Source: Acidobacteriaceae bacterium
GTDB taxonomy: Bacteria > Acidobacteriota > Terriglobia > Terriglobales > Acidobacteriaceae
Length of the DNA stretch: 64,000 nucleotides
Direction: 5' to 3'
Assembly (NCBI GenBank): GCA_003134655.1
Contig: PLBY01000047.1
Coordinates: 5,620-69,619, forward strand
Position numbers and translations under genes: made by a program
Part shown: piece after piece, positions 1 through 64,000 of the stretch
How positions within the stretch are numbered: the stretch's first letter is position 1
Layout of the letters: each line of letters begins with the position of its first letter
Notes under the pieces: generated by a model
Told to the model about the DNA's origin: nothing
Databases searched by the model: none
What the model saw: only the letters and a program-made list of their open reading frames with translations

Positions 1-22
1 ACCCGTGTTACCGCCGTGAAAG
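1..22 (-). other. Truncated tRNA-Glu 3' half (attachment-site-like remnant)
   Basis: Read on the minus strand, the first 22 bases match bacterial tRNA-Glu from the anticodon loop (CTTTCAC, anticodon TTC) through the 3' anticodon strand (GGCGG), the variable region and the start of the T stem. The match stops abruptly at base 23: the D arm and 5' anticodon strand are absent, so this is not a functional tRNA from this side. The T arm and acceptor 3' strand would lie left of the window. A 3'-half tRNA copy is the usual core left by tyrosine-integrase integration into a tRNA gene. The family match is from memory of tRNA-Glu sequences; the attachment-site reading is inference. Confidence 0.45.
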
Positions 23-102
23 CGGGATGGCTAAACGTAACTCTAGCAAACTACAGGAACACGGACGCACTGGATGGCGTTCTAGGAGCAGCAAGAAACA
101 CC

Positions 103-290
103 TTATTGTGTCCCCGATGTGTCCCCGGCCTTTTTGAGATTCGGCACTTCCCTGCTCTCTTCTGAACTCTCCAGAAATTGATGAAAAACGGCAGGCACTC
201 GGTGTCCTAAGCAGACATTGCTACCAATTGGTAGCGACTCACGCTCCGTACAATGACCCACTCCGGCAAGTGCGAGTTGCGGGGGGACCT
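103..290 (-). other. Possible 3' end of a decayed integrase, otherwise no gene
   Basis: Bases 23-355 contain no convincing gene. A short minus-strand frame ending at 103 codes a charged C-terminal tail (FLESSEESREVPNLKK) and stops just before the tRNA-Glu remnant, which is where an integrase gene often ends. No catalytic Arg-His-Arg-Tyr residues are present, and the frame runs into the promoter of the next gene, so the identification rests on position alone. Confidence 0.15.
220..235. promoter_or_regulatory. Perfect 16-bp palindrome, candidate operator
   Basis: GCTACCAATTGGTAGC is a perfect inverted repeat with no spacer, 121 bp before the start codon of the oxidoreductase at 356 and outside any convincing gene. 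Its size and symmetry suit a dimeric winged-helix repressor (MarR, HxlR or similar), families that often control quinone or NADPH oxidoreductases. No regulator gene is adjacent, so the regulator is unknown. Confidence 0.45.
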
Positions 291-355
291 CCAGTTTGTG
301 GCGTTCCGAATCTTCCGCGACCGATCGGCGATCTAATGTCCAAGGAGAGATATTC

Positions 356-1348
356 ATGCCAAAGATTGTTCGTTTTCATAAGTTGGGCAGACCGGAGGTT
401 TTGAAGATTGAAGAGGAAACCTCCAAGCAGCCCGGGAAAGGTGAGGTGCGGTTACAGGTGCAGGCGGTAGGCTTGAACCGGGCGGAATTGATGTTCGTCC
501 GTGGCCAGTACCTCGAACACCCGAAGCTGCCTGCTGGACTTGGCTATGAGGCGGCAGGCGTGGTGGAAGCGGTTGGCCCGGATGTGGACAAAAACTGGGT
601 GGGCAAATCGGTCGCCACGATTCCAGCCTTCTCCATGAACGACTACGCCATGCTGGGCGAAAAGGTAATTGCTCCGGTTGCGGCTCTTGGTGAGTATCCG
701 GCGAAGCTCTCACCGGCGGAGGGCGCAGCGGTCTGGATGCAGTACCTGACGGCATATGGGGCGTTGATCGCGATTGCGCATCTGGCAAAAGGCGATTTCG
801 TGGTGATCCCGGCCGCGTCGAGCAGTGTGGGCATTGCCGCGACGCAGATTGCGAAAGCTGAGGGTGCTATTTCAATTGCAACGACGCGCAAGAGCAATAA
901 GAAAGCTGAATTGCTTTCTCTGGGTGCGGACTACGTGATCGCCACTGAGGAAGAAGACATCGTGGCGTGTGTGCAGGAGATTACCGGCGGCAAGGGCGCG
1001 CGCGTGATCTTTGATCCGGTTGCTGGGCCATTTCTGGAAAAGCTCGCCGAGGCCGCTGCAACCAGCGGAATTGTCTTTGAGTATGGCGCGCTTTCGATGC
1101 AACCCACACCCTTTCCGCTGTTTACGGCGCTGGGTAAGGGTCTAAGCATTCGCGGCTATACGTTGATGGAGGTCACGCGCAATCCCGAGAAGCTCGCGGC
1201 GGCGAAGAAGTATGTCTACGACCGGTTGGCGGATGGACGGTTTCATCCGAAGATCGCGAAGATATTTCCGTTTGCGCAGACGGTGGATGCCTATAACTAT
1301 CTCGAGTCGAATGCGCAGGTAGGCAAAGTTGTGATTACTGTACCGTAA
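356..1348 (+). CDS. Zinc-independent MDR-family NADPH:quinone oxidoreductase
   Basis: A 330-residue medium-chain dehydrogenase/reductase, probably a cytoplasmic NAD(P)H-dependent quinone or enone reductase. The N-terminal GroES-like half (about residues 25-110) has the family phrase LNRAELMFVRGQY and GLGYEAAGVV. A Rossmann domain follows, with AASSSVGIAATQIAK at about 148-162 as the nucleotide loop, where GAAGGVG is more usual. The Cys/His ligands of zinc alcohol dehydrogenases are not seen. The ATG at 356 is chosen because AAGGAG lies about ten bases upstream; an in-frame start at 296 has no such site and would run through the leader. It is monocistronic, follows the palindrome at 220-235 and ends at a terminator shared with the convergent operon. 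The physiological substrate cannot be read from sequence. Confidence 0.85.
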   Translation: MPKIVRFHKLGRPEVLKIEEETSKQPGKGEVRLQVQAVGLNRAELMFVRGQYLEHPKLPAGLGYEAAGVVEAVGPDVDKNWVGKSVATIPAFSMNDYAMLGEKVIAPVAALGEYPAKLSPAEGAAVWMQYLTAYGALIAIAHLAKGDFVVIPAASSSVGIAATQIAKAEGAISIATTRKSNKKAELLSLGADYVIATEEEDIVACVQEITGGKGARVIFDPVAGPFLEKLAEAAATSGIVFEYGALSMQPTPFPLFTALGKGLSIRGYTLMEVTRNPEKLAAAKKYVYDRLADGRFHPKIAKIFPFAQTVDAYNYLESNAQVGKVVITVP

Positions 1349-1373
1349 TTCGCTTGGATTCATAACAGAAAAG

Positions 1374-1394
1374 CCCGCCGCCTGGCGGGTTTTT
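1374..1394. terminator. Bidirectional rho-independent terminator
   Basis: CCCGCC, a four-base loop GCCT and GGCGGG form a perfect 6-bp GC stem followed by five T on the plus strand. The preceding AAAA gives a T4 tail on the minus strand. It lies between the convergent ends at 1348 (plus) and 1424 (minus), so it can serve both units. Confidence 0.85.
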
Positions 1395-1423
1395 CTATTC
1401 CTGTGACAACGCCGAAGAGGCCA

Positions 1424-1855
1424 TCATTCGCCCTCGCTTGTGACCACCTCCCCCGCCGGTTTGTCTTGCTTCCTCACGATCTCGCCCACCAGAAACAAGT
1501 CGGTGAGCAGCGCCCGGAGATGGATGGAAGCGTTCAGATTGTCAACCAACTGGGAGCTGATGGCGGGTTGGGCCAGGACCAACTCAATGGCGGCGAGAGA
1601 ATCGCGAGCGTCGCGATCGAGCACCGCCAAGAACGCCAGATATTTGTCGGCTGGCTCAAGACCTTCCTCTTTGACCGCCACAGCACTAGTTTCCGCGAGC
1701 CCGGTCAGGGCTTTCACGGCGCGCTGCAGGAACTCACGGACTTGTCCACCCGATTTACTGCCCTGGTCACTGGGGAGCCCCTGGGCTGCGTAGGCCAGCA
1801 TGAACTCGTAGCACTCTTCCACAGCATTACAACGATCGCTGATCTCAGCCAGCAT
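1424..1855 (-). CDS. Hypothetical helical protein, last gene of the molybdenum hydroxylase operon
   Basis: A 143-residue soluble protein with no signal peptide or membrane segment. Its pattern (MLAEISDRCNAVEECYEFML, VREFLQRAVKALTGL, SLAAIELVLAQPAISSQLVDNL) suggests a bundle of amphipathic helices. I do not recognise the family. The start codon at 1855 overlaps the end of the cytochrome b gene by 11 bp, so translation is probably coupled, and a GAGGG motif lies about ten bases before it. Its place at the end of the operon suggests a role with the hydroxylase or its cytochrome, for example an assembly factor, but this is inference. It ends before the bidirectional terminator. Confidence 0.75.
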   Translation of the reverse strand: MLAEISDRCNAVEECYEFMLAYAAQGLPSDQGSKSGGQVREFLQRAVKALTGLAETSAVAVKEEGLEPADKYLAFLAVLDRDARDSLAAIELVLAQPAISSQLVDNLNASIHLRALLTDLFLVGEIVRKQDKPAGEVVTSEGE

Positions 1856-2729
1856 CGGTTAGCCCTCGACCTTCTACTCGGTTGGATATCGATGGTAAAG
1901 AAGATGACGGAGGAGGAGTCTCGACCACCCAGCGCTCGGGATCGTGCTCTTGCAGATAAAAGTCGCGATCCATCCAGCCGAAGATCATCGATTTCGTGAT
2001 CGCGCGCTTCTCTGGCCGGAGTCCGAAATAGACATGCATCATTACCAGCGCAATCAGTCCCACTCCCGCCAGTCCATGCAGCACGTACATCAGGCCCCAG
2101 GTCATGTCGCTGAATAGGTATGGATTCCTGGGGAAAAAGATCGTACGCACGCGAAACATCATGAAAACGCCGGTAAGGATCACCGACAGACCGCACAGGA
2201 TGATGACGCCGTGGAAGAGCTTATTCTCCAGCGGATACTTGGCAAACTTTCGCGGCGGCGGCGCGGACCTTCCGGCAAACCGGCGCACTCTTCTCCATGC
2301 ATCTTCCAGATCGATTTTGTCTGGCCAGATCGACCAAAAATCCAGCCAGAAGGAGGCGTGGACGATGTGGAAAACGATGGAGACTGTCAACACACCGCCA
2401 GCGATCCAATGATAGGTGACCCAGGGAAACTGGACTCCCACCTTCGGAAGGAAAGCAGTAGACAGCAGTGTCAACATGGACGCTGCCATGATCCAGTGAA
2501 ACAGCCGCGCCACCAGCGAATGTCGCGGAACGTGCTTGGGTATCCCCGCAGAGACTTCGGGAGAAGCATCGCCCGCAAACTCTTTGGGCCTGGCGAAATA
2601 CCTCAACCAAATGGCGTGGACGATCAGAAAGAGGAAGCCTGCAATCACCGCAACCCATATCAAGAACCATGCAATGTGGATCGGGACACTCTGCCCCCAG
2701 GGGCTCGTCGCCCACTCTAAGAAGCCCAT
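1845..2729 (-). CDS. Cytochrome b561-type membrane subunit
   Basis: A 294-residue integral membrane protein resembling the di-haem cytochrome b of formate dehydrogenase N (FdnI-like) and other b561 quinone-reducing subunits. Hydrophobic segments include IHIAWFLIWVAVIAGFLFLI near the N-terminus and four more. Candidate haem histidines lie in RLFHWIMA, YHWIAGG, HIVHASFW, KLFHGVII, VLHGLAG and MMHVYFG. The C-terminal tail has the family phrase ITKSMIFGWMDRDFYLQEHD. It would carry electrons from the exported hydroxylase to the quinone pool. GGAGG lies six bases before the ATG. The gene overlaps the FAD subunit by 13 bp and the next gene by 11 bp, so stoichiometric coupled translation is likely. 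Confidence 0.85.
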   Translation of the reverse strand: MGFLEWATSPWGQSVPIHIAWFLIWVAVIAGFLFLIVHAIWLRYFARPKEFAGDASPEVSAGIPKHVPRHSLVARLFHWIMAASMLTLLSTAFLPKVGVQFPWVTYHWIAGGVLTVSIVFHIVHASFWLDFWSIWPDKIDLEDAWRRVRRFAGRSAPPPRKFAKYPLENKLFHGVIILCGLSVILTGVFMMFRVRTIFFPRNPYLFSDMTWGLMYVLHGLAGVGLIALVMMHVYFGLRPEKRAITKSMIFGWMDRDFYLQEHDPERWVVETPPPSSSLPSISNRVEGRGLTDAG

Positions 2730-3733
2730 GTTGCCTCCTCGACTCCACCGATGGCACGTTTCACCAGATTTCTCATCAGCGGGATCTTGTAGGCGTTGAA
2801 CTGCAACGGGAGCGCGCCTTGCACGGCCAACTTCCCCGCCATCTCACCCGTCGCTGCGTTGCGCGGCTTGCCGCGAACTGCATTTTCCACTGCCTTTAAC
2901 CGTAATGGACGCGCGGCAGCGCCGTTCACTGCGATACGGATACGCTCAATCCTGTCCCCCGATGTCACCATGGCTGAGGCCACGTTCATGAGTGCGAAAT
3001 CCCATACGTTCCGGTCTCGCACTTTCTCAAAATAGAATTGCGCGCCCGCCCATGTGGACGGAATACGAATAGCAGTAAGCAGGTCTCCGGGCTGCAGGAT
3101 GTGCAGCCGCGTAATGTCGATGTCAGGACCGATGAAATAATCCTCGGCATCCACCACGTGCTCACGTTTGGGCGTGCGCACGACGAACTTGGCGTCCAGC
3201 GCAATCAGGGCCGGGGCTGAATCGGAGGGATTCACGGCAACGCACCGCTCCGCGTGCAGAATCGCGTGCTCGCGGTTGCGGCCCTCCGGTGTATCGGCAT
3301 AGCAAATGTTGCCGCCGGCACGGTAGCACGGCCACCCACCGCGGTAATACCAGCAGCGCGTGTCCTGCGAAACATTGCCGCCGAGTGTTCCCTGGTTGCG
3401 GATTTGCGGCGACGCCACGAGTTCCGCGCTCTCCGCCAGCAGACCATACTTCTGCTTGATGATGGGATGGTTCACTACTTCCGTGAGCGTGGTCATCGCG
3501 CCGATCTCAACACCATCCGCCGTGGTGCGAACTCCGCGCAGTTCTTCGATTCCGCTCAGATCGACTACAGCCTTGGGCTTCTTGATTCGATCCTTCAGCC
3601 AGTCGAAGCTGTCGAGCCCTCCGGCCAGCACCCAGACATCCGGTCCGTGCTGTTCGAGAAGCTTCTGTGCATCGGCAACGGAACTTGGCTGATACAGCTC
3701 GAATGCGGCCATTACGTCTCGTATGACAGCCAT
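2717..3733 (-). CDS. Molybdenum hydroxylase FAD subunit with extra Fe-S loop
   Basis: A 338-residue protein of the CoxM/PaoB/HcrB FAD-binding family. An N-terminal PCMH FAD domain has WVLAGGLDSFDWLKD and LGGNVSQDTRCWYYRG, and a CO-dehydrogenase flavoprotein C-terminal domain follows. An insertion in the FAD domain carries cysteines in RCWYYRGGWPCYRAGGNIC plus a further Cys about 25 residues on. This resembles the loop that holds a [4Fe-4S] cluster in PaoB and 4-hydroxybenzoyl-CoA reductase beta. The enzyme would therefore have one more cluster than xanthine dehydrogenase. AAGGAGAG precedes the ATG by a few bases. It lies 19 bp after the Moco subunit gene and overlaps the cytochrome gene. No signal peptide is present; export in complex with the Tat-bearing 2Fe-2S subunit is expected. 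Confidence 0.9.
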   Translation of the reverse strand: MAVIRDVMAAFELYQPSSVADAQKLLEQHGPDVWVLAGGLDSFDWLKDRIKKPKAVVDLSGIEELRGVRTTADGVEIGAMTTLTEVVNHPIIKQKYGLLAESAELVASPQIRNQGTLGGNVSQDTRCWYYRGGWPCYRAGGNICYADTPEGRNREHAILHAERCVAVNPSDSAPALIALDAKFVVRTPKREHVVDAEDYFIGPDIDITRLHILQPGDLLTAIRIPSTWAGAQFYFEKVRDRNVWDFALMNVASAMVTSGDRIERIRIAVNGAAARPLRLKAVENAVRGKPRNAATGEMAGKLAVQGALPLQFNAYKIPLMRNLVKRAIGGVEEATWAS

Positions 3734-3752
3734 AACTCTCCTTAAATCTCCA

Positions 3753-6284
3753 TCAAATGTGGGCCATCAGGGGATGCTGCATGGGCCGGCCCGCTTCGAG
3801 CGACGTTAGAATCGTGTCGGCGTTCACCGGTGCGCGCTGGAAAATTTCGTCTCCGAGCGCATCCGAGAGGGCGTTCAAGATGGAGCCACACCCACCGGCA
3901 ACCGGAGGCTCACCGACACCGCGAGCGCCTACCGGCGTCTCCGGGTCTGGAATATCCAACGCCGTCCATTGCATGTCCACGGGCACATCGAGAATCGTCG
4001 GCGGCTTGCTATGGTGGAAGCGCTTGGAAAGCATCTCGCCGTAGTGCGGATCGAATACCCATTTCTGACCGATCGCGTGGCCCATGCCGAGCGTTGAACG
4101 GCCGAGCATTTGGCCACCCAGTGCGCGGGGATGAATCACTGTCCCAACATCGCCGGAGGCAAGGAAATCCACGACGTAGTACTTGCCGGTTTCGACATCG
4201 ACTTCAACCTCAGCGAAGCTCGCGACGTAGGAAAACGTCGAGCCGTCGCGCGGATAATTGTCCTTGGCTGCCGCCACCAAGCCCTGACCCGCCAGCGCCG
4301 CAACCGATGCCTTTGTCAGTTTGTGAACGTCAGCGGGCGCCTCGTGACCATCGTAGATGCCGCCCAGTTCAATCGCGTGCTTGGCGGCTTGCGCCAAAGT
4401 CATGCCGGCTCCGCCGCCCTTGCGGAAGACGCGCTCGTTCGCTATCTCGTATTGCTCTGGCTTGCCGCCGAGCTTCTTCGCCGCGATTTCTTGAAGCTTC
4501 TTCTTGGCGTCCATCGCCGTCGCGTGGGCTGCCCGCGTCATCGCGTGAGTTGTCTGGCTGCCGCCCGAGACACAAGTGAAAGGAAGGTTCTTTGCCGTGT
4601 TACCCCACACTACATCGCATTTTTCCCATGGAACTCCGAGAACTTCCGCGCCGGCGCGGTGAACATCAATCACCGACTCCGTTCCCAGGTTGCCAATTCC
4701 AGACTGGAAGGTGATCCGGCCATCGGGCCTGATGACCAGGAGCCCGTCGAATCCGATCGTGCCGCCAACGTAACAGCTCAGCGATACGCCAACGCCGCGA
4801 ACTTTTGTGCCTATCCTCTTCGGAGTGCGTGCAATGCGCTCGCTCCATTTGAATTGCTCCGCGCCGCGATCGAGTGCCTCTTTGATGAACGCGCTGGTGG
4901 CATACGGCCGTTTCCCCTGCGCTGCTGGCCCGAACGGCGCCTTGCCCTCGGGGCAGTTGATGCGGCGGATTGCTACCTGGTCAACTCCGAGCTTGCGCGC
5001 TGCCTTCGCGATGACCGGTTCCATGAGGACAATCCCCTGCAGTCCGCCCGGGGAACTCTGCGCACTCCGGGGCGGCGTATTCGTCATCACCGTCACTCCA
5101 CGCCAGCGCATGGCTTGCGGCTGGTACAACAGAGACACGATGCGGCCCGATGAGGGCCCATCACCCACTGCGTCATAGGGGCCGTTGTCGCAAACAATGA
5201 ACATGTCGAGAGCCGTGATCCGTCCCTCTTTAGAGAAACCGACTTTCATTCTTCCCTGAAAACCGGGACGCGCGCGTCCGATAAAGGTCTCCTCCTCACG
5301 ACTGATCCGCATCATCACCGGAGCGTTTGTTTTCTTTGCCAGAAGCGCCGGGATGATCATCGTTACCCCGCCGGTGATCTTGCTGCCGAACCCGCCTCCG
5401 GTATATTCGCTGATGAAAACAACTTTGTCCGCATCGATGTTCAACCATCGCGCGATCGCGGGCAGCGTTTGCGCCGTACTTTGCGTGCCGGTGTGAATGT
5501 AGACCTTGCCGTTCTGCCAGTAGGCCATCGCACTGCGCGTCTCAAGCGTCTGATGGCTGGTGTCGGGCGTGACGAACGTCTCGTCAAGAACGAGCGCCGC
5601 ATTCTTGAATCCGGAATCAAGGTCGCCATACGACCATTCGTCGGGAGCCTTGCCCAGAGGCAGCCGGCCATGCTTTAACTCGGCAAAGTCGGCCTCGGTC
5701 CACTTCAACTCCGTGACTACGGGTGCGCCCGGACCTTGTGAACCGGGCGCTGGAGGCCGGGTCCAGACGTTGCCATCCGTTCGTGGATTAGGACCACCCG
5801 GCCGTAGAGTGTCGAGCGGATCGACGACAAACGGCAGCGGCTCCAAATCGATTTGAATTTTCTCGATGGCTTCCGCGGCGGTGAGTTCGTCGACCGCGGC
5901 AACGGCAAGAATCGGTTCGCCCTGATAGAGCGGCTCCATGGTGAGACCGCGTTCGCCCCACTTGCTGGCCTTGATGACCGTGCCATTGTCGGTCAGAGTA
6001 TCGGCCGGGGCGGGAAGATCGTTCGCGGTGAGAATGGCTTTAACGCCAGGCATGGCGAGCGCTGCATCCGAATGGATTCGTTTCACGCGTGCATGCGGCA
6101 TGGGGCTCAGCAACAACTTGCAGAACAACATGCCTTCCGCCCGAAAGTCCTCGGCATATTTCGCCTGGCCGGTAACCTTCGCATACAAATCCGGAGTCGT
6201 ATAGTTCTTGCCGATCAGCTTGTACCCAGTTCCATACTGGCGCTCCGCAGGTTTGCTAGGCGCAACAACCTTCTTGTTATCCAA
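3753..6284 (-). CDS. Molybdenum hydroxylase large (molybdopterin) subunit
   Basis: An 843-residue xanthine-oxidase-family catalytic subunit. The aldehyde oxidase/xanthine dehydrogenase a/b hammerhead lies near the N-terminus (DLYAKVTGQAKYAEDF). Two molybdopterin-binding domains follow, with GGGFGSKITGG as cofactor loop and GARGVGEPPVAGGCG near the C-terminus holding the catalytic Glu. A TTG start at 6284 is preferred: GGAGG lies seven bases upstream and the TTG overlaps the stop of the 2Fe-2S gene. An ATG at 6314 would add ten residues and overlap that gene by 38 bp. Gene order (2Fe-2S, Moco, FAD) differs from paoABC. The substrate is unknown; an aldehyde or N-heterocycle is likely. Confidence 0.9.
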   Translation of the reverse strand: MDNKKVVAPSKPAERQYGTGYKLIGKNYTTPDLYAKVTGQAKYAEDFRAEGMLFCKLLLSPMPHARVKRIHSDAALAMPGVKAILTANDLPAPADTLTDNGTVIKASKWGERGLTMEPLYQGEPILAVAAVDELTAAEAIEKIQIDLEPLPFVVDPLDTLRPGGPNPRTDGNVWTRPPAPGSQGPGAPVVTELKWTEADFAELKHGRLPLGKAPDEWSYGDLDSGFKNAALVLDETFVTPDTSHQTLETRSAMAYWQNGKVYIHTGTQSTAQTLPAIARWLNIDADKVVFISEYTGGGFGSKITGGVTMIIPALLAKKTNAPVMMRISREEETFIGRARPGFQGRMKVGFSKEGRITALDMFIVCDNGPYDAVGDGPSSGRIVSLLYQPQAMRWRGVTVMTNTPPRSAQSSPGGLQGIVLMEPVIAKAARKLGVDQVAIRRINCPEGKAPFGPAAQGKRPYATSAFIKEALDRGAEQFKWSERIARTPKRIGTKVRGVGVSLSCYVGGTIGFDGLLVIRPDGRITFQSGIGNLGTESVIDVHRAGAEVLGVPWEKCDVVWGNTAKNLPFTCVSGGSQTTHAMTRAAHATAMDAKKKLQEIAAKKLGGKPEQYEIANERVFRKGGGAGMTLAQAAKHAIELGGIYDGHEAPADVHKLTKASVAALAGQGLVAAAKDNYPRDGSTFSYVASFAEVEVDVETGKYYVVDFLASGDVGTVIHPRALGGQMLGRSTLGMGHAIGQKWVFDPHYGEMLSKRFHHSKPPTILDVPVDMQWTALDIPDPETPVGARGVGEPPVAGGCGSILNALSDALGDEIFQRAPVNADTILTSLEAGRPMQHPLMAHI

Positions 6285-6927
6285 CCTTCGACCTCCGCAG
6301 ATTCTCAGCCCCACGCATCATCGCGGTGAGGATCTTGTCATAGTCCTGGCAGCGGCACAGGCATCCCGAGATGCCGTTCGCCAACTCCTGGCGGGTAGGA
6401 TTGGGATTTGTTTTCAGGTATCCCACCGTGGTCATGATGAAGCCGGACATACAGAACGCGCACTGAAATCCCTGTTCGTCGATGACGCCCTGCTGCACCG
6501 GATGCAAGGTTCCATCGGCGCTTGCCAGGCCCTCGATGGTCAGAATTTTTCGGTCCCGCACGGTGTGCGTGAGCACCGAACAGGAATAGTACGGAATATC
6601 GTCGATAAGGACGGTGCAAGATCCGCACTCCGCACGGTCGCACCCCAGTTTGGTACCAGTGAGGCCCAGCTTGTAACGAAGAGTTGACGCCAGTGTCTCT
6701 TGCTTCATAACGTCGACGCGCCGCTGCTGACCGTTGACGTTGAGGGTAATCAGCCGGTCGCCCACGACGGCAGTGAACTGCTGGCCGTGCAGGACAGTCG
6801 AGGCGCGAAACAGATAGCTCGCGGAGGAGACTGCTACCCCGCTAGTGATGACCCCTTTAATGAAGTTGCGCCTAGAGACCGCTGTCGGCACGTCGTCGCC
6901 TATCTTGGAGTCGGCCTTGTCTACCAT
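6277..6927 (-). CDS. Molybdenum hydroxylase 2Fe-2S subunit with Tat signal
   Basis: A 216-residue small subunit of a xanthine-oxidase-type enzyme. Residues 18-45 form a twin-arginine signal (SRRNFIKG followed by a hydrophobic stretch), as in PaoA, so the folded complex is likely exported to the periplasm. The plant-type [2Fe-2S] domain has GCDRAECGSC and a later Cys. The second [2Fe-2S] domain has CAFCMSGF and CLCRCQ. This is the first gene of a five-gene operon (6927 down to 1424). GAGAGGT precedes the ATG. Its stop codon overlaps the likely TTG start of the catalytic subunit. With the cytochrome b561 gene, the operon encodes a respiratory-chain-coupled oxidase rather than an NAD-dependent one. 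Confidence 0.9.
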   Translation of the reverse strand: MVDKADSKIGDDVPTAVSRRNFIKGVITSGVAVSSASYLFRASTVLHGQQFTAVVGDRLITLNVNGQQRRVDVMKQETLASTLRYKLGLTGTKLGCDRAECGSCTVLIDDIPYYSCSVLTHTVRDRKILTIEGLASADGTLHPVQQGVIDEQGFQCAFCMSGFIMTTVGYLKTNPNPTRQELANGISGCLCRCQDYDKILTAMMRGAENLRRSKVG

Positions 6928-7056
6928 GCTGGGTTACCTCTCATCGCGTGCAAACCGCGATTAGCGTTCTACGGACAGAAATGTATCTGAGGTTTCACTC
7001 TTAGGCAGTTGGATTCCCAGAAACAATGGCCGGATTCGGAAATTTCCGATCTTCGG

Positions 7057-7245
7057 CGTCGTCTCTAGGAAGTCCATCCCGAGATCGAGCGCCTGACGAA
7101 AGCAGGGTTCACTCTCTTCTCCGCTCAGAGCCCAGGCATGGCTGCCAAGCTTAACTTTACCGGTAGCAGGCGCTCCATAGCTCATGCAGCCGAGACAGAT
7201 ACGAGAGACTTTGAGTCCAGTCTTGCCAAGATTAACGTACTCTAT
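7057..7245 (-). pseudogene. Aldo/keto reductase N-terminal fragment
   Basis: Translating the minus strand from 7245 gives IEYVNLGKTGLKVSRICLGC and then MSYGAPATG and FRQALDLGMDFLETT. This is the N-terminal barrel start of an aldo/keto reductase, with the conserved LGKTGLKVSRICLG phrase. Homology ends after about 63 codons, where a complete enzyme would continue FDTANVYS, and unrelated sequence runs to a stop at 6961. The expected start codon reads ATA. The fragment lacks the catalytic Asp-Tyr-Lys-His residues and is a dead remnant. It shows no close relation to the intact aldo/keto reductase at 44306. Confidence 0.7.
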
Positions 7246-7385
7246 TGCTTCTCCTGAGGGGGCACCGGTTTCTCAGGCCATGGTGGCTGGCGGAGATGTG
7301 TGCGTCCTCTGCATTAATAGAAGGATACTGCGCGCCTTGGGGGTTCGGGGTATGCCAGATTCCCATCGAACGCTATATCGTCAGA

Positions 7386-8285
7386 ATGGTTATCATGGTT
7401 GGGTTGAATACGCTTCTGATTACAGGCGCTTCCGGACGTGTCGGACGACGTACTGCTGTATTGCTGACGCAAGAAGGATATAGTTTGCGCCTGATGACTC
7501 GCACTCCAGGACAAGCGCCAAAACTGGATGGTACGGAGTTAGTTCGCGGCGACTTCGCCGAGTCGGCAACTCTGGATGGCGCCTTCGCGGGCGTGTCCGC
7601 CGCGCTGGTGGTCTCGGGGTCTGGCAAGCCTGGCGAACGAGCGCGACTGCACCGGAATGCGTTCGAAGCCGCCGCGCGGGCACGCGTGAAACACCTCGTG
7701 TATTTGTCGCTCCAGGGAGCATCTCCAACTTCGAAGTACCCCTTTTCTCGCGATCACTTTCTGAGCGAGCAGTACCTTGCAGCGACCGGTCTTCCGTATA
7801 CCGTACTTCGAAACGCATTCTATGTGGATATGTTTCTAGACAAGTTCGATGTCGATGGAGTGATGCTCGGTCCGGCGAAAGAGACGCGCGGCGCCTTCGT
7901 TTCCCGCGAGGACGCTGCGCGGACTGCGGCTGCAGTGCTGGCGGATCCGCCGGGTGGTACGCATGATGTTACCGGGCGCGAATCGCTGAGCCTTGACGAT
8001 GTGGCCCGTCGTTTCTCTGCCCTGACCCACCGGCCGCTTCGCTACCAGGCAGAGTCCGCTAAATCCGCACGCGACCGATTGTGCAAACGGGAGCCGCCCT
8101 CGTGGCGCGTCGATCTATCCGTAGGATGGTTTGAGGCGATCGCTGCCGGGGAGTTGGAACACACCAGCAACGCGGTTTTCCGTTTCACCGGAAAGAAGCC
8201 GATGAACCTGGAAGAGTATTTCACCTTGTTCCCCGAACTGTTGCAATCGTTCCGGCGAGCGCAGGATCACGCTTCAGGAAGCTGA
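7386..8285 (+). CDS. NmrA-like NAD(P)-binding protein
   Basis: A 299-residue atypical short-chain dehydrogenase of the NmrA/TIGR03649 type. The nucleotide motif ITGASGRVGRRTA sits near residues 10-22, SLQGA follows the central strands, and the family phrase LPYTVLRNAFYVDMF lies mid-protein. The usual catalytic Tyr-x-x-x-Lys is not obvious, as is common in NmrA proteins, which may act as redox sensors or as reductases. The frame is open from 7245 but conserved sequence begins at the ATG pair 7386/7395. The gene stands alone between two stretches of decayed DNA, and its role is unknown. Confidence 0.75.
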   Translation: MVIMVGLNTLLITGASGRVGRRTAVLLTQEGYSLRLMTRTPGQAPKLDGTELVRGDFAESATLDGAFAGVSAALVVSGSGKPGERARLHRNAFEAAARARVKHLVYLSLQGASPTSKYPFSRDHFLSEQYLAATGLPYTVLRNAFYVDMFLDKFDVDGVMLGPAKETRGAFVSREDAARTAAAVLADPPGGTHDVTGRESLSLDDVARRFSALTHRPLRYQAESAKSARDRLCKREPPSWRVDLSVGWFEAIAAGELEHTSNAVFRFTGKKPMNLEEYFTLFPELLQSFRRAQDHASGS

Positions 8286-8597
8286 CAGCTGGGATGCGTG
8301 CTACCACACCCGAAATAATAGTTTGCCCAAGCTGGAACAATGCAAACATGGTGGTGACTCCTCTCTTCGTCCCATGCAAGCGAGCCTCGCCCGCATGGGT
8401 CGTATAAACAAAGTGGAAATACTTGTTCAGAAGGGGCGGTCGGTCCGACACCGCACCCTAGGGAATCGCTGAACAAGTAATCTTCCCAGCGAAGCGAAGA
8501 GCAACAGACCGGGGTAGCCGGTGATTTGATTCTGCCCGCGAGGCATGCCGTTTGCTTTTGCCCCGCGCTGCGGACGGTGCAGCAGCTTCGTGGGGCG
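8286..8597. other. Intergenic, no gene seen
   Basis: No convincing coding frame. This is probably the 3' flank of the transposase remnant at 8598-8753, and an insertion-sequence end may lie near 8460-8480, but I cannot define a terminal inverted repeat. Confidence 0.4.
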
Positions 8598-8753
8598 CTA
8601 CACCGCTGGCGTACACAGCAGTCGCTTGCGTGCCAGGAACAGATTCACCAGCGCGCAAGTCACAAACGGGCGGTTCGCATTCTTGTCCAGTCCGCGATAG
8701 CGTACCTTCACGAGCCCGAACTTGAGTTTCAGCACACCAAACACGTGTTCCAC
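8598..8753 (-). pseudogene. IS5-type transposase C-terminal remnant
   Basis: Read on the minus strand from 8753 the sequence gives VEHVFGVLKLKFGLVKVRYR, GLDKNANRPFVTCALVNLFL and ARKRLL, then a stop at 8598. This is the C-terminal end of DDE transposases of the IS5/DDE_Tnp_1 group, including the glutamate of the E-x-x-F signature. The codon before the match is a stop, and all upstream transposase sequence is missing. The break coincides with the start of the PAS-like fragment on the other strand, so the deletion endpoint sits at about 8753. Confidence 0.7.
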
Positions 8754-8942
8754 TCAGGCCGTCAGAACGTCGCCGAGTTCTGGATCAACTTTCAGAACAA
8801 GTTCGTACACATCCGCTATTTCGCTGTTCGTAACGACGAAGGCAAGTATTTGGGCACGGTGGAACTCACTCAGGATTTAGCGCCGCTTCGTCAACTCTCT
8901 GGGGTCCACCGACATCCACTAAACCTGGAGAACCCGAGCTAA
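8754..8942 (+). pseudogene. DUF438-type PAS domain fragment
   Basis: The plus strand from 8754 encodes SGRQNVAEFWINFQNKFVHI, RYFAVRNDEGKYLGTVELTQ and DLAPLRQLSG. This matches the C-terminal PAS-like segment of DUF438/hemerythrin-associated proteins, whose usual wording is close to DVAEFWIQMGGKFIHIRYFAVRD. Everything N-terminal is replaced by the opposite-strand transposase tail ending at 8753. It is a truncated remnant, and no start codon of its own is apparent. Confidence 0.6.
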
Positions 8943-9138
8943 ACCGTCTAACAAGTGTTTTGCGCGAATACTCTTTCGGTTCTTTGGCGTTTGTTCCTTG
9001 CCACGCCAGACCGAACGGAGATCGTGACAGCAAGCGCGGCATCATTAGCGGTACCCGTTTTCATGGAGCTACTTAATGGATACAATATGCAATCGCCATA
9101 CCTAATTCTTGCACTACCAACCTCTGCGGATTGAACAC
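8943..9138 (+). promoter_or_regulatory. Leader of the APC transporter gene
   Basis: No gene. An AT-richer patch includes TACAAT (9081-9086), a possible -10 element about 50 bp before the chosen start at 9139. No clear -35 partner was found. Confidence 0.25.
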
Positions 9139-10718
9139 ATGAACCGGGAAGCCGACTCGTCAGGCTCGGAAACTACGCATCAAAACCCGCGCAAGTTCGC
9201 GCTCGGATTGAACCTATTCGATTCAACGATGTTTGTGGTGGGAGCGATGATCGGCTCGGGCATCTTTATTGTTCCCGCCGAGATGGCCCGTAACGTCGGA
9301 AGCGCGGGCTGGCTCTTGGTGGCATGGGGAGTGGCGGGAGTGCTCACGATTGCAGGCGCCTTGTGCTACGGAGAACTCTCGGCCATGATGCCGCAAGCCG
9401 GAGGCATGTATGTCTACCTTCGCGAAGCGTACTCGCCGCTTTGGGGATTTCTGTACGGCTGGACATTATTCTCTGTCATCGAAACAGGGACGATTGCAGC
9501 CGTCGCGGTTGCATTCGCACGATTCTCCGGCTTGTTGTGGCCTTTCGTGTCCGAGGACAGATACCTGGTTCCTCCGGTCCGCCTCTCTACTCATTACGCC
9601 CTCTCGCTATCGACAGCGCAGTTCCTGGCAATTGGGATCATCTTTTTTCTCACCTTCAGCAATACTCTAGGACTCCGTTACGGAAAGCTCATCCAGAATG
9701 TATTTACGATCGCCAAAACCGTAGCACTGGCCGGCCTGATCGTGCTGGGCATTTTCTATGGGCGTACAGCCTCCGTGGTTTCGGAAAACTTCAGCGCGCC
9801 TTGGCATCCGACTGGAATCGTTTCTCTGGGCCGGGGACTGGACGCAACCACAATGTGGGGATTGTTCGTCGCCATCTGCCTCAGTCAGACTGGCTCGCTG
9901 TTCTCGGCTGACTCGTGGCACAACATTGCTTTCGCCGCAGCTGAGGTGAAAAGGGCGGAACGCAATGTCACCCTCGCCATGGTGATCGGCGCCACGCTGG
10001 TTATCACCCTTTACATCCTTGCGAATGTGGCCTACCTGTTCACGCTTCCCCTGTCGGCGATCCAACACGCTCCCGCGGACCGCGTGGGAACCGCAACCTT
10101 GCGAGCCATCTTTCCCGGAGCCGGATCAGTAGTGATGGCAGTCGCCATTATGATCTCGACTTTTGGCACCATTAATGCGCTCACCCTGACCGGAGCGCGC
10201 GTCTACTACGCAATGGCCCGCCAGAGACTGTTCTTCCCTTTCGCCGGAAAACTCAACGCTGCGAATGTCTCCGCGTTTCTCTCGTCCTCCAGGGATTATG
10301 GGCCGCCATCCTGGTGCTGCCGCGCACTTATGAGCCGGCAACTCAATCTTGGGGAAACCTATATAGCAACCTGCTCGAATACGTCATCTCCGCGGCATTG
10401 ATCTTCTATGTGCTGACTGTGGGAGGGGTATTCCGCCTGCGTTTCAAGCGGCCGGAGGCGCCGCGCCCTTATCGCACGCTGGGATATCCATTCGTGCCGG
10501 CTTTCTATATTCTTGCGGCTAGCGTCATCCTCGTTGTGCTTTTCGTGCATCGGCCCTCAACGACGTGGCCGGGATTGCTGATCGTGTTCCTCGGAATTCC
10601 GATCTACCTGCTAATCCGCGGAGCAGGACGGACCCGAAGCCTACAGGCTCATTCTCCTCAGACGCCGAAAGTAGAAAGCAAGAGAATTGAGCCGACCTTG
10701 GAGGACTTCGAAGGTTGA
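9139..10718 (+). pseudogene. APC-family amino acid transporter, single-base frameshift
   Basis: An amino acid/polyamine/organocation permease with about 12 membrane segments. The N-terminal FVVGAMIGSGIFIVPAEMAR is the substrate-binding helix signature. The reading frame holds to about 10275 (ARQRLFFPFAGKLNAANVSA) and then continues in another frame as VSLVLQGLWAAILVLPRTYE through the last segments and a C-terminal tail ending at 10718. Joining the parts needs one base inserted between GCG (10273-10275) and TTT. All else is intact, so this is either a very recent inactivation or an assembly error. The start at 9139 is chosen by homology; 9109 (TTG) is possible. The gene stands alone, and substrate specificity cannot be told. 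Confidence 0.8.
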
Positions 10719-10738
10719 CAGAATTGAAGTCATCTTTC

Positions 10739-12988
10739 CTAGCGTGGATTTGTTGTCATTGAGGCGCGATGTCCAGTTGTCGTTTCCCAGTAGTCGATCC
10801 ATCTCTGTCGAATTTGATTTGCGCGCTCGACAAGATCGTGGCTTGGACTTTGCCCGTGCTCGACCACGATGACAAATCCGGTATTGAACTTCCTTTGCGA
10901 GTGATCAACATCCGGTAAGCGTGGTCCTTCAGCCGCAATCACGTCTTGAATCGTCACCTTCGTTCGATCCGCCTTGAAGATGGGGCGTTCACGCGCATCT
11001 TTACCAGCGGGCACGAGGTTTTTCAGGATGAAGAAGTCCGGCACCTCTACGGCCGAGATCAAGCCCATCAGGTACAAGTCGAGATAGGAATAGCCCGTGG
11101 CAGGCACGTAATAGTCATCATCGAGTTGGGTGTAGGATCCATCGAAGTTGTCCTGCCAGACGCCCCCTCCCATGGCAGATGCCTCGGTGGGCCGCTGGTA
11201 GGGGAATGCAACCGGCGCATGCAGCCCTCGCGCCCAATGGACAGGGCCCAACGGAACTGTTTCACCACTTACTTTCGCAGAGACAAACGCAGCCCAGCGA
11301 TGGCCCATCTCATGCCCGAGCTGCGACATCGCGTAGTTGTAGGGCAGCATCTTTCTCTCCGGTGAACTTTCTGCCAGTTGGTGCGAGTACGCAGTGATGT
11401 CGTGATCGCCTCCCACCGGGGCTCCCTCGGGTGGGCGTTCCTGCATTTGGTTGGAACCAACATATACCGGCTGTACATATCCCCACTGAAATCGCCCTTG
11501 GGTGCAGTAGCTCGCAAGATCATGTTGTGGCGCCCCGACCCCGCTCACATTCCCGGCTACCGGCCCGTCGCTGGGAGTACCCGCTTCCTGGTTATCGATG
11601 CGGAAATCCGAGTAGTAAGCCAGAAAATCGAACTTGTCGCCAAGCTCCTTGATCACTGTGCAGGAGAGATCCTGTGGTTTGGGCAGTGCAAGGAAATGGA
11701 ACGATTCGTATACGACCGGAAATGGACCGTCCTTGCGGGTCAAGGACGAAAGGTGAACCTCGGGATTGCGAATTCCTGACAAGCGAACCACATGAGGAGG
11801 CATCCGCTCAATCGCCCCATGATTTCCAGGCGCAACGACGTCAGCGAATACGGCAATTTTATCCACTCCGCGAAGCTCTGCCGGCAGTATCCCCTGCAGC
11901 GTGACTGTATTTCCGGTGGCCTTCACCTTTCGCAATACGCCAGCTCCGAATGCAATGTACTTCGTCGACGCGCGCCGGCGCAGCTGAATTCCTTGAACTG
12001 TCCAAACCAATGCCGACCGGGCTGCATCGGCGGTGGTGGGAAGCGGTTGGTGCGCATCAAAAAAGATGCGGTACGCAAGGCCGTCCACTCCTGGATCACC
12101 CTCCGGCACTACCGGTCCGCGCGTCTCGAACGTGACCTTCAGAACGACACCATCAATGACCGAGAGCTTGAGATTCCGGACATCCAGATGCGCAGCCACC
12201 TCGGGATGCGGTTCGGCACTGAAGGCCGCCAAAACCTTTTCCGCGCCTGATAGTGCAGGGTAGACACCGACAATGGCATCTCTCGCGGCGAGTTCCTTGT
12301 ATGACATCTCAATCGATCCATTGCGATAAAGCACGGCCTGAAACCAGTTGATCGTTTTGAACCAAGTAAAGTCCTGGATATTCCCGAACGGCTCCGTGAG
12401 ATCCCATGTAATGACCACACGATCTGCCAACTCTTTGACGTAATGAGGCCCTGACATCCGAGGCTTAAAAAAAACGCAGATCGCTGGGGCGCTATCGATC
12501 AGTGTCCCGGCCGCCTCGGCCAACGGCTCAAATCGACCGATCGACACTCCTCCTTCGCTCCGCTCTCCGCGCTCAGAATCCTGATCCTTTTCTCGGTTGC
12601 CGAAGCTGATCGAGCCTGTTTTGCCCACGAGAAACGAATTCCACTGCTGACCGGAGAATGGAAAGTCAAACTGGAGGAGAGTAACCTCAGCACCGGCGGT
12701 TTCTGGGCCGAAGTCTGAATCCCAGCGCAGGGGCCCACTCTCGACGCGATAGCCCGAACGCTCTGGAGTAAAGCGCAGCGTGCGGCCGACGAGATCGAAC
12801 TGGTTGGCTTTCCCCAGTGCGTTTTCATCCAATTCCATGATGATCAGGTCGCCACTCGTCGAGACCTTGCCGATCGAGTGCCCTGCTTCAAGCTCTTCCT
12901 CTTGGGTGTAGGACCGGCCTGAACAAAGAAAAAGGCCACATAAGAACAGAATTCCGCTTCGCAGGAAACAGCTGGAGCACTTGTGCAT
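10739..12988 (-). CDS. Secreted HEMGH-motif metalloprotease-like protein
   Basis: A 749-residue exported protein. The ATG at 12988 is preferred over 13018 because GAGG lies five bases upstream and it directly starts a Sec signal (MHKCSSCFLRSG, then a leucine-rich core). The N-terminal 400 residues look like beta-rich domains that I do not recognise. At about residues 556-563 lies LGHEMGHRW, a zinc-peptidase HExxH motif. About 80 residues later SYLDLYLMGL occurs, a phrase common after the active site in related secreted acidobacterial proteins. The third zinc ligand is not certain. Function is probably extracellular proteolysis, but no substrate can be assigned. It is divergent from the BNR protein at 13112 and shares an AT-rich promoter region. 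Confidence 0.7.
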   Translation of the reverse strand: MHKCSSCFLRSGILFLCGLFLCSGRSYTQEEELEAGHSIGKVSTSGDLIIMELDENALGKANQFDLVGRTLRFTPERSGYRVESGPLRWDSDFGPETAGAEVTLLQFDFPFSGQQWNSFLVGKTGSISFGNREKDQDSERGERSEGGVSIGRFEPLAEAAGTLIDSAPAICVFFKPRMSGPHYVKELADRVVITWDLTEPFGNIQDFTWFKTINWFQAVLYRNGSIEMSYKELAARDAIVGVYPALSGAEKVLAAFSAEPHPEVAAHLDVRNLKLSVIDGVVLKVTFETRGPVVPEGDPGVDGLAYRIFFDAHQPLPTTADAARSALVWTVQGIQLRRRASTKYIAFGAGVLRKVKATGNTVTLQGILPAELRGVDKIAVFADVVAPGNHGAIERMPPHVVRLSGIRNPEVHLSSLTRKDGPFPVVYESFHFLALPKPQDLSCTVIKELGDKFDFLAYYSDFRIDNQEAGTPSDGPVAGNVSGVGAPQHDLASYCTQGRFQWGYVQPVYVGSNQMQERPPEGAPVGGDHDITAYSHQLAESSPERKMLPYNYAMSQLGHEMGHRWAAFVSAKVSGETVPLGPVHWARGLHAPVAFPYQRPTEASAMGGGVWQDNFDGSYTQLDDDYYVPATGYSYLDLYLMGLISAVEVPDFFILKNLVPAGKDARERPIFKADRTKVTIQDVIAAEGPRLPDVDHSQRKFNTGFVIVVEHGQSPSHDLVERANQIRQRWIDYWETTTGHRASMTTNPR

Positions 12989-13035
12989 GTGACCTCGGGG
13001 GTGATCGAAAAAGATCAAGGATGCCTTTGCGGCGT

Positions 13036-13056
13036 CTTATATGTTATATACAATAT
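13036..13056. promoter_or_regulatory. AT-rich divergent promoter region
   Basis: Between the divergent starts at 12988 and 13112 is a sharp AT-rich tract containing TATACAAT (13047-13054), with A/T runs on both strands that could give -10 elements each way. A clear -35 was not found. Near-dyad symmetry around the tract could also bind a regulator. Confidence 0.35.
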
Positions 13057-13111
13057 CCTGCTTGTTAAAGCCCAAGCCACAAGAGTTAGCTGAGGTTCTT
13101 TGGAAAAAGAT

Positions 13112-14494
13112 ATGCCTTCTAAGTTCGCCATTGCGGTAGGCGTGTTGCTTACGAGCGCGAGCGGGTTTGCGCAATCTCTTCCCGCAGCGCCACACCGCCG
13201 AATTGTGACCGTGTCACCTGCCGAGACTCGAGGTAACGAACCCTCGATCGCCGTAAATTTCAACAACGCGAACCAAGTGGTGGCAGCATTTCAGCCAGCG
13301 GCAATCGCATACTCCAGCGACGGCGGACAAACATTTGCTGTTGCCGAACTTCCTGCGATTGAAGGCTGGAGAGGCGGCGGCGACGTGTCGGTTGCGTTCG
13401 ACAACAAGGACCGCGTTTATCTCGCTACGTTGCACTTCGATAAGCTCGGTAGCGCCTCTTACTGGGCACACGGCGCGGGAAAAAACGGCATCTTCGTGCG
13501 CCGGTCGGTCGATGGCGGCAGGACCTGGGACAAGAATGCCGCGGTGGTGAAGGCATTCCAGGGTAACGAACCCAACCTCGAGTTTGAGGACATGCCGCGC
13601 GTGTTTGCGGATGCCCGTCCTCACAGTCCCTACGCCGGCAACGTCTACGTCGGCTGGATCGAGTGGCAACTCGATCAATCGATCATATTGTTCACGCGCT
13701 CCACTGACGGAGGACAGACTTTCACATCGCCGATCCGCATCAGCACGCATGCAGGCCTACCGCGTGACGACAACGGCGGCCTGGTAGGTTTTGTGGGAAC
13801 TGTTGGGGCTGACGGCACTATCTATGCCATCTGGAATGATGGCAGCACAATCACTTTCACAGAGTCGCACGATGGCGGTCGGACATTTGCCCCCTCGCGC
13901 GCAGTCGTGGATGTGGCGCCGCCATATTTCGGAGGTGCCGGAGGCATCCCGGGAGTGTCTCGTGCCATGGGTTTCCCGCAGATCGCGGTGGATGGGCGCG
14001 AAGGCAAACAGGGCGGAACTCTGTACCTGGTATGGAGCGATTACCACAACGGCGATGTCGACGTGTTCGGCGTATCCTCCACAGACCACGGCCGCACTTG
14101 GTCCAAGCCGGTGCGGGTGAACACCGACGCGATTCATAACGGCATTGATCAGTTTTTCCAATGGCTGGCCGTCGACCCAGTCACGGGCGATGTGTATGTG
14201 CAGTTTTACGATCGCCGCGACGACCCGGCCAATCGCAAGACGGGCTTCACCCTCGCGCGTTCCACCGATGAAGGGAAGACGTTTAGAAATTACGCCTGGG
14301 CCGAGATCCCGTTTGAAAGCCAACAGCCAGCTTTCCTGGGAGATTACACGTGGTTGACGGCATACAACCACAAGGTATACGGCGCATGGACCGAAGCGCT
14401 GCCCGCAGCCGAGCCGCCGGCGAATGCCGAGCACAGGCGTGGGCCCGGCACCGCGGTGCGTGTCGGCTTCGCGGATTTCTCCGACACGCAATAA
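13112..14494 (+). CDS. Secreted BNR-repeat (sialidase-fold) protein
   Basis: A 460-residue exported beta-propeller. The signal peptide MPSKFAIAVGVLLTSASGFA starts at the ATG at 13112. Asp-box (BNR) repeats are visible as SSDGGQTF, SVDGGRTWD, STDGGQTF, SHDGGRTF, STDHGRTWSK and STDEGKTF. The catalytic arginine triad of true sialidases is not evident, so this may be a carbohydrate- or protein-binding propeller rather than an enzyme. It precedes the VPS10-type protein by 60 bp in the same direction, and the two probably form a transcription unit. Confidence 0.75.
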   Translation: MPSKFAIAVGVLLTSASGFAQSLPAAPHRRIVTVSPAETRGNEPSIAVNFNNANQVVAAFQPAAIAYSSDGGQTFAVAELPAIEGWRGGGDVSVAFDNKDRVYLATLHFDKLGSASYWAHGAGKNGIFVRRSVDGGRTWDKNAAVVKAFQGNEPNLEFEDMPRVFADARPHSPYAGNVYVGWIEWQLDQSIILFTRSTDGGQTFTSPIRISTHAGLPRDDNGGLVGFVGTVGADGTIYAIWNDGSTITFTESHDGGRTFAPSRAVVDVAPPYFGGAGGIPGVSRAMGFPQIAVDGREGKQGGTLYLVWSDYHNGDVDVFGVSSTDHGRTWSKPVRVNTDAIHNGIDQFFQWLAVDPVTGDVYVQFYDRRDDPANRKTGFTLARSTDEGKTFRNYAWAEIPFESQQPAFLGDYTWLTAYNHKVYGAWTEALPAAEPPANAEHRRGPGTAVRVGFADFSDTQ

Positions 14495-14554
14495 TCGGTC
14501 TGCGTGCCTGCCCAGTTCTGTCAATGCAAGACAATCGGTGGAGGTTTCCCCGCA

Positions 14555-17500
14555 ATGATGAGGAAGAAACTAAAGTTCGGTTTCGCGTGCGTTGCAATCT
14601 TGGGTGGCATGGTCCCGGCAAGAGCCCAGCAACCGGACCCAGCTGAGGAAGGCCAGTTGCGCTTCCGCTTCGTAGGCCCGAAGGTCGGGAATCGCATTGC
14701 GGCCGTCGCCGGCGTACCGGGCGATTCGAGTACCTATTACGCGGGAGCCGCTTCAGGCGGAGTCTGGAAATCAACGGATGGAGGCAATCGTTGGGCGCCG
14801 ATTTTCGATAAGCAACCCGTGGCGGCGATCGGCGCTCTCGCTGTGGCCCCTTCCGATACGAGTACGGTGTGGGCGGGAACTGGCGAGGCGTGGATGATCC
14901 GCGACACCGACGTGATGGGCAACGGGATTTACAAATCAACCGATGCCGGCAAAACTTGGACCAACATGGGGCTGCAGGAAACCGGCCGGATTGGGCGCGT
15001 CGTCGTCCATCCATCTGATCCCAACATAGTATTCGTCTGCGCTTTGGGGCGCGCCACCGGACCTCAAGCGGAGCGCGGTGTCTTCCGTACCATCGATGGC
15101 GGCCAGCATTGGGAGCGTGTGCTTTTTGCCGGAGAAAACGTGGGTTGTTCCGGATTGTCCATGGATCCGCACAATGCGCGCACTTTATTCGCAGGAATGT
15201 GGCAAGTGGAGATGCACACCTGGGGCGAATTCAGCGGCGGCCCGGGTAGCGGAATCTATGTTTCGCGCGATGGTGGAACAAAATGGACTCGCATTGAGGA
15301 ACATGGCCTGCCAAAGGCGCCTGTCGGCAAGATCGATGTTGCGGTTGCTCCAACCAATTCGAATCGCGTCTTCGCCTTGATTCAGACCAAAAACCAGGGA
15401 TCGGTGTGGAGGTCCGATGATGCAGGAGAACACTGGAAAGTGGTCAATTACCAGCGCGCCTTAGTCGGCCGTGGCGGCTACTACATTCGCATCGCAGTTT
15501 CGACCGGCAGCGATAATGAAGTCTACGTCGCGAACAGTTCCTTCCACCAGTCGCTGGATGCAGGTGAGAATTTTCGCACCGTCCCTTGGGGCGGAGACAC
15601 TCACGACATTTGGATTGATCCCGCCAACCCCGATCGCTTTGTGATCACCGACGATGCGGGCATGCAGATTACTACCGTGCATGGCCGCGGCTTCCACCGT
15701 GTTACTTTGCCGATCGGCCAGATGTACCACGTCGACGTTGACAACCAAGTTCCGTACTACTTCTACAGCAATATGCAGGATGATGGGAACATGCGCGGTC
15801 CCAGCCTTCCAGTAGACTCCCGTGAAACCGGATGGGATCACGCCATGGGTGGTTGCGAATCCGGCTTTACCGTTCCGGATCTGACCGATCCAGACGTGGT
15901 ATGGGCCTCTTGCTACGGGGATACTGTTACCCGCTGGGACGCGCGGAACAAGCATGCACGCTCGGTCAGCCCGTGGATGCATACCCTGGATTCGCCCCCC
16001 AACGAACTCAAGTATCGCTGCCATTGGACGCCGCCACTCGCAATTGATCCCTTCGACCACAACACCGTCTACTACGGCTGCCAGGTGATGTTCAAAACCA
16101 CGAACGCTGGGCAGAGTTGGGCGGTCGTCAGTCCCGACCTATCCACGCAAGACCCGGCCCGCATTGTGTCCTCGGGAGGAATCGTGGGAGACAACCTGGG
16201 GCAGTTCTACGGAGAAGTCATTTTCTCCATCGCGCCTTCCACTGTGCAGAAGGGACTCATCTGGGCTGGCACTAACGACGGCCAGGTTTGGTACACGAAA
16301 GACGGCACCGCAAACTGGGTCAACGTCACCAAAAATATCCCAGCGCTTCCGCCTTGGGGAACAATTACCAGCATCGCGCCTTCGACCTTCGATCCAGCCA
16401 CGGCATACATCAGCGTTGACTTCCACCTTATGGATAATCGTGATCCGTTCATCTATAAGACCGTGGATCTTGGCAAAACCTGGAAACGAATCACCGGTGA
16501 TCTCCCGAAACATCCTTTGTCCTACGTCCGCACGATTACCGAAGACCCCAATTGTGCGGGCCTTCTTTTTGCAGGCACGGGCAATGGCGTCTACTATTCG
16601 CCCGACGACGGCAGCCACTGGATTCCGCTGGATGCAGGTCTACCGCATGCACCCGTAACCCGGGCCGTTGTGCAGAAGAACTTTCATGATTTGGTGGTTT
16701 CCACTTACGGGCGGGGACTCTATATCCTCGACGACATTACGCCTCTGGAACAGTCCGCAAAGAATCGCTCGGAGGCCGCCGTCATTCTGTTCGAGCCGCG
16801 CCAGACATATCGCTTCACTCGGGGCGGCCAGGCGATGCTTAACTTTTCGCTCAAAAGCGCAGCAAAGGATCCTGCCGAGCTGGAAATTTTGAACTCGGAA
16901 GGCAAGACGATCCGAAAACTCGAAACGAAGGGTCGCGCTGGCATGAATCGTGTGAAATGGGATCTTCGCTATGAGCCTCCCCGGTTAGTTGCTCTGCGCA
17001 CTCTGGCCCCCCGACAACCCACACATCTGGGAGGAACCGCGCTTCCGCGACTCCGACTCGCGACCTATCACCCACTGGGGAACCAAGCCAGCCGAAGTTG
17101 GTCCCATCGTGGCTCCTGGTAAATATACTGTGCGTCTGAAAATTGACGGCCAGTCTTACACTCAATCCCTGACGGTGTTGCGCGATCCCCGCTCGTCAGG
17201 GTCCGATGCGGATATCGACTTATCAGTGAAGACTGGGCTCCAAATCTGCGACGATATTAGCCACGTTTCCGATACTGTCAACCAGATCGAATGGCTCCGC
17301 AAGCAACTGGAGGTTATCGAAACGATGCTGCGTCCACCGAAAAAGAAGGAGAAGGAAAAGCCCGACTTCGCGGAAGAAGACGATAACGAAGAACATCCAC
17401 CCGCTCCATCTCAATCATTCGACGGAGGTCAAATAAAGCACAATGCTGACCTTCTGAAAGCCGCGGAAAGCCTGGACGAAAAACTGCAAACGGTCGAGCA

Positions 17501-17816
17501 CAAGTTCGTCTCGCCAGCGCTTACAAACAGCGATGATAAATACTACTCCGAAAGCTACAAGCTTCATCTCAATCTGATCTGGCTTAATGCGGAAGTCGGT
17601 ACGGGAGGCGGCGACGTTGCCGGAGGCGCTGACTTTGCCCCCACCGATACCCAACTCGAGCTACTGAAGGCATTTGGGAGTGAACTGGCCGGCGCGGACG
17701 CTGACTATCAGAAAATTATCAAGACTGATCTTCCCGGTTTTAACCGTTCTCTCGCAGACAGCAACCTCGCTTCGCTGGTCGATCCACTCAACTCCAAACC
17801 ATCGAAGCCGGAATAG
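14555..17816 (+). pseudogene. VPS10/sortilin-type BNR protein, frameshifted at a C6 tract
   Basis: A large exported propeller protein of the VPS10/glycosyl-hydrolase-like family common in Acidobacteriota. The signal peptide starts at the ATG pair 14555/14558 (MRKKLKFGFACVAILGG) with GAGG upstream. Many Asp-box repeats follow, such as STDGGNRW, STDAGKTW, TIDGGQHW, SRDGGTKW and SPDDGSHW. The frame reads to WDLRYEPPRLVALRTLAP and then shifts at six C (17007-17012). Reading on with five C gives DNPHIWEEPRF, SYTQSLTVLRD and the usual acidic C-terminal helical region (GTGGGDVAGGADF) to a stop at 17816. The un-shifted frame stops at 17122. One extra C therefore splits an otherwise intact gene of about 1,087 codons; homopolymer miscounting is as likely as true mutation. 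Confidence 0.8.
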
Positions 17817-17949
17817 TCGCAAGACGTTTGCGCCTGGATAGAAGCTCTAGGCAGGACCCCGGGACATAGTCTTCACCTTGCCAGGCGGAGCGCCATTTTG
17901 AGGTACACAGTGTTGGGCTCGTCAACGCCTTCGGCAGCGTGGTGCCTGT

Positions 17950-19665
17950 TCAATGCGAGTCGCGCGCCACGTGCGATCCGCTCCCTCCCACGAGGAAATC
18001 GAGATCAGCGCCCTCGTCCGCCTGCTGGACGTGTTCGACATAAAGCCTGAGCCATCCACGATCTGGGAGCGGTGGAGGCGTCCAGTTCGCACGGCGAGCG
18101 GCAAGAGTATTGTCATCGACATCCAACCGAACTAACCTCTTGGGAACATCGAGTGTGATTATGTCTCCCGATTGCACTAGAGCGAGCGGTCCCCCGGCGG
18201 CAGCTTCCGGGCAAGCGTGCAGTACGACGGTCCCGTACGCTGTGCCGCTCATCCGGGCATCGGAAATGCGCACCATATCATTCACACCCATACGAAGGAT
18301 CTTTGGTGGAAGCAACATGTTGCCGACCTCCGCCATACCTGGATAACCTCGGGGGCCACAATTCTTCAGAACCATCACACAGTTTTCGTCGATGTCCAAA
18401 TTCTCGTCGTTCACCCTCGCGTGACATTCTTCAATGCTTTCGAACACCACAGCTCGCCCGCGGTGCTGCAACAGGTGCGGACTGGCGGCTGAAGGCTTGA
18501 TCACAGCGCCGTCGGGGGCGAGATTGCCGCGCAGGACAGCGATCCCAGCGTTCGCCTTGAACGGTTCTTTGAAGGTGCGAATCACTTCGCGATTCCAACA
18601 GGACGCGGCGGCCACATTCTTTCCGATCGGCTGCCCATTCACCGTCAACGCTTCTGCTTTCAGGACGCCGGCTTCGGCCAGTTCGCGAAGCACGACCGGA
18701 AGCCCGCCCGCGTAGAAGAAATCTTCCATCAGATGCTTGCCTGAAGGCTGAATGTCAACCAGGCAAGGCAGAGAGGATCCGAGCCGATCGAAGTCGTCGA
18801 GACACAACGGCACGCCGACACGCCCCGCAATTGCGAGCAGATGGATCACCGCATTCGTGGAGCCACCGATGGCCGCATTGACGCAAATGGCGTTCTCGAA
18901 GGCCTCGCGCGTCAGGATCCGTGACATGCAGAGATCTTCGTGCACCATCTGGACAATGCGCCGCCCCGTCATCTGGGCGAGAGTATTGCGACGCGCATCG
19001 ACCGCGGGAATGGCCGCGTTGCCCGGCAGGCTCATTCCCAGTGCTTCCACCATGCTCGCCATGGTTGAGGCCGTACCCATGGTCATGCAATGTCCCTTGG
19101 AGCGATGCATACAGCTCTCCGCTTCAAAGAACTCTTCGACCTTCATTCCTCCCGTGCGGACCAGATCGGTCATCTGCCACAGCCCTGTTCCGGACCCCAG
19201 GTCGCGGCCTTGGAATTTTCCAGAAAGCATGGGGCCGCCGGAGAGGCCAATCGTAGGTAGGTCGCAGGAAGCGGCTCCCATTAACAACGAAGGCGTGGTC
19301 TTGTCGCAACCCATGAGCAGAACAGCTCCGTCGATGGGGTTGGCACGAATCGACTCTTCGACATCCATGCTGGCAAGGTTCCGAAATAGCATGGCGGTCG
19401 GGCGCAACTGTGTCTCGCCCAACGACATGACCGGAAATTCCAGCGGAAAGCCGCCTGACTCCCACACTCCGCGTTTCACAAATTCGGCGAGTTCGCGAAA
19501 GTGGGAATTGCAAGGTGTCAGCTCCGACCAGGTGTTGCAAATGCCAATCACCGGGCGGCCATCGAACAGGTCATGGGGCCAGCCCTGGTTCTTCATCCAA
19601 CTTCGGTAAAGAAAACCATCGCGGCCCTCTCGTCCGAACCATGCCTGGCTGCGCATTTTCTTCAT
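17950..19665 (-). CDS. IlvD/Edd-family sugar acid dehydratase, L-arabonate type
   Basis: A 571-residue [Fe-S] dehydratase. It follows characterised L-arabinonate/D-xylonate dehydratases closely: NTWSELTPCNSHFRELAEF, MGCDKTTPSLLMGAAS, GHCMTMGTASTMASM, GNAAIPAVDARR, GGSTNAVIHLL, LRGNLAPDGAVIKPSAASPH, ISDARMSGTAYG and the C-terminal ADLDFLVGG. The Cys of TPCNSH, GCDK and GHCMT match the three [2Fe-2S] ligands. It would convert an aldonate such as L-arabonate to its 2-keto-3-deoxy acid. True dihydroxy-acid dehydratase (IlvD) is less likely given these phrases. GGAG lies just before the ATG. A half-conserved LacI-type site sits at 19743-19754, upstream of the gene. Confidence 0.85.
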   Translation of the reverse strand: MKKMRSQAWFGREGRDGFLYRSWMKNQGWPHDLFDGRPVIGICNTWSELTPCNSHFRELAEFVKRGVWESGGFPLEFPVMSLGETQLRPTAMLFRNLASMDVEESIRANPIDGAVLLMGCDKTTPSLLMGAASCDLPTIGLSGGPMLSGKFQGRDLGSGTGLWQMTDLVRTGGMKVEEFFEAESCMHRSKGHCMTMGTASTMASMVEALGMSLPGNAAIPAVDARRNTLAQMTGRRIVQMVHEDLCMSRILTREAFENAICVNAAIGGSTNAVIHLLAIAGRVGVPLCLDDFDRLGSSLPCLVDIQPSGKHLMEDFFYAGGLPVVLRELAEAGVLKAEALTVNGQPIGKNVAAASCWNREVIRTFKEPFKANAGIAVLRGNLAPDGAVIKPSAASPHLLQHRGRAVVFESIEECHARVNDENLDIDENCVMVLKNCGPRGYPGMAEVGNMLLPPKILRMGVNDMVRISDARMSGTAYGTVVLHACPEAAAGGPLALVQSGDIITLDVPKRLVRLDVDDNTLAARRANWTPPPLPDRGWLRLYVEHVQQADEGADLDFLVGGSGSHVARDSH

Positions 19666-19742
19666 TGCTCCGTCCTTAGGTCTGACAGAGATCGCATTCG
19701 ACTCTGCCGCGACGTGCAGCGATAATAGCGCAAACTCTGGAG

Positions 19743-19754
19743 GTAAACGTAATC
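19743..19754. promoter_or_regulatory. Weak LacI-type operator candidate (dehydratase)
   Basis: GTAAACGTAATC has one perfect half of the GTAAACGTTTAC consensus and a degenerate second half. It lies between the divergent dehydratase (19665) and metallo-beta-lactamase (19837) genes. It is the weakest member of the proposed set. Confidence 0.3.
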
Positions 19755-19836
19755 CCGGATCAACGTTTTCCTTGACGGGAAGAACAGAGTGGAAGATGAT
19801 CTCGGTGCTCCGCGTCTCGGGTAAAGGATTCTGAAC

Positions 19837-20919
19837 ATGTCTCGTGTGTCATGGTTTTTGCGAATGCGGCTCGGGTATGGACTGCGCAATGTGTCGCTGG
19901 CAGTTCTGGCTTTAGCGCTACTTCCCTCCGCCTGGGCTTTGTCCTCATCCGGCTCCAAAAAGCCACTGCACATCTTCTTCGTTGACGTCGAGGGCGGACA
20001 GGCAACCTTATTCGTGACACCCGACCAACACGCGCTTCTGATCGACACCGGCTGGCCTGGAAACAACGGACGGGATGCCGACCGCATTGTCGCCGTTGCC
20101 AGGAAGGCGGGGATCAGCAAGATCGATGACGTCTTGATTACCCACTTTCACAACGATCACGTGGGCGGATTGCCTCAGTTGGTGGCTCGAATTCCGGTCG
20201 GAACGGTTATCGATCACAGTGACAACCGCGAGAGCACCGACGCCCCCACTGTGCAGGTCTGGCAAGCCTACCAGGAACTGCTGGCGACAAAGAAGTTCAA
20301 CCGGTTGACGGCTAAGCCCGGCGACAGTCTCCCGATCCAGGGAATCGAGACCACCGTCATAAGCTCCGACGGCACTTTAATTGATCATCCCTTGCCAGGC
20401 GCTGGACAGGAGAATGCCAGTTGCAAGAATGCTGAGCAGTTCCCTGCTGATCAAACCGAGAATCGGCGGTCGTTGGGAACGCTCATCACGTTCGGCAAGC
20501 TGAAACTTCTGGACCTTGGCGATCTGACTCGCGACAAGGAAATGGAGTTGGTGTGCCCGATCAACAAAGTGGGCGCGGTCGACATTTACATTGTCTCTCA
20601 TCATGGCTGGTATCAAAGCAGTAGCCCTGCGTTCCTGAACGCAATCGCTCCTCGGGTGGCGATCATGGACAACGGAGCCAAGAAAGGCGGGACACCCTCC
20701 GCGTGGGACATCATTGAAAAATCGCCTCGCCTGGAAAATCTTTGGCAACTGCACTTTTCTGAAGAGGGCGGCACCGCGCACAATGTGGCTCCCGAATTCA
20801 TCGCTAACCCGGAGGGTCCGGACGCAGCCAATTATCTGGAATTAACCGCTTGGGCAGACGGCAGCTTTGAAGTCTTCAACTCCCGCACGCAAAAGACCAA
20901 GCGCTATCCAGCACCCTAG
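19837..20919 (+). CDS. Exported metallo-beta-lactamase-fold hydrolase (ComEC-like domain)
   Basis: A 360-residue protein. It has an N-terminal hydrophobic segment (LAVLALALLPSAWALSSSG) and then an MBL domain. Zinc ligands are seen in THFHNDHVGG at about residues 102-111, with a later DLGD and VSHHG. The start of the domain, IFFVDVEGGQATLFVTP, matches the family related to the soluble part of ComEC. The substrate is unknown; phosphodiester or ester hydrolysis is typical of the superfamily. The dehydrogenase start follows 17 bp after the stop, so the two may be co-transcribed, although no functional link is obvious. Confidence 0.75.
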   Translation: MSRVSWFLRMRLGYGLRNVSLAVLALALLPSAWALSSSGSKKPLHIFFVDVEGGQATLFVTPDQHALLIDTGWPGNNGRDADRIVAVARKAGISKIDDVLITHFHNDHVGGLPQLVARIPVGTVIDHSDNRESTDAPTVQVWQAYQELLATKKFNRLTAKPGDSLPIQGIETTVISSDGTLIDHPLPGAGQENASCKNAEQFPADQTENRRSLGTLITFGKLKLLDLGDLTRDKEMELVCPINKVGAVDIYIVSHHGWYQSSSPAFLNAIAPRVAIMDNGAKKGGTPSAWDIIEKSPRLENLWQLHFSEEGGTAHNVAPEFIANPEGPDAANYLELTAWADGSFEVFNSRTQKTKRYPAP

Positions 20920-20936
20920 ATCGCACTCCCGATGCG

Positions 20937-22025
20937 GTGAAGAGAGGAGTGGTGAGTCGTTACAAGATCGCAGTCATTGAGGGGGACGGCATTGGACACG
21001 AAGTCGTGCCCGAAGGTCTTCGTGTCCTCGAAGCTGTCGGGCGCCGGTATCAAATAACTTTTGATTGGCATCATTTCGATTGGAGTTGCCAGACCTATCT
21101 CAAGACTGGCCGGATGATCCCGGAGAATGGACTTGATCAGTTACGCGGCTTTGATGCGATCTACCTTGGTGCAGTTGGATATCCCGGTGTGCCGGATCAA
21201 GTGTCACTCTGGGGATTGTTGATCCCCATCCGGCGCGCATTTCAGCAGTACGTCAACCTGCGACCGGTCCGCTTGCGGCGCGGGATCGAGTCGCCCGTCA
21301 AGGGATTCCCGCCCCGACAGATCGACTTCTGCGTTGTGCGCGAAAACAATGAAGGGGAGTACTCCGAAGTAGGAGGTCGTCTCTACCGCGACACCGACGC
21401 GGAATTGGCAGTGCAGGAGACAATCTTTACCCGGCGTGGGTGTGACCGCATCCTGCGCTATGCCTTCGATCTGGCTCGGACCCGCAAAAGTCATGTCACA
21501 TCGGCGACTAAGTCAAACGGCATCATTCACACCATGCCGTTCTGGGATGAACGTTTTTCTCAGGTGGCAAAGCACTTTCCTGATGTCCGAACCGATCAAT
21601 ATCACATTGATATCCTGAGCGCTCACTTCGTGCAGCACCCTGACTGGTTTGACGTGGTCGTTGCGTCGAATCTTTTCGGGGATATTCTGTCCGATCTTGG
21701 CGCCGCAGTCGTAGGCTCCATTGGATTGGCCCCCTCCGCGAACCTCAATCCGGAACAGCAGCACCCTTCCATGTTCGAGCCGGTGCATGGCTCCGCGCCC
21801 GACATCGCTGGAAAAGGAATCGCCAATCCCATCGCTCAAGTCTGGTCCGGAGCAATGATGTTGGAACATCTCGGCGAGCCGAAAGCGGCGCGGGCGGTTG
21901 AAGTGGCCCTCGACGCGGTGCTCGCACGACCGGATGTTCGTACTCCTGATCTGGGCGGCAGGGCAAATACTCGCGAGGTTGGTGAGGCAATCGCGCACGA
22001 GATAGCAGTCGCGGCGCAACTGTAG
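20937..22025 (+). CDS. Tartrate/D-malate-type decarboxylating dehydrogenase
   Basis: A 362-residue member of the isocitrate/isopropylmalate dehydrogenase family, closest in phrasing to tartrate dehydrogenase/decarboxylase and D-malate dehydrogenase (TtuC/DmlA). Seen are IAVIEGDGIGHEVVPEGLRV, YVNLRPVRLRRG, VVRENNEGEYSEVGGRLY, TSATKSNGI, VVASNLFGDILSDLGAAVVG and FEPVHGSAPDIAGKGIANP. The reaction is NAD- and metal-dependent oxidation and decarboxylation of a 2-hydroxy-dicarboxylate. The listed start is GTG at 20937; GTG at 20949 or 20952 behind AGAGGAG is also possible. It lies 17 bp after the metallo-beta-lactamase gene and could finish breakdown of sugar-derived acids. Confidence 0.8.
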   Translation: MKRGVVSRYKIAVIEGDGIGHEVVPEGLRVLEAVGRRYQITFDWHHFDWSCQTYLKTGRMIPENGLDQLRGFDAIYLGAVGYPGVPDQVSLWGLLIPIRRAFQQYVNLRPVRLRRGIESPVKGFPPRQIDFCVVRENNEGEYSEVGGRLYRDTDAELAVQETIFTRRGCDRILRYAFDLARTRKSHVTSATKSNGIIHTMPFWDERFSQVAKHFPDVRTDQYHIDILSAHFVQHPDWFDVVVASNLFGDILSDLGAAVVGSIGLAPSANLNPEQQHPSMFEPVHGSAPDIAGKGIANPIAQVWSGAMMLEHLGEPKAARAVEVALDAVLARPDVRTPDLGGRANTREVGEAIAHEIAVAAQL

Positions 22026-22050
22026 CGCACGAGTTCAGACGGCTCGATGC

Positions 22051-24273
22051 CTAGAACGAGACCTGGACAGGCTTTCCCTCAAAAGTCACGCGACGGGTGG
22101 CTCCGGCTAACTGCACAGCAATTGCGCGTGGACCCGGCGGCAGCATGCGTGAGCCGGGGGCGAGGTACAAACTGAGCGCTCTTCGTTTGTCGTCCCACGC
22201 CATTTGGATTCCCATCCATTCACCCTTGCGATAGTTGAAGGAAGCACCATCGTCTTCGTAGAGCAAAAACGAAGCGTCGGCACCGGGATAAATCGAGACA
22301 GAAAGTGGCTCGTCGACGATCTCGCCAGTGAACTGCTTCACCGGACCGAGGGGCAGGATCGATCCCTCGCGCACGTAGAGCGGCATTGTTTCCAGGTCAA
22401 CAGGCCGGCTGATTTCACGGCCGCCTTCAACCCGCTCATGCGTCCAGAAGTCATACCACGCGCCGCGGGGGAGATACACCCGACGAACCGTCGCTCCCTT
22501 CTCGACCACTGGAGCAATCAAAATGTTCTTCCCCCACAAAAACTGATCGCCGCACTCGACTGCCTTGGGATCGTCGGGGAAATGGAGCCACAGAGCCCGC
22601 ATGATCGGCATGCCGGTGCTCGCACATTCATGCACTGAGCTGTAAAGGTAGGGCAACATGCGATAGCGCAGCTCCAGATATTTCCGGCAGATCGGTTCCA
22701 CCCGTGCGTCGTGCAATTGGCTGGAATCGGGAATCGCCGCACCACTGTAATTTCGAATCTCGACGGGACCGGGATCTCCAGTATTCCATCCCCAGGGAAG
22801 TCGCAATTTCCACGTGCGGCCATGGCAACGGAAGAGTGGACAGAAGGCTCCGAACTGAAACCAACGCAAATATAACTCCGCGGTAAATTCCTCGGTAGGA
22901 ACAAAGCCTCCAATGTCGGTGCCCCAGTACGGAATGCCACTGAGCGCCGTATTCAGAGCAATGGGGACGTGAGTTTTCAGTGTTTCCCAAGTAGAGTACA
23001 CATCCCCTGACCAAAGGAACGAAGCGTACCGCTGCATACCCGCATAACCGTTGCGGTGCAACGCGTACGGACGCTCATTCGGTCGATCGATCTGCGGACC
23101 TTCCCAGTACATGCGATTGCGAAGCAGCCGTGATGGGATGTCGAGCGGATCGCCTTCATCGGGCCACCATCCATCGATACCCATGGCGAAGTCTTTGCGA
23201 TGCGCATCCCAATAGCAACCCACAGACTCTTCATCAAAACGCGACAACTCACAAGGATCGTGAACCGTGCCACGGAGCTTGTCTGACAAAATGACCGCAT
23301 GCATGACGGCGTGAAAATTGTCCTGGTGCAACTCATCGAGCACTTCCCTGGGATCGGGAAAGACTCGAGAATTCCAGGCAAACGAACCATTTTCAGTATT
23401 CCAGCCTGAGGGACAAAAACCCGTACCCAGATATATCAAGGCATCACAGGGCAACTTCTTTTGGCGAAAGGTTTTCGCTTCGGAAAGCACTTCTTCTCGA
23501 CTGGCGAGCGTGCGATGCGATTGTTGATACCCAAGACTCCACAACGGAGGCAACTCCGCGTAGCCTGTGATGCGCGCATATTCCTCCATAATCGTGGCCG
23601 GATCAGGTGACGATACAAAGAACAGATCGAGCCCAACGCCGGGCCTTGTAGATTGAAACTTCCCTTGCGGACCAGTGAAGTCGAAGGTGCCGTAGGGCTG
23701 GTGAAAAAATATCGCCCACCCGGCTGTCCCAATGATCCAGGGAATAGGGACTCGCCCGCCGTGAGTCGCGAGTTTGTAGGCGCCTTGTCCGCTGCTCATG
23801 GAGTCTGTAGAGCCGCGGCGGTCAAATTGTGGGCCGCCCTCGCCTAAGCCGAGTAATGGGGAGCTTCCTGTTAGAAACGAGAAGACACCGGCATTTTCGT
23901 CCCACGCGAATTGCTGAATAACGTCAGCATGCTCATTCGCGACTCCTATGCCGACAGGATGAAACGAAATCTTAAGTCGGAGGCGGCCAATCGAAATTGG
24001 GTTCGTTGGCTGCGTCCGCAGTTTTGCAGCGGGAACGCCCCAAGATTGCTTGACGAGCGATCCATCGAGAGGTACCTCCGCAATCGATCCGTTGTTCACG
24101 GGAAGGATGCTCAGCCGGAACGTGAAAGCGCTGACAGGAGTGATCTGTATCTCAACCGGTCGTCCGGAAACAGGTGCGGCATCCTGCGCCGCGCCCTGCT
24201 CGGGAACGATCATGGCGGTGGAAGCGGCAAGCAATCCCTTCAAGACGTCCCGACGATTCCACTGTGGACTCAT
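22051..24273 (-). CDS. Exported GH31 alpha-glycosidase
   Basis: A 740-residue glycoside hydrolase of family 31. The N-terminus carries a Tat signal (NRRDVLKGLLAASTAM). An N-terminal beta domain is followed by the barrel: LPPLWSLGYQQSHR, then GIDGWWPDE at about residues 365-373 with the nucleophile Asp, GIPYWGTDIGGF and FGAFCPLFRCHG, and C-terminal beta domains with YPGADASFLLYEDDG. Family members act on alpha-xylosides, alpha-glucosides or alpha-galactosides; the site here does not settle which. Given the pentose locus, an alpha-xylosidase role is plausible. GGAG lies eight bases before the ATG. It is transcribed divergently from the MFS operon, with the perfect LacI palindrome between them, and is probably co-regulated. 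Confidence 0.85.
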   Translation of the reverse strand: MSPQWNRRDVLKGLLAASTAMIVPEQGAAQDAAPVSGRPVEIQITPVSAFTFRLSILPVNNGSIAEVPLDGSLVKQSWGVPAAKLRTQPTNPISIGRLRLKISFHPVGIGVANEHADVIQQFAWDENAGVFSFLTGSSPLLGLGEGGPQFDRRGSTDSMSSGQGAYKLATHGGRVPIPWIIGTAGWAIFFHQPYGTFDFTGPQGKFQSTRPGVGLDLFFVSSPDPATIMEEYARITGYAELPPLWSLGYQQSHRTLASREEVLSEAKTFRQKKLPCDALIYLGTGFCPSGWNTENGSFAWNSRVFPDPREVLDELHQDNFHAVMHAVILSDKLRGTVHDPCELSRFDEESVGCYWDAHRKDFAMGIDGWWPDEGDPLDIPSRLLRNRMYWEGPQIDRPNERPYALHRNGYAGMQRYASFLWSGDVYSTWETLKTHVPIALNTALSGIPYWGTDIGGFVPTEEFTAELYLRWFQFGAFCPLFRCHGRTWKLRLPWGWNTGDPGPVEIRNYSGAAIPDSSQLHDARVEPICRKYLELRYRMLPYLYSSVHECASTGMPIMRALWLHFPDDPKAVECGDQFLWGKNILIAPVVEKGATVRRVYLPRGAWYDFWTHERVEGGREISRPVDLETMPLYVREGSILPLGPVKQFTGEIVDEPLSVSIYPGADASFLLYEDDGASFNYRKGEWMGIQMAWDDKRRALSLYLAPGSRMLPPGPRAIAVQLAGATRRVTFEGKPVQVSF

Positions 24274-24397
24274 TTAGCTCACTCCAGTCCCCGCTTCCAG
24301 TAAATGCCCTCTGGTCTGCGCCCCCAGGGGTTTCCAAAGAGGATCCCTCGCCGCCACTCTGGGATCGGGAGATTGTAGCGGAAAACAAGCAAATAGA

Positions 24398-24409
24398 GTA
24401 AACGTTTAC
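24398..24409. promoter_or_regulatory. Perfect LacI-type operator (MFS/GH31)
   Basis: GTAAACGTTTAC is a perfect 12-bp palindrome with the central CG typical of LacI/CcpA-family sites. It lies 48 bp before the TTG start of the MFS gene and 124 bp from the divergent GH31 start. A TATAAT box (24419-24424) follows nine bases downstream, so a bound repressor would cover the -35 region. It is the best copy of the motif in the window. Confidence 0.75.
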
Positions 24410-24418
24410 CACCGCGGT

Positions 24419-24424
24419 TATAAT
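24419..24424 (+). promoter_or_regulatory. -10 element of the MFS operon
   Basis: An exact TATAAT lies 33 bp before the TTG start at 24458. The region a -35 would occupy overlaps the LacI-type operator, and no good TTGACA is present. Confidence 0.5.
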
Positions 24425-24457
24425 GCACGCGTACCCTTGCGTGGCGGAGGAGATCAA

Positions 24458-25693
24458 TTGCGGTGGCGAATTGCCATCCTGATCAGTGCTGCGATCGCGA
24501 TCAGCTATCTCGACCGACAGACGTTGCCGGTCGCTGTGCAAGCGATCAGCAAAGACATTCCCCTGACGAATGGGCAGTTCTCTGCCCTTCAGTCCGCGTT
24601 CCTATTCTCCTATGCTCTGATGTACGCGGGCGGCGGCAAGCTAGTGGACCTTCTGGGAACTCATCGCGGTTTTACGGTAATTATGGTGTTCTGGTCGCTC
24701 GCCTGTGCGAGTCATGCTCTGGCCGAAGGCTTCGCAATGCTGCTCACCAGCCGATTTCTGCTCGGCGTGGGTGAAGGCGGTGGTTTTCCGGCCGCTACCC
24801 GCGCGGTGGCAGAATGGTTTCCCGCAGAAGAACGAGCAACTGCGATGGGCATCATCAATGCCGGGACGGCAGTTGGAGCGGTCGCCGCGCCTCCTCTCAT
24901 TGCTGCCGTTCTCGGTTACACCAACTGGCGCTGGATCTTCGTTATCACCGGCGGGCTGGGTATTTTCTGGGTTGCCTGGTGGCGGCTCTCATATGCTTCT
25001 ACCCGCTCTCTCATCTCGACCTTCACGGATCCGACTCCGGAATCTGCGGCCAGCCTGCCTTGGATTCATCTGTTTCGCATTCGCGAGACCTGGGGACTAG
25101 TGACCGCTAAGTTCCTGAGTGATGCAGCGTGGTTTTTCTACCTGTTCTGGCTTCCAAAATATCTCTACGATGCCCGCGGATTTGATGTTAAAGCGGTCGG
25201 TACCTTTGCTTGGATGCCTAGCGCGGCGGCAGGAGTGGGGTGTCTGCTGGGTGGCGCGTTTTCCAGTTACTTGTTACGTCGCAAGTTCTCGCTGGGCGTG
25301 GCGCGGAAGACGGCGCTTGGACTTAGCGCTGCTCTCATGCCTTTTGTCATTCTGATTCCCCATGTTCCCGTTTCCTCGGCAATCGCGCTGTTCTGCCTGG
25401 CGTATTTCGGTCAACAATCGTGGTCGACGCTGGTTATGGTTCTTCCCGCGGATCTGTTCCCTCAAAATATAGTCGGCTCAGTCGCCGGACTGGTTGGTTT
25501 CGGAGGAGCCATGGGGGGAATTGCCTTCGGCGAAGTAGTCGGGTACCTGCTGGACCATGGCTTCGGGTACAGCGTGGTTTTTCGCATCGCGGGAACGTTA
25601 CACATCGCCGCTTTCCTGATTATTCTGTTTGCCATTCCTGTTTTCTTGCCTTTGAAACTAGAGCCGCAGCTGAATTACCGAGGGATTCCATGA
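24458..25693 (+). CDS. MFS transporter, ACS family (ExuT/hexuronate-like)
   Basis: A 411-residue inner-membrane major facilitator with 12 predicted segments, resembling anion:cation symporters for hexuronates, galactonate and similar sugar acids. The first segment has AIAISYLDRQTLPVAVQAI, where D-R-x-x and the spacing match ExuT/GudP, and RFLLGVGEGGGFPAATRAVA and EWFPAEERATAMGI carry the family signature. The TTG at 24458 is preferred: GGAGGAG lies six bases before it, while the frame is open from 24437. It is the first gene of an operon with the enolase, AraD1-like and reductase genes. The next start overlaps its stop (ATGA). The likely cargo is an aldonate that the next enzyme dehydrates. 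Confidence 0.85.
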   Translation: MRWRIAILISAAIAISYLDRQTLPVAVQAISKDIPLTNGQFSALQSAFLFSYALMYAGGGKLVDLLGTHRGFTVIMVFWSLACASHALAEGFAMLLTSRFLLGVGEGGGFPAATRAVAEWFPAEERATAMGIINAGTAVGAVAAPPLIAAVLGYTNWRWIFVITGGLGIFWVAWWRLSYASTRSLISTFTDPTPESAASLPWIHLFRIRETWGLVTAKFLSDAAWFFYLFWLPKYLYDARGFDVKAVGTFAWMPSAAAGVGCLLGGAFSSYLLRRKFSLGVARKTALGLSAALMPFVILIPHVPVSSAIALFCLAYFGQQSWSTLVMVLPADLFPQNIVGSVAGLVGFGGAMGGIAFGEVVGYLLDHGFGYSVVFRIAGTLHIAAFLIILFAIPVFLPLKLEPQLNYRGIP

Positions 25694-26862
25694 AGATCAC
25701 GGAGATTCGTACTCGAGTCGTGCGCTGGCGCGGAAAAACCGTCCCGTTGCCTCCCCACTTCTGCACCAATCCGATGGATCTGTTGGAACTGCCCGAAGCC
25801 TCGATGCAGACTTTTACGTTTCATGGCTGGCTGATTGTCGAAGTATTCACCGACGACGGCAATGTCGGATTGGGCAATGCTGCTCTGGCGCCGCCAATTA
25901 CAAAACAGGTCATCGATCTCTATCTGAAACCCTTGTTGATTGGCCAAGACCCGTGGGACATCGAGCGGCTGTGGCAACACATGTACCGCAAGACATTGGC
26001 GTTCGGACGCAAGGGAATCGGCATGGTCGCCATCAGTGCCGTCGACATCGCTCTGTGGGATCTACTCGGCAAGTCTGCTAAACAGCCCGTCTATCGCCTA
26101 CTCGGCGGCCGGACGAAAGCGCGTATTCCCGTCTATGCCTCCCGCCTCTACAGCGTGGATCTCAGCGAGCTGGCAGCGGAAGCCAAGCGATACAAAGATG
26201 AGGGCTACCAGGCCATGAAGCTCCGCTTCGGATGGGGACCCGCTGACGGTTCCGCTGGCATGCAACGGAATCTTCAATTGGTTCGGACGGTCCGGGAGGC
26301 CGTCGGCGATGGTATTGATGTGATGGCGGACGCATACATGGGTTGGACTCTCGACTACGCCAAGAGAATGCTGCCGTTGCTCGAGCCTTTTCATCTCAGA
26401 TGGCTGGAAGAACCCGTAATTCCAGATGACATTCATGGTTACGCAGAGCTGAGGTCTTACGGGAAAATTCCCATCGCGGGCGGAGAACATGAATTCACCC
26501 TTTACGGATTCCGTGAGCTGCTGGAAGCGCATGCTCTCGATTACATCCAGTTCGACACCAATCGCGTGGGCGGCATCACGCAAGCCCGCAAAATCGCGGC
26601 CCTCGCAGAAGCCCATTCCGTCCCGGTGATTCCTCATGCCGGCCAGATGCACAATTACCACCTCGTCATGGCCAGTCTGAATTCTCCAATGGCGGAGTAT
26701 TTTCCGATGGTCGACATTGAAGTAGGGAATGAGTTGTTCTGGTACGTCTTCCAGGGCGAACCAAAGTCAAAGGAGGGCTACATCAATCTCGATGACAATA
26801 CTCCGGGTCTGGGGCTGACCATCAACGAATCCGCGCTCGAGCAGTTCGAGGTGATCGAATAA
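25690..26862 (+). CDS. Enolase-superfamily sugar acid dehydratase (rhamnonate dehydratase-like)
   Basis: A 390-residue mandelate racemase/muconate lactonizing enzyme family protein. The N-terminal capping domain is followed by the barrel. LALRKGIGMVAISAVDIALWD-type phrasing, YRLLGGRTKARI, MADAYMGWTLDYAKRML, RWLEEPVIPDDIHGYAELR, GGEHEFTLYGFRELLE, DYIQFDTNRVGGITQARKI and VIPHAGQMHNYH all track the L-rhamnonate dehydratase subgroup. Metal ligands are the Asp of MADAY, the first Glu of LEEP and the Glu of GGEHE. The catalytic His is in IPHAG. The product would be a 2-keto-3-deoxy sugar acid. The exact substrate (rhamnonate, fuconate or a pentonate) is open. ATG overlaps the MFS stop by four bases. 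Confidence 0.8.
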   Translation: MKITEIRTRVVRWRGKTVPLPPHFCTNPMDLLELPEASMQTFTFHGWLIVEVFTDDGNVGLGNAALAPPITKQVIDLYLKPLLIGQDPWDIERLWQHMYRKTLAFGRKGIGMVAISAVDIALWDLLGKSAKQPVYRLLGGRTKARIPVYASRLYSVDLSELAAEAKRYKDEGYQAMKLRFGWGPADGSAGMQRNLQLVRTVREAVGDGIDVMADAYMGWTLDYAKRMLPLLEPFHLRWLEEPVIPDDIHGYAELRSYGKIPIAGGEHEFTLYGFRELLEAHALDYIQFDTNRVGGITQARKIAALAEAHSVPVIPHAGQMHNYHLVMASLNSPMAEYFPMVDIEVGNELFWYVFQGEPKSKEGYINLDDNTPGLGLTINESALEQFEVIE

Positions 26863-26884
26863 TCCTTCATATTCCAGGGATCCT

Positions 26885-27886
26885 ATGACACGACTCATCC
26901 AAGTCAAGAAAGGAAATGTTCGCCGGGTGGCGCTGGTCGAGGAACCGAATGTCCGATTTCTGGACGGCTGCTCTTCGATCTGCGAGCTAGCGCATATCGC
27001 GATTGCGGCCGGCGCGAAACTCAGCGAGGTGGCTCGACAGAGAGCTAAACGCGAAACGCTCGATTACAACCCAATCTACGACGGCCGGTCTGAATGGCGG
27101 CTACTACCGGCCATTGATCATCCTGACGAGCAGTCGCGTTGCCTGATTTCCGGGACGGGATTAACTCATCTGGGCAGCGCACGCGGACGCCAGTCGATGC
27201 ACGCGAGAGCCACGGAGGATCTCACTGACAGTATGAAGATGTTCCGTTGGGGAGTCGAAGGCGGCCGCCCAGCCGCAGGAAGCATCGGGACCCCTCCAGA
27301 GTGGTTCCACAAGGGCACCGGCAATGCGTTGCGCGCGCATGGAGAACCGCTCGACATTCCGCCATATGCCGAAGACGGTGGCGAGGAGGCTGAGATAGCG
27401 GGCGTTTACCTCGTGGCTCCTGACGGCCAGCCCTGTCGCGTCGGCATGGCGATGGGCAACGAATTTTCCGATCATGCCTTCGAAAAGCGGAATTACCTGA
27501 ACCTTGCGGGTTCGAAACTTCGAACTTGTGCGCTTGGTCCAGAGTTGGTGGTTGATGCGGAATTCGAGTCCGTGCCCGTTGCGGCGACGATCGAGAGGAA
27601 TGGGGAGGTTCACTGGACCAAGACCTTCCGCACCGGGGAATCCGAGATGTGCCACAGCGTGCGCAACATTGAGTATCATCATTTCAAGTTTGAAGGTCAC
27701 CGCCGGCCAGGAGACGTCCACGTTCATTTCTTTGGAACCGACTGCCTCAGTTTTAGCGACCACATTCGCCTGCAAGATGGAGATGTCATGCAAGTTGCCG
27801 TTGAGGGTTACGGCCGCCCTTTGCGAAACCCTGTGCGTGTAGACAAATCGAAAGCAGTTCTTATTAGTGTCATTCCTTTGGGATGA
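26885..27886 (+). CDS. AraD1/GguC-like FAH-superfamily protein
   Basis: A 333-residue cytoplasmic protein resembling AraD1/GguC, members of the fumarylacetoacetase-like superfamily found in L-arabinose and sugar-acid operons. Visible phrases include LISGTGLTHLGSARGRQSMH, PEWFHKGTGNALRAHGEPLD, AGVYLVAPDGQPCRVGMAMG, NEFSDHAFEKRNYLNLAGSK and HVHFFGTDCLSFSD. The acidic metal site (E-E-A-E-I-A-G and E-F-S-D-H) is present. Such enzymes are proposed to dehydrate or cleave 2-keto-3-deoxy acids, which suits a place right after the enolase-type dehydratase. The gene starts 22 bp after that gene. Activity is inferred from family and context. Confidence 0.75.
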   Translation: MTRLIQVKKGNVRRVALVEEPNVRFLDGCSSICELAHIAIAAGAKLSEVARQRAKRETLDYNPIYDGRSEWRLLPAIDHPDEQSRCLISGTGLTHLGSARGRQSMHARATEDLTDSMKMFRWGVEGGRPAAGSIGTPPEWFHKGTGNALRAHGEPLDIPPYAEDGGEEAEIAGVYLVAPDGQPCRVGMAMGNEFSDHAFEKRNYLNLAGSKLRTCALGPELVVDAEFESVPVAATIERNGEVHWTKTFRTGESEMCHSVRNIEYHHFKFEGHRRPGDVHVHFFGTDCLSFSDHIRLQDGDVMQVAVEGYGRPLRNPVRVDKSKAVLISVIPLG

Positions 27887-28776
27887 GAAGAACTATGTCG
27901 AAACCAACCGTTGCAATTCTCGGACTCGGCATCATGGGCTCAGGTATGGCCAATCGTCTGCTCTCAGCAGACTTTCCGTTGGCGGTCTACAACCGTAATC
28001 GTGAAAAATGCGTTCCCGTCGCCAGTGCAGGAGCGTTCATCGCCGATTCGCCGCGTGAGGCGGCATCCCGCTCTCGGATCACTCTGAGTATGGTGGCGGA
28101 TGACGCAGCGTCCCGAGATGTCTGGCTGGGAGAAGAAGGAGCATTGAACGGAGCGCCCGCGGGTTCAGTCTTGATCGAGTCCAGCACGCTCAGTGGAGGC
28201 TGGATCCAGGAGCTTGCGGCCAAAGCCGTGGAGCGCGGTTGCCAATTCCTGGATGCGCCGGTTACTGGCACTAAGCCTCATGCCGCATCCGGCGAACTCG
28301 TTTTTCTTGTCGGAGGGTCAGCGGAAGCCCTCGATGCAGCGCGACCTGTGTTTTCGGTGCTCGGGCGGGATGTGGTGCACCTGGGGCCGGTCGGAAGCGG
28401 CTCTCTGATGAAGCTCGTCAATAACTTCGTCTGTGGAGTGCAGGCTGCGTCGTTTGCCGAAGCTGTGTCCATGGTCGATGCCGGAGGTCTTGACCGCGCC
28501 AAGGCCGTGTCCATCCTCACTGGTGGTGCTCCTGGAAGCGGAATCGTGAAGCGAGTCGCCGAACGAATCGCGGCCAATGATTTCACACCCAACTTTGCCC
28601 TACGCTGGATGGCCAAGGATCTGGCATACGCCCTGCGGGACGCCTCAATTAAAGGAATTTCTCTGCAAACTGCGGCCGCAGCGCTTGCCATGTTCGAGCA
28701 GGCGATTGCTGAAGGCCATGGCGACGAAGACTTTTCAGCCGTGTCCAAATCATCGAAAAGACTGCCGCACTTATGA
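27883..28776 (+). CDS. 3-hydroxyisobutyrate dehydrogenase-family reductase (GarR-like)
   Basis: A 297-residue beta-hydroxyacid dehydrogenase. The Rossmann motif AILGLGIMGSGMANRL is at the N-terminus, the substrate loop FLDAPVTGTKPHAASGELVF mid-protein, and the catalytic Lys is in GSLMKLVNNFVCGVQ. Relatives reduce tartronate or succinate semialdehyde or oxidise 3-hydroxyisobutyrate. The first ATG (27883) overlaps the previous stop as ATGA; an ATG at 27895, where family similarity begins, is an alternative. As last gene of the MFS operon it may handle the aldehyde released from the keto-deoxy sugar acid. Confidence 0.8.
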   Translation: MRRTMSKPTVAILGLGIMGSGMANRLLSADFPLAVYNRNREKCVPVASAGAFIADSPREAASRSRITLSMVADDAASRDVWLGEEGALNGAPAGSVLIESSTLSGGWIQELAAKAVERGCQFLDAPVTGTKPHAASGELVFLVGGSAEALDAARPVFSVLGRDVVHLGPVGSGSLMKLVNNFVCGVQAASFAEAVSMVDAGGLDRAKAVSILTGGAPGSGIVKRVAERIAANDFTPNFALRWMAKDLAYALRDASIKGISLQTAAAALAMFEQAIAEGHGDEDFSAVSKSSKRLPHL

Positions 28777-28879
28777 TTGCGAAGGAGCACCGAAGGCTCC
28801 GCCGCAACTTGTCTGGACCTAAAGATCGGACGCGGATTCGCAGCAACGATTTGCGGGGGCTGTTGTGCCTCAGAGTGTG

Positions 28880-28891
28880 GAAAACGTTTGC
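28880..28891. promoter_or_regulatory. LacI-type operator before lacI (autoregulation)
   Basis: GAAAACGTTTGC differs from the consensus palindrome at two positions and abuts TACAAT (28892-28897), a possible -10. It lies 85 bp before the LacI start at 28977, which suggests autoregulation. A second possible -10, TAAAAT, is at 28936-28941. Confidence 0.55.
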
Positions 28892-28976
28892 TACAATGCG
28901 CGGCGGAGTGCCTGAGTACCGCCCGTTCGCTATGGTAAAATGCTTTCGATAATACTGGCCTGTCCCTGAAAGCCCG

Positions 28977-30050
28977 ATGGATATCCGCGAAATCGCCCGC
29001 AGAGCGAAGGTTTCCACCGCCACCGTATCCAGGGCAATCAATCGTGTTCCAACCGTCGATCCTCAACTAGCTAAACGAGTGTGGAGGGTGGTGGACGAAC
29101 TAGGCTACTACCCCAACATCCAAGCCCGCGCCTTGGTCTCGGGAAGAAGTCGCATTTTTGGCCTGATCGTCTCAGAATTCACCAATCCATTCTTCCCAGA
29201 GATCGTCCAAACCTTTGAAAATCTCGCAGTTGAAAATAACTACGAGATCTTGATCACCTCGACCGTCAACGACCCAAAGCGAATGGAATTGTCGGTTCGG
29301 CGTATGATCGAACGACGCGTGGATGGGGTGGCGATCTTGACGTTTGGCATGGAAGAAGGACTGCTCGAACACCTTCGTTACCGCAAGGTTCCTCTGGTTT
29401 TCGTAGATGTAGGGCCGGATGTAAGAGGAGTGGCCAACATCCGGATCAACTACCAGAACGGAATCCGGCAGGCTGTACAGCATCTAGCGGCCCTCCGGCA
29501 CACGCGGATCGCCTTCGTTGCGGGGCCGCCGCACTTGAAGTCGGCCCTGGCTAGGCGAGAGGCCTTCAAGATCTCCATGACGGAAATCGGACTTTCTCCC
29601 GACATGATCATAGTCGGAGATCACCGCCTCGAGGGGGGGATGCGTGCCCTGATTGAACTGAGCCGGTTACCCGTTCGGCCGACTGCCGTGCTGTGCTCCA
29701 ATGATATGACCGCGATCGGAGTCATGCGGCAAGCCTACGATCAGAACATCAGGGTACCCGAAGGCCTGTCCGTGGTCGGGTTCGACGACATCCGTTTAGC
29801 TGAGTTCACAACGCCCCCGCTGACGACGGTCCAAATGTCCCAAAAGGAATTGGCCAGGATTGCTTTCCAGGCTCTGTTGAACGAGATCGAATGCGATTCT
29901 TCCTCGCACGAACGCCACGAATACGAACTGACGACCAGTTTGGTGCTCAGGCGTTCTACGGCGTTGGATCCGGCGGAACGGTCCGCAACGTCCGCCAAAG
30001 GAGCCGGGGGCAGCAGATCCCGAAACGCCTCAGCCCCCCCCCCGCGTTAG
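28977..30050 (+). CDS. LacI-family transcriptional regulator
   Basis: A 357-residue repressor. The helix-turn-helix is at residues 1-22 (MDIREIARRAKVSTATVSRA), followed by the hinge helix YYPNIQARALVSGRS. The periplasmic-binding-like sensor domain has FGLIVSEFTNPFFPEIVQ, VDGVAILTF, TRIAFVAGPPH, PTAVLCSNDMTAIGVM and LSVVGFDDIRLAEFTTPPLTT. About 25 residues at the C-terminus (from DPAERSATSAKG) are low-complexity and cross a C10 tract at 30034-30043. It sits between the sugar-acid and arabinose operons, and operator-like palindromes flank both and its own gene. The inducer is probably arabinose or a derived sugar, by context. Confidence 0.9.
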   Translation: MDIREIARRAKVSTATVSRAINRVPTVDPQLAKRVWRVVDELGYYPNIQARALVSGRSRIFGLIVSEFTNPFFPEIVQTFENLAVENNYEILITSTVNDPKRMELSVRRMIERRVDGVAILTFGMEEGLLEHLRYRKVPLVFVDVGPDVRGVANIRINYQNGIRQAVQHLAALRHTRIAFVAGPPHLKSALARREAFKISMTEIGLSPDMIIVGDHRLEGGMRALIELSRLPVRPTAVLCSNDMTAIGVMRQAYDQNIRVPEGLSVVGFDDIRLAEFTTPPLTTVQMSQKELARIAFQALLNEIECDSSSHERHEYELTTSLVLRRSTALDPAERSATSAKGAGGSRSRNASAPPPR

Positions 30051-30064
30051 ATCGGGACCGTACT

Positions 30065-30087
30065 TCTCCCGTCGGCCTGCCGGGAGA
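30065..30087 (+). other. Hairpin after lacI, possible terminator
   Basis: TCTCCCG and CGGGAGA form a 7-bp stem around a nine-base loop 15 bp after the lacI stop. There is no T run afterwards, so intrinsic termination is doubtful. Confidence 0.3.
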
Positions 30088-30116
30088 GGAGCTTCCGCCA
30101 AGCCCATAGAGAACGC

Positions 30117-30146
30117 TTGCCAACGTACCGGGCCACGGAATAATCT
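30117..30146 (+). promoter_or_regulatory. Candidate promoter of the arabinose operon
   Basis: TTGCCA (30117-30122), 18 bp, TAATCT (30141-30146). The -10 is weak. The 18-bp spacer and the 17-bp gap to the operator at 30164 match the promoter of the first TonB receptor gene exactly in layout. Confidence 0.4.
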
Positions 30147-30163
30147 AGGTTGCGTCGATTTGG

Positions 30164-30175
30164 GTAAACGATTAC
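30164..30175. promoter_or_regulatory. LacI-type operator of the arabinose operon
   Basis: GTAAACGATTAC has both outer halves of the palindrome, with one mismatch in the centre. It lies 41 bp before the AraD start codon and downstream of a candidate promoter. A TTG at 30160 would place coding sequence over this site, so the ATG at 30217 is the better gene start. Confidence 0.65.
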
Positions 30176-30216
30176 CGTACGAGAATCCGGGGCCCGGGGG
30201 CATAGGACAAAGGCCG

Positions 30217-30930
30217 ATGCTGCAGCGTTTGCGAGAACAGGTGCTGGAGGCGAATCTGGAACTAGTACGTCGTGGATTGGTCCTTTATACCTTTGGCAAC
30301 GTCAGCGGCATCTCGCGGGAACGGGGTCTGGTGGCGATCAAACCCAGCGGCGTACCTTACGAACGGATGAAGCCCGCCCACCTGGTGGTGGCTGACCTAG
30401 AGGGCAACGTTGTAGAGGGCGAACTCCGCCCTTCGTCCGATTTGCCCACGCACTTGGTTTTATACAACACCTTTCGCGAGATTGGCGGGGTCGCCCACAC
30501 TCATTCCGAATATGCGACGGCCTGGGCGCAGGCCCGAAAGCCCATACCCTGTTTTGGCACCACGCACGCAGATTATTTCCATAGTCCGGTTCCAGTGACT
30601 TCAGTTCTGTTGGACGAGGAAATCGCAGCCGATTACGAGAAAGAGACCGGAGATGCGATCGTAAAAGCTTTGCAGGGGATTAACTGTACGGCGAATCCCG
30701 GAGTGCTGGTGGCGAACCACGGCCCATTTACCTGGGGAGTTGATGCTAGCGCGGCAGCTCATCATGCCGTCATTCTTGAGTCGATGGCCAAAATGGCATA
30801 TCTCACGATAGGCATCCATCCAGGAGCGTCCTCGATCGGCACGGCACTGCACGATAAGCACTATCTGAGGAAGCACGGAAGCAGGGCGTATTATGGGCAG
30901 CCGAAGGACGCGCCCGCCCGACATTCATGA
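30217..30930 (+). CDS. araD: L-ribulose-5-phosphate 4-epimerase (class II aldolase family)
   Basis: A 237-residue cytoplasmic zinc enzyme joining L-ribulose-5-P to D-xylulose-5-P. Metal-binding His95 and His97 fall in GGVAHTHSEYATAW at the same positions as in E. coli AraD. A third His is in VANHGPFTWG at about 168, and the Asp of SSDLPTH lies near position 75. GNVSGISR and AIKPSGVPYE form the phosphate-binding region. The ATG at 30217 is chosen because the LacI-type operator lies just upstream and family similarity starts there. It heads a five-gene operon with the isomerase, kinase, mutarotase and GH39. Confidence 0.88.
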   Translation: MLQRLREQVLEANLELVRRGLVLYTFGNVSGISRERGLVAIKPSGVPYERMKPAHLVVADLEGNVVEGELRPSSDLPTHLVLYNTFREIGGVAHTHSEYATAWAQARKPIPCFGTTHADYFHSPVPVTSVLLDEEIAADYEKETGDAIVKALQGINCTANPGVLVANHGPFTWGVDASAAAHHAVILESMAKMAYLTIGIHPGASSIGTALHDKHYLRKHGSRAYYGQPKDAPARHS

Positions 30931-30958
30931 AATTCTTGCAGTCGAACTAGGGAGCTAT

Positions 30959-32389
30959 ATGGCCAAGAAAAAGATGACGATGGGCGTGATTGTGGGCAAC
31001 CGCGGATTTTTCCCCGATCATCTGGCCAAAAGTGGCCGCGAGGAGATGCTGCGCACACTGGAAGCGGACGGCATAGAGGTGGTGTCTCTCAAGCCAGACG
31101 AAAGCAAGCACGGTGCGGTCGAAACCCGGGAAGAATCTCGCCGCTGCGCCGACCTGTTCAAGCGCAATCGCGAGAGGATCGACGGCATCATCGTCACCCT
31201 GCCGAACTTTGGCGAGGAGCGCGCGATTGCCGACAGTTTGCGTCTGGCCGATCTTCGAGTACCGGTGCTCATTCAAGCTACGCCCGACGATCCCAAGCAA
31301 ATGACCATTGTCTCGCGCCGGGACAGCTTCTGCGGCAAAATGTCGGCCTGCAACAACCTTCGCCAGTATGGCATTCCTTATTCCGTCACAACATTGCACA
31401 CCGAAAGTCCCAACTCACCCGAGTTCGCCAAGGACCTGGAGTGGTTCTCTGGAGTTTGCCGGGTGGTGAAGGGGTTTCGAAACTTGCGTGTCGGCGCCAT
31501 TGGCGCTCGTCCGGCAGCATTCAACACGGTGCGTTACAGCGAGAAAATCCTGGAATCGCAGAGTATCTCTATCGAAACTCTGGACCTTTCCGAAGTTCTG
31601 GGCCGCATCGAGCGCATGAAAGACAATGACGACTATGCCCAGGCCAAACTCGCCGCCATCAAGAGATATGTGGATGCGGGCAGTGTGCCCGCGCCCGCCT
31701 TATTGAAGATGGCGAAGCTGGGCGCTGTTATCGACCAGTGGATGGCGGCGACCGAGGTTACCATCAGCGCGGTGCAGTGCTGGACCTCGATTGAGGAAAA
31801 CCTGGGCGTAGTTCCCTGCACCATTATGAGCATGATGAGCAACGAACTCCTGTCCAGCGCCTGCGAAGTGGACATTTGTGGTGTGCTGGGCATGCATGCC
31901 TTGCAGCTCGCCTCAGGCAGTCCTTCGGCGCTTCTCGATTGGAATAACAACTATGGATCGGACCCGAACAAAGCCGTCTGTTTCCACTGCTCGAACCTGC
32001 CGAAACATTTCTTCCGCTCAGTAAAGATGGACTTTCAGGAGATCATCGCCGGCACCGTGGGCAAAGAGAACACGTTCGGGACCTGCGTTGGGCTGATCAA
32101 ACCAGAGGAAATGAGTTTTGCCCGGTTCTCCACCGACGACACTTCGGGCAAGATGCGCGGGTATGTAGGCGAAGGACGATTCACTGATGACCCGCTGAAC
32201 ACCTTTGGCGGGGCAGGCGTGGTTGAGATACCGGAGCTTCAGAAACTCCTGCATTTCATTTGCGAAAGAGGTTTTGAGCACCATGTGGCCGCGAACCTCG
32301 CGACGGTCGCATCCGCCGTGTACGAAGCCAGCACTCGATATCTGGGGTGGGACATGTACTATCACGGTTGCAAGAACGGAGCCTGCTGA
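30959..32389 (+). CDS. FucI/AraA-superfamily sugar isomerase, likely the L-arabinose isomerase of this operon
   Basis: A 476-residue cytoplasmic protein of the L-fucose isomerase-like group (COG2407-type), not canonical AraA. Seen are the N-terminal MGVIVGNRGFFPDHLAKSGR, IDGIIVTLPNFGEERA, RRDSFCGKMSACNNLRQYGI, VGAIGARPAAFNTVRYSEKI, AVQCWTSIEENLGVVPCTIM, ACEVDICGVLGMHALQLASG, FHCSNLPKHFF and FVTHH-like CERGFEHHVA. Candidate metal ligands are the Glu of SIEEN, the Asp of EVDICG and the His of EHHVA. No araA homologue of the usual kind is in the window, and this gene sits exactly between AraD and AraB, so aldose-ketose isomerisation of L-arabinose is the best inference. GGAG precedes the ATG. 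Confidence 0.75.
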   Translation: MAKKKMTMGVIVGNRGFFPDHLAKSGREEMLRTLEADGIEVVSLKPDESKHGAVETREESRRCADLFKRNRERIDGIIVTLPNFGEERAIADSLRLADLRVPVLIQATPDDPKQMTIVSRRDSFCGKMSACNNLRQYGIPYSVTTLHTESPNSPEFAKDLEWFSGVCRVVKGFRNLRVGAIGARPAAFNTVRYSEKILESQSISIETLDLSEVLGRIERMKDNDDYAQAKLAAIKRYVDAGSVPAPALLKMAKLGAVIDQWMAATEVTISAVQCWTSIEENLGVVPCTIMSMMSNELLSSACEVDICGVLGMHALQLASGSPSALLDWNNNYGSDPNKAVCFHCSNLPKHFFRSVKMDFQEIIAGTVGKENTFGTCVGLIKPEEMSFARFSTDDTSGKMRGYVGEGRFTDDPLNTFGGAGVVEIPELQKLLHFICERGFEHHVAANLATVASAVYEASTRYLGWDMYYHGCKNGAC

Positions 32390-33963
32390 TGGCAATCGTG
32401 GCTGGAGTCGATTTCGGAACGCTGAGCGTTCGCGTTTCTCTGGTCGATAGCGAACGAGGCCTGCTCGAATCCGCGATCGCCGAGTACCCGCTGCACCGCA
32501 AGCGTGAAGATCCCGAATACGCCACTCAATCCCATGACGACCACATGCGGGCGCTTGCCTCCGCCACGCGCGCAGCCCTGAAGAAGGCGGGCGTTCCAGG
32601 CGATCAAGTGCAGGCCATCGCGCTCGATACCACGGGTTCGTCCGTGATACCGGTTGGCAAAGATCTTCAACCACTCGGCGAGTATTACTTGTGGTGCGAT
32701 CACCGCGCCAAGAGCGAGGCTGCCGAGATCACTGAAGTGGCTCACCATGAAGGCCTGGAGGCCATCCAATGGTGCGGCGGAGTCTATTCGTCCGAGTGGG
32801 GGTTTTCCAAACTTCTTCACTGGCTTCGACACAATCCCGAGAAGCGATCGGACTTCGTCTCCGCCTTTGAGCATTGCGACATGGTCGTGGCTACGCTGTG
32901 CGGCATCACTCAGCCGAAGCGTGTAAGGCGCAGTATCTGCGCCATGGGACACAAGTGGTTATGGAACGCACAACTGGGCGGACTTCCGCCGGAAAACTTT
33001 CTGGTAAAAATAGACCCTTTGTTGAAGGGAGTTCGCGACCAGCTGGATGGCGAGTATGCCACTTCCGATCGAATCGCCGGCACACTCTCGTCGCATTGGG
33101 CGGAAAAGCTGGGGCTCAAAGCGGGTATTCCAATTCCGGTTGGCGCCTTCGACGCGCATTGGGATGCGATCGGCGCAGGATGCCGAACCGATGACATGGT
33201 GAACGTCATCGGCACCTCGACTTGCATCATTGGAATCACTCCATCGGTGAACTTAGTGCCAGGAGTTTGCGGCGTTGTGCAAGGCAGTGTGCATCCCCTG
33301 CGCACCGGAATCGAAGCCGGACTCTCTGCGGTGGGAGACATCTTCAGTGCGATCGCTTCTCGTGCAGGCACTGACGTAAAGACACTGAGCACTGGACTGG
33401 AAAACTACCGTGCCGGCCAGACTGGATTGCTGCGCATGACCTGGGATAACGGTGACCGCACTGTGCTGGTTAACCCCAACCTGCGCGGCGTCACGCTGGG
33501 ATGGAATCTGCAGAGCACGGCGCAGGACGAACTGTTCGCCGCTATCGAAGGAACTGCGTTTCATACCCGAGTGATCCTGGATCGCATGGCTGAGCATGGA
33601 GTAGACATCAAACGCGTGATCAACGCCGGAGGCATTCCCCAGAAGAATGAGATCCTGAACCAGGTCTATGCCAATGTTCTGGGGCGCCCAGTATTGGTTC
33701 CATGCAAGAGCGTAGTTAGCCTCGGATCTGCGATCTTTGCATTTCTGGCTGCCGGCACTTTCAAGACGATCGAGGAAGCACAGGATAAGATCTGCCCTTC
33801 GCACCGCACCTTCCTTCCGGATGATTCGACGCAACGCACTTACGACAATCTGTACTCCATGTACAGCAAGTTGTATTTCGCCTTGGGACAACGTAGCGAC
33901 AGGATGGGAGACATCCTGCCAACATTAATCGAGATCGCAGAGTCTGCAGTGGGGAAAGTCTAA
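32389..33963 (+). CDS. araB: Ribulokinase (FGGY family)
   Basis: A 524-residue sugar kinase phosphorylating L-ribulose. The N-terminal ATPase motif is GVDFGTLSVRVSLVD. IALDTTGSSVIPV and YYLWCDHRAKSEA are typical of AraB, as are GAFDAHWDAIGAGC, VIGTSTCIIG and the second ATPase lobe VINAGGIPQKNEILNQVYAN. Length is a little under E. coli AraB (566). The start ATG shares a base with the isomerase stop (TGATG), so the two are translationally coupled. Together with the epimerase and isomerase it makes a complete route from L-arabinose to D-xylulose-5-P. Confidence 0.9.
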   Translation: MAIVAGVDFGTLSVRVSLVDSERGLLESAIAEYPLHRKREDPEYATQSHDDHMRALASATRAALKKAGVPGDQVQAIALDTTGSSVIPVGKDLQPLGEYYLWCDHRAKSEAAEITEVAHHEGLEAIQWCGGVYSSEWGFSKLLHWLRHNPEKRSDFVSAFEHCDMVVATLCGITQPKRVRRSICAMGHKWLWNAQLGGLPPENFLVKIDPLLKGVRDQLDGEYATSDRIAGTLSSHWAEKLGLKAGIPIPVGAFDAHWDAIGAGCRTDDMVNVIGTSTCIIGITPSVNLVPGVCGVVQGSVHPLRTGIEAGLSAVGDIFSAIASRAGTDVKTLSTGLENYRAGQTGLLRMTWDNGDRTVLVNPNLRGVTLGWNLQSTAQDELFAAIEGTAFHTRVILDRMAEHGVDIKRVINAGGIPQKNEILNQVYANVLGRPVLVPCKSVVSLGSAIFAFLAAGTFKTIEEAQDKICPSHRTFLPDDSTQRTYDNLYSMYSKLYFALGQRSDRMGDILPTLIEIAESAVGKV

Positions 33964-33990
33964 CGGTCGAGGCGCATGCGAGGAGCAACG

Positions 33991-35121
33991 ATGAAGTTTC
34001 AGAGAATCATGCGATCCATCGTGGTCAGTGCAGTTTGGCTAGGGCTGTTTTCCACGAGCACGGAGGCTAAGACGAAGGTGACAAGCCAGCCATTTGGGAA
34101 GATGCCAGACGGAACTCCGGTAGAAATCTACTCGCTCAGCGATGACGCGTATGAAGCTCGAATCGCAACTTACGGCGGGATCCTAGTTTCCCTGAAAGCT
34201 CCGGATCGGAGTGGCAAGGTGACGGATGTGGTGCTGGGATTCGACGATCTGAGCGGCTACGTGGACAACTTCAATGGCCCATCGACTGCGTTTTTCGGGG
34301 CTATCATTGGCCGCTATGCAAATCGCATTGCGCACGGCACCTTTCCTCTTGATGGCAAGGAGTATTCCCTGCCGCTGAACGACGGCAAAAACTCTCTTCA
34401 TGGCGGCCCGCACGGCTTCAACAATGTCGTCTGGAAGGCGAAACCGGTCGTGAATGGGGTGGAACTCACTTATTTCAGCAAAGACGGCGAGGCTGGATAT
34501 CCGGGCACTCTGTCCGCCATCGTTCGGTACACACTGGAGAAAGGCGATCTGCGAATTGAGTATTCTGCTACGACGGACAAGGACACAGCAGTCAATCTGA
34601 CGAATCACTCTTATTTCAATCTCGCTGGACGGGGCGACATTCTGAACCATCAACTCACGCTCCATGCGTCCCGCTTTACACCAGTAGATGCCGGGCTTAT
34701 TCCGACCGGTGAATTGAAATCTGTGGAATCGACTCCCTTCGATTTTCGCAAGGCAACTGCCATCGGAGCGCGGATTAACGCGGACAATGGGCAGCTTCAT
34801 CGAGGTCATGGCTATGACCACAACTGGGTCCTGGATAATGGCGGAGGCCAATTGTCAGAAGCCGCGGAACTCTACGATCCAGGAAGCGGCCGGGTGCTGA
34901 AAGTTCTAACCGACCAGCCGGGAGTCCAGTTCTACAGCGGAAACTTCCTGAATGGCTCAATCAAAGGCAAAGGCGGCACACCCGATGAATTGCATTCGGC
35001 TTTGTGCCTGGAGACGCAACACTTTCCAGACTCTCCGAATCACCCCGATTTCCCAACGACCGAGTTGAAGCCTGGGGAGCGCTATCATACGGTCACCGTG
35101 TTCAGCTTCTCGACGCGTTAA
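33991..35121 (+). CDS. Exported aldose 1-epimerase (mutarotase)
   Basis: A 376-residue galactose-mutarotase-fold enzyme interconverting sugar anomers. The ATG at 33991, behind GAGGAG, starts a Sec signal (MKFQRIMRSIVVSAVWLGLF, cleavage near STEA). Catalytic and binding residues are visible in IIGRYANRIAHGTFPLDGKE, KNSLHGGPHGFNNVVW, LTNHSYFNLAGRGDILNH and HGYDHNWVLD, with the C-terminal CLETQHFPDSPNHPDF holding the catalytic Glu. Export places it in the periplasm, where it can supply the preferred anomer of freed arabinose or xylose. It is the fourth gene of the ara operon, 27 bp after araB. Confidence 0.88.
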   Translation: MKFQRIMRSIVVSAVWLGLFSTSTEAKTKVTSQPFGKMPDGTPVEIYSLSDDAYEARIATYGGILVSLKAPDRSGKVTDVVLGFDDLSGYVDNFNGPSTAFFGAIIGRYANRIAHGTFPLDGKEYSLPLNDGKNSLHGGPHGFNNVVWKAKPVVNGVELTYFSKDGEAGYPGTLSAIVRYTLEKGDLRIEYSATTDKDTAVNLTNHSYFNLAGRGDILNHQLTLHASRFTPVDAGLIPTGELKSVESTPFDFRKATAIGARINADNGQLHRGHGYDHNWVLDNGGGQLSEAAELYDPGSGRVLKVLTDQPGVQFYSGNFLNGSIKGKGGTPDELHSALCLETQHFPDSPNHPDFPTTELKPGERYHTVTVFSFSTR

Positions 35122-35154
35122 TGGATGCCAGCATACTGTGTTGCGGAAGGCTCG

Positions 35155-36912
35155 ATGCCTGCGAGTAATAGCGCGCCGCAGAGAAGACGCGCCCCAAGAC
35201 GCACCTCCCGCAGTGGTGAGGCGCGAAGGCATCTTCTGTTGTGCGTTGTTCTTCTCCTTCTCATAAGCCAACTTGGCTGGCCCCAGCAAGCTTCGCAGAG
35301 TGTAAGCATCCAGGTACGGCTCGATCAGCCAGGCGGACCGCTCTCGCCTGTCTGGAATTACTTTGGGTACGACGAGCCCAACTACTCCTACGCCCCGAAC
35401 GGCAAGAAGTTGCTCGGTGAATTGGCAGCCGGGAATGTTGCCCCGTCATACATACGAACTCACAATCTGTTAACGACCGGCGACGGATCCGCGTCCCTGA
35501 AATGGGGATCGACGAACGTGTATACGGAAGATGCATCCGGTCATCCTATTTATAGCTGGGTGATTCTGGATCAGATTTTCGACACTCTTCACGCAGCCGG
35601 CGTTAAGCCTCTTGTAGAGATTGGCTTCATGCCGAAGGCGCTCTCCACCCATGCGGAGCCTTATCGCCACGACTTTCCACATAATAAGGTTAGCGACATC
35701 TATACGGGATGGGCCTATCCTCCGAATGACTATCAGAAATGGTCCGAGCTTATTTTCCAATTCGTCTACCATCTTCGCGAACGTTACGGCGATGACGAAG
35801 TGAAGTCCTGGTTGTGGGAAGTTTGGAACGAACCCGATATTGGGTATTGGAAAGGCACGCCAGAAGACTATTTCAAGCTCTATGACTTTTCGGTCGATGC
35901 GGTACTGCGAGCTTTTCCGGGGGCGCGTATCGGAGGACCGGACACCACCGGACCCGGCAATGATAAAGCGGCAGGATTTCTACAGGCCTTCCTCGAACAC
36001 TGCGCCCATGAGAAGAACTACGCAAACGGCAAGGTGGGATCGCACCTCGATTTCATCAGCTTTCATCCAAAGGGATCTCCCACGTGGCAAGGAGACCACG
36101 TACAAATGGGAATCAGCCGCCAGCTTGCGGCCATCCAGAGGGGATTCAGGATCGTGGCATCCTTTCCAGAGTGGAAACAGACCCCCATCATTCTGGGAGA
36201 GTCTGACCCTGAAGGCTGTGCGGCTTGTTCCGCCGAAAAGAATCCACAGAACCTATACCGCAACGGAGTGCTATACGGCGCCTATACCGTCGAAGTTCTG
36301 AATAATATCCTGGCGTTGGCGCACCAGGAACGCGTCAATCTTCTAGGAGTAGTCACCTGGGCATTTGAATTTGAGGACCAGCCCTACTTCGCAGGTTTTC
36401 GAGAGCTGGCGACGAATGGCGTGGACAAGCCCGTCTTGAACGCCTTTCGGATGCTCGGGCTCCTGGGCAATGAACGCGTGAAGGTAACCAGCTCAGGGGG
36501 CTTGGCAACTGAGGACGTTGTGCGCACCGGGGTCCGGGCGATGCCTGACATCAACGCCATCGCGACTCGCAAGAACCGCGAAGTTGAAGTCCTGGTCTGG
36601 AACTATCACGACGACGACGTTCCCTTCCCTGCCGCGCCAATCAATCTGGTAATAGCCGGTTTGCCCACCGATGCAAAACGCGCTCTACTCGAACATTACC
36701 GGGTGGACTCCAACCACAGCAATTCTTTGACAGCGTGGAAAGAGATGGGTTCGCCGCAGTCACCTTCCGAGAGCGAGTACAAACGCCTCGAGAGTGCCGG
36801 TCAGCTACAACTCCTGAACTCACCTAGATGGATAGAGATAAAGCAGGGTAGTGTTCAGCTGCAATTCATGCTGCCTCGGCAAAGCCTCTCCCTTCTGCGC
36901 GTCGCGTGGTGA
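35155..36912 (+). CDS. Exported GH39 beta-xylosidase-like enzyme
   Basis: A 585-residue glycosidase of the GH39/GH-A clan. A long basic N-terminus precedes a hydrophobic signal (LLLCVVLLLLISQLGW). The barrel shows VWNYFGYDEPNYSYAPNG, PSYIRTHNLLTTGDG, WLWEVWNEPDIGYW with the acid/base Glu, DFISFHPKGSPTW and IILGESDPEGCAACSA with the nucleophile Glu. Such enzymes release xylose from xylo-oligosaccharides; other beta-glycosides remain possible. It is the last gene of the ara operon, 33 bp after the mutarotase, and ends 14 bp from the convergent GH127 gene. Confidence 0.85.
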   Translation: MPASNSAPQRRRAPRRTSRSGEARRHLLLCVVLLLLISQLGWPQQASQSVSIQVRLDQPGGPLSPVWNYFGYDEPNYSYAPNGKKLLGELAAGNVAPSYIRTHNLLTTGDGSASLKWGSTNVYTEDASGHPIYSWVILDQIFDTLHAAGVKPLVEIGFMPKALSTHAEPYRHDFPHNKVSDIYTGWAYPPNDYQKWSELIFQFVYHLRERYGDDEVKSWLWEVWNEPDIGYWKGTPEDYFKLYDFSVDAVLRAFPGARIGGPDTTGPGNDKAAGFLQAFLEHCAHEKNYANGKVGSHLDFISFHPKGSPTWQGDHVQMGISRQLAAIQRGFRIVASFPEWKQTPIILGESDPEGCAACSAEKNPQNLYRNGVLYGAYTVEVLNNILALAHQERVNLLGVVTWAFEFEDQPYFAGFRELATNGVDKPVLNAFRMLGLLGNERVKVTSSGGLATEDVVRTGVRAMPDINAIATRKNREVEVLVWNYHDDDVPFPAAPINLVIAGLPTDAKRALLEHYRVDSNHSNSLTAWKEMGSPQSPSESEYKRLESAGQLQLLNSPRWIEIKQGSVQLQFMLPRQSLSLLRVAW

Positions 36913-36926
36913 GTGTCGAGCGCCAA

Positions 36927-38999
36927 TTATGACTGCAGTAGCGGATTCCACACTTGCATTGACGTCGCTTGCCGGTTGGCCCACGCGTAATAAGGAATAA
37001 AGGTAAGCGGAATCTTTCGCGTGGCCACTTCCCTACCATAGCGCGAATAGAGCGCCTTCTCGGAAGCTCCCCGCTCGTAGAGCGCGCCCGTATGATGAAG
37101 CACTACCATTCCGCCGAGCAAGTCATTGCGGAATTCAGTTTGAAATTGTTCTGCGGGCTGGCGTCCGGGATTAACGGCAACGTCGCTGAGAGAGATGCCG
37201 CTGGGTTGATCGATCTCCTCCAGACAGTAAATGAGTGGTCCACGCTGGATCGCGACCCGCCCAGTATCATCTGCCACGCGAGGATTTGCTTCAATGACCT
37301 GGGGCATAACTTCTACTCTTAGCTGAACGGTGTCGCCCGGCGACCAGCGGCGCCGGATAGGAAGATAGGTTCCCGGTGTCGCGCCCGTCAGGCCCTTGGC
37401 ATTCACGGCGACTTGCGCGTGATCGGCCCAACCGGGAACCCGCAGATAAAAGGTGAACTCCGATGGTTCGGCGGGCGTCACCTTGATCTCCACGTTGCCA
37501 TCCCACGGATAATTCGTCTTCTGCACGACTTTGAGGCCAACGCCGTTCTCCAGATGCCAGTTGAGTTCCGAATTGTCGTAGAGATGTACGTAAATTCCGT
37601 CCGTGCTGGTGCTGTAGAAATATCCCGGAAGCGACCCGAATGTGCGCTCGAGGTTCGGTGGACAACAAGTCACGTCGTACCAGGGGTTCCGAATTTTGTC
37701 TCCCGTGGACGGATCGAAAGCCAGCGGATTGCGATAGCAGTAGAGCGTGCCATCGAGCGACATTCCGGAGTTGATCCCGTTGTACAGAGCGCGTTCTATG
37801 ACTTCGGTAAACTTTCCGTCACCCGTGACAGCCAGCATGCGCCAGTTCCACATCATGTTTCCGATGGCAGCGCAGCTTTCGCCGTAGGCGCGGAAATTCG
37901 GTAACTCGTAGGCATCCCCAAACGCTTCCCCATCGGACCGGGAACCAACGCCACCGGTCACATACATCTTGGTGGTCGTTGTGTCGGTCCAGAGCTTGTT
38001 CAGTGTTTGCAGGTACGTGGGATCTCCGGTTTCCATGTAATAGTCGGTGGCGCCGCAACAGGCGTACATCGCCCGAACCGCGTGCCCTTCCATCTTGGTT
38101 CGCTCAGTAAACGGAGTTCCGCTGAACATGTAAATGGTCCTCCGCTCCGGCAGTTCGATCCGTTTGTCTCCCTGCAGGATGTAGCCGGCAAGGTCCAGTT
38201 GTCGCTTGTCACCGGTGATTCGGTAGAGCTCGATTAGTCCCATTTCAATCTCGGGATGGCCGGAAACGAGCGGCTTCTTGGGTGCGGGACCATAATTCGG
38301 GATCAGGAAATCATCGACGAAGCGAATGCCGGCGTCGAGTAACTTACGATCGCCGGTCGCCCGGTAATAAGCGATCGCGCCCTGGAGCATGTGCCCGATG
38401 TTGTACAGCTCGTGCCCCGTCGTTTGGGTCTGCGGGAGCATTCGCAAAGACTTGTGGTCATCCTGATAGTAAGTGTTCAGGTAGCCGCTGGGCTCCTGAA
38501 CGGCAACCACCTCGTCGATAAGTTTTTCAGCGCTTGCGCGAAGTTCGGGACGATCCCCCGATTGCAGCACGAATCCCACTGCCTCGGTCCACTTGTAAAC
38601 ATCGGAATCGGAAAACACAGGACCGATTTGCGCAGCGGTACTCTTGCCCACAAGACGGCGGAAGTTATTCATGCGTCCGTTGGCTTCCAGCAAGTCGTGC
38701 ATGGTGGGGATGCTCTTGGTCACGTTGATCTCGCGGCGCTGCCCCCAAAAGCCCCCGGTGATGGTCACTGCGCGCACAGGGATATCCCTCAGCTTGGCGT
38801 GAGGCGATTTGGCGAGGTTCTCGACGCCCTGATCCTTCCAACTGGGCGAGTCGGTCAGCGCGACGGGACCTTGTGGCACAGGTTTCCCGCCAGCTCCGGC
38901 GGCAGCAAAAACTGAACGAGCGGGCAGCGTCGATACGGTGGCGGCCGAAATCGCCGTGGTCACGAACTGTCTACGCGAAATATTTCCCTTCTCAACCAT
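36927..38999 (-). CDS. GH127 beta-L-arabinofuranosidase
   Basis: A 690-residue exported enzyme (formerly DUF1680). A Tat signal lies at residues 8-32 (SRRQFVTTAISAATVS). The alpha/alpha barrel has FWGQRREINVTKSIPTMHDL, GHMLQGAIAYYRATGD and EGHAVRAMYACCGATDYY. The zinc/catalytic cysteines known from HypBA1 are all visible: Glu-x-Cys in RAYGESCAAIGN and the Cys pair in YDVTCCPPNLERTFGSLPG. The pocket would hydrolyse beta-1,2-linked L-arabinofuranose, as found on plant glycoproteins and arabinan. It starts 17 bp after the GH51 gene in the same direction, so the two form an operon for arabinose release. Confidence 0.9.
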   Translation of the reverse strand: MVEKGNISRRQFVTTAISAATVSTLPARSVFAAAGAGGKPVPQGPVALTDSPSWKDQGVENLAKSPHAKLRDIPVRAVTITGGFWGQRREINVTKSIPTMHDLLEANGRMNNFRRLVGKSTAAQIGPVFSDSDVYKWTEAVGFVLQSGDRPELRASAEKLIDEVVAVQEPSGYLNTYYQDDHKSLRMLPQTQTTGHELYNIGHMLQGAIAYYRATGDRKLLDAGIRFVDDFLIPNYGPAPKKPLVSGHPEIEMGLIELYRITGDKRQLDLAGYILQGDKRIELPERRTIYMFSGTPFTERTKMEGHAVRAMYACCGATDYYMETGDPTYLQTLNKLWTDTTTTKMYVTGGVGSRSDGEAFGDAYELPNFRAYGESCAAIGNMMWNWRMLAVTGDGKFTEVIERALYNGINSGMSLDGTLYCYRNPLAFDPSTGDKIRNPWYDVTCCPPNLERTFGSLPGYFYSTSTDGIYVHLYDNSELNWHLENGVGLKVVQKTNYPWDGNVEIKVTPAEPSEFTFYLRVPGWADHAQVAVNAKGLTGATPGTYLPIRRRWSPGDTVQLRVEVMPQVIEANPRVADDTGRVAIQRGPLIYCLEEIDQPSGISLSDVAVNPGRQPAEQFQTEFRNDLLGGMVVLHHTGALYERGASEKALYSRYGREVATRKIPLTFIPYYAWANRQATSMQVWNPLLQS

Positions 39000-39016
39000 A
39001 TCTCTTCACCCGGTTT

Positions 39017-40663
39017 CTAAAGCGACCATTGAATGACCGTGTAGGAGTGCGCCGGCACCTCGAACTTCGTTTTGCCTCCGCCGACGGCTGGCGTCACAAA
39101 CGATTGCGGCACCACTCGTTTCGGCGCAGCAAAGCTATTTGAGGCCTTCAGATCATCGCCCGTCAGTACAGATGCTGCAATCACACGGGCTGGGGCAGTA
39201 TCCTCCCACACCACCTCCACGTCGCGAGCCTTCGAGAGATCGCGGTTCAGAATAAAGAGGGAGAGTTTGCCATCGGTGCGATCCAATGAACCTGCGACAT
39301 CCACATGACCAACCTGCTCTAAACCGGAGACTTCATAAGTCGAAGACTGCACCAGAAGGTCCAGTACCACGCCTCTGGCAAATTGCAGCGCCCAACTGTA
39401 TGGGTAGTAGATGGTCTGCTGCAGGATGCCATTCGCGTCTGTCATGATCGGGGCAATCACGTTTACCAACTGGGCCAGGCAGGCGAGTTTTACTCGATCG
39501 GCATTGCGCAGTAAGGAGTTAATGAGGCCTCCAACAACAAGCGCATCCTCCAGGTTGTAGACTTCCTCCAGTAAGTGAGGAGATTCCTGCCGGTGGCCGT
39601 CCACCGCATCTCCCGTGGTAGTGCGATACCAGACGTTCCACTCATCAAACGACAACCACAGCTTCTTCGGAGATCGCTTGTGACCTCGGACCAGATCGCA
39701 GACCGCAATTGTCTCCGCGATCTGGCGTTCCATGCTCAGATTCATGGCGAGATATTTCGAAGTATCGCCGCCGGTGTCCCGTTCATTGTTGCCGAAGTAA
39801 CGGTGAAGCGAGAGGCCGTCCACATACTGGTAGCACTGTTCCAACACCTCGCGATCCCATTCGAGATACGTCGGCATAAAGGGACCGCTTGAGCCGCAAG
39901 CAATCAGCTTGAGCGACGGATCCACGTATCGCATCTGCCGGGCGGCATCGGCGGCCTTTAGGCCATACTCGGTGGCTGACATATGCCCGATCTGCCACGG
40001 ACCGTCCATTTCGTTGCCCAAGCACCAGTGCTGCACCCTGTACGCATCGGGAATGCCATGCTGACGCCGGAGTTCGCTCCATTTGGTGCCCTTATCGACA
40101 TTGCAGTACTCGACCAGCGCTGCCGCTTCCTCCGGCGTCCCTGTCCCCAGATTCAGCCCCATAAGCGGCTCCGTGCCCGCCGCTTTACACCACGCCATGA
40201 ACTCGTCGGTTCCGAACTGGTTTGATTCGAGGGTGTCCCATGCCTTATCCAGCACCCGCGGCCGGTCCTTTTTCGGACCGACGCCATCGAGCCAGTTGTA
40301 GCCAGAGACAAAGTTCCCCCCGGGATAGCGAATAATCGGGACTCCCAATTGGCGGATCTCGGTGAGCACGTCCTTCCGAAACCCGTTGGCATCGGAGAGC
40401 TTCGACCCGGGATCGTAGACGCCCTCATAGATGGCTCGCCCCAAGTGCTCCAGGAAAGAGCCGAACAGCTTGCGGTCCAGTGGCGCGATGGTTCGTCTGG
40501 AATCGACGTAGACCAGGGCGGGGCTCGCGGGGGAGGAAGTGGACTGACCAGAGATGCTGGCTCCAAACAAAGATCGCCCGAAAAGCGTGGTCGCGGAACC
40601 TGCGATTCCCGCGTTACACGCCTGTTTCAGAAACTTCCGTCTCGCGCCAGAGAACTCTTTCAT
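39017..40663 (-). CDS. GH51 alpha-L-arabinofuranosidase, exported
   Basis: A 548-residue enzyme removing alpha-L-arabinofuranosyl side chains from arabinoxylan or arabinan. A Tat-like signal (ARRKFLKQACNAGIAGSA) is at the N-terminus. The barrel shows RKLFGSFLEHLGRAIYEGVY, PIIRYPGGNFVSGYNWLDGV, WCLGNEMDGPWQIGHM with the acid/base Glu, SLHRYFGN, and LWLSFDEWNVWYR with the nucleophile Glu. A C-terminal beta domain follows. GAGGAG precedes the ATG. It is the first gene of the GH51-GH127 pair. The leader (40664-40859) shows no LacI-type site. Confidence 0.92.
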   Translation of the reverse strand: MKEFSGARRKFLKQACNAGIAGSATTLFGRSLFGASISGQSTSSPASPALVYVDSRRTIAPLDRKLFGSFLEHLGRAIYEGVYDPGSKLSDANGFRKDVLTEIRQLGVPIIRYPGGNFVSGYNWLDGVGPKKDRPRVLDKAWDTLESNQFGTDEFMAWCKAAGTEPLMGLNLGTGTPEEAAALVEYCNVDKGTKWSELRRQHGIPDAYRVQHWCLGNEMDGPWQIGHMSATEYGLKAADAARQMRYVDPSLKLIACGSSGPFMPTYLEWDREVLEQCYQYVDGLSLHRYFGNNERDTGGDTSKYLAMNLSMERQIAETIAVCDLVRGHKRSPKKLWLSFDEWNVWYRTTTGDAVDGHRQESPHLLEEVYNLEDALVVGGLINSLLRNADRVKLACLAQLVNVIAPIMTDANGILQQTIYYPYSWALQFARGVVLDLLVQSSTYEVSGLEQVGHVDVAGSLDRTDGKLSLFILNRDLSKARDVEVVWEDTAPARVIAASVLTGDDLKASNSFAAPKRVVPQSFVTPAVGGGKTKFEVPAHSYTVIQWSL

Positions 40664-40807
40664 GTGCTCCTCGCCAAAAGTGGGGTCTAGTCAGACTCAC
40701 GCCCCAGCCGCGACTCTGACCTCTGCGTCAGTCTACAGGTATCTCCGCATCATTGACCCAGTGGTCTGGCGTCGAAGCTACCGCGAACAGTTGGCAGAAA
40801 GAATAGC

Positions 40808-40832
40808 GAGCCGAAGTTCACCCTTCCGGCTC
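40808..40832 (-). terminator. Possible terminator after the first TonB receptor gene
   Basis: GAGCCGAAG and CTTCCGGCTC pair with one bulge around a six-base loop. The minus-strand sequence that follows is mildly T-rich (CTATTCTTTCTG). It lies 28 bp past the receptor stop at 40860. It may also be read only as a hairpin. Confidence 0.4.
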
Positions 40833-40859
40833 GCCATAGGACATCACACTCAAGAGCAA

Positions 40860-43800
40860 CTAGAATGACACCCGGACCCCCAACTGCAAGGATCTCGCCG
40901 GGAGTGTGTTCGTAGACTTGCCGAAGGTCCCATCGGCCATATTTGCATCCACCGGACCGAGGTTCCCGTGATTGAGCAGGTTGATGAAATCAAAGCGGAA
41001 CTGCAGGTTGCCCGCCTCCCCAATCCAGGGAATGTGATTATTCTTCTGCAAAGAGGCATCCACCTGGAACATCCCAGGGCTGCGGTAGATGTTACGTGGC
41101 AAGTTCCCCTCTGTACCGGCAGCCGGAACGGGGAAATCCGCAGCGGTGAACAGACCGTTTATATACGATGACCGGCTGTGTGATCCGGCGAAGTTTTGGG
41201 AAGGAGCGTTGGGCACATCCCAGTTGTTGCCGTCGAGGTTATAGTCCCCTCCTCCCGTTGCGGACGCCGTATTGAACACCCAGAAGGGAGTGCCGGTCTG
41301 GAGGGCTATGATGCTGGATATCTCCCAGCCCGAAGTGACGACTTTCGCCACTCCGCTTGCGAAACCGGGGATGGTGTACGAACCTGAGAACGAGAAGCGC
41401 TGTCGTACGTCATAATTCGCGTCCCCATAGTAGTGGAAATAGGCATTCTGATCCGGAATGCTTAAACCACCGTCCTGGTCAAACCGCGTGCCCGCCTCGG
41501 GATAGTCCTTGGCGTGCGAAAGCGTGTAGGAGCCTTGGAAGCTGCCCCGCGATCCCGCCTTTCCCCTGAAGAAGAGAATCATGGCGTTGTAGGTTGCTTG
41601 ATTGGGATTGTAGACGTAGTTGATGGCGCCGAAGTTCGGGTTTAGCCGGTTGAGGGTTACCCCACCACCACTGACCACCGCACCGCCTGCATACCGATTC
41701 ACGTCCGTACCGTTGAGCCCGTTGTAGCTGCGGGCACCGGAGTAATTTGCCCCTGCTACCAGCCTCCATGGCAGCTGATGCTCCACACCAATGACATAGT
41801 TCACTGCCAAAGGAGTCTTCATGTTCCGATCGAGCGAAGTCACTCCAGACTGGACACCCGTAAGGCCGCCAGCGGCATTCAGTGATCCGGCAGGAATCGC
41901 CGGCAGCGGGAAGTTGAAGGGATATGTGCCAGAAGGTGCAAGCGCAAAAATAGGCTGAATCCCCGTCCCCCCCGTGAGGAATGTCGGACTGACAATGCCC
42001 GGAGGGTTGAGCCGGGTCTGGTCGACAGTCTGCCCGAGCACGACCCAATCGTGGTAGACGCCAATGCCGCCTCGTACCGCCCAATTGCCCCTCTTGGTTG
42101 GATCCCACGCGAAACCAATCCGGGGGCTGATGAGATTCTTCATGGGATTGGCAAATACCGCTGAGACGGTGCCCACGGTGGCGTACTGAACTTGCTCGTT
42201 AAAGTTGCCCGCCGTCCCCAAGTGCAAAGCACTAAACTGGAAACCGCTGTTTCCCCATGGTATGTGGTTGGTAAAATCGTCCCAGCGCAATGACAGCGTC
42301 AGCGACAGATTCGACTTTACTTTCCAGTCGTCCTGCACAAAAAACCCGAACGGGTTGGTCTGCCCGCCGAACACCACCAGACCTGGCTGGCCGGTCAGTG
42401 GGTTGTAGGCTCCTACGGATTCGCTAACCGGGTTGTCTTGCACCAGATCCAGCAGCGAATTGAAGCTGAAGCTGGGGCGAACGTTGGTCGGAGTGAAGTC
42501 GCCGTGTTCGATCCCTTTGGCTCCGTCGTAACCAAACTTCCAAGTGTGCTTGCCGTGGATCCAACTCAGAACGGAGCGCCAGTTGTACATAGGACCGCGG
42601 TATTCTCCGGGTCCCCATCCGCCGCCGACCTGGAAGCCCTCGCTGATGCCTGTGACCCCGATCGCCGGCACTTTAAGGTTGGCATCCTGCCCATTAGCGC
42701 CGCCAACACTGGCGAACCCAAAGCTGGATTCCCAGACGAGATTGGAATTGAACGTATGGGTAAAATCAATCTGGCCATACCGATTCCTCATGATGTCCAG
42801 CGCCTGCAAACCGGCCCTCGGGGAGGGCTGCTGCTGATCAAAGGAGTCATTGTAATAGCTCAGATAGAGCCGGTTATTCTGCGTGAAATACTGATCAAGT
42901 CGAAAATTGTACTGCAGGGCGTTGTAGAAAGGACTGGCGGCGAAGTTGCCATAGTCACGAACGTTGAGCGTGCAAGGAATACCCGTGGCTGATCCCGCCC
43001 CGCAGTTAGCTGCGCCGAACACGGTCTGCGCGGTATCCACCGTTCCGTTGGGCACGAGACGGCTGGCCGGCCATCCCGTAAGCACTTGGGTTCCAACCGT
43101 GTTCGCGAAATTAGCCTGCGCCCACTGAACAAAGGCGGGATCCTCAAACGTCTGCGTGCCGGTGTTGGCCGCCGCCGAAGTGGTCGCCCACAGTTTTTCA
43201 AAGTCAGCAAAGAAGAATGTCTTGTTCTTACGGATGGGCCCGCCCAATGTGCCGACCAGGTCCTTGCGGGCAAAGGGAGTAAACGCATTCGCTGTCACGA
43301 AATCTGGAGTGGCCTGGAAGTCTTGATTCGTAAAGAACAGGCTGCCGCTGCCGTGAAACTTGTTGGTTCCTGATTTTGTGGTCACCTGAATCAGGATTGA
43401 GCTGCCCAGATTATTTTCCCCGTCCCAAGAGTTAGTTTGCAGCGTGGCTTCCTGCACTGCATCGGGGATCGGCGCGAGGATGATGTTGCCGTTCTGAATC
43501 GGGCTGGTCACATTCAGACCGTCGACCATCACCAGGTTCCCGGTATAGCTGCGACCATTGGCGCTGATCTGCGGCGTTTGGGTTCCGAAGTTATCGGCGA
43601 AACCGCCCGGTGACTCTCCGGTTCCACGTGTGCCGGTTCCCACAACACCGGGCGCCACTGCCAAAACATCCCAGAGATTGCGATTCGCCTCCGGAAGATC
43701 TCGAACCGTATTGGAAGACAGGGTCGTCTCCAGGCGACTGTCGTCGGTATCGACCGTCGGAGGCGTGACTTCAACAACGATGGTCTGTTGTGTAGAGGCT

Positions 43801-44138
43801 AACGGTAGCGCCAGATTGACGCCCTTCGTTTCCGAGGTGCTGAGTGTGAAACGGGCTTCCGTCTTTCTGAAACCTTTGGCTTCGGCGATGACCACATAGT
43901 TGCCCGGAGGAAGGCTGCTGAAGCGATAGTTACCAGAATCAGCCGTCATGATTATGGACGTGACTCCGGTATCGACGTTGTGCAATTCAACGGAAGCCCC
44001 ATTGATCGCGGCGCCAGCCGGATCGGAGACGACACCCTGAATGTTGCCGCTGTATTGGGCAAAACAGGGGAGGCCGCTAAAGAACAGAATCAGCAGGGAC
44101 GACAGGCACAGAGCACGACGAGACTCCAAGTTTGTCAC
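40860..44138 (-). CDS. TonB-dependent receptor (Oar-like) 1
   Basis: A 1,092-residue outer-membrane receptor. The signal peptide (LCLSSLLILFFSGLPCFAQ) is followed by a carboxypeptidase-regulatory-like beta domain (GNIQGVVSDPAGAAINGASV to about residue 115). The plug has VMVDGLNVTSPIQNGN and QVTTKSGTNKFHGSGSLFF. The long beta-barrel ends in the outer-membrane signature LQLGVRVSF with terminal Phe. It lacks a SusD partner, as usual in Acidobacteriota. The start is GTG with a G-rich Shine-Dalgarno seven bases upstream. A strong promoter and LacI-type operator lie in front (44169-44227). With arabinosidase genes on both sides, uptake of arabinose-bearing oligosaccharides is the likely role. Confidence 0.88.
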   Translation of the reverse strand: MTNLESRRALCLSSLLILFFSGLPCFAQYSGNIQGVVSDPAGAAINGASVELHNVDTGVTSIIMTADSGNYRFSSLPPGNYVVIAEAKGFRKTEARFTLSTSETKGVNLALPLASTQQTIVVEVTPPTVDTDDSRLETTLSSNTVRDLPEANRNLWDVLAVAPGVVGTGTRGTGESPGGFADNFGTQTPQISANGRSYTGNLVMVDGLNVTSPIQNGNIILAPIPDAVQEATLQTNSWDGENNLGSSILIQVTTKSGTNKFHGSGSLFFTNQDFQATPDFVTANAFTPFARKDLVGTLGGPIRKNKTFFFADFEKLWATTSAAANTGTQTFEDPAFVQWAQANFANTVGTQVLTGWPASRLVPNGTVDTAQTVFGAANCGAGSATGIPCTLNVRDYGNFAASPFYNALQYNFRLDQYFTQNNRLYLSYYNDSFDQQQPSPRAGLQALDIMRNRYGQIDFTHTFNSNLVWESSFGFASVGGANGQDANLKVPAIGVTGISEGFQVGGGWGPGEYRGPMYNWRSVLSWIHGKHTWKFGYDGAKGIEHGDFTPTNVRPSFSFNSLLDLVQDNPVSESVGAYNPLTGQPGLVVFGGQTNPFGFFVQDDWKVKSNLSLTLSLRWDDFTNHIPWGNSGFQFSALHLGTAGNFNEQVQYATVGTVSAVFANPMKNLISPRIGFAWDPTKRGNWAVRGGIGVYHDWVVLGQTVDQTRLNPPGIVSPTFLTGGTGIQPIFALAPSGTYPFNFPLPAIPAGSLNAAGGLTGVQSGVTSLDRNMKTPLAVNYVIGVEHQLPWRLVAGANYSGARSYNGLNGTDVNRYAGGAVVSGGGVTLNRLNPNFGAINYVYNPNQATYNAMILFFRGKAGSRGSFQGSYTLSHAKDYPEAGTRFDQDGGLSIPDQNAYFHYYGDANYDVRQRFSFSGSYTIPGFASGVAKVVTSGWEISSIIALQTGTPFWVFNTASATGGGDYNLDGNNWDVPNAPSQNFAGSHSRSSYINGLFTAADFPVPAAGTEGNLPRNIYRSPGMFQVDASLQKNNHIPWIGEAGNLQFRFDFINLLNHGNLGPVDANMADGTFGKSTNTLPARSLQLGVRVSF

Positions 44139-44168
44139 TGTATTCCCCCCACGACGCGGTGAGTCTGA

Positions 44169-44180
44169 GTAAACGCTTTC
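44169..44180. promoter_or_regulatory. LacI-type operator before TonB receptor 1
   Basis: GTAAACGCTTTC (read on plus) has a perfect left half and two mismatches on the right. It lies 31 bp before the receptor start and 17 bp after its -10 element, inside the early transcribed region. The aldo/keto reductase at 44306 is transcribed away from it. Confidence 0.6.
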
Positions 44181-44197
44181 TCAGCTAATGGAGAGAG

Positions 44198-44227
44198 CTT
44201 ATAGCCTTGTCCACGAGCCGCTGTCAA
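44198..44227 (-). promoter_or_regulatory. Sigma70-type promoter of TonB receptor 1
   Basis: On the minus strand TTGACA (44227-44222), an 18-bp spacer and TATAAG (44203-44198). The -35 is a perfect consensus and the -10 matches in five of six positions. Confidence 0.75.
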
Positions 44228-44305
44228 GAAGTTTTTGTTCACTTGAGCAAGCGATTTCACAGTTGGTGTATTCTTCCTACTCTGTATCGTGAGGTGGAAT
44301 CCGCA

Positions 44306-45286
44306 ATGGAGACCCGACAACTTGGAAACAGCGACCTGCACGTCACCCCTATCGGAATTGGCGCCTGGGCCATTGGTGGCGGTGGCTGGAACGGGAGCAT
44401 GGGGCCGCAAAATGAGAGCGACTCCATCCCGGCCATTCACGCCGCTTTAGACTACGGCCTCAACTGGATTGATACGGCCGCACTCTATGGCCTCGGCCAT
44501 TCGGAAGAAGTAGTGGCGCGAGCACTGAGAGGCCGCACGCGGCCGTATGTCTTCACCAAGTGTGAACGCGTGTGGGACGTTAAGGGAACAATTGGCGGGT
44601 GTCTCAAGGCTCAGTCGATCCGGCGTGAATGCGAAGACAGCCTGCGCCGCCTGCAGACCGATATCATCGACCTCTATCAGATCCATTGGCCCGAGCCCGA
44701 TGAGGACATCGAGGAAGGTTGGAGTGAGTTGGCTCGACTCCAACAAGAAGGTAAAGTCCGCTATATCGGGGTTTCGAACTTCAGCGTCTCCCAGATGGAG
44801 CGGGCACGAGCCATAGCTCCCATCACGTCGCTGCAACCGCCATATTCGATTGTCACTCGCAAGATCGAGAAAGAGATCCTGCCCTACACTTCACAGAAAG
44901 GAATCGGAGTCATTGTTTATTCTCCAATGTCCGCCGGCCTGCTGACTGGAGCCATGACACGCGAGCGAGTCACCTGCTTTGCCGCAGAGGACTGGCGCAG
45001 AAATCTCCCTAACTTTCAGGAACCGCTGTTGTCTCGGAATCTGAGAGTGGTAGAGCGCCTTCGCGATATTGGGAACCGCCACAAGCGCACGCCGGGTGAA
45101 GTGTCCATTGCCTGGACGCTGAACAACCCCGCAGTGACAGGCGCGATTGTCGGGTTCCGGAGTGCGAAACAGGTTTCTGGAATCATCGGAGCGGCGGAGT
45201 TCCGGTTACTGCCGAGTGAGATGTCGGAAATCGAGAACGAACTGAAACAAGAGGCTTCCCCCACGGTGACCCAGAAAAGCCGTTGA
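44306..45286 (+). CDS. Aldo/keto reductase
   Basis: A 326-residue NADPH-dependent TIM-barrel oxidoreductase. The start METRQLGNSDLHVTPIGIGA gives the family N-terminus. The catalytic Asp-Tyr pair is in NWIDTAALYGLGHSEEVV, the Lys is in YVFTKCERVW, and the active-site His is in DLYQIHWPEPDEDIEEGW. RYIGVSNFSVSQMERA and the C-terminal FRSAKQVSGIIGAAEF bind cofactor. The ATG at 44306 follows GAGGTGG; the longer frame from 44207 would cover the receptor promoter. It may reduce or oxidise pentose-derived aldehydes. It is divergent from TonB receptor 1 and lies 78 bp before the GH127-like gene. Confidence 0.85.
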   Translation: METRQLGNSDLHVTPIGIGAWAIGGGGWNGSMGPQNESDSIPAIHAALDYGLNWIDTAALYGLGHSEEVVARALRGRTRPYVFTKCERVWDVKGTIGGCLKAQSIRRECEDSLRRLQTDIIDLYQIHWPEPDEDIEEGWSELARLQQEGKVRYIGVSNFSVSQMERARAIAPITSLQPPYSIVTRKIEKEILPYTSQKGIGVIVYSPMSAGLLTGAMTRERVTCFAAEDWRRNLPNFQEPLLSRNLRVVERLRDIGNRHKRTPGEVSIAWTLNNPAVTGAIVGFRSAKQVSGIIGAAEFRLLPSEMSEIENELKQEASPTVTQKSR

Positions 45287-45317
45287 CAAACCTCCAGAGC
45301 AGGGCGAAGCTGACTTA

Positions 45318-45329
45318 GTAAACGTTTGC
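45318..45329. promoter_or_regulatory. LacI-type operator before the GH127-like gene
   Basis: GTAAACGTTTGC has a single mismatch to the consensus palindrome and directly abuts TATTAT (45330-45335), a likely -10. It lies 35 bp before the start codon at 45365. Confidence 0.65.
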
Positions 45330-45364
45330 TATTATCATTGCTTCGCGCCCAGGAGACCCCCCGC

Positions 45365-47227
45365 ATGCATGCCCGCGTCAGCCGCAGAATCTTTCTCAAA
45401 GCCGCCACAGTTACCACCGCAGCTACATACGCGACGAGCGTGCTTCCTGCCTGGGCCGCTGCGGACAAAGGGGCCGCTGCAGTTCACACTCCGCTCACGA
45501 CGTTTGCCTATTCGGACGTGGAACTGCTCGAGGGCCCCATGAAACGGCAGTTCGAAGAGAACCATGCCCGCTTCCTGAACCTCGACGATGACAGGATGCT
45601 CAAGGTCTACCGACAGGTTGCCGGCTTGCCCGCGCCAGGGGAAGACATGGGAGGCTGGTACGACCTCAACGGCTTCAGCCTGGAGCAAAATGACTTTCAT
45701 GGCTTCATTGCGGGCCATAGCTTTGGACAATATCTTTCTGGACTTGCACGGGCGTACGCGGTCACGGGATCAGAACCTACCCGGGCGAAAATCAATCGCC
45801 TGGTGAAAGGCTACAGCGAAACGCTCGATCCCAAAGCCAAGTTCTTTATTGGTTATCGGCTAACGGCCTACACCTACGACAAGCTCTCCTGCGGGCTGAT
45901 TGATGCGCACGAGTACGCCCGCGATCCGATGGCAATGGATGTTCATGAGAAGCTGACCCATGCGATCGGCGCCTATCTGCCCGAAAAGGCCCTTTCACGG
46001 CAAGAACAACGCTCCCGGCCGCACAAAGACACATCGTTTACCTGGGACGAGACGTACACTTTGCCCGAAAATCTTTTTCTTGCATATCAACGCAGCGGCA
46101 ACACCTTTTACCGCGACATGGCGAAGAAATATCTTGAAGATGACACCTACTTCAATCCTCTTTCCGAAGGTAACAACGTCCTGCCCTTCGAACACGCATA
46201 CAGCCACGTGAATGCCTTCAGCTCCGCGATGCAGGCCTATATCACACTGGGAAGCGAAAAGCATCTGCGGGCTGCCAAGAACGGGTTCGAGATGCTGCAG
46301 GCGACTCAAAGCTTCGCGACGGGCGGCTGGGGACCAAATGAATCATTTGGCGAACCGGGAACAGGTCAACTGGGCGACAGTCTCGCGCTCACTCACGCCA
46401 GCTTTGAGACACCATGCGGGGCGTATGGCCATTTCAAGATCACGCGCTATTTGCTGCGTGTCACCAAGGATTCGCGATACGGCGATAGCATGGAACGCGT
46501 ACTGTACAACACAATCCTCGGAGCTTGGCCGATTCAGGCGGACGGCACTTCGTTCTACTATTCGGACTATGCCGCAACCGGCAAGAAAGTCTGGTATGGG
46601 CAAAAATGGCCATGCTGTTCCGGAACCTTCCCCCAACTCGCGGCCGATTACCACATCAGCGCGTATCTGCGCTCCCCCGATGGTGTGTACGTAAATCTCT
46701 TCACTCCTTCCAAGGTGCGATGGAGTGATGCTGGCGGACGATACGGACTGAAGCAGGAAACCAAGTATCCGTTCGATAACAAGATCCAGATCCAAGTGTC
46801 AGCTTCCCAGCCCAAGGACTTTACGCTCTATGTCCGCATTCCCGGCTGGGCTGCGCCGGATCCGATCCTTTCCATCAATGGCAACCGGGTTTCCGATCCA
46901 GTGCAGCCAGGCACCTTTGCCGCCCTCCGGCGCAACTGGAAAGACGGCGATCGCGTCGAACTCGAACTCCCCATGCCAGTTCGGCTGGAAACCGTGGATG
47001 AAAATCATCCGAAGTTTGTGGCGTTGGTCCAAGGCCCGCTGGTGTTATTCGCTATAGCCAAATCGCAGCCGAGCTTCGATCGCAACGCATTGCTGCAAGC
47101 TAAGCCCACAAACAATGTCACCGGAGATTGGCTCGCAACTGCAGCCGACGGAAGCAGCGTGACAATGCGTCCGTTTATGAACATCGACAAGGATAGTTAC
47201 AGTACGTACGTATTGCTGAAGGCCTGA
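45365..47227 (+). CDS. GH127-related beta-L-arabinofuranosidase-like enzyme
   Basis: A 620-residue exported protein. A Tat signal (SRRIFLKAATVTTAATYATS) starts at the ATG at 45365. The alpha/alpha barrel has DVELLEGPMKRQFEENHARF, GFIAGHSFGQYLSGLARAYA and ERVLYNTILGAWPIQADG. The Cys pair of the GH127 zinc site is in WPCCSGTFPQL. The Glu/Cys element reads SFETPCGAYGHFK, so Glu and Cys are three residues apart rather than two as in the GH127 gene at 36927. This may mark a different subfamily or altered activity. A C-terminal beta domain has FTLYVRIPGWA. It is probably controlled by the LacI-type site at 45318. The linkage it cleaves cannot be fixed. Confidence 0.78.
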   Translation: MHARVSRRIFLKAATVTTAATYATSVLPAWAAADKGAAAVHTPLTTFAYSDVELLEGPMKRQFEENHARFLNLDDDRMLKVYRQVAGLPAPGEDMGGWYDLNGFSLEQNDFHGFIAGHSFGQYLSGLARAYAVTGSEPTRAKINRLVKGYSETLDPKAKFFIGYRLTAYTYDKLSCGLIDAHEYARDPMAMDVHEKLTHAIGAYLPEKALSRQEQRSRPHKDTSFTWDETYTLPENLFLAYQRSGNTFYRDMAKKYLEDDTYFNPLSEGNNVLPFEHAYSHVNAFSSAMQAYITLGSEKHLRAAKNGFEMLQATQSFATGGWGPNESFGEPGTGQLGDSLALTHASFETPCGAYGHFKITRYLLRVTKDSRYGDSMERVLYNTILGAWPIQADGTSFYYSDYAATGKKVWYGQKWPCCSGTFPQLAADYHISAYLRSPDGVYVNLFTPSKVRWSDAGGRYGLKQETKYPFDNKIQIQVSASQPKDFTLYVRIPGWAAPDPILSINGNRVSDPVQPGTFAALRRNWKDGDRVELELPMPVRLETVDENHPKFVALVQGPLVLFAIAKSQPSFDRNALLQAKPTNNVTGDWLATAADGSSVTMRPFMNIDKDSYSTYVLLKA

Positions 47228-47260
47228 CACGTTGGGAGATCCAGTCCTGCGGAGGACCCG

Positions 47261-48748
47261 CTACTTGGATTGGGTGTCTTCTTCCACTAATTTGTACTGG
47301 TAGCGCTGGCTTTCTTCGTGAGCAGTCTGCTTGCGAAGTTGCGCAAGACGTTTTAGTAGATCCGGGATCTCAGCACTGTCCCCCGTTTTCCGCAGTGCCT
47401 GGATCAGGTGGTACAAGGCAGTTTGGTCTTTCGGGTCTTGAGCCAGAGCCTTGCGGCACTGCTCGACGGCATCTTGGTAGCGACCGGCTTGCAAATCGAG
47501 TTTCCCCAGCACGGTTCGAGCCCCGCTCAGGCTTGGTCGTAAGGAAACAGCTTGCCGAGCTGAGCGCATGGCCAACTGAAATTCTGGAGTGCCGGGTTCT
47601 ACGCCCTTTTGCGACAGAAAATCTGCCTGCAGGTAGAGAAGAACAGCGTCCTTTGGCTTTTGTGCCAGTCTTGTTTGCACCGTCGACAGCGCACCATCCA
47701 GATTATTCTCCTGCTCTGCCAGTAGTCCCTGGGCGGCAGAGCTTAGCGACTGGTGGGGATCCAATCCGTGGGCCGCTTCAAAGTCGGCCTCCGCTTTGTC
47801 GTACTCGGCCAATTGAACGTACAGAACACCGCGCGCCAAGAAGAGCGGGGCCGCTTTTGGCGACTGGGCGATACCGTCGCTCACCACGTCAATCCCGACT
47901 TGAAACGACTCATGGGCTGAACTCAGGTTTGCAAAATCCACGTAAAGATTGACGTTCTGTGGGTCGAGCAGAATCGCCTGGCGGAGAGCAGCAACCGCCG
48001 GTGGCGTGTCATTCAAGTCCTCATGTGCGGTGGCCGCCAGTTCCAGGCTCTCGACATCCGGATTGTTTCCCTGCAGCATCGGTTGCAGTGTAGAAAGCGC
48101 GTCTTGCGGCTGGTGAGCCATCAACTGGAGCGCAGCCAGCAGGTGCCGCTCTCGCCCGTCCTGTGGGGTAAGAGCCAGAGTGCGGCGGGAGACCTCGGCG
48201 GCTTTATCGAATTGCCTCAGCTTCACCAGACAGGCTGCGTATGCATGCAGCGCACTGGGCTGAGTGTCAAACAGTGCCCGGGCTTTTTCAAAATGAACCA
48301 CTGCCGCGGCGCAGTTCTCCTGTTGGTACTCCAGCACGGCCAACATGCCATGACTGGTTCGATCAGCGGGGCGCAAGCGAAGGACATGCTGTAAGAGCGG
48401 AATGGCCTCCTTGCTCCCGCTCTCATACTCGATCTGGATTACTCCCTCCAACGCTGGGAGATAGTCGGGAGAGATCGTCAGCGCTCTGCGGAACGAATCA
48501 ACGGCCTCTTTCTTGTGTGATTCTCCGGCACGGGCCACGCCTTGCATCGTCCATAACTGTGCGTTCCTGGGCGACCGCTGCAACGCCGGGCGAAGCAGTA
48601 CGAGAGCCTTGGCAAAGTCATGGTTCTGCAATGCCGACGTGATCAGACCGATTTGATCCACCGCCGTTTGCGCAAATGCACGGCCTAGAAGGAGGATGCA
48701 AATGAGAATGATGTAAGTCCTGGGGAAGGGATGTATCACTCTCATCAT
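47261..48748 (-). CDS. Secreted TPR protein 1
   Basis: A 495-residue exported tetratricopeptide-repeat protein. The signal (YIILICILLLGRAFAQ) follows the ATG at 48748, with AGGA seven bases before. Repeats run through the whole chain, for example SPDYLPALEGVIQIEYESGS, NVNLYVDFANLSSAHESFQV, ARGVLYVQLAEYDKAEADFE and CRKALAQDPKDQTALYHLIQ. It is clearly paralogous to the TPR protein at 54280, sharing these phrases nearly word for word, but has no CRTAC1 gene attached. It lies after TonB receptor 2, whose terminator separates them. It may act as a periplasmic scaffold for glycan uptake; no enzyme motif is present. Confidence 0.8.
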   Translation of the reverse strand: MMRVIHPFPRTYIILICILLLGRAFAQTAVDQIGLITSALQNHDFAKALVLLRPALQRSPRNAQLWTMQGVARAGESHKKEAVDSFRRALTISPDYLPALEGVIQIEYESGSKEAIPLLQHVLRLRPADRTSHGMLAVLEYQQENCAAAVVHFEKARALFDTQPSALHAYAACLVKLRQFDKAAEVSRRTLALTPQDGRERHLLAALQLMAHQPQDALSTLQPMLQGNNPDVESLELAATAHEDLNDTPPAVAALRQAILLDPQNVNLYVDFANLSSAHESFQVGIDVVSDGIAQSPKAAPLFLARGVLYVQLAEYDKAEADFEAAHGLDPHQSLSSAAQGLLAEQENNLDGALSTVQTRLAQKPKDAVLLYLQADFLSQKGVEPGTPEFQLAMRSARQAVSLRPSLSGARTVLGKLDLQAGRYQDAVEQCRKALAQDPKDQTALYHLIQALRKTGDSAEIPDLLKRLAQLRKQTAHEESQRYQYKLVEEDTQSK

Positions 48749-48839
48749 TGGTCCTGCCACACCTCATCCCTGCTCTTATACGTCAGGAACCGGTGCTTCG
48801 GCCACGTCGAGGACATCCTGATGCCTTCCAGAGAAAGAA

Positions 48840-48874
48840 AGAGCCGGCCGCTTCGAACGAAGCAGACCGGCTCT
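48840..48874 (-). terminator. Rho-independent terminator of TonB receptor 2
   Basis: AGAGCCGG and CCGGCTCT form a perfect 8-bp stem, extended inside by GCTTCG/CGAAGC, 20 bp after the receptor stop at 48894. Minus-strand sequence after the stem is TTTCTTTCTC, a good U-rich tail. Confidence 0.8.
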
Positions 48875-48893
48875 GAGGTCGTCTCCCGATGCA

Positions 48894-51800
48894 TCAGAAC
48901 GAAATCTTTCCTCCCAATTGCCAGAACCTCGGCTCGTGCGATGCCGTGGCTTGGCCGAAATTTCCGTCTGGGAAATTCACATCGACTCCGTTGGTGCCGT
49001 TCCATGCATAGTTTGCCCGGTTGAACAGATTAAAGATTTCAAACCGGAATTGAAAATTGACTCTTTCTGTAATGGAAGTGTCCTTGTAGAAGTTGATGTT
49101 CGTCTCGATAAAGTTTGGCCCGCGGAACAGCATAGCCTTCTCGTTTCCGTTTTGACCAAAAGTAGGAACCGCGAAGTCGCTCTTGGGAATTGCCCCTGTC
49201 AGCCAGGTGCCATTCGAGGTTAACTGATGGTAACTAGCCACGTCTGGATAGGAGGCGGCAGTTTCCCCATCGGCATTGTAGTTTCCGCTGCCGGCCTGGT
49301 AAGCGACGGCTGGATCGGATGCCGAGCATCCGGTGACGTTGCTGAGGGCCCCTGATTGGCACACCGCCAGAAAGCCATTGGTATTGTTCGCGGTTATTGG
49401 ATAACCAGACTGCACGATGCTCGTTCCGCTGATTCCCCAGCCGCCGGTCAGATAGCCTACAGCCCCTCTTCCACCATTCAATCCTTTCACCGAATAGTTG
49501 AAGCTGAAGGAGAAGCGGTTGGGCGCGTCAAAGATGGATGGACCGTAGTACGGCTGAGGATTCAGCCCCGCAGAATTGGGATAGTAGAGAGCGTCGTCTT
49601 TGGAACGGGAACGGGTGTAAGAAACATCCATGTACCCACGCGAGAAGTGCCCTCTTACATCAAAGATCAGAGCTTCGTAGTTACCATAGCGGTCGTTGTC
49701 GGCATATGTAATTGCTCCGAAGCTCTTATTGAGACGGGTCGGGCTAGGAACGACCGGCGTCGCACTGGTGTTCATCTGGTTGATCAGATCGCCCGGGAAG
49801 GTGTTGATATCGACTCCGTAGGAAACATTCCCGATCGAGTTTCCGTTTCCGACGATGTTGTAGGAGTGAGATCCGTTATAGCCAACACTGGCTGAAAAGT
49901 TGTTTCCCAGCTTCCGCTCTAAAGTGAGGGACCATATGTCCGACTTCGGCGACTTCAAGAGCGGGTTGATTCCGCCGATCGCGAAGCTGGCACCGACTAC
50001 CCCACCCTGCGCGTTAAGGCCACCTCCCTGTTGCGGCGTTGGGCCTGTTCCTGGCCCGAAAGTCGGAAACGTGAATCCGAAAGGAGGCTTGCTGCCGGTC
50101 CCAAGCACAAAGATTGGAGCCTGAGCGGAAACCGTCCCACCCGCAACAAAGGTCGGCGCCACCTCTCCTGGCGGACTACCTCGGAATTCTTCCTGCACAT
50201 TCGCCTGGGTCAGCCAGTTGTTATATACGCCGAAACCACCTCGTACTACCCATTCGCCATTCCCCGTAGGATCCCATGCGACACCGATGCGAGGGCTAAA
50301 CAGGTTGTTGACCGAGTGCAGAAGGGCGTTGTGAGTAGCCTTGGCATAGCCATTCGTCACTTGCTCTTGCTCTGTGGTACCGGTACCGAGGTAAAAGTTT
50401 CCAAACACGGTCGACGGGCTTTTCGACCACGGGTTACCGCTATCGTCGTAGCGCAGGCCTAAGGTAAGGGTCAGGTTCTTCCTGGCCTTCCAAGTGTCCT
50501 CCACGAAAAGTCCGAAGGTTCTGGAAGCAGCGTCCCAACTCCACAACTGTTGCGTACCGGTTGCAGGGTTGTAATAAATTCCGTTTTCGTTTGTGGGAGC
50601 ATCCTGGGCCAGCGTCAGCAGATTGCTGAATGAGAATTTCGGTTGCGACCACGGTCCCTGGAAGGGCTCAACATCATCTCCATACCAGCCTTCGTACCCG
50701 AATTTCAGGGTGTGGGCTCCTTTCACATGCGTGAGAACGTCGCGCCAATGGTAGTTGTGCTGGATGAAATCTCCCTGTGCGAAACCCACGCCGAACGCTT
50801 GCCCGGAATCCACGTTGATCCCGTTTACCGATATCGACGGAACGGAGTAATCTTTCGCCCCACTGCCCAACACGCCCTCGACCCTGCTCAGGCCGGCGGT
50901 AAAGTCATTCAGCGTGTTCGGCGAAAAGGTGTGTGTCCAACTGGCCTGCCCGGCCACTTGCCACGTGTTATTCAACGCGGAAAATTGTGGCATGGGCGAC
51001 GGAGCACCGGTCAGAAGAAGAGTGCGGAAGATGCTGGCATAGATTCTGTCATTCTTGAAGCCCTTGTCCAGACGGGCAAAATACTGCGTGCCATTCCGTA
51101 TCGATGTGGCGCCAAATGAACCAGTGTCGATCATGGGCGTTGTGCAAGGAATGTTCTCCACGACTGCCGTTCCGCAAACTGAACTGCCAAGCACATCCGA
51201 TGCGGTTTGCGAGACAGCCACTCCTGCCACTCCGACGGGCTGATAATTGGTGAGAACTCCAGTTCCGACCGTTCCCGGATTATTCGCTTGGGCGAAGCTG
51301 ATAAACTCCGGCGCCGCGAAGGTCACCGATCCCCCCGCGCTCGACGATGAACGCAGCGGCTCCACCGAGAAAAAGAAGAAGAAATTATGGTGCGGAATCA
51401 CCGGACCGCCGATGGCGAAATCCATATTGTTGGAATGGAAGGGCTTGTAGGGTCCTTCCGCCGAACTTACAAAGTGCTGATTCGCAAACATGCCCTGGTA
51501 GTTAAACCAGTCTGCCGCTGAGCCGTGGAATCGGTCAGTTCCAGATTTGGTGGTAAACATAGTTTGCAGTCCGGCGGCGCGGCTGTACTCGCTCGAGAAT
51601 GTGTTGACCTGCACACTCGTTTCCCGGATCGCTTCAGGCTGAGGGGTTAAATTCAAGACGCCCTGGCGAATACCGCTGGTCACGTCCAGCCCGTCCACCA
51701 CGTATTGGTTATTATTCTGGCCCTGGCCGTTGGCGCTGGCGTCAACCTGCTCTTCCGTAGAGTAGTTGTCCACGCCCGATGCGGGGCTTCCAGACGTGCT

Positions 51801-52307
51801 TGTGCCCAAGCCGGAGACACCCGGCGCCATTGTCACCAGCGTGACGAGGTTGCGGCCAATGATCGGCAGCTGCGCCACTGCTCCACTCTCGATGGTCAGC
51901 TGAGTGCGGCTATCCGCAGTGTCCACCATCGGAGCCTCTGTGCTAACCACCACCGACTCGCTGACTGAACCGACCCTGAGAGCTATCGGCACGTTCAGAT
52001 TCTGTTCCGTGAGCAGAGTGACGTCGGCCTCCGATTTCGCGAAGCCAGCAGCTTGGACGGTAATTTTGTACCGACCCGGGGCCAGACTGACGAAACGATA
52101 ATTGCCCGCATCGTCGCTCGTCGCAACCGCGGTAGCTCCGGTCGCAGTGTTGACGATTTGGACGCTAGCCTTGGCAACTCCCGCTCCGCTCTGATCTTTG
52201 ACTTCTCCCTGGATGCTGGCTGTGAATTGTGCAAAGGCCGCACCCGTGATGATCACGATGATGGAGAACAACCAGATCGAATAGCGAGACATCATGCTTC
52301 GTGGCAT
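48894..52307 (-). CDS. TonB-dependent receptor (Oar-like) 2
   Basis: A 1,137-residue outer-membrane receptor. The ATG at 52307 is preferred because GGAGGG lies six bases before it and the signal peptide (SIWLFSIIVIITGAAFAQ) follows; an earlier in-frame start at 52337 has no such support. The carboxypeptidase-like beta domain has ASIQGEVKDQSGAGVAKASV. The plug has QYVVDGLDVTSGIRQGVLNL and TTKSGTDRFHGSAADWF. The barrel ends FWQLGGKISF with terminal Phe. It shares architecture, but only moderate sequence, with receptor 1. A TTGACA promoter and LacI-type operator lie upstream, so it probably imports related arabinose-containing oligosaccharides. Confidence 0.88.
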   Translation of the reverse strand: MPRSMMSRYSIWLFSIIVIITGAAFAQFTASIQGEVKDQSGAGVAKASVQIVNTATGATAVATSDDAGNYRFVSLAPGRYKITVQAAGFAKSEADVTLLTEQNLNVPIALRVGSVSESVVVSTEAPMVDTADSRTQLTIESGAVAQLPIIGRNLVTLVTMAPGVSGLGTSTSGSPASGVDNYSTEEQVDASANGQGQNNNQYVVDGLDVTSGIRQGVLNLTPQPEAIRETSVQVNTFSSEYSRAAGLQTMFTTKSGTDRFHGSAADWFNYQGMFANQHFVSSAEGPYKPFHSNNMDFAIGGPVIPHHNFFFFFSVEPLRSSSSAGGSVTFAAPEFISFAQANNPGTVGTGVLTNYQPVGVAGVAVSQTASDVLGSSVCGTAVVENIPCTTPMIDTGSFGATSIRNGTQYFARLDKGFKNDRIYASIFRTLLLTGAPSPMPQFSALNNTWQVAGQASWTHTFSPNTLNDFTAGLSRVEGVLGSGAKDYSVPSISVNGINVDSGQAFGVGFAQGDFIQHNYHWRDVLTHVKGAHTLKFGYEGWYGDDVEPFQGPWSQPKFSFSNLLTLAQDAPTNENGIYYNPATGTQQLWSWDAASRTFGLFVEDTWKARKNLTLTLGLRYDDSGNPWSKSPSTVFGNFYLGTGTTEQEQVTNGYAKATHNALLHSVNNLFSPRIGVAWDPTGNGEWVVRGGFGVYNNWLTQANVQEEFRGSPPGEVAPTFVAGGTVSAQAPIFVLGTGSKPPFGFTFPTFGPGTGPTPQQGGGLNAQGGVVGASFAIGGINPLLKSPKSDIWSLTLERKLGNNFSASVGYNGSHSYNIVGNGNSIGNVSYGVDINTFPGDLINQMNTSATPVVPSPTRLNKSFGAITYADNDRYGNYEALIFDVRGHFSRGYMDVSYTRSRSKDDALYYPNSAGLNPQPYYGPSIFDAPNRFSFSFNYSVKGLNGGRGAVGYLTGGWGISGTSIVQSGYPITANNTNGFLAVCQSGALSNVTGCSASDPAVAYQAGSGNYNADGETAASYPDVASYHQLTSNGTWLTGAIPKSDFAVPTFGQNGNEKAMLFRGPNFIETNINFYKDTSITERVNFQFRFEIFNLFNRANYAWNGTNGVDVNFPDGNFGQATASHEPRFWQLGGKISF

Positions 52308-52362
52308 GGATTCCCTCCACAAGTCTTTCTTGCGCAAGTCGAAGGTTTTTAGGGTGACCCGA

Positions 52363-52374
52363 GAAAACGTTTAC
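52363..52374. promoter_or_regulatory. LacI-type operator before TonB receptor 2
   Basis: GAAAACGTTTAC (plus) differs from the perfect palindrome at one base. It lies 56 bp before the start codon and 14 bp past the -10 element, inside the early transcript. Confidence 0.65.
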
Positions 52375-52388
52375 TCCACAGGAGGTAA

Positions 52389-52418
52389 TGTATAAATACT
52401 ACGGCCTGATACTGTCAA
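52389..52418 (-). promoter_or_regulatory. Sigma70-type promoter of TonB receptor 2
   Basis: On the minus strand TTGACA (52418-52413), an 18-bp spacer and TATACA (52394-52389). The layout is the same as at TonB receptor 1, with an identical -35 and spacer length. Confidence 0.75.
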
Positions 52419-52516
52419 GAACTTTCTGGGTGTGGACGCTTTCTGGAAAGAAACTTCACAGGGCTTCACTGTGTACTCGAGCTTCCCTGCATATTGCCGA
52501 GCTTCGAGAATAAGAT

Positions 52517-54283
52517 CTAGGAACGGCCCCAACCTTTGTTGCTCACAATTCCTGAACCTTCCCGCAGCGTGATGAGTTGATTCGCGGAAATCTTTTTGTA
52601 CTGTTCATGCAGACCATTCGGCCAGTAGATATCGAGGTCGACCGAGTTAAATCCACCCAGGCCAAAATGCAGCCGGGAATCGTTACAGGAGTAAAAGCTC
52701 GACTGGCTGAGCACGGCTTGCGCCTGAGCCTTGCCACCATACCGGGCCAGCACGCGCGCTCCAATGGCACTGCGGTTGGACTTGACTCCCTCGAGTTTGA
52801 CTTTGATCCAGTTCCGTTTTGCCTTCATATCATTTCGCAGCAACGAAGGCGGTTCGTTCATGTTGACAATCAGAACATCGATATCCCCGTCGTTGTCGAA
52901 ATCTCCGAATGCGCAACCTCGACTGCAGTGTGCGTCGGTCACCCCAGGACCAGCCTCTTGGCTCAATTCTTCGAAGGTACGATTGCCCAAGTTTCGAAAC
53001 ACCGTGCGCGGTGTCTTGTTGGCATATTGCGGCAACTTGCGCTCAACTTCGGGATACACGTTGCCGGTGCTCACGAAAAGATCCGGATAGCCGTCATTGT
53101 CGAGATCGACCATACCGGCCCCCCAACAGATGTAGCGAGTATCCACGGCAACCCGTGAGGACCGCGTCAAATCGTCGAAATTCCCCTTGCCGTCATTGTG
53201 ATAAAGGCCATTCGCATCCTCGGCGAAGTGGGTCTTGAACAGATCCAAGTGGCCGTCCAGATCGTAATCGCCCACGCCCACGCCCATTCCCGCCTGCTCC
53301 AAGCCGTCATCGCTGAGCGCTACCCCGCGCAGGACCCCCTCTTCACGAAACGTTCCGTTATGGTTGTTCATGAACAGCAAACTCGGGGTGGAATCGCAGG
53401 CGACAAAAATGTCCGGCCAGCCATCCTCATCGAGATCCGCGGCGACCACGGTCATTCCGTAACAACCGGCTGCACTCGCGATCCCGGCCTCCTGGCTCAC
53501 ATCCGTGAACGTACCGTCACCATTGTTGCGGTAAAGCGAATGTTTACCAGTGGGCAAACCTCGCGGCCCGCACTCCACGGGGACACCCTTCCAATTGCAA
53601 TTCACGTTCTCGCCTGGCACCGGTGCATGCTCGAAAGAGAAACGCACGTAATTGGAAACAAACAAATCAAGATGTCCATCCCGGTTGTAGTCGAGGAAAC
53701 TGCAGCCCGCGCCCCAGCGTGGTTGTTCGTTCCAGAGACCGGCGGCCTTGGTCGAATCGGTAAACGTCCCATCCCCGTTGTTGCGATAGAGACGATTCTG
53801 CCCAAAATACGTGCAGAAAATGTCCTCGAATCCATCGTTGTTGTAGTCTCCAATACAGACGCCAGAGGCCCAACCCACCGCCTTCAGGCCAGCCTTCTCC
53901 GTCACATCTGTAAAAGTTCCGTCGCGGTTGTTTTTGTAGAGGCGATTCGTTGCGCCGGGCGGATCTCCGTCCAAACGCGTGCCCGACAACAAGAAAACAT
54001 CCACCCAGCCGTCGTTGTCGTAGTCGATGAAGGCGCATCCACAACCGGTGGCTTCCAGAATGTACTTCTTGCTTTCGACCCCACCGTATATCACGGGCGC
54101 GTGCAGCCCCGCAGTTGCCGCGACATCGACGAAGTGCGCATAGAAGGGACGCCCGGATGGCGCAGGCCGGGGCAGCGGTTTGACGGTGTGAGCAGCTACT
54201 CCCTGGGCTGGGAGTTGTCGTGCCGCCATGAAGGCCGCAGAACCAAGAGAGAGTCGCACAAAATCGCGGCGGCTAACGGTCAA
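52517..54283 (-). CDS. CRTAC1/ASPIC-UnbV FG-GAP repeat protein 1
   Basis: A 588-residue exported beta-propeller. A TTG start at 54283 overlaps the TPR stop codon (TTGA) and leads straight into a Tat signal (SRRDFVRLSLGSAAFMAA). Longer versions would run through the TPR gene. Calcium-binding FG-GAP/VCBS repeats are abundant: DYDNDGWVDVFLLSG, DYNNDGFEDIFCTYFG, DYNRDGHLDLFVSNY, DLDEDGWPDIFVACD, DLDNDGYPDLFVSTG and DFDNDGDIDVLIVNM. The C-terminal ASPIC/UnbV domain has SNRSAIGARVLARYGGKAQA and DIYWPNGLHEQY. Coupling to the TPR gene suggests that the two proteins work together outside the cytoplasm, perhaps in glycan binding. Confidence 0.85.
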   Translation of the reverse strand: MTVSRRDFVRLSLGSAAFMAARQLPAQGVAAHTVKPLPRPAPSGRPFYAHFVDVAATAGLHAPVIYGGVESKKYILEATGCGCAFIDYDNDGWVDVFLLSGTRLDGDPPGATNRLYKNNRDGTFTDVTEKAGLKAVGWASGVCIGDYNNDGFEDIFCTYFGQNRLYRNNGDGTFTDSTKAAGLWNEQPRWGAGCSFLDYNRDGHLDLFVSNYVRFSFEHAPVPGENVNCNWKGVPVECGPRGLPTGKHSLYRNNGDGTFTDVSQEAGIASAAGCYGMTVVAADLDEDGWPDIFVACDSTPSLLFMNNHNGTFREEGVLRGVALSDDGLEQAGMGVGVGDYDLDGHLDLFKTHFAEDANGLYHNDGKGNFDDLTRSSRVAVDTRYICWGAGMVDLDNDGYPDLFVSTGNVYPEVERKLPQYANKTPRTVFRNLGNRTFEELSQEAGPGVTDAHCSRGCAFGDFDNDGDIDVLIVNMNEPPSLLRNDMKAKRNWIKVKLEGVKSNRSAIGARVLARYGGKAQAQAVLSQSSFYSCNDSRLHFGLGGFNSVDLDIYWPNGLHEQYKKISANQLITLREGSGIVSNKGWGRS

Positions 54284-55779
54284 GGCGTTGTTTCTCCATG
54301 GACGGGGTTTTTGTCTTCGACTAACTTGTAACGATTGTGTTCGGCTTCTTCCTTGGTGCTTTCGATCCGGAGGTCGGCCAACCGTTTCAACAACTCCGGA
54401 ATGTCCTTCGTTCGCCCACTCTTGCGCAGCGCCTGGATCAAGTGATACAGGGCCGTTTGGTCCTTGGGATCGCTGCTCAAAGCCTTGCGGCACTGCACGA
54501 TTGCCGCTTCATTCTGTCCCGCCTGCAGGTAGAGCTTGGCGAGCACGTCATGAGCCGCGGCTAACGAAGGGCGGAGTGCGATGGCTTTTTTTGCGGCCTC
54601 CATGGCTTCGCGAAATTCCAAACTTCCCGGGTCGGAGCCACGTTGTGTCAAGATGTCAGCTTGCAAATAAAGCAGGATTGGGTCGTTGGGCTTTTTGACC
54701 AGTTTTGCTCGTACTGTGGCCAGCGCACGCTCGGGATCGTTTTTCTGCACGGCGGCCAATCCCTCCGCAGCCGAACCCAGGGACTGCCGGGGATCCAGTT
54801 CGTCGGCCTTCTCGAAATCAGCTTCAGCTTTGTCATATTGAGCCAACTGCACGTAAAGCACGCCGCGCGCCACATACAATGCCGCCGCCTTCGGTTCCGC
54901 ACTAAGTCCAGCATTGATCATATCCACCCCGACCAGAAACGACTGATGGTCGAGAGAAATGTCAGCGAAATCGAGGTAGAGATTTACGTTGTGGGGATCC
55001 GCCACAATTGCTTCCCGGAGAAGGCGGACCGCCTTTGGAGTATTTCCGTCCGCCTCGTAGGCGGAGGCCGCTAGATCGAGGACATTAGGATCGGTACCGT
55101 TTTCTTGCAGCAAGGGCTGCAACGTGGCGATAGCATCTTTGGAATGCTGCGCCATGAGCTGGACTGACGCGAGCTGACAGCGTAGACCGGCATCCGAGTT
55201 CGACTGCGCCAGCGCCCGACGAAAGACCAGAATTGCCTTCTCGGTCTCCTTCAGCCGCACCAGGCAATCGCCGAACTCCTGCAGTGCTCCCGGTTGAGAT
55301 TCCGCCAGTGAACCGCTTTGCTCAAAGTGAGGCACGGCGCCGGCACAGTCTCCGCGGCGGTACGCCAATACAGCCAACATGGCGTGGCTGGTCGGATCGT
55401 TCGGATGTAAATGGAGGATTCGTTGCAACAGTGCAGCAGCGTCTGCCCCTCCGTTCTCGTACTCGATCTGCGCAGCCCCTTCCAGCGCCGGTAGATAATC
55501 CGGCGAATTCTCCAGCGCGTGGCGAAACGCGTTGAGCGCCTCCTGCTTATCCCCTTTGCCGGAAAAGGCAATGCCGCGGAAGGTCCACAATTGCGGGTTC
55601 TTGGGACTCCGTTGCAGCTCGGGTTGCAACAATTGCAGGGCCTTGTCGAATTGCCCCGTCCGCAACGCAGACGTAATGGACCCGACTCGGTCCGCCGCAG
55701 TCTGAGCGGCGACGGCGGAGCAAATGGCAAAGGTCGCAACAAGAACCACAAGCCAAGCGGGGAAACGCATACCCGACAT
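54280..55779 (-). CDS. Secreted TPR protein 2
   Basis: A 499-residue exported tetratricopeptide-repeat protein. The signal peptide (FPAWLVVLVATFAICSAVAA) follows the ATG at 55779; an ATG at 55770 is an alternative, and longer starts lack support. Repeat phrases SPDYLPALEGAAQIEYENGG, NVNLYLDFADISLDHQSFLV, ARGVLYVQLAQYDKAEADFE and CRKALSSDPKDQTALYHLIQ match TPR protein 1 at 47261, so the two arose by duplication. It is translationally coupled to the downstream CRTAC1 gene and divergent from a second CRTAC1 gene at 55949. Confidence 0.82.
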   Translation of the reverse strand: MSGMRFPAWLVVLVATFAICSAVAAQTAADRVGSITSALRTGQFDKALQLLQPELQRSPKNPQLWTFRGIAFSGKGDKQEALNAFRHALENSPDYLPALEGAAQIEYENGGADAAALLQRILHLHPNDPTSHAMLAVLAYRRGDCAGAVPHFEQSGSLAESQPGALQEFGDCLVRLKETEKAILVFRRALAQSNSDAGLRCQLASVQLMAQHSKDAIATLQPLLQENGTDPNVLDLAASAYEADGNTPKAVRLLREAIVADPHNVNLYLDFADISLDHQSFLVGVDMINAGLSAEPKAAALYVARGVLYVQLAQYDKAEADFEKADELDPRQSLGSAAEGLAAVQKNDPERALATVRAKLVKKPNDPILLYLQADILTQRGSDPGSLEFREAMEAAKKAIALRPSLAAAHDVLAKLYLQAGQNEAAIVQCRKALSSDPKDQTALYHLIQALRKSGRTKDIPELLKRLADLRIESTKEEAEHNRYKLVEDKNPVHGETTP

Positions 55780-55948
55780 TATCGCTCTCTTCACTCGACG
55801 CTGGAGCTCAGGACAATGTTTCCCCGTATCGAGACACCGCATCGCCGCTGGACTGCTATCTTCATGCATCCGCGCCATCGCTTTCAAGCCAATTTTCTCA
55901 TTTGGGCTGCAAATGGGCTACAGTACAATCTCCTGCCAGGAGATCGAC

Positions 55949-57874
55949 ATGCGCTCGAGGGGAAATCGTTTGCTCAGTCTTGCCAAGAGGTTGCTCCCGG
56001 TCGTGATCCTCGTCCTGGCCGTGGTCGCCACCGATTCCGGAAGTCGACCCCGCTATCCAGAAGACGACATGGGCAAGGATTCTCTTCCGGGCCGGAAAAA
56101 AGCCCAGATGGAAGCCGCCAAGCAGTTCAGGGTGTTTTACCAATTTCAATTCTCCGACAAGTTGAAGGAAAGCGGGATCACATTCACCGATCATGCCGTT
56201 GACGACGTCACCAAACACATGCGGATGGGCCACTACGATCATGGCAGTGCTGTCGCGGTTGCGGATGTCGACGGCGATGGCCTGTACGACATCTACTTTG
56301 TGAATCAAGTTGGGGGAAATGAACTCTGGAAAAACCTCGGCGGCGGGAAGTTTAAGAACATCACCCAGGAAGCAGGCGTCGCACTGGCTGGCCGCATCAA
56401 GGTGGCAGCGGCCTTCGCCGATATCGACAACGACGGCGACCAGGATCTCTTCGTCACAACAGTTCGCGGCGGAAATGCATTGTTCGAGAACGACGGCCGA
56501 GGACATTTCAAAGATATCACCCAGGAAGTAGGCCTAAGTCTTATTGCTCACTCTTCAGGAGCATTCTTTTTTGACTATGACAACGACGGCCTGGTCGACC
56601 TGCTGGTCTGCAATGTCGGGAAGTATACCTACGACGAGAAGGGACCGAACGGCGAGTACGTCGGGATACCCAATGCCTTTGACGGACATCTTCACCTGGA
56701 TCGTTTTGAATATCCCGTCCTCTACAAAAATCTGGGCCACAACCGTTTCAAAGACGTGACCGCAGAAGTCGGGTTGAGCCCACACGGTTGGTGCGGTGAC
56801 GCCTCCTTCAGCGACCTTGATGGCGATGGCTGGCCCGACATCTTCTTCCTCAACATGCAAGGACATAGCCACTACTACGAAAACCAGGGTGGCAAGAAGT
56901 TTGTTGAGAAAACGCACCAGTATTTCCCAAGAACTCCGTGGGGCGCCATGGGAATCAAGTTTTTCGATTACGACAATGACGGGCTTATGGATCTCTTCAT
57001 CGTTGACATGCACTCTGACATGAGCGATGAACCGGGCCCTGAAAACGAGAAGAAGAAGTCCAACATCACTTGGACCGATTCTTATATTCAAGGAACTAAG
57101 TCTGACTACATCTGGGGAAATGCCCTCTATCACAATCTCGGCAACGGGAAGTTTGAAGAAGTTTCCGACCGTCTAGGAGCAGAAACGTACTGGCCGTGGG
57201 GACCGAGCGTGGGAGACCTTAACGCGGACGGATGGGATGACATCTTCATCGCGTCCGGCATGAGTTATCCCTACCGCTACGGCATTAATTCACTCTTATT
57301 GAACGATCGCGGAAAACAGTTTGACGATGCCGAGTTTGTGCTCGGGATCGAGCCGCGCAAGAGCCTCTACACACCGTGGTTCGAAATCGACTGTTCTGAC
57401 CCGCAAGAGCGAGCTGCACAGGAAAAACTGGATAGCAAAGTCTGCGTCGGCCAGAGCGGCAAATCGATCGTCATGGCGCCGCGCTCCAGCCGCTCTTCCG
57501 TCATATTCGATTTGGATAACGACGGAGACCTCGACATCGTGACCAACGACTTCAATTCCGAGCCGCAGGTGCTGGTCAGCAATCTCGCGCAGCGTAAGAA
57601 ACTTCACTGGCTGAAAGTCATACTTGAGGGCACGAGTTCAAATCGTAACGGGCTCGGCGCAACTGTACGTGTGCGCGCTGGCGGGCAAACTTACACCAAG
57701 TACAACGATGGCAAGTCTGGCTATCTGGCTCAGAGTGTTCTGCCGCTTTACTTCGGTCTCGGAGAGTTTGCCAAGATTGACCGAATAGAAGTCGATTGGC
57801 CATCGGGCGGTAAGCAGATTTTGACGACCGGGATTGAGGAAAATCGAACACTGAGGATCACGGAACCGAAGTAG
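55949..57874 (+). CDS. CRTAC1/ASPIC-UnbV FG-GAP repeat protein 2
   Basis: A 641-residue exported FG-GAP propeller. The ATG at 55949 is chosen for AGGAG six bases upstream and the signal/anchor that follows (LLPVVILVLAVVATDSGS). Ca-binding repeats include DVDGDGLYDIYFVNQ, DIDNDGDQDLFVTTV, DYDNDGLVDLLVCNV, DLDGDGWPDIFFLNM, DYDNDGLMDLFIVDM and DLDNDGDLDIVTNDF. The C-terminal UnbV domain has SNRNGLGATVRVRAGGQTYT and VDWPSGGKQIL. It is divergent from the TPR 2/CRTAC1 1 pair and only loosely similar to CRTAC1 1. The role is unknown; binding of extracellular polymer is a reasonable guess. Confidence 0.83.
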   Translation: MRSRGNRLLSLAKRLLPVVILVLAVVATDSGSRPRYPEDDMGKDSLPGRKKAQMEAAKQFRVFYQFQFSDKLKESGITFTDHAVDDVTKHMRMGHYDHGSAVAVADVDGDGLYDIYFVNQVGGNELWKNLGGGKFKNITQEAGVALAGRIKVAAAFADIDNDGDQDLFVTTVRGGNALFENDGRGHFKDITQEVGLSLIAHSSGAFFFDYDNDGLVDLLVCNVGKYTYDEKGPNGEYVGIPNAFDGHLHLDRFEYPVLYKNLGHNRFKDVTAEVGLSPHGWCGDASFSDLDGDGWPDIFFLNMQGHSHYYENQGGKKFVEKTHQYFPRTPWGAMGIKFFDYDNDGLMDLFIVDMHSDMSDEPGPENEKKKSNITWTDSYIQGTKSDYIWGNALYHNLGNGKFEEVSDRLGAETYWPWGPSVGDLNADGWDDIFIASGMSYPYRYGINSLLLNDRGKQFDDAEFVLGIEPRKSLYTPWFEIDCSDPQERAAQEKLDSKVCVGQSGKSIVMAPRSSRSSVIFDLDNDGDLDIVTNDFNSEPQVLVSNLAQRKKLHWLKVILEGTSSNRNGLGATVRVRAGGQTYTKYNDGKSGYLAQSVLPLYFGLGEFAKIDRIEVDWPSGGKQILTTGIEENRTLRITEPK

Positions 57875-57954
57875 CTGAGCAGCCGCCCGGCGATGTGCCG
57901 AGCTTGTCCAGGCAGCGGGCAGCAATCTGACCGTGTGCTACGACAAGTGCATTC

Positions 57955-60744
57955 TCATTGCGTCAGCTCCACCCAGGTTTCGGAAGCCGAGAGCGCCACA
58001 CTATATACGCCACGCTCCTTCACCGATGTTGGGGCCGGATGAAACTCACCGATTCCGCCAAGATGGGCCGGTTGATCGATTCGGAGCCGGGCTTGTGTCG
58101 TAAACTGGTTCATCGGCGCGAGGGCGATCCGCAATGAGCCTGTTTTTCCATTCCAAATGAGACGCTCGAATTGTCCGGAGTCCAAAGTGAGCCAGAGGCC
58201 AACCGGGGCGAGATAGACGCGAGTCCGCGAAGCATCTTTGGGTTCGACCGTTACCTCATCTCCGGAAACAGAAACATTCCCACCGAAACAGATCCATCCG
58301 AAATCCGGGTGGCTCACCACGTATGTCGCGGCATTCCAGGCATGTCCGAAGAAGTTCGTCCCATTGTCCCCGGAGAGAGGATCGAAGCGAAGCATGTCTG
58401 GAAATGAATGAAACGCGGGCGAGTCGAAGCCTTGCTGATCAATGTTCGTCAGGGCGCCCATCACGCCGCCATAGCCAGCGCGCAACAGGTGAAAATCATC
58501 GGGATGCGCACGGTATTCCGCGAGCATTGGAATTGCGTTGATTCCGGAGCCATAGTGATGAAGCTGGCGCTCGATGCGGCTGTACTTCGCGGCATACAGA
58601 AAATCCCAGTAACGCCGCGCGCTGCCGTTGTATCCCCAATGCGGAACAGTTGGCATATATCCAATGATCGCGTTGATCGTGACTTCTGCCTTGTCGGTAT
58701 ATCCGAAATATTTGCTCCAAGCGTAGACCTCTTCCTGCCCGGTGGAATCCCAAGGCATCTCGCTTCCGAAGGGATAGGCTTCAGTCTTCCAGTGATCGGC
58801 TCTAGCCTTCATCGCGGCCTCAAGTTGAGTCGCCTCCGCTGCTTTTCCTTCTGTTTTGAGATCGTCCAGAATCGCGACGAAGATATCGCCTTCCATTTGC
58901 CCGAACTGAGCCAGGCCTTCGCCAAAGCGCACCATCGCCATGGATGTTTGATAGGCCTGGTCCAAATACCAATCCCATGGGTGATTCTTCACAAGACCGG
59001 AGTGATTTCGGGCAAGCCGATAAAGAACCCAATACGCAGCCGCAACGTGCGGATAATTGTAAGATCGGTCAACGGCCTCGGAAGCCTGCCTGTTCCAACT
59101 GGTCCAACTCTTCCAATCGAGATCGGAACGGTAATAGTTGGGCGGGAGTTCGTTCGGCTGGTAGTAGAAGAGACTCTTTCTGACACCGTACTTCTTCTGT
59201 CCATCTTTGAACTGGATGCCACCCCAGACAACACCGTCCACAAACTGTTCAAATTTGGCAACCTCTTCCGGATCAGGCTGCACATACTCCTTCATGGCGG
59301 TGGCGAGCCAGGATCCGGCGCCACCTTCATCGCTCAGGCCCGCAATCCAGACCCGACTGTCTTGCGTGACGATGTGGTTGGCCTCCCTGTCATAGGTCAG
59401 CACCGAGGGGCTGCGGTGAAATGGGTCCTTGGGATCGTCAAACCATTGCTCATGCGTGAGGAATCGTCCCATATCGGCGACCGCATCGCTCTGTGGCTTC
59501 ATAACGAAGTAGTGAATCGACTGGGTCAGACCGTCTTCGTAGGTTACGGTCATTCGCGACCGTCCCCACTGCTTCCCTGTCACTGAGTACTCGGTGAACT
59601 CGTGGTTGCTCGCTTCACCCTTTTTCTGAATATCGATCGAGCCGGATGGTTCTACATCGATGGACTTTACGGGCTGGCCGTAGCGCAGAAACAACTGCGC
59701 ATGAATATCCGTGGGAAGAACGTAACCCGGAATGCCGACAGCAACGGGCCGATGATTCTCGGCGAGAGTCTTCTCAATACTTTGAATCGAAGGGGCGACC
59801 ACAAACTGGAATCCCACTGTCCAGGTTCCGTTGGGCCTCAGGGTCTTCGAGGTGGGCGGGTTCCATTGCTTAGCCTTCTTCCATTCGTTGTCCGCGAGCC
59901 CGCGGCTCACAACCATCCAATCGAAGAAGCCCTCGAACGTCATGCCGCGCCGGGTCATGTCGGTGTAGATTTCCGGCTTCGGCTCCTGCCCATGTCTCCA
60001 ATGCGGATTCAAGATCGGCTTGTACGCCTCGAATGAAGTGTTGCCGTCGGGAATCACAACCAAAGCCGGTCCGTGACCATTCAATCGCGTGACCTGGAGG
60101 TAGCCTGCCTCCTGGCCAATGTAGGGATCGGCGAACGAGCAGATGGCATGCGCTTGCTCCAGCGTGCGCTCATTCATGTCGTTGTTGAAGACCATGGGAA
60201 CACCCAGGCCGCCGATCTCAACGGGAGCACTCGTCGGATTTGTGAGCGTAAAGCGAAGGGTCAGCTTTCCGTTCACGATGCTCCACGTACGCATCACCTG
60301 CAAAGGAATCGGATCGGAAAATGCGCTACTCAGGTCGGCTGCGGCCAGAACGCCATCTTGAGGTATTGGTTTCACAGCCGAACGATGAAGTGCCGTCGAG
60401 TAGTCTTTCCACTCGCCTTCTCCCGTTCGTAAACGAATGTCGATGTCACCCAGATGGTAGTAACCGTCGTGGGACCGTTCCGTGAGGCGATCGCCCGGAG
60501 TGAAATCAAACTGCAAGTCCTGCTTCGGACGAAGAGCAGTTACGGTCTGCGAGAAGCGCACAAGCGATAACTGAAACTCTGGGGTTTCGAAGTTTTGCAG
60601 CCCATCGGTCAGCATCGGCCCGGGTTGCGGAGGCATTTTTTTTGCCTCCTGTGCAAGCAGGGGAACGCCCGCGAACAGTACCAGTGCTGCGAACCAGCAA
60701 ATCAACAAGTAAGAGCTAGCAGTGGAACTCCTCTGGCCGATCAT
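57955..60744 (-). CDS. Exported DUF5695-like protein, possible novel glycosidase
   Basis: A 929-residue exported protein. The signal peptide is YLLICWFAALVLFAGVPLLA. The N-terminal half looks beta-rich, with phrases such as YYHLGDIDIRLRTGEGEWKD and GLGVPMVFNNDMNERTLEQA. The C-terminal half looks alpha-helical and barrel-like: NYPHVAAAYWVLYRLARNHS, WDWYLDQAYQTSMAMVRFGE, EMPWDSTGQEEVYAWSKYFG and VPHWGYNGSARRYWDFLYAA. This matches my recollection of DUF5695 proteins. The all-helical part, rich in acidic and aromatic residues, recalls (alpha/alpha)6 glycosidases. It is coupled to the upstream GH51-like gene by an ATGA overlap, which supports a sugar-polymer role. The activity is unknown. Confidence 0.65.
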   Translation of the reverse strand: MIGQRSSTASSYLLICWFAALVLFAGVPLLAQEAKKMPPQPGPMLTDGLQNFETPEFQLSLVRFSQTVTALRPKQDLQFDFTPGDRLTERSHDGYYHLGDIDIRLRTGEGEWKDYSTALHRSAVKPIPQDGVLAAADLSSAFSDPIPLQVMRTWSIVNGKLTLRFTLTNPTSAPVEIGGLGVPMVFNNDMNERTLEQAHAICSFADPYIGQEAGYLQVTRLNGHGPALVVIPDGNTSFEAYKPILNPHWRHGQEPKPEIYTDMTRRGMTFEGFFDWMVVSRGLADNEWKKAKQWNPPTSKTLRPNGTWTVGFQFVVAPSIQSIEKTLAENHRPVAVGIPGYVLPTDIHAQLFLRYGQPVKSIDVEPSGSIDIQKKGEASNHEFTEYSVTGKQWGRSRMTVTYEDGLTQSIHYFVMKPQSDAVADMGRFLTHEQWFDDPKDPFHRSPSVLTYDREANHIVTQDSRVWIAGLSDEGGAGSWLATAMKEYVQPDPEEVAKFEQFVDGVVWGGIQFKDGQKKYGVRKSLFYYQPNELPPNYYRSDLDWKSWTSWNRQASEAVDRSYNYPHVAAAYWVLYRLARNHSGLVKNHPWDWYLDQAYQTSMAMVRFGEGLAQFGQMEGDIFVAILDDLKTEGKAAEATQLEAAMKARADHWKTEAYPFGSEMPWDSTGQEEVYAWSKYFGYTDKAEVTINAIIGYMPTVPHWGYNGSARRYWDFLYAAKYSRIERQLHHYGSGINAIPMLAEYRAHPDDFHLLRAGYGGVMGALTNIDQQGFDSPAFHSFPDMLRFDPLSGDNGTNFFGHAWNAATYVVSHPDFGWICFGGNVSVSGDEVTVEPKDASRTRVYLAPVGLWLTLDSGQFERLIWNGKTGSLRIALAPMNQFTTQARLRIDQPAHLGGIGEFHPAPTSVKERGVYSVALSASETWVELTQ

Positions 60745-63368
60745 TGTGTCTTTTCCTTTGTGTGGAGTCTCAGAATGTTGAGCGAATACGGAGCCAAGGA
60801 AACAGTGGATGGGTTTCCAGTCGGAATACTGCGGGAGACCGGTGCAATCTTGGTCGGTTCTTCGAACGAGTTCTCGTCTGTGACGTTCTCCGAGGTCAGA
60901 ACCGTGAGTCCGCCTTCTGATGCCACGTGGTTCACGCCATCGAGTCGAACACTGGTCTCAACAGTTTCGGGCGTCGTATTGAGAATCTTGAGAATGACAT
61001 CGCCGGATTCGGCCTGCGCTCCAGCAATGGCGAGAACCGTCTCCGGGCGCGGCAGCGTAACCTCTGAGATCAGCGCTCCGTCAAGAAAACAGTGAACGCT
61101 GCGGTCTTGCACTTCTAACGTGACGTCATACCAGCGCCCCGCCTCAATCTTGGCGACCACGGGAGTGCCCACAATCGAGTCATCAGTTTCAACCGCATGT
61201 TGATAATTGCCCCAGCCCCCGAGGTTCCATTGAACACGACGCCCTTCGGCGCTTCCGAGCGAGATCGCGAAACCTTCTTTTCCACGGAGTTTTCGCGCTT
61301 TGACGTGCACAACGGTGCGTGCGTTCGTAGGGGCTGCAAGGGCTGGATCATCGAGGTAGGTCCAAGTGACCGCTTCTTCGCCTTGACGGTAGATCCCTTG
61401 ATCCGCGGTCCAATGCCCCGCAGGAGACTTCCAGTTTGAAGCATCGTTGAATGCAGAGCGATAAATCACCTTGCCCTCGCGCTCTACATACGCGTCTTTA
61501 AATTCTGCGGCGGTATTGTACGTTCCGAATCCAAGTTGAAATCGAATCGGACTCGGGGCAGACTTGAAGTCGACCTCGGCGTTTAGGTTGTAGGTCGGGA
61601 TGTTTTCGCCGAAGAGTTTGTTTACGTAGTAGGTGGCACGTCCGAAGGCCCTGCTGCTGTCAAAGTGAATCATGTTCACTTCCCAATCGGGATGGTTCGC
61701 GTTTTCGAGCAAGGGAGCATAGCTGCCCATCTTTACAAGATCGGAGTTCTTCTCCATGCTCATCATGTAGGCGGCATCGTTGAGCGCTGCGAGCAAGTTC
61801 CCAGTCCCAACACCGGCGTTGGTTGCAAACTCGCCAATGTAGAGATCCCAGTCTTTGCGCGGATACGAGGCGAAACTGTCGAAGTGTTCGACGGGCCAAT
61901 ACAGAGGTGAATAGGCATGTTCATCGACCAGATCGACGCGTCCGGCAGCATGAATGGCAGGCGCGTCGATCCCGGAGATCCACGAGCTCAACACAACTTT
62001 GATCTGGGGATACTTCGCCTTGATTGCTTTTTGGAACAAGGCAACGCGCTCGCCGTAACGGGCCCCCTGATCTTCATTGCCGACCTCGATGTATTTGAGC
62101 GGGAACGGCGCAGGATGTCCGCTGGCCGCCCGCCTGGCGCCCCACTTCGAGTCAACCGGCCCGATCGCATACTCGATCGCATCCAGCGTGTCATCGACTA
62201 GCGGTTCCAATTGATCGTCAGGGATGAACGTGCCGCTGCGAAAGGCGCACGATATTCCCGCATTCACGACGTAGAGAGCGTCCGCTCCAATGTCGTCAGC
62301 AAACTGCAGAAACTCGTGATAGCCGAGTCCATCGGTGCTCCAGTAGCCCCACGGACTGTACGTGCCGGGACGACCCTCGATCGGCCCGATACTGCGCTTC
62401 CACTGAGGGCGATCTTCGATCGTGATGCCTTCCACGAAACATCCACCGGGAAACCTTATGAATCCGGGCTTGAGATCGGCGAGCATCTGAGCCAAATCCG
62501 GTCGGAGGCCATTCGGGCGGTTGCGAAAAGTCTTCTCTGAAAATAAGGAAATGAAATCGAGCCAGACTTGCCCTTTCGAGAGAAAAGACAGCACAAGCCG
62601 GGCTTTCGGATCGGTCGCGGTGGCATGCAGGGTGGTTTCGTATTTCTGCCATCCGATCCCATCGGTTTTCAGCTGGGAGCGCGCCAGTTCCTTACCGTCC
62701 AGAGTCTCGAGAGTAGCAACGATTGGCAGGCTTGTTCCGCTCCCGCGAGCGAACAAAGACAGCTTGTAGTTCTCTCCTCTTTGAATCGCCATGCCCCAGT
62801 AACCGCTGTTGACGACCGCAACCCGGCCTGTGGATTTGACGGCGTGAACCGTAACTTGCAGCGAGTGCGGAGTGGCGGCACTGAGCGGATTATTGTCAAC
62901 CAACTCAAAGTCAGCGTCACTGCCGCCTGACGCTTCCATCGTCCACCCGGGCCACTTGCCGTCGACGTTCCACGACATCTGCCAGTCGCTAGCTTCGAGC
63001 CGCTTCCAAAAGTGTGGAGTCCGCGGCGGCACAACAAAGGAACCTTGCAGCCGGCAGGCGGGTGGAAGATTGGCATCTTCGAATCCACGATTCTTCACGA
63101 GTTCCGCGTATAAGCCGCCATCTCCAGCATGATTGATTTCTTCGAAGAAGATCCCATAGAGTCCGCGCGGAACGGCGGTCCCTTGTTTGCTTACGTCGAC
63201 GGTAATTTTCGCGGACTCTACAGCGACTGCGCAGGAGCTGAGAAAAACGAATACGATCGCAAGCAGGCGGATTCGACTCTTTCTCAAGAAGCTGCTCCCA
63301 CGCACCGACTCTCGGTCCGGAACAATCACACGATCATCTCCTGCAGGCGAGTTAGCGTGCTTCGCCAT
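60741..63368 (-). CDS. GH51-like arabinofuranosidase, multidomain, exported
   Basis: An 875-residue enzyme. The ATG at 63368 overlaps the end of the GH127 gene by 17 bp. A basic N-terminus leads to a signal (LLAIVFVFLSSCAVAVESA). The first domain has GLYGIFFEEINHAGDGGLYA. A CBM4/9-like beta domain follows (about residues 130-260), then the barrel with FIRFPGGCFVEGITIEDRPQ, KYIEVGNEDQGARYGERV with the acid/base Glu, and WDLYIGEFATNAGVG with the nucleophile Glu. Near the C-terminus a LamG-like insert (SAEGRRVQWNLGG) follows the arabinofuranosidase beta domain. It is longer than the GH51 at 39017 and differs in domain content, so the two probably attack different arabinose linkages. Confidence 0.85.
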   Translation of the reverse strand: MAKHANSPAGDDRVIVPDRESVRGSSFLRKSRIRLLAIVFVFLSSCAVAVESAKITVDVSKQGTAVPRGLYGIFFEEINHAGDGGLYAELVKNRGFEDANLPPACRLQGSFVVPPRTPHFWKRLEASDWQMSWNVDGKWPGWTMEASGGSDADFELVDNNPLSAATPHSLQVTVHAVKSTGRVAVVNSGYWGMAIQRGENYKLSLFARGSGTSLPIVATLETLDGKELARSQLKTDGIGWQKYETTLHATATDPKARLVLSFLSKGQVWLDFISLFSEKTFRNRPNGLRPDLAQMLADLKPGFIRFPGGCFVEGITIEDRPQWKRSIGPIEGRPGTYSPWGYWSTDGLGYHEFLQFADDIGADALYVVNAGISCAFRSGTFIPDDQLEPLVDDTLDAIEYAIGPVDSKWGARRAASGHPAPFPLKYIEVGNEDQGARYGERVALFQKAIKAKYPQIKVVLSSWISGIDAPAIHAAGRVDLVDEHAYSPLYWPVEHFDSFASYPRKDWDLYIGEFATNAGVGTGNLLAALNDAAYMMSMEKNSDLVKMGSYAPLLENANHPDWEVNMIHFDSSRAFGRATYYVNKLFGENIPTYNLNAEVDFKSAPSPIRFQLGFGTYNTAAEFKDAYVEREGKVIYRSAFNDASNWKSPAGHWTADQGIYRQGEEAVTWTYLDDPALAAPTNARTVVHVKARKLRGKEGFAISLGSAEGRRVQWNLGGWGNYQHAVETDDSIVGTPVVAKIEAGRWYDVTLEVQDRSVHCFLDGALISEVTLPRPETVLAIAGAQAESGDVILKILNTTPETVETSVRLDGVNHVASEGGLTVLTSENVTDENSFEEPTKIAPVSRSIPTGNPSTVSLAPYSLNILRLHTKEKTQ

Positions 63369-64000
63369 CCCGAACCGTCCGCACACCAAAAACGCCTCGG
63401 ATTTCATTCCCATCCGTCGCTTGGAAGCGCACAGTTACCTTGCTCTTCCCTCCGATTAACTCCGTTGGGATTGCGTAATTGGCGTCGACAAAATGGGCGT
63501 CCTGCTCTGGGCTGCGAGGCAGAGCGACATAATCGCCAATCTTCTTTCCATCGATCAGGATGTCGAATGTGCTTTTTCGGTGGCCCTCGCCACCGTATGT
63601 TATCCACAGCGCAACTGGGTGTGTGTTCTCGACCGGCACATCGAACGAGAACCATCCCTTGCCTGAGCGCCCGTGGCGGCCTCGCCAGAGAAGTGGAGCA
63701 GTGTTCTCTCCCTGCTCATTGAAGTCCCGCTCCGACTGCATCTCGCCCGGCTGGGCAAAAGCTATCGTGGCGGCCTGAAGCTTCTGTTGCTTTTCCTGCT
63801 CTTGTTTATATGCGGCGGAACGTTTGTTCCACTCTTCCGGGGTGAACACGTCCCAATAGACCGCGTATTTTCGCCGAGGAAGTTCGTAGAATGGTGCAAA
63901 TTCGATGTCCTGAGCGAGTCCGACGCCGGTCGTCTTGAACCAGCCTGGCTTGCCGGACTCCGGCTTAAGCCACTGCTGCAGCGGTTCGCCAGTGACCACA
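63352..64000 (-). CDS. GH127 beta-L-arabinofuranosidase, C-terminal part (runs off the window)
   Basis: The final 216 residues of a larger protein whose start lies right of the window. The end of the GH127 beta domain is seen in FAPFYELPRRKYAVYWDVFT, followed by a C-terminal jelly-roll of the DUF6805 type: WFSFDVPVENTHPVALWITY, FDILIDGKKIGDYVAL and SKVTVRFQATDGNEIRGVFG. The catalytic part is not visible. Its stop overlaps the GH51-like start, so GH127, GH51-like and DUF5695-like genes form a coupled operon. Confidence 0.75.
   Translation of the reverse strand, partial: VVTGEPLQQWLKPESGKPGWFKTTGVGLAQDIEFAPFYELPRRKYAVYWDVFTPEEWNKRSAAYKQEQEKQQKLQAATIAFAQPGEMQSERDFNEQGENTAPLLWRGRHGRSGKGWFSFDVPVENTHPVALWITYGGEGHRKSTFDILIDGKKIGDYVALPRSPEQDAHFVDANYAIPTELIGGKSKVTVRFQATDGNEIRGVFGVRTVRDGEAR

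Follow-up and report, generated by a model that had tools for sequence, protein, structure and literature searches.

Genes at the locus

The window, by which we mean the whole stretch of 64,000 nucleotides, brings together TonB receptors, an inner-membrane transporter, degradative enzymes and a regulator, which is the gene content of a CUT locus. A GH31 glycosidase gene (22051..24273, minus strand) diverges from an operon on the plus strand that opens with an MFS transporter (24437..25693), whose best subfamily match was an aldonate transporter, below the cut-off. Operon members were assumed throughout to follow their first gene; on this assumption the MFS operon also holds an MR/MLE dehydratase, a GguC/AraD1-family protein and a HIBADH-type dehydrogenase (25720..28776, plus strand).

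The regulator gene lacI (28977..30050, plus strand), encoding P0001, comes next, followed by the araD operon, also on the plus strand. It comprises araD, L-ribulose-5-phosphate 4-epimerase (30217..30930; NCBIfam NF006047, 340 bits, cut-off 257), an isomerase of the L-fucose isomerase C-domain family (30959..32389; PF02952), a ribulokinase of the FGGY type (32389..33963; NCBIfam NF003154, 555 bits, cut-off 428), an aldose 1-epimerase (33976..35121; PF01263) and, as its assumed last gene, a GH39-like glycosidase (35125..36912; PF01229). No PDB match was found for the isomerase at E 0.01; from its position between araD and the ribulokinase, it is a probable L-arabinose isomerase.

Further along, TonB-dependent receptor 1 (TBDR1; 40860..44138, minus strand; PF25183, PF13620) is followed downstream by GH127 and GH51-type arabinofuranosidase genes (36927..40663, minus strand; PF07944, PF06964). 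An aldo/keto reductase (44207..45286, plus strand; PF00248), a GH127-family protein, GH127b (45326..47227, plus strand), and TonB-dependent receptor 2 (TBDR2; 48894..52337, minus strand) lie beyond it. A DUF5695 gene and a second GH51-type gene (57955..63413, minus strand) stand behind a GH127 gene extending across the window end, and probably belong to an operon led by it.

P0001 combines an N-terminal LacI helix-turn-helix (HTH; PF00356, 52.1 bits, cut-off 27) with a C-terminal periplasmic-binding-protein-like sensor domain (PF13377, 110.7 bits, cut-off 26.5) and an even palindromic predicted operator with a central CG, as expected by sequence for a LacI-family protein. The genome holds nine LacI-type HTH genes, and the recognition helix of P0001, STATVSR, is absent from the other eight proteins.

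Predicted operator sites in the window

A sequence-only reading of the window had placed copies of a palindrome, GTAAACGTTTAC, at six positions, each before a gene and outside convincing coding sequence. A search allowing two mismatches returned seven copies, compared with 0.97 expected (mean of 100 dinucleotide shuffles; largest 5). These were the six, at 24398, 28880, 30164, 44169, 45318 and 52363, with mismatches as previously stated, and a seventh at 50391 within the TBDR2 reading frame. Each of the six does precede a gene; those at 30164 and 45318 touch only TTG-extended open frames, and in our own reading the likely ATG starts lie downstream, at about 30217 (araD) and 45365 (GH127b). All six have a central CG, and the same holds for no fewer than 131 of the 132 sites assigned to an annotated gene, which were collected with a matrix that favours CG. 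All six are also flanked by R at the 5' side and Y at the 3' side, and we therefore take RGTAAACGTTTACY as the operator unit.

The six sites, none of which was assigned a strand, score 19.2-23.8 bits with the position matrix. AGTAAACGTTTACC (24397..24410, 0 mismatches) lies between the divergent GH31 and MFS genes and is common to both, GGAAAACGTTTGCT (28879..28892, 2 mismatches) precedes lacI and overlaps a TACAAT -10-like box, and GGTAAACGATTACC (30163..30176, 1 mismatch) precedes the araD operon. AGTAAACGCTTTCT (44168..44181, 2 mismatches) is placed between TBDR1 and the aldo/keto reductase, AGTAAACGTTTGCT (45317..45330, 1 mismatch) before GH127b, and AGAAAACGTTTACT (52362..52375, 1 mismatch) before TBDR2. 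Past the window, the set takes in a third TonB receptor as well as a third GH127 gene; the GH127 gene crossing the window end has GGCAAACGTTTACT in front of it, at 65843 in window coordinates.

The seventh copy (50391..50402, 2 mismatches, 7.9 bits) was taken as chance because of its place inside the TBDR2 coding sequence. We also rejected, for this genome, a weak site at 19743..19754 that had been proposed before the aldonate dehydratase: with 3 mismatches it is absent from the list of GTAAACGTTTAC copies, and it scores 9.5 bits compared with 19.2-23.8 for the six. The best score before the orthologue of this dehydratase gene was 10.8 in the congener G123, 14.5 in G082 and 19.2 in G059; good sites are present there in some relatives (G059, L173 and L175). 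An extra candidate, GGAAATCGTTTGCT (55961..55974, no strand, 17.3 bits), is located about 70 bp before a TPR gene (54280-55887), within an overlapping open frame; the upstream region of the G123 orthologue scores 7.8 at best.

Distribution in the genome and a probable sister regulator

In the whole 8.05-Mb genome, RGTAAACGTTTACY was matched with up to two mismatches at 36 places, compared with 46 for the reversed control. This lack of an overall excess would fit a chance repeat or a widespread genomic motif that plays no part in regulation. Such an explanation is nevertheless extremely unlikely given the clustering of the sites, their position before genes and their conservation across genera and in an alphaproteobacterium. 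Every one of the 5 places with no more than one mismatch is on this 96-kb contig, one of them just past the window, and the contig holds 8 of the 36, including two beyond the window end (65843 and 80455). All eight have R and Y flanks. Close matches are thus unevenly spread and concentrated on this contig, not equally common genome-wide. Twenty of the 27 off-contig places inspected (out of 28; C163:154305 was left out) are within open frames 100 codons long or longer, including two at extended starts. Since this window served to define the motif, window and genome counts are partly circular, and relatives provide the independent test.

The bare 12-mer GTAAACGTTTAC was found genome-wide at 14 places with up to one mismatch (control 9), and CGTAAACGTTTACG at 6 (control 2). 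A CGTAAACGTTTACG-type site precedes the gene of a sister LacI (C145:64425-65522) and its orthologues in G028 and G056, indicating that similar sites serve another protein. Among the best 5 of 20 sister-LacI loci considered, these three had the site, L231 had none and L230 was left out. The sister LacI probably uses CGTAAACGTTTACG, judging from these positions, and the bare 12-mer is therefore too loose as a probe. Places fitting CGTAAACGTTTACG include a second araD-symporter-isomerase-kinase operon (C145) and an esterase in a GH51/GH127/GH3 cluster (C9); both were rejected as members of the P0001 regulon and assigned to the sister regulator.

With nine LacI-type genes in the genome, that of the sister regulator among them, the sites of the contig might belong to another LacI-family protein or be common to several. 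We consider this very unlikely, since the CGTAAACGTTTACG class has C and G flanks, whereas all eight sites of the contig have R and Y, and since R-Y sites precede the gene of P0001 and track the presence of its orthologue. P0001 is the best candidate regulator of the predicted operators: a site precedes its own gene, sites follow the presence of its orthologue, and its recognition helix is unique among the LacI-type proteins of the genome. The LacI tree (45 of 47 rows, midpoint-rooted) came with a long-branch warning. Look-alike operators are common among LacI-family proteins, and cross-binding by paralogues is possible.

Conservation in relatives

Sites recur in relatives before orthologous genes, namely lacI, araD, GH51 and receptor genes, and in Telmatospirillum, an alphaproteobacterium, before lacI and an isomerase gene. 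In the congener G123, all 9 close matches lie within 59 kb of the syntenic locus; its lacI orthologue is on another contig than the sites, so that control would there be exerted in trans. The GH31/MFS operator has the same place in G123 (133578) and L170 (4692), and precedes an MFS fragment in G082 (50990). A 14-mer identical to AGTAAACGTTTGCT stands before the GH127b gene in G123 (151724), G059 (C55:7638) and L169 (11145).

Of 22 LacI orthologues, 14 were preceded by a site scoring 15 bits or more, and the other 8 had none within about 300 bp; in a second set, 23 of 28 had a site within 400 bp upstream and 5 did not. For araD orthologues, the fractions with an upstream site were 8/9 in the first set and 10/11 in the second. 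The first conservation table, built on 20 stretches for which LacI was the sole criterion, together with G010 and G032, added after their sites were seen, gave 0/3 for GH127b, 2/6 for TBDR1 and 1/3 for TBDR2. Sites also precede the TBDR2 orthologue of G123 and those of four stretches, from G059, G084, G009 and G092, that were picked for their sites. The last conservation table is biased towards sites, and in this whole set of tables several genes have only one to three orthologues.

Genomes with a lacI orthologue (n=23, with weak LacI matches in three, G006, G007 and G018) had 102 sites and 53 control matches; those without had 11 and 31. The 20 stretches chosen only for their lacI orthologue contained 48, 40 and 35 sites at 15, 17 and 19 bits, respectively. 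On the same stretches, 714 permuted palindromic matrices gave means of 4.7, 2.2 and 1.1 and maxima of 41, 29 and 23, the latter from near-equivalent orders, and none reached the true count. Sequence identity was 0.92 in the operator and 0.46 in its flanks, and higher in the operator in 23/23 pairs; the presence of a site was the criterion for including a row.

Promoter geometry

At 38 of the 132 sites, a -10 box was predicted to start 25 to 8 bp ahead of the operator, compared with a shuffled mean of 8.4 and a maximum of 13 (50 rounds); the wider collection of 166 sites also takes in stretches chosen for their sites. These 38 belong to 69 predicted promoters and include araD (11/13), the isomerase (5/5), TBDR3 (3/3) and TBDR2 (2/2). 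Such an arrangement, with the operator after the -10 box, is as would be predicted for a repressor. In 30 of the 69, the first base of the operator lies ahead of the start of the -10 box (MFS 4/4, lacI 11/14, GH51a 4/9), and among the lacI promoters scored the box lies before the operator in only 3/14. P0001 might on the strength of these 30 be an activator or a dual regulator, similar to what has been proposed for bifidobacterial AraQ, where a site upstream of the -35 box led to the proposal of activation (PMC5928203). The 38 promoters with the box ahead of the operator argue against this, and we regard it as very unlikely.

The three receptors share the order TTGACA, a spacer of N16-18, a TATA-type box and, 13 to 16 bp further, the operator, a pattern chosen after the sites had been looked at. 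Towards TBDR1 it reads TTGACA-N18-TATAAG-16-operator, and before TBDR2 TTGACA-N18-TATACA-13-operator. At the contig's sites, a search for a TTGACA-type promoter found none at GH127b, araD, lacI, GH127c and MFS.

Proposed regulon and its significance

We conclude with high confidence that P0001 is a LacI-type dimeric repressor of an arabinose regulon acting via RGTAAACGTTTACY; binding, repression and inducer are inferred. Without inducer, the P0001 dimer would occupy RGTAAACGTTTACY at the promoter of its own gene and at those of the regulon. Its predicted targets are three TonB receptors, GH31, GH51, GH127 and GH39 glycosidases, the MFS-aldonate operon and the araD-isomerase-ribulokinase operon. 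In front of araD, the isomerase gene and the receptor genes, the operator mostly comes shortly after the predicted -10 box; at MFS the order is reversed, so that the operator would overlap the promoter core. The inducer would be a monosaccharide bound by the sensor domain, with L-arabinose or one of its early products as the most likely candidate, and its binding would release the repressor and turn on uptake, cleavage and catabolism together. Because the same sites precede the same genes in relatives, receptor, hydrolase and arabinose catabolism genes very probably switch on jointly.

The sequence-only reading had already joined receptors, hydrolases and catabolism into one regulon, which the clustering and conserved sites support; both refuting checks that it had named came out in its favour. 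Its gene set with the six sites is retained, and the set is larger than the window. Its proposal that the LacI protein at 28977 controls all listed genes agrees with sites at six places and with P0001 as best candidate; it fails in this genome for the site at 19743.

A block just outside the window encodes a 4-hydroxyproline epimerase, a DHDPS-like protein, an aldehyde dehydrogenase, an alpha-galactosidase, an S9 peptidase and the third receptor. The epimerase is just under the NCBIfam cut-off (440.1 vs 442). It occurs in 15 of the 23 genomes with a lacI orthologue, sharing a contig with operator sites in at least 3 (own, G123 and G092), and the S9 peptidase in 8 of the 23, on the epimerase's contig in 4. 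Scanning 65908-80387 with the matrix revealed no place above 7.5 bits, so the hydroxyproline genes lack an operator of their own. Nor was a D-hydroxyproline oxidase identified, although no dedicated search for one was made. We tentatively suggest, as a possibility that is itself rather doubtful, that the locus might serve the utilisation of hydroxyproline-rich glycoproteins of plants, for example extensin. In that case the LacI regulon would deal with the arabinofuranose caps and the adjoining block with protein backbone and galactose, and a sister LacI regulon with the same 12-bp core would be kept apart by one flanking base pair (R...Y vs C...G).

Acidobacteriota are abundant in soil. Narrow all-terms literature searches with regulation or uptake terms returned nothing on such regulation in Acidobacteria. 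With operators, predicted promoters and a candidate regulator, an acidobacterial regulon is now testable, and the same predicted operator is present in many relatives and in an alphaproteobacterium. The locus also offers a natural case for testing if two LacI regulons are kept separate by one flanking base pair.

Comparison with known systems

The best solved-structure match of P0001 is the ribose repressor RbsR (9ny7; residues 3-322, 184 bits). P0001 is, however, far below the RbsR equivalog cut-offs (NF007743, 209.6 vs 531 bits; NF047341, 208.6 vs 382 bits) and has other target genes. Like RGTAAACGTTTACY, the sites of LacI-family regulons in RegPrecise are even palindromes with a central CG; they mostly lie 140 to 30 bp before start codons, and over three quarters of local LacI regulators are autoregulated (PMC4052901). 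The main text of that source contains no word beginning 'arabin' or 'acidobacter'.

AraQ, the araBDA regulator of bifidobacteria, likewise belongs to the LacI family and has predicted sites ahead of genes for arabinose catabolism, of its own gene and of some arabinofuranosidase genes, and sites after or over its -10/-35 boxes were read as repression, as here (PMC5928203). It differs in phylum, in reaching central glycolysis and in its proposed dual role, and TonB receptors are not among the targets in the part of the description available to us (PMC5928203). BauR1 and BauR2 of bifidobacteria similarly exert LacI-family control over beta-arabino-oligosaccharide genes, although receptors, hydrolases and araD genes as one set were not found in the portion of their description that we could consult (PMC5928203). 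The beta-arabino-oligosaccharide cluster of B. longum relies on an ABC importer (PMC7263609), in place of the TonB receptors found here. In the sux CUT locus of Xanthomonas campestris, which is induced by its sugar, the LacI/GalR-family repressor SuxR jointly controls a TonB receptor, an MFS transporter and a degradative enzyme (PMC1790865). That locus is concerned with sucrose and has four genes (PMC1790865), whereas the regulon proposed here would comprise three receptors and several hydrolases, with eight sites over 56 kb.

Predicted operators in the window and the source genome

Within the window, seven places match GTAAACGTTTAC with two mismatches or fewer, against 0.97 expected. Six of the matches (14-mer starts 24397, 28879, 30163, 44168, 45317 and 52362) are the sites from which the sequence-only reading had proposed a single LacI-controlled pentose regulon; the seventh, at 50391, is within the gene of the second TonB receptor. 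The conserved operator unit is 14 bp long, RGTAAACGTTTACY, and G2, A4, A5, C7, G8 and their partners are invariant across the six sites. A weak site also proposed at 19743, before an aldonate dehydratase gene, did not hold up in this genome: with three mismatches, it reaches 9.5 bits versus 19.2-23.8 for the six. Weaker second sites at 44246 (14.1 bits, 78 bp from the operator at 44168) and 30108 (12.4 bits, 55 bp from that at 30163) are perhaps auxiliary operators.

The source draft genome (8.05 Mb, 164 contigs, 99.5% complete, 5.2% contaminated) contains 36 places with at most two mismatches to the 14-mer and 46 for the reversed control, indicating no general genome-wide excess, yet every place with no more than one mismatch, five in number, is on C68, the contig that holds the window at 5620-69619. 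This contig carries 8 of the 36 places, two of them beyond the window. In window coordinates, a predicted operator at 65843 precedes the third GH127 gene, the first in a minus-strand series with GH51 and DUF5695 genes. Another, at 80455, lies ahead of both the third TonB receptor gene and an FG-GAP/ASPIC gene that diverges from it. The operators likely number eight in all, spread across 56 kb. Of the 28 places on other contigs, 27 were inspected, and 20 of these fall inside open frames. C9:18672 (AGCAAACGCTTACT, 19.5 bits, R-Y flanks) lies where a GH51-like gene begins and may mark a further member of the regulon, one controlled in trans.

Conservation of the operators

Operator conservation is tested most cleanly in the congener G123. 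All nine close matches in its 5.9-Mb genome lie inside the syntenic locus, C54:116754-175642, where orthologous proteins are 63-90% identical. They precede MFS/GH31, the isomerase operon, GH127b, the second and third TonB receptors (TBDR2, TBDR3), a further receptor and GH51a; a two-mismatch site lies between GH127a and the aldo/keto reductase gene. Orthologues of araD, lacI and the first receptor (TBDR1) were not found in this stretch. The lacI orthologue is on C33 (50628-51668) and has a weaker site of its own (16.3 bits). At C54:140816, the operator that stands before lacI in the window is kept with identical sequence, although lacI is absent from that locus. From this separation of gene and operators, the regulator appears to work in trans in G123.

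Some match to P0001, the LacI-family regulator encoded at 28977-30050 (plus strand), was present in 128 of 150 family genomes. Twenty stretches picked solely for a close P0001 orthologue contained 48, 40 and 35 sites at 15, 17 and 19 bits, whereas 714 palindromic matrices made by permuting columns around a fixed CG centre gave means of 4.7, 2.2 and 1.1; none reached the true number, and their maxima (41, 29 and 23) came from orders near the true one. When stretches from G010 and G032, fetched once their sites were known, were added, sites of at least 15 bits preceded 8 of 9 araD, 14 of 22 LacI, 2 of 2 MFS and 3 of 4 GH51a orthologues, bearing out the proposed conservation. The low counts for FGGY kinase (2/9) and HIBADH (0/2) are expected, because these genes are internal to operons. 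Counter to the regulon reading are GH127b (0/3), TBDR1 (2/6) and TBDR2 (1/3), the receptor homologues counted being distant ones. A second set, found through LacI alone among named genomes, comprised 28 loci, with 6 repeats and 21 distant relatives (at most 34% identity) set aside. A site was present in all 28, within 400 bp before lacI in 23, and 10 of 11 araD genes had one.

P0001 orthologues (64-66% identity) were also found in the alphaproteobacterium Telmatospirillum (L197, L198, L200), where sites with at most one mismatch precede the isomerase gene and lacI; in L200, the site sits between lacI and a divergent ABC sugar importer. In a 45-row LacI tree the three Telmatospirillum rows group together with full support, amid acidobacterial branches that the tree leaves in no firm order. 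This grouping suggests, without proving, that regulator and operators moved together by horizontal transfer.

Candidate regulator and proposed flank specificity

In 23 genomes with a P0001 orthologue, 102 sites with at most one mismatch were counted versus 53 control matches; in 23 genomes without a close orthologue, the numbers were 11 versus 31. G006, a congener lacking the orthologue, had no sites and no control matches. The recognition helix of P0001 is STATVSR. S(T/I)ATVSR was present in all 50 parsed orthologue loci (of 64), the parsing pattern itself requiring TVS, and absent from the other eight LacI-type proteins of the source genome. The closest solved structure is the ribose repressor 9ny7.

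A second site class, CGTAAACGTTTACG, shares the 12-mer core and has two perfect and four one-mismatch places in the source genome. One such site precedes the LacI-type gene C145:64425-65522; the others (C145:92972, C9:19950, C55:153075, C76:121252, C121:103007) precede a second araD operon and esterase, GH3-like, GAPDH-like and TonB-receptor-like genes, the last three labelled from their N-termini. The site is kept before sister LacI orthologues in G028 and G056; among the five best sister-LacI loci it is present in three and absent in one, with one unparsed. We infer a putative sister regulon, separated from that of P0001 by the flanking base pair. Used bare, as originally proposed, the 12-mer would merge the two sets.

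Genes behind the operators

The operators precede L-ribulose-5-phosphate 4-epimerase and ribulokinase genes (both above NCBIfam cut-offs) with a fucose-isomerase-type isomerase, an aldose epimerase and GH39; a GH31 gene and a divergent MFS-MR/MLE-GguC-dehydrogenase operon; and TonB receptors, GH127, GH51-type arabinofuranosidases, an aldo/keto reductase and lacI. Taken together, these genes would take up, cleave and catabolise L-arabinose polymers, and the isomerase's place points to L-arabinose as its substrate. TPR and FG-GAP/ASPIC-UnbV genes repeatedly adjoin the TonB receptors (window 47261-48760 and 52517-57874; L026, overlapping the contig past the window, 17102-18937; also in relatives), and their products are perhaps surface partners.

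Outside the window, next to the third receptor, a block (window coordinates 65908-76343; L026 2528-12963) encodes an alpha-galactosidase, an S9 peptidase and a 4-hydroxyproline epimerase that scores just under its cut-off, along with DHDPS-like and aldehyde dehydrogenase proteins and a GntR regulator. G123 keeps synteny for the epimerase, the GntR gene, the alpha-galactosidase, the peptidase and the receptor. The block possibly serves use of plant hydroxyproline-rich glycoproteins. An 845-aa protein (L026:8244-10781) is kept in G123 (71% identity) and L176 (72%) and has no Pfam or NCBIfam match.

Promoter geometry and known systems

An annotated gene lies no more than 350 bp from 132 sites, including those in stretches picked for having sites; 69 of the 132 had a promoter-like pair (score of 8 or more out of 12), where shuffling gave a mean of 31. 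The -10 box of 38 of these 69 predicted promoters begins 25 to 8 bp upstream of the operator; shuffled flanks gave 8.4, with a maximum of 13 over 50 rounds. The three TonB receptors share TTGACA, a 16-18 bp spacer, a TATA-type box and, 13 to 16 bp on, the operator; this pair was not found at the GH127b, araD, lacI, GH127c and MFS operators. At MFS, the predicted -10 box is downstream of the operator. Both layouts would fit repression, and PMC5928203 reads sites placed in this way likewise. To judge from the targets, the inducer is most likely L-arabinose or an early product of it.

Narrow searching of the literature turned up no account of this acidobacterial regulon. LacI-family arabinose regulators, AraQ and BauR, are described in bifidobacteria (PMC5928203), and the LacI-type repressor SuxR controls a TonB-receptor sugar locus in Xanthomonas (PMC1790865). 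The present operator set obeys the general LacI-family rules as outlined in PMC4052901. The proposed acidobacterial LacI regulon is well supported and of a kind already known.
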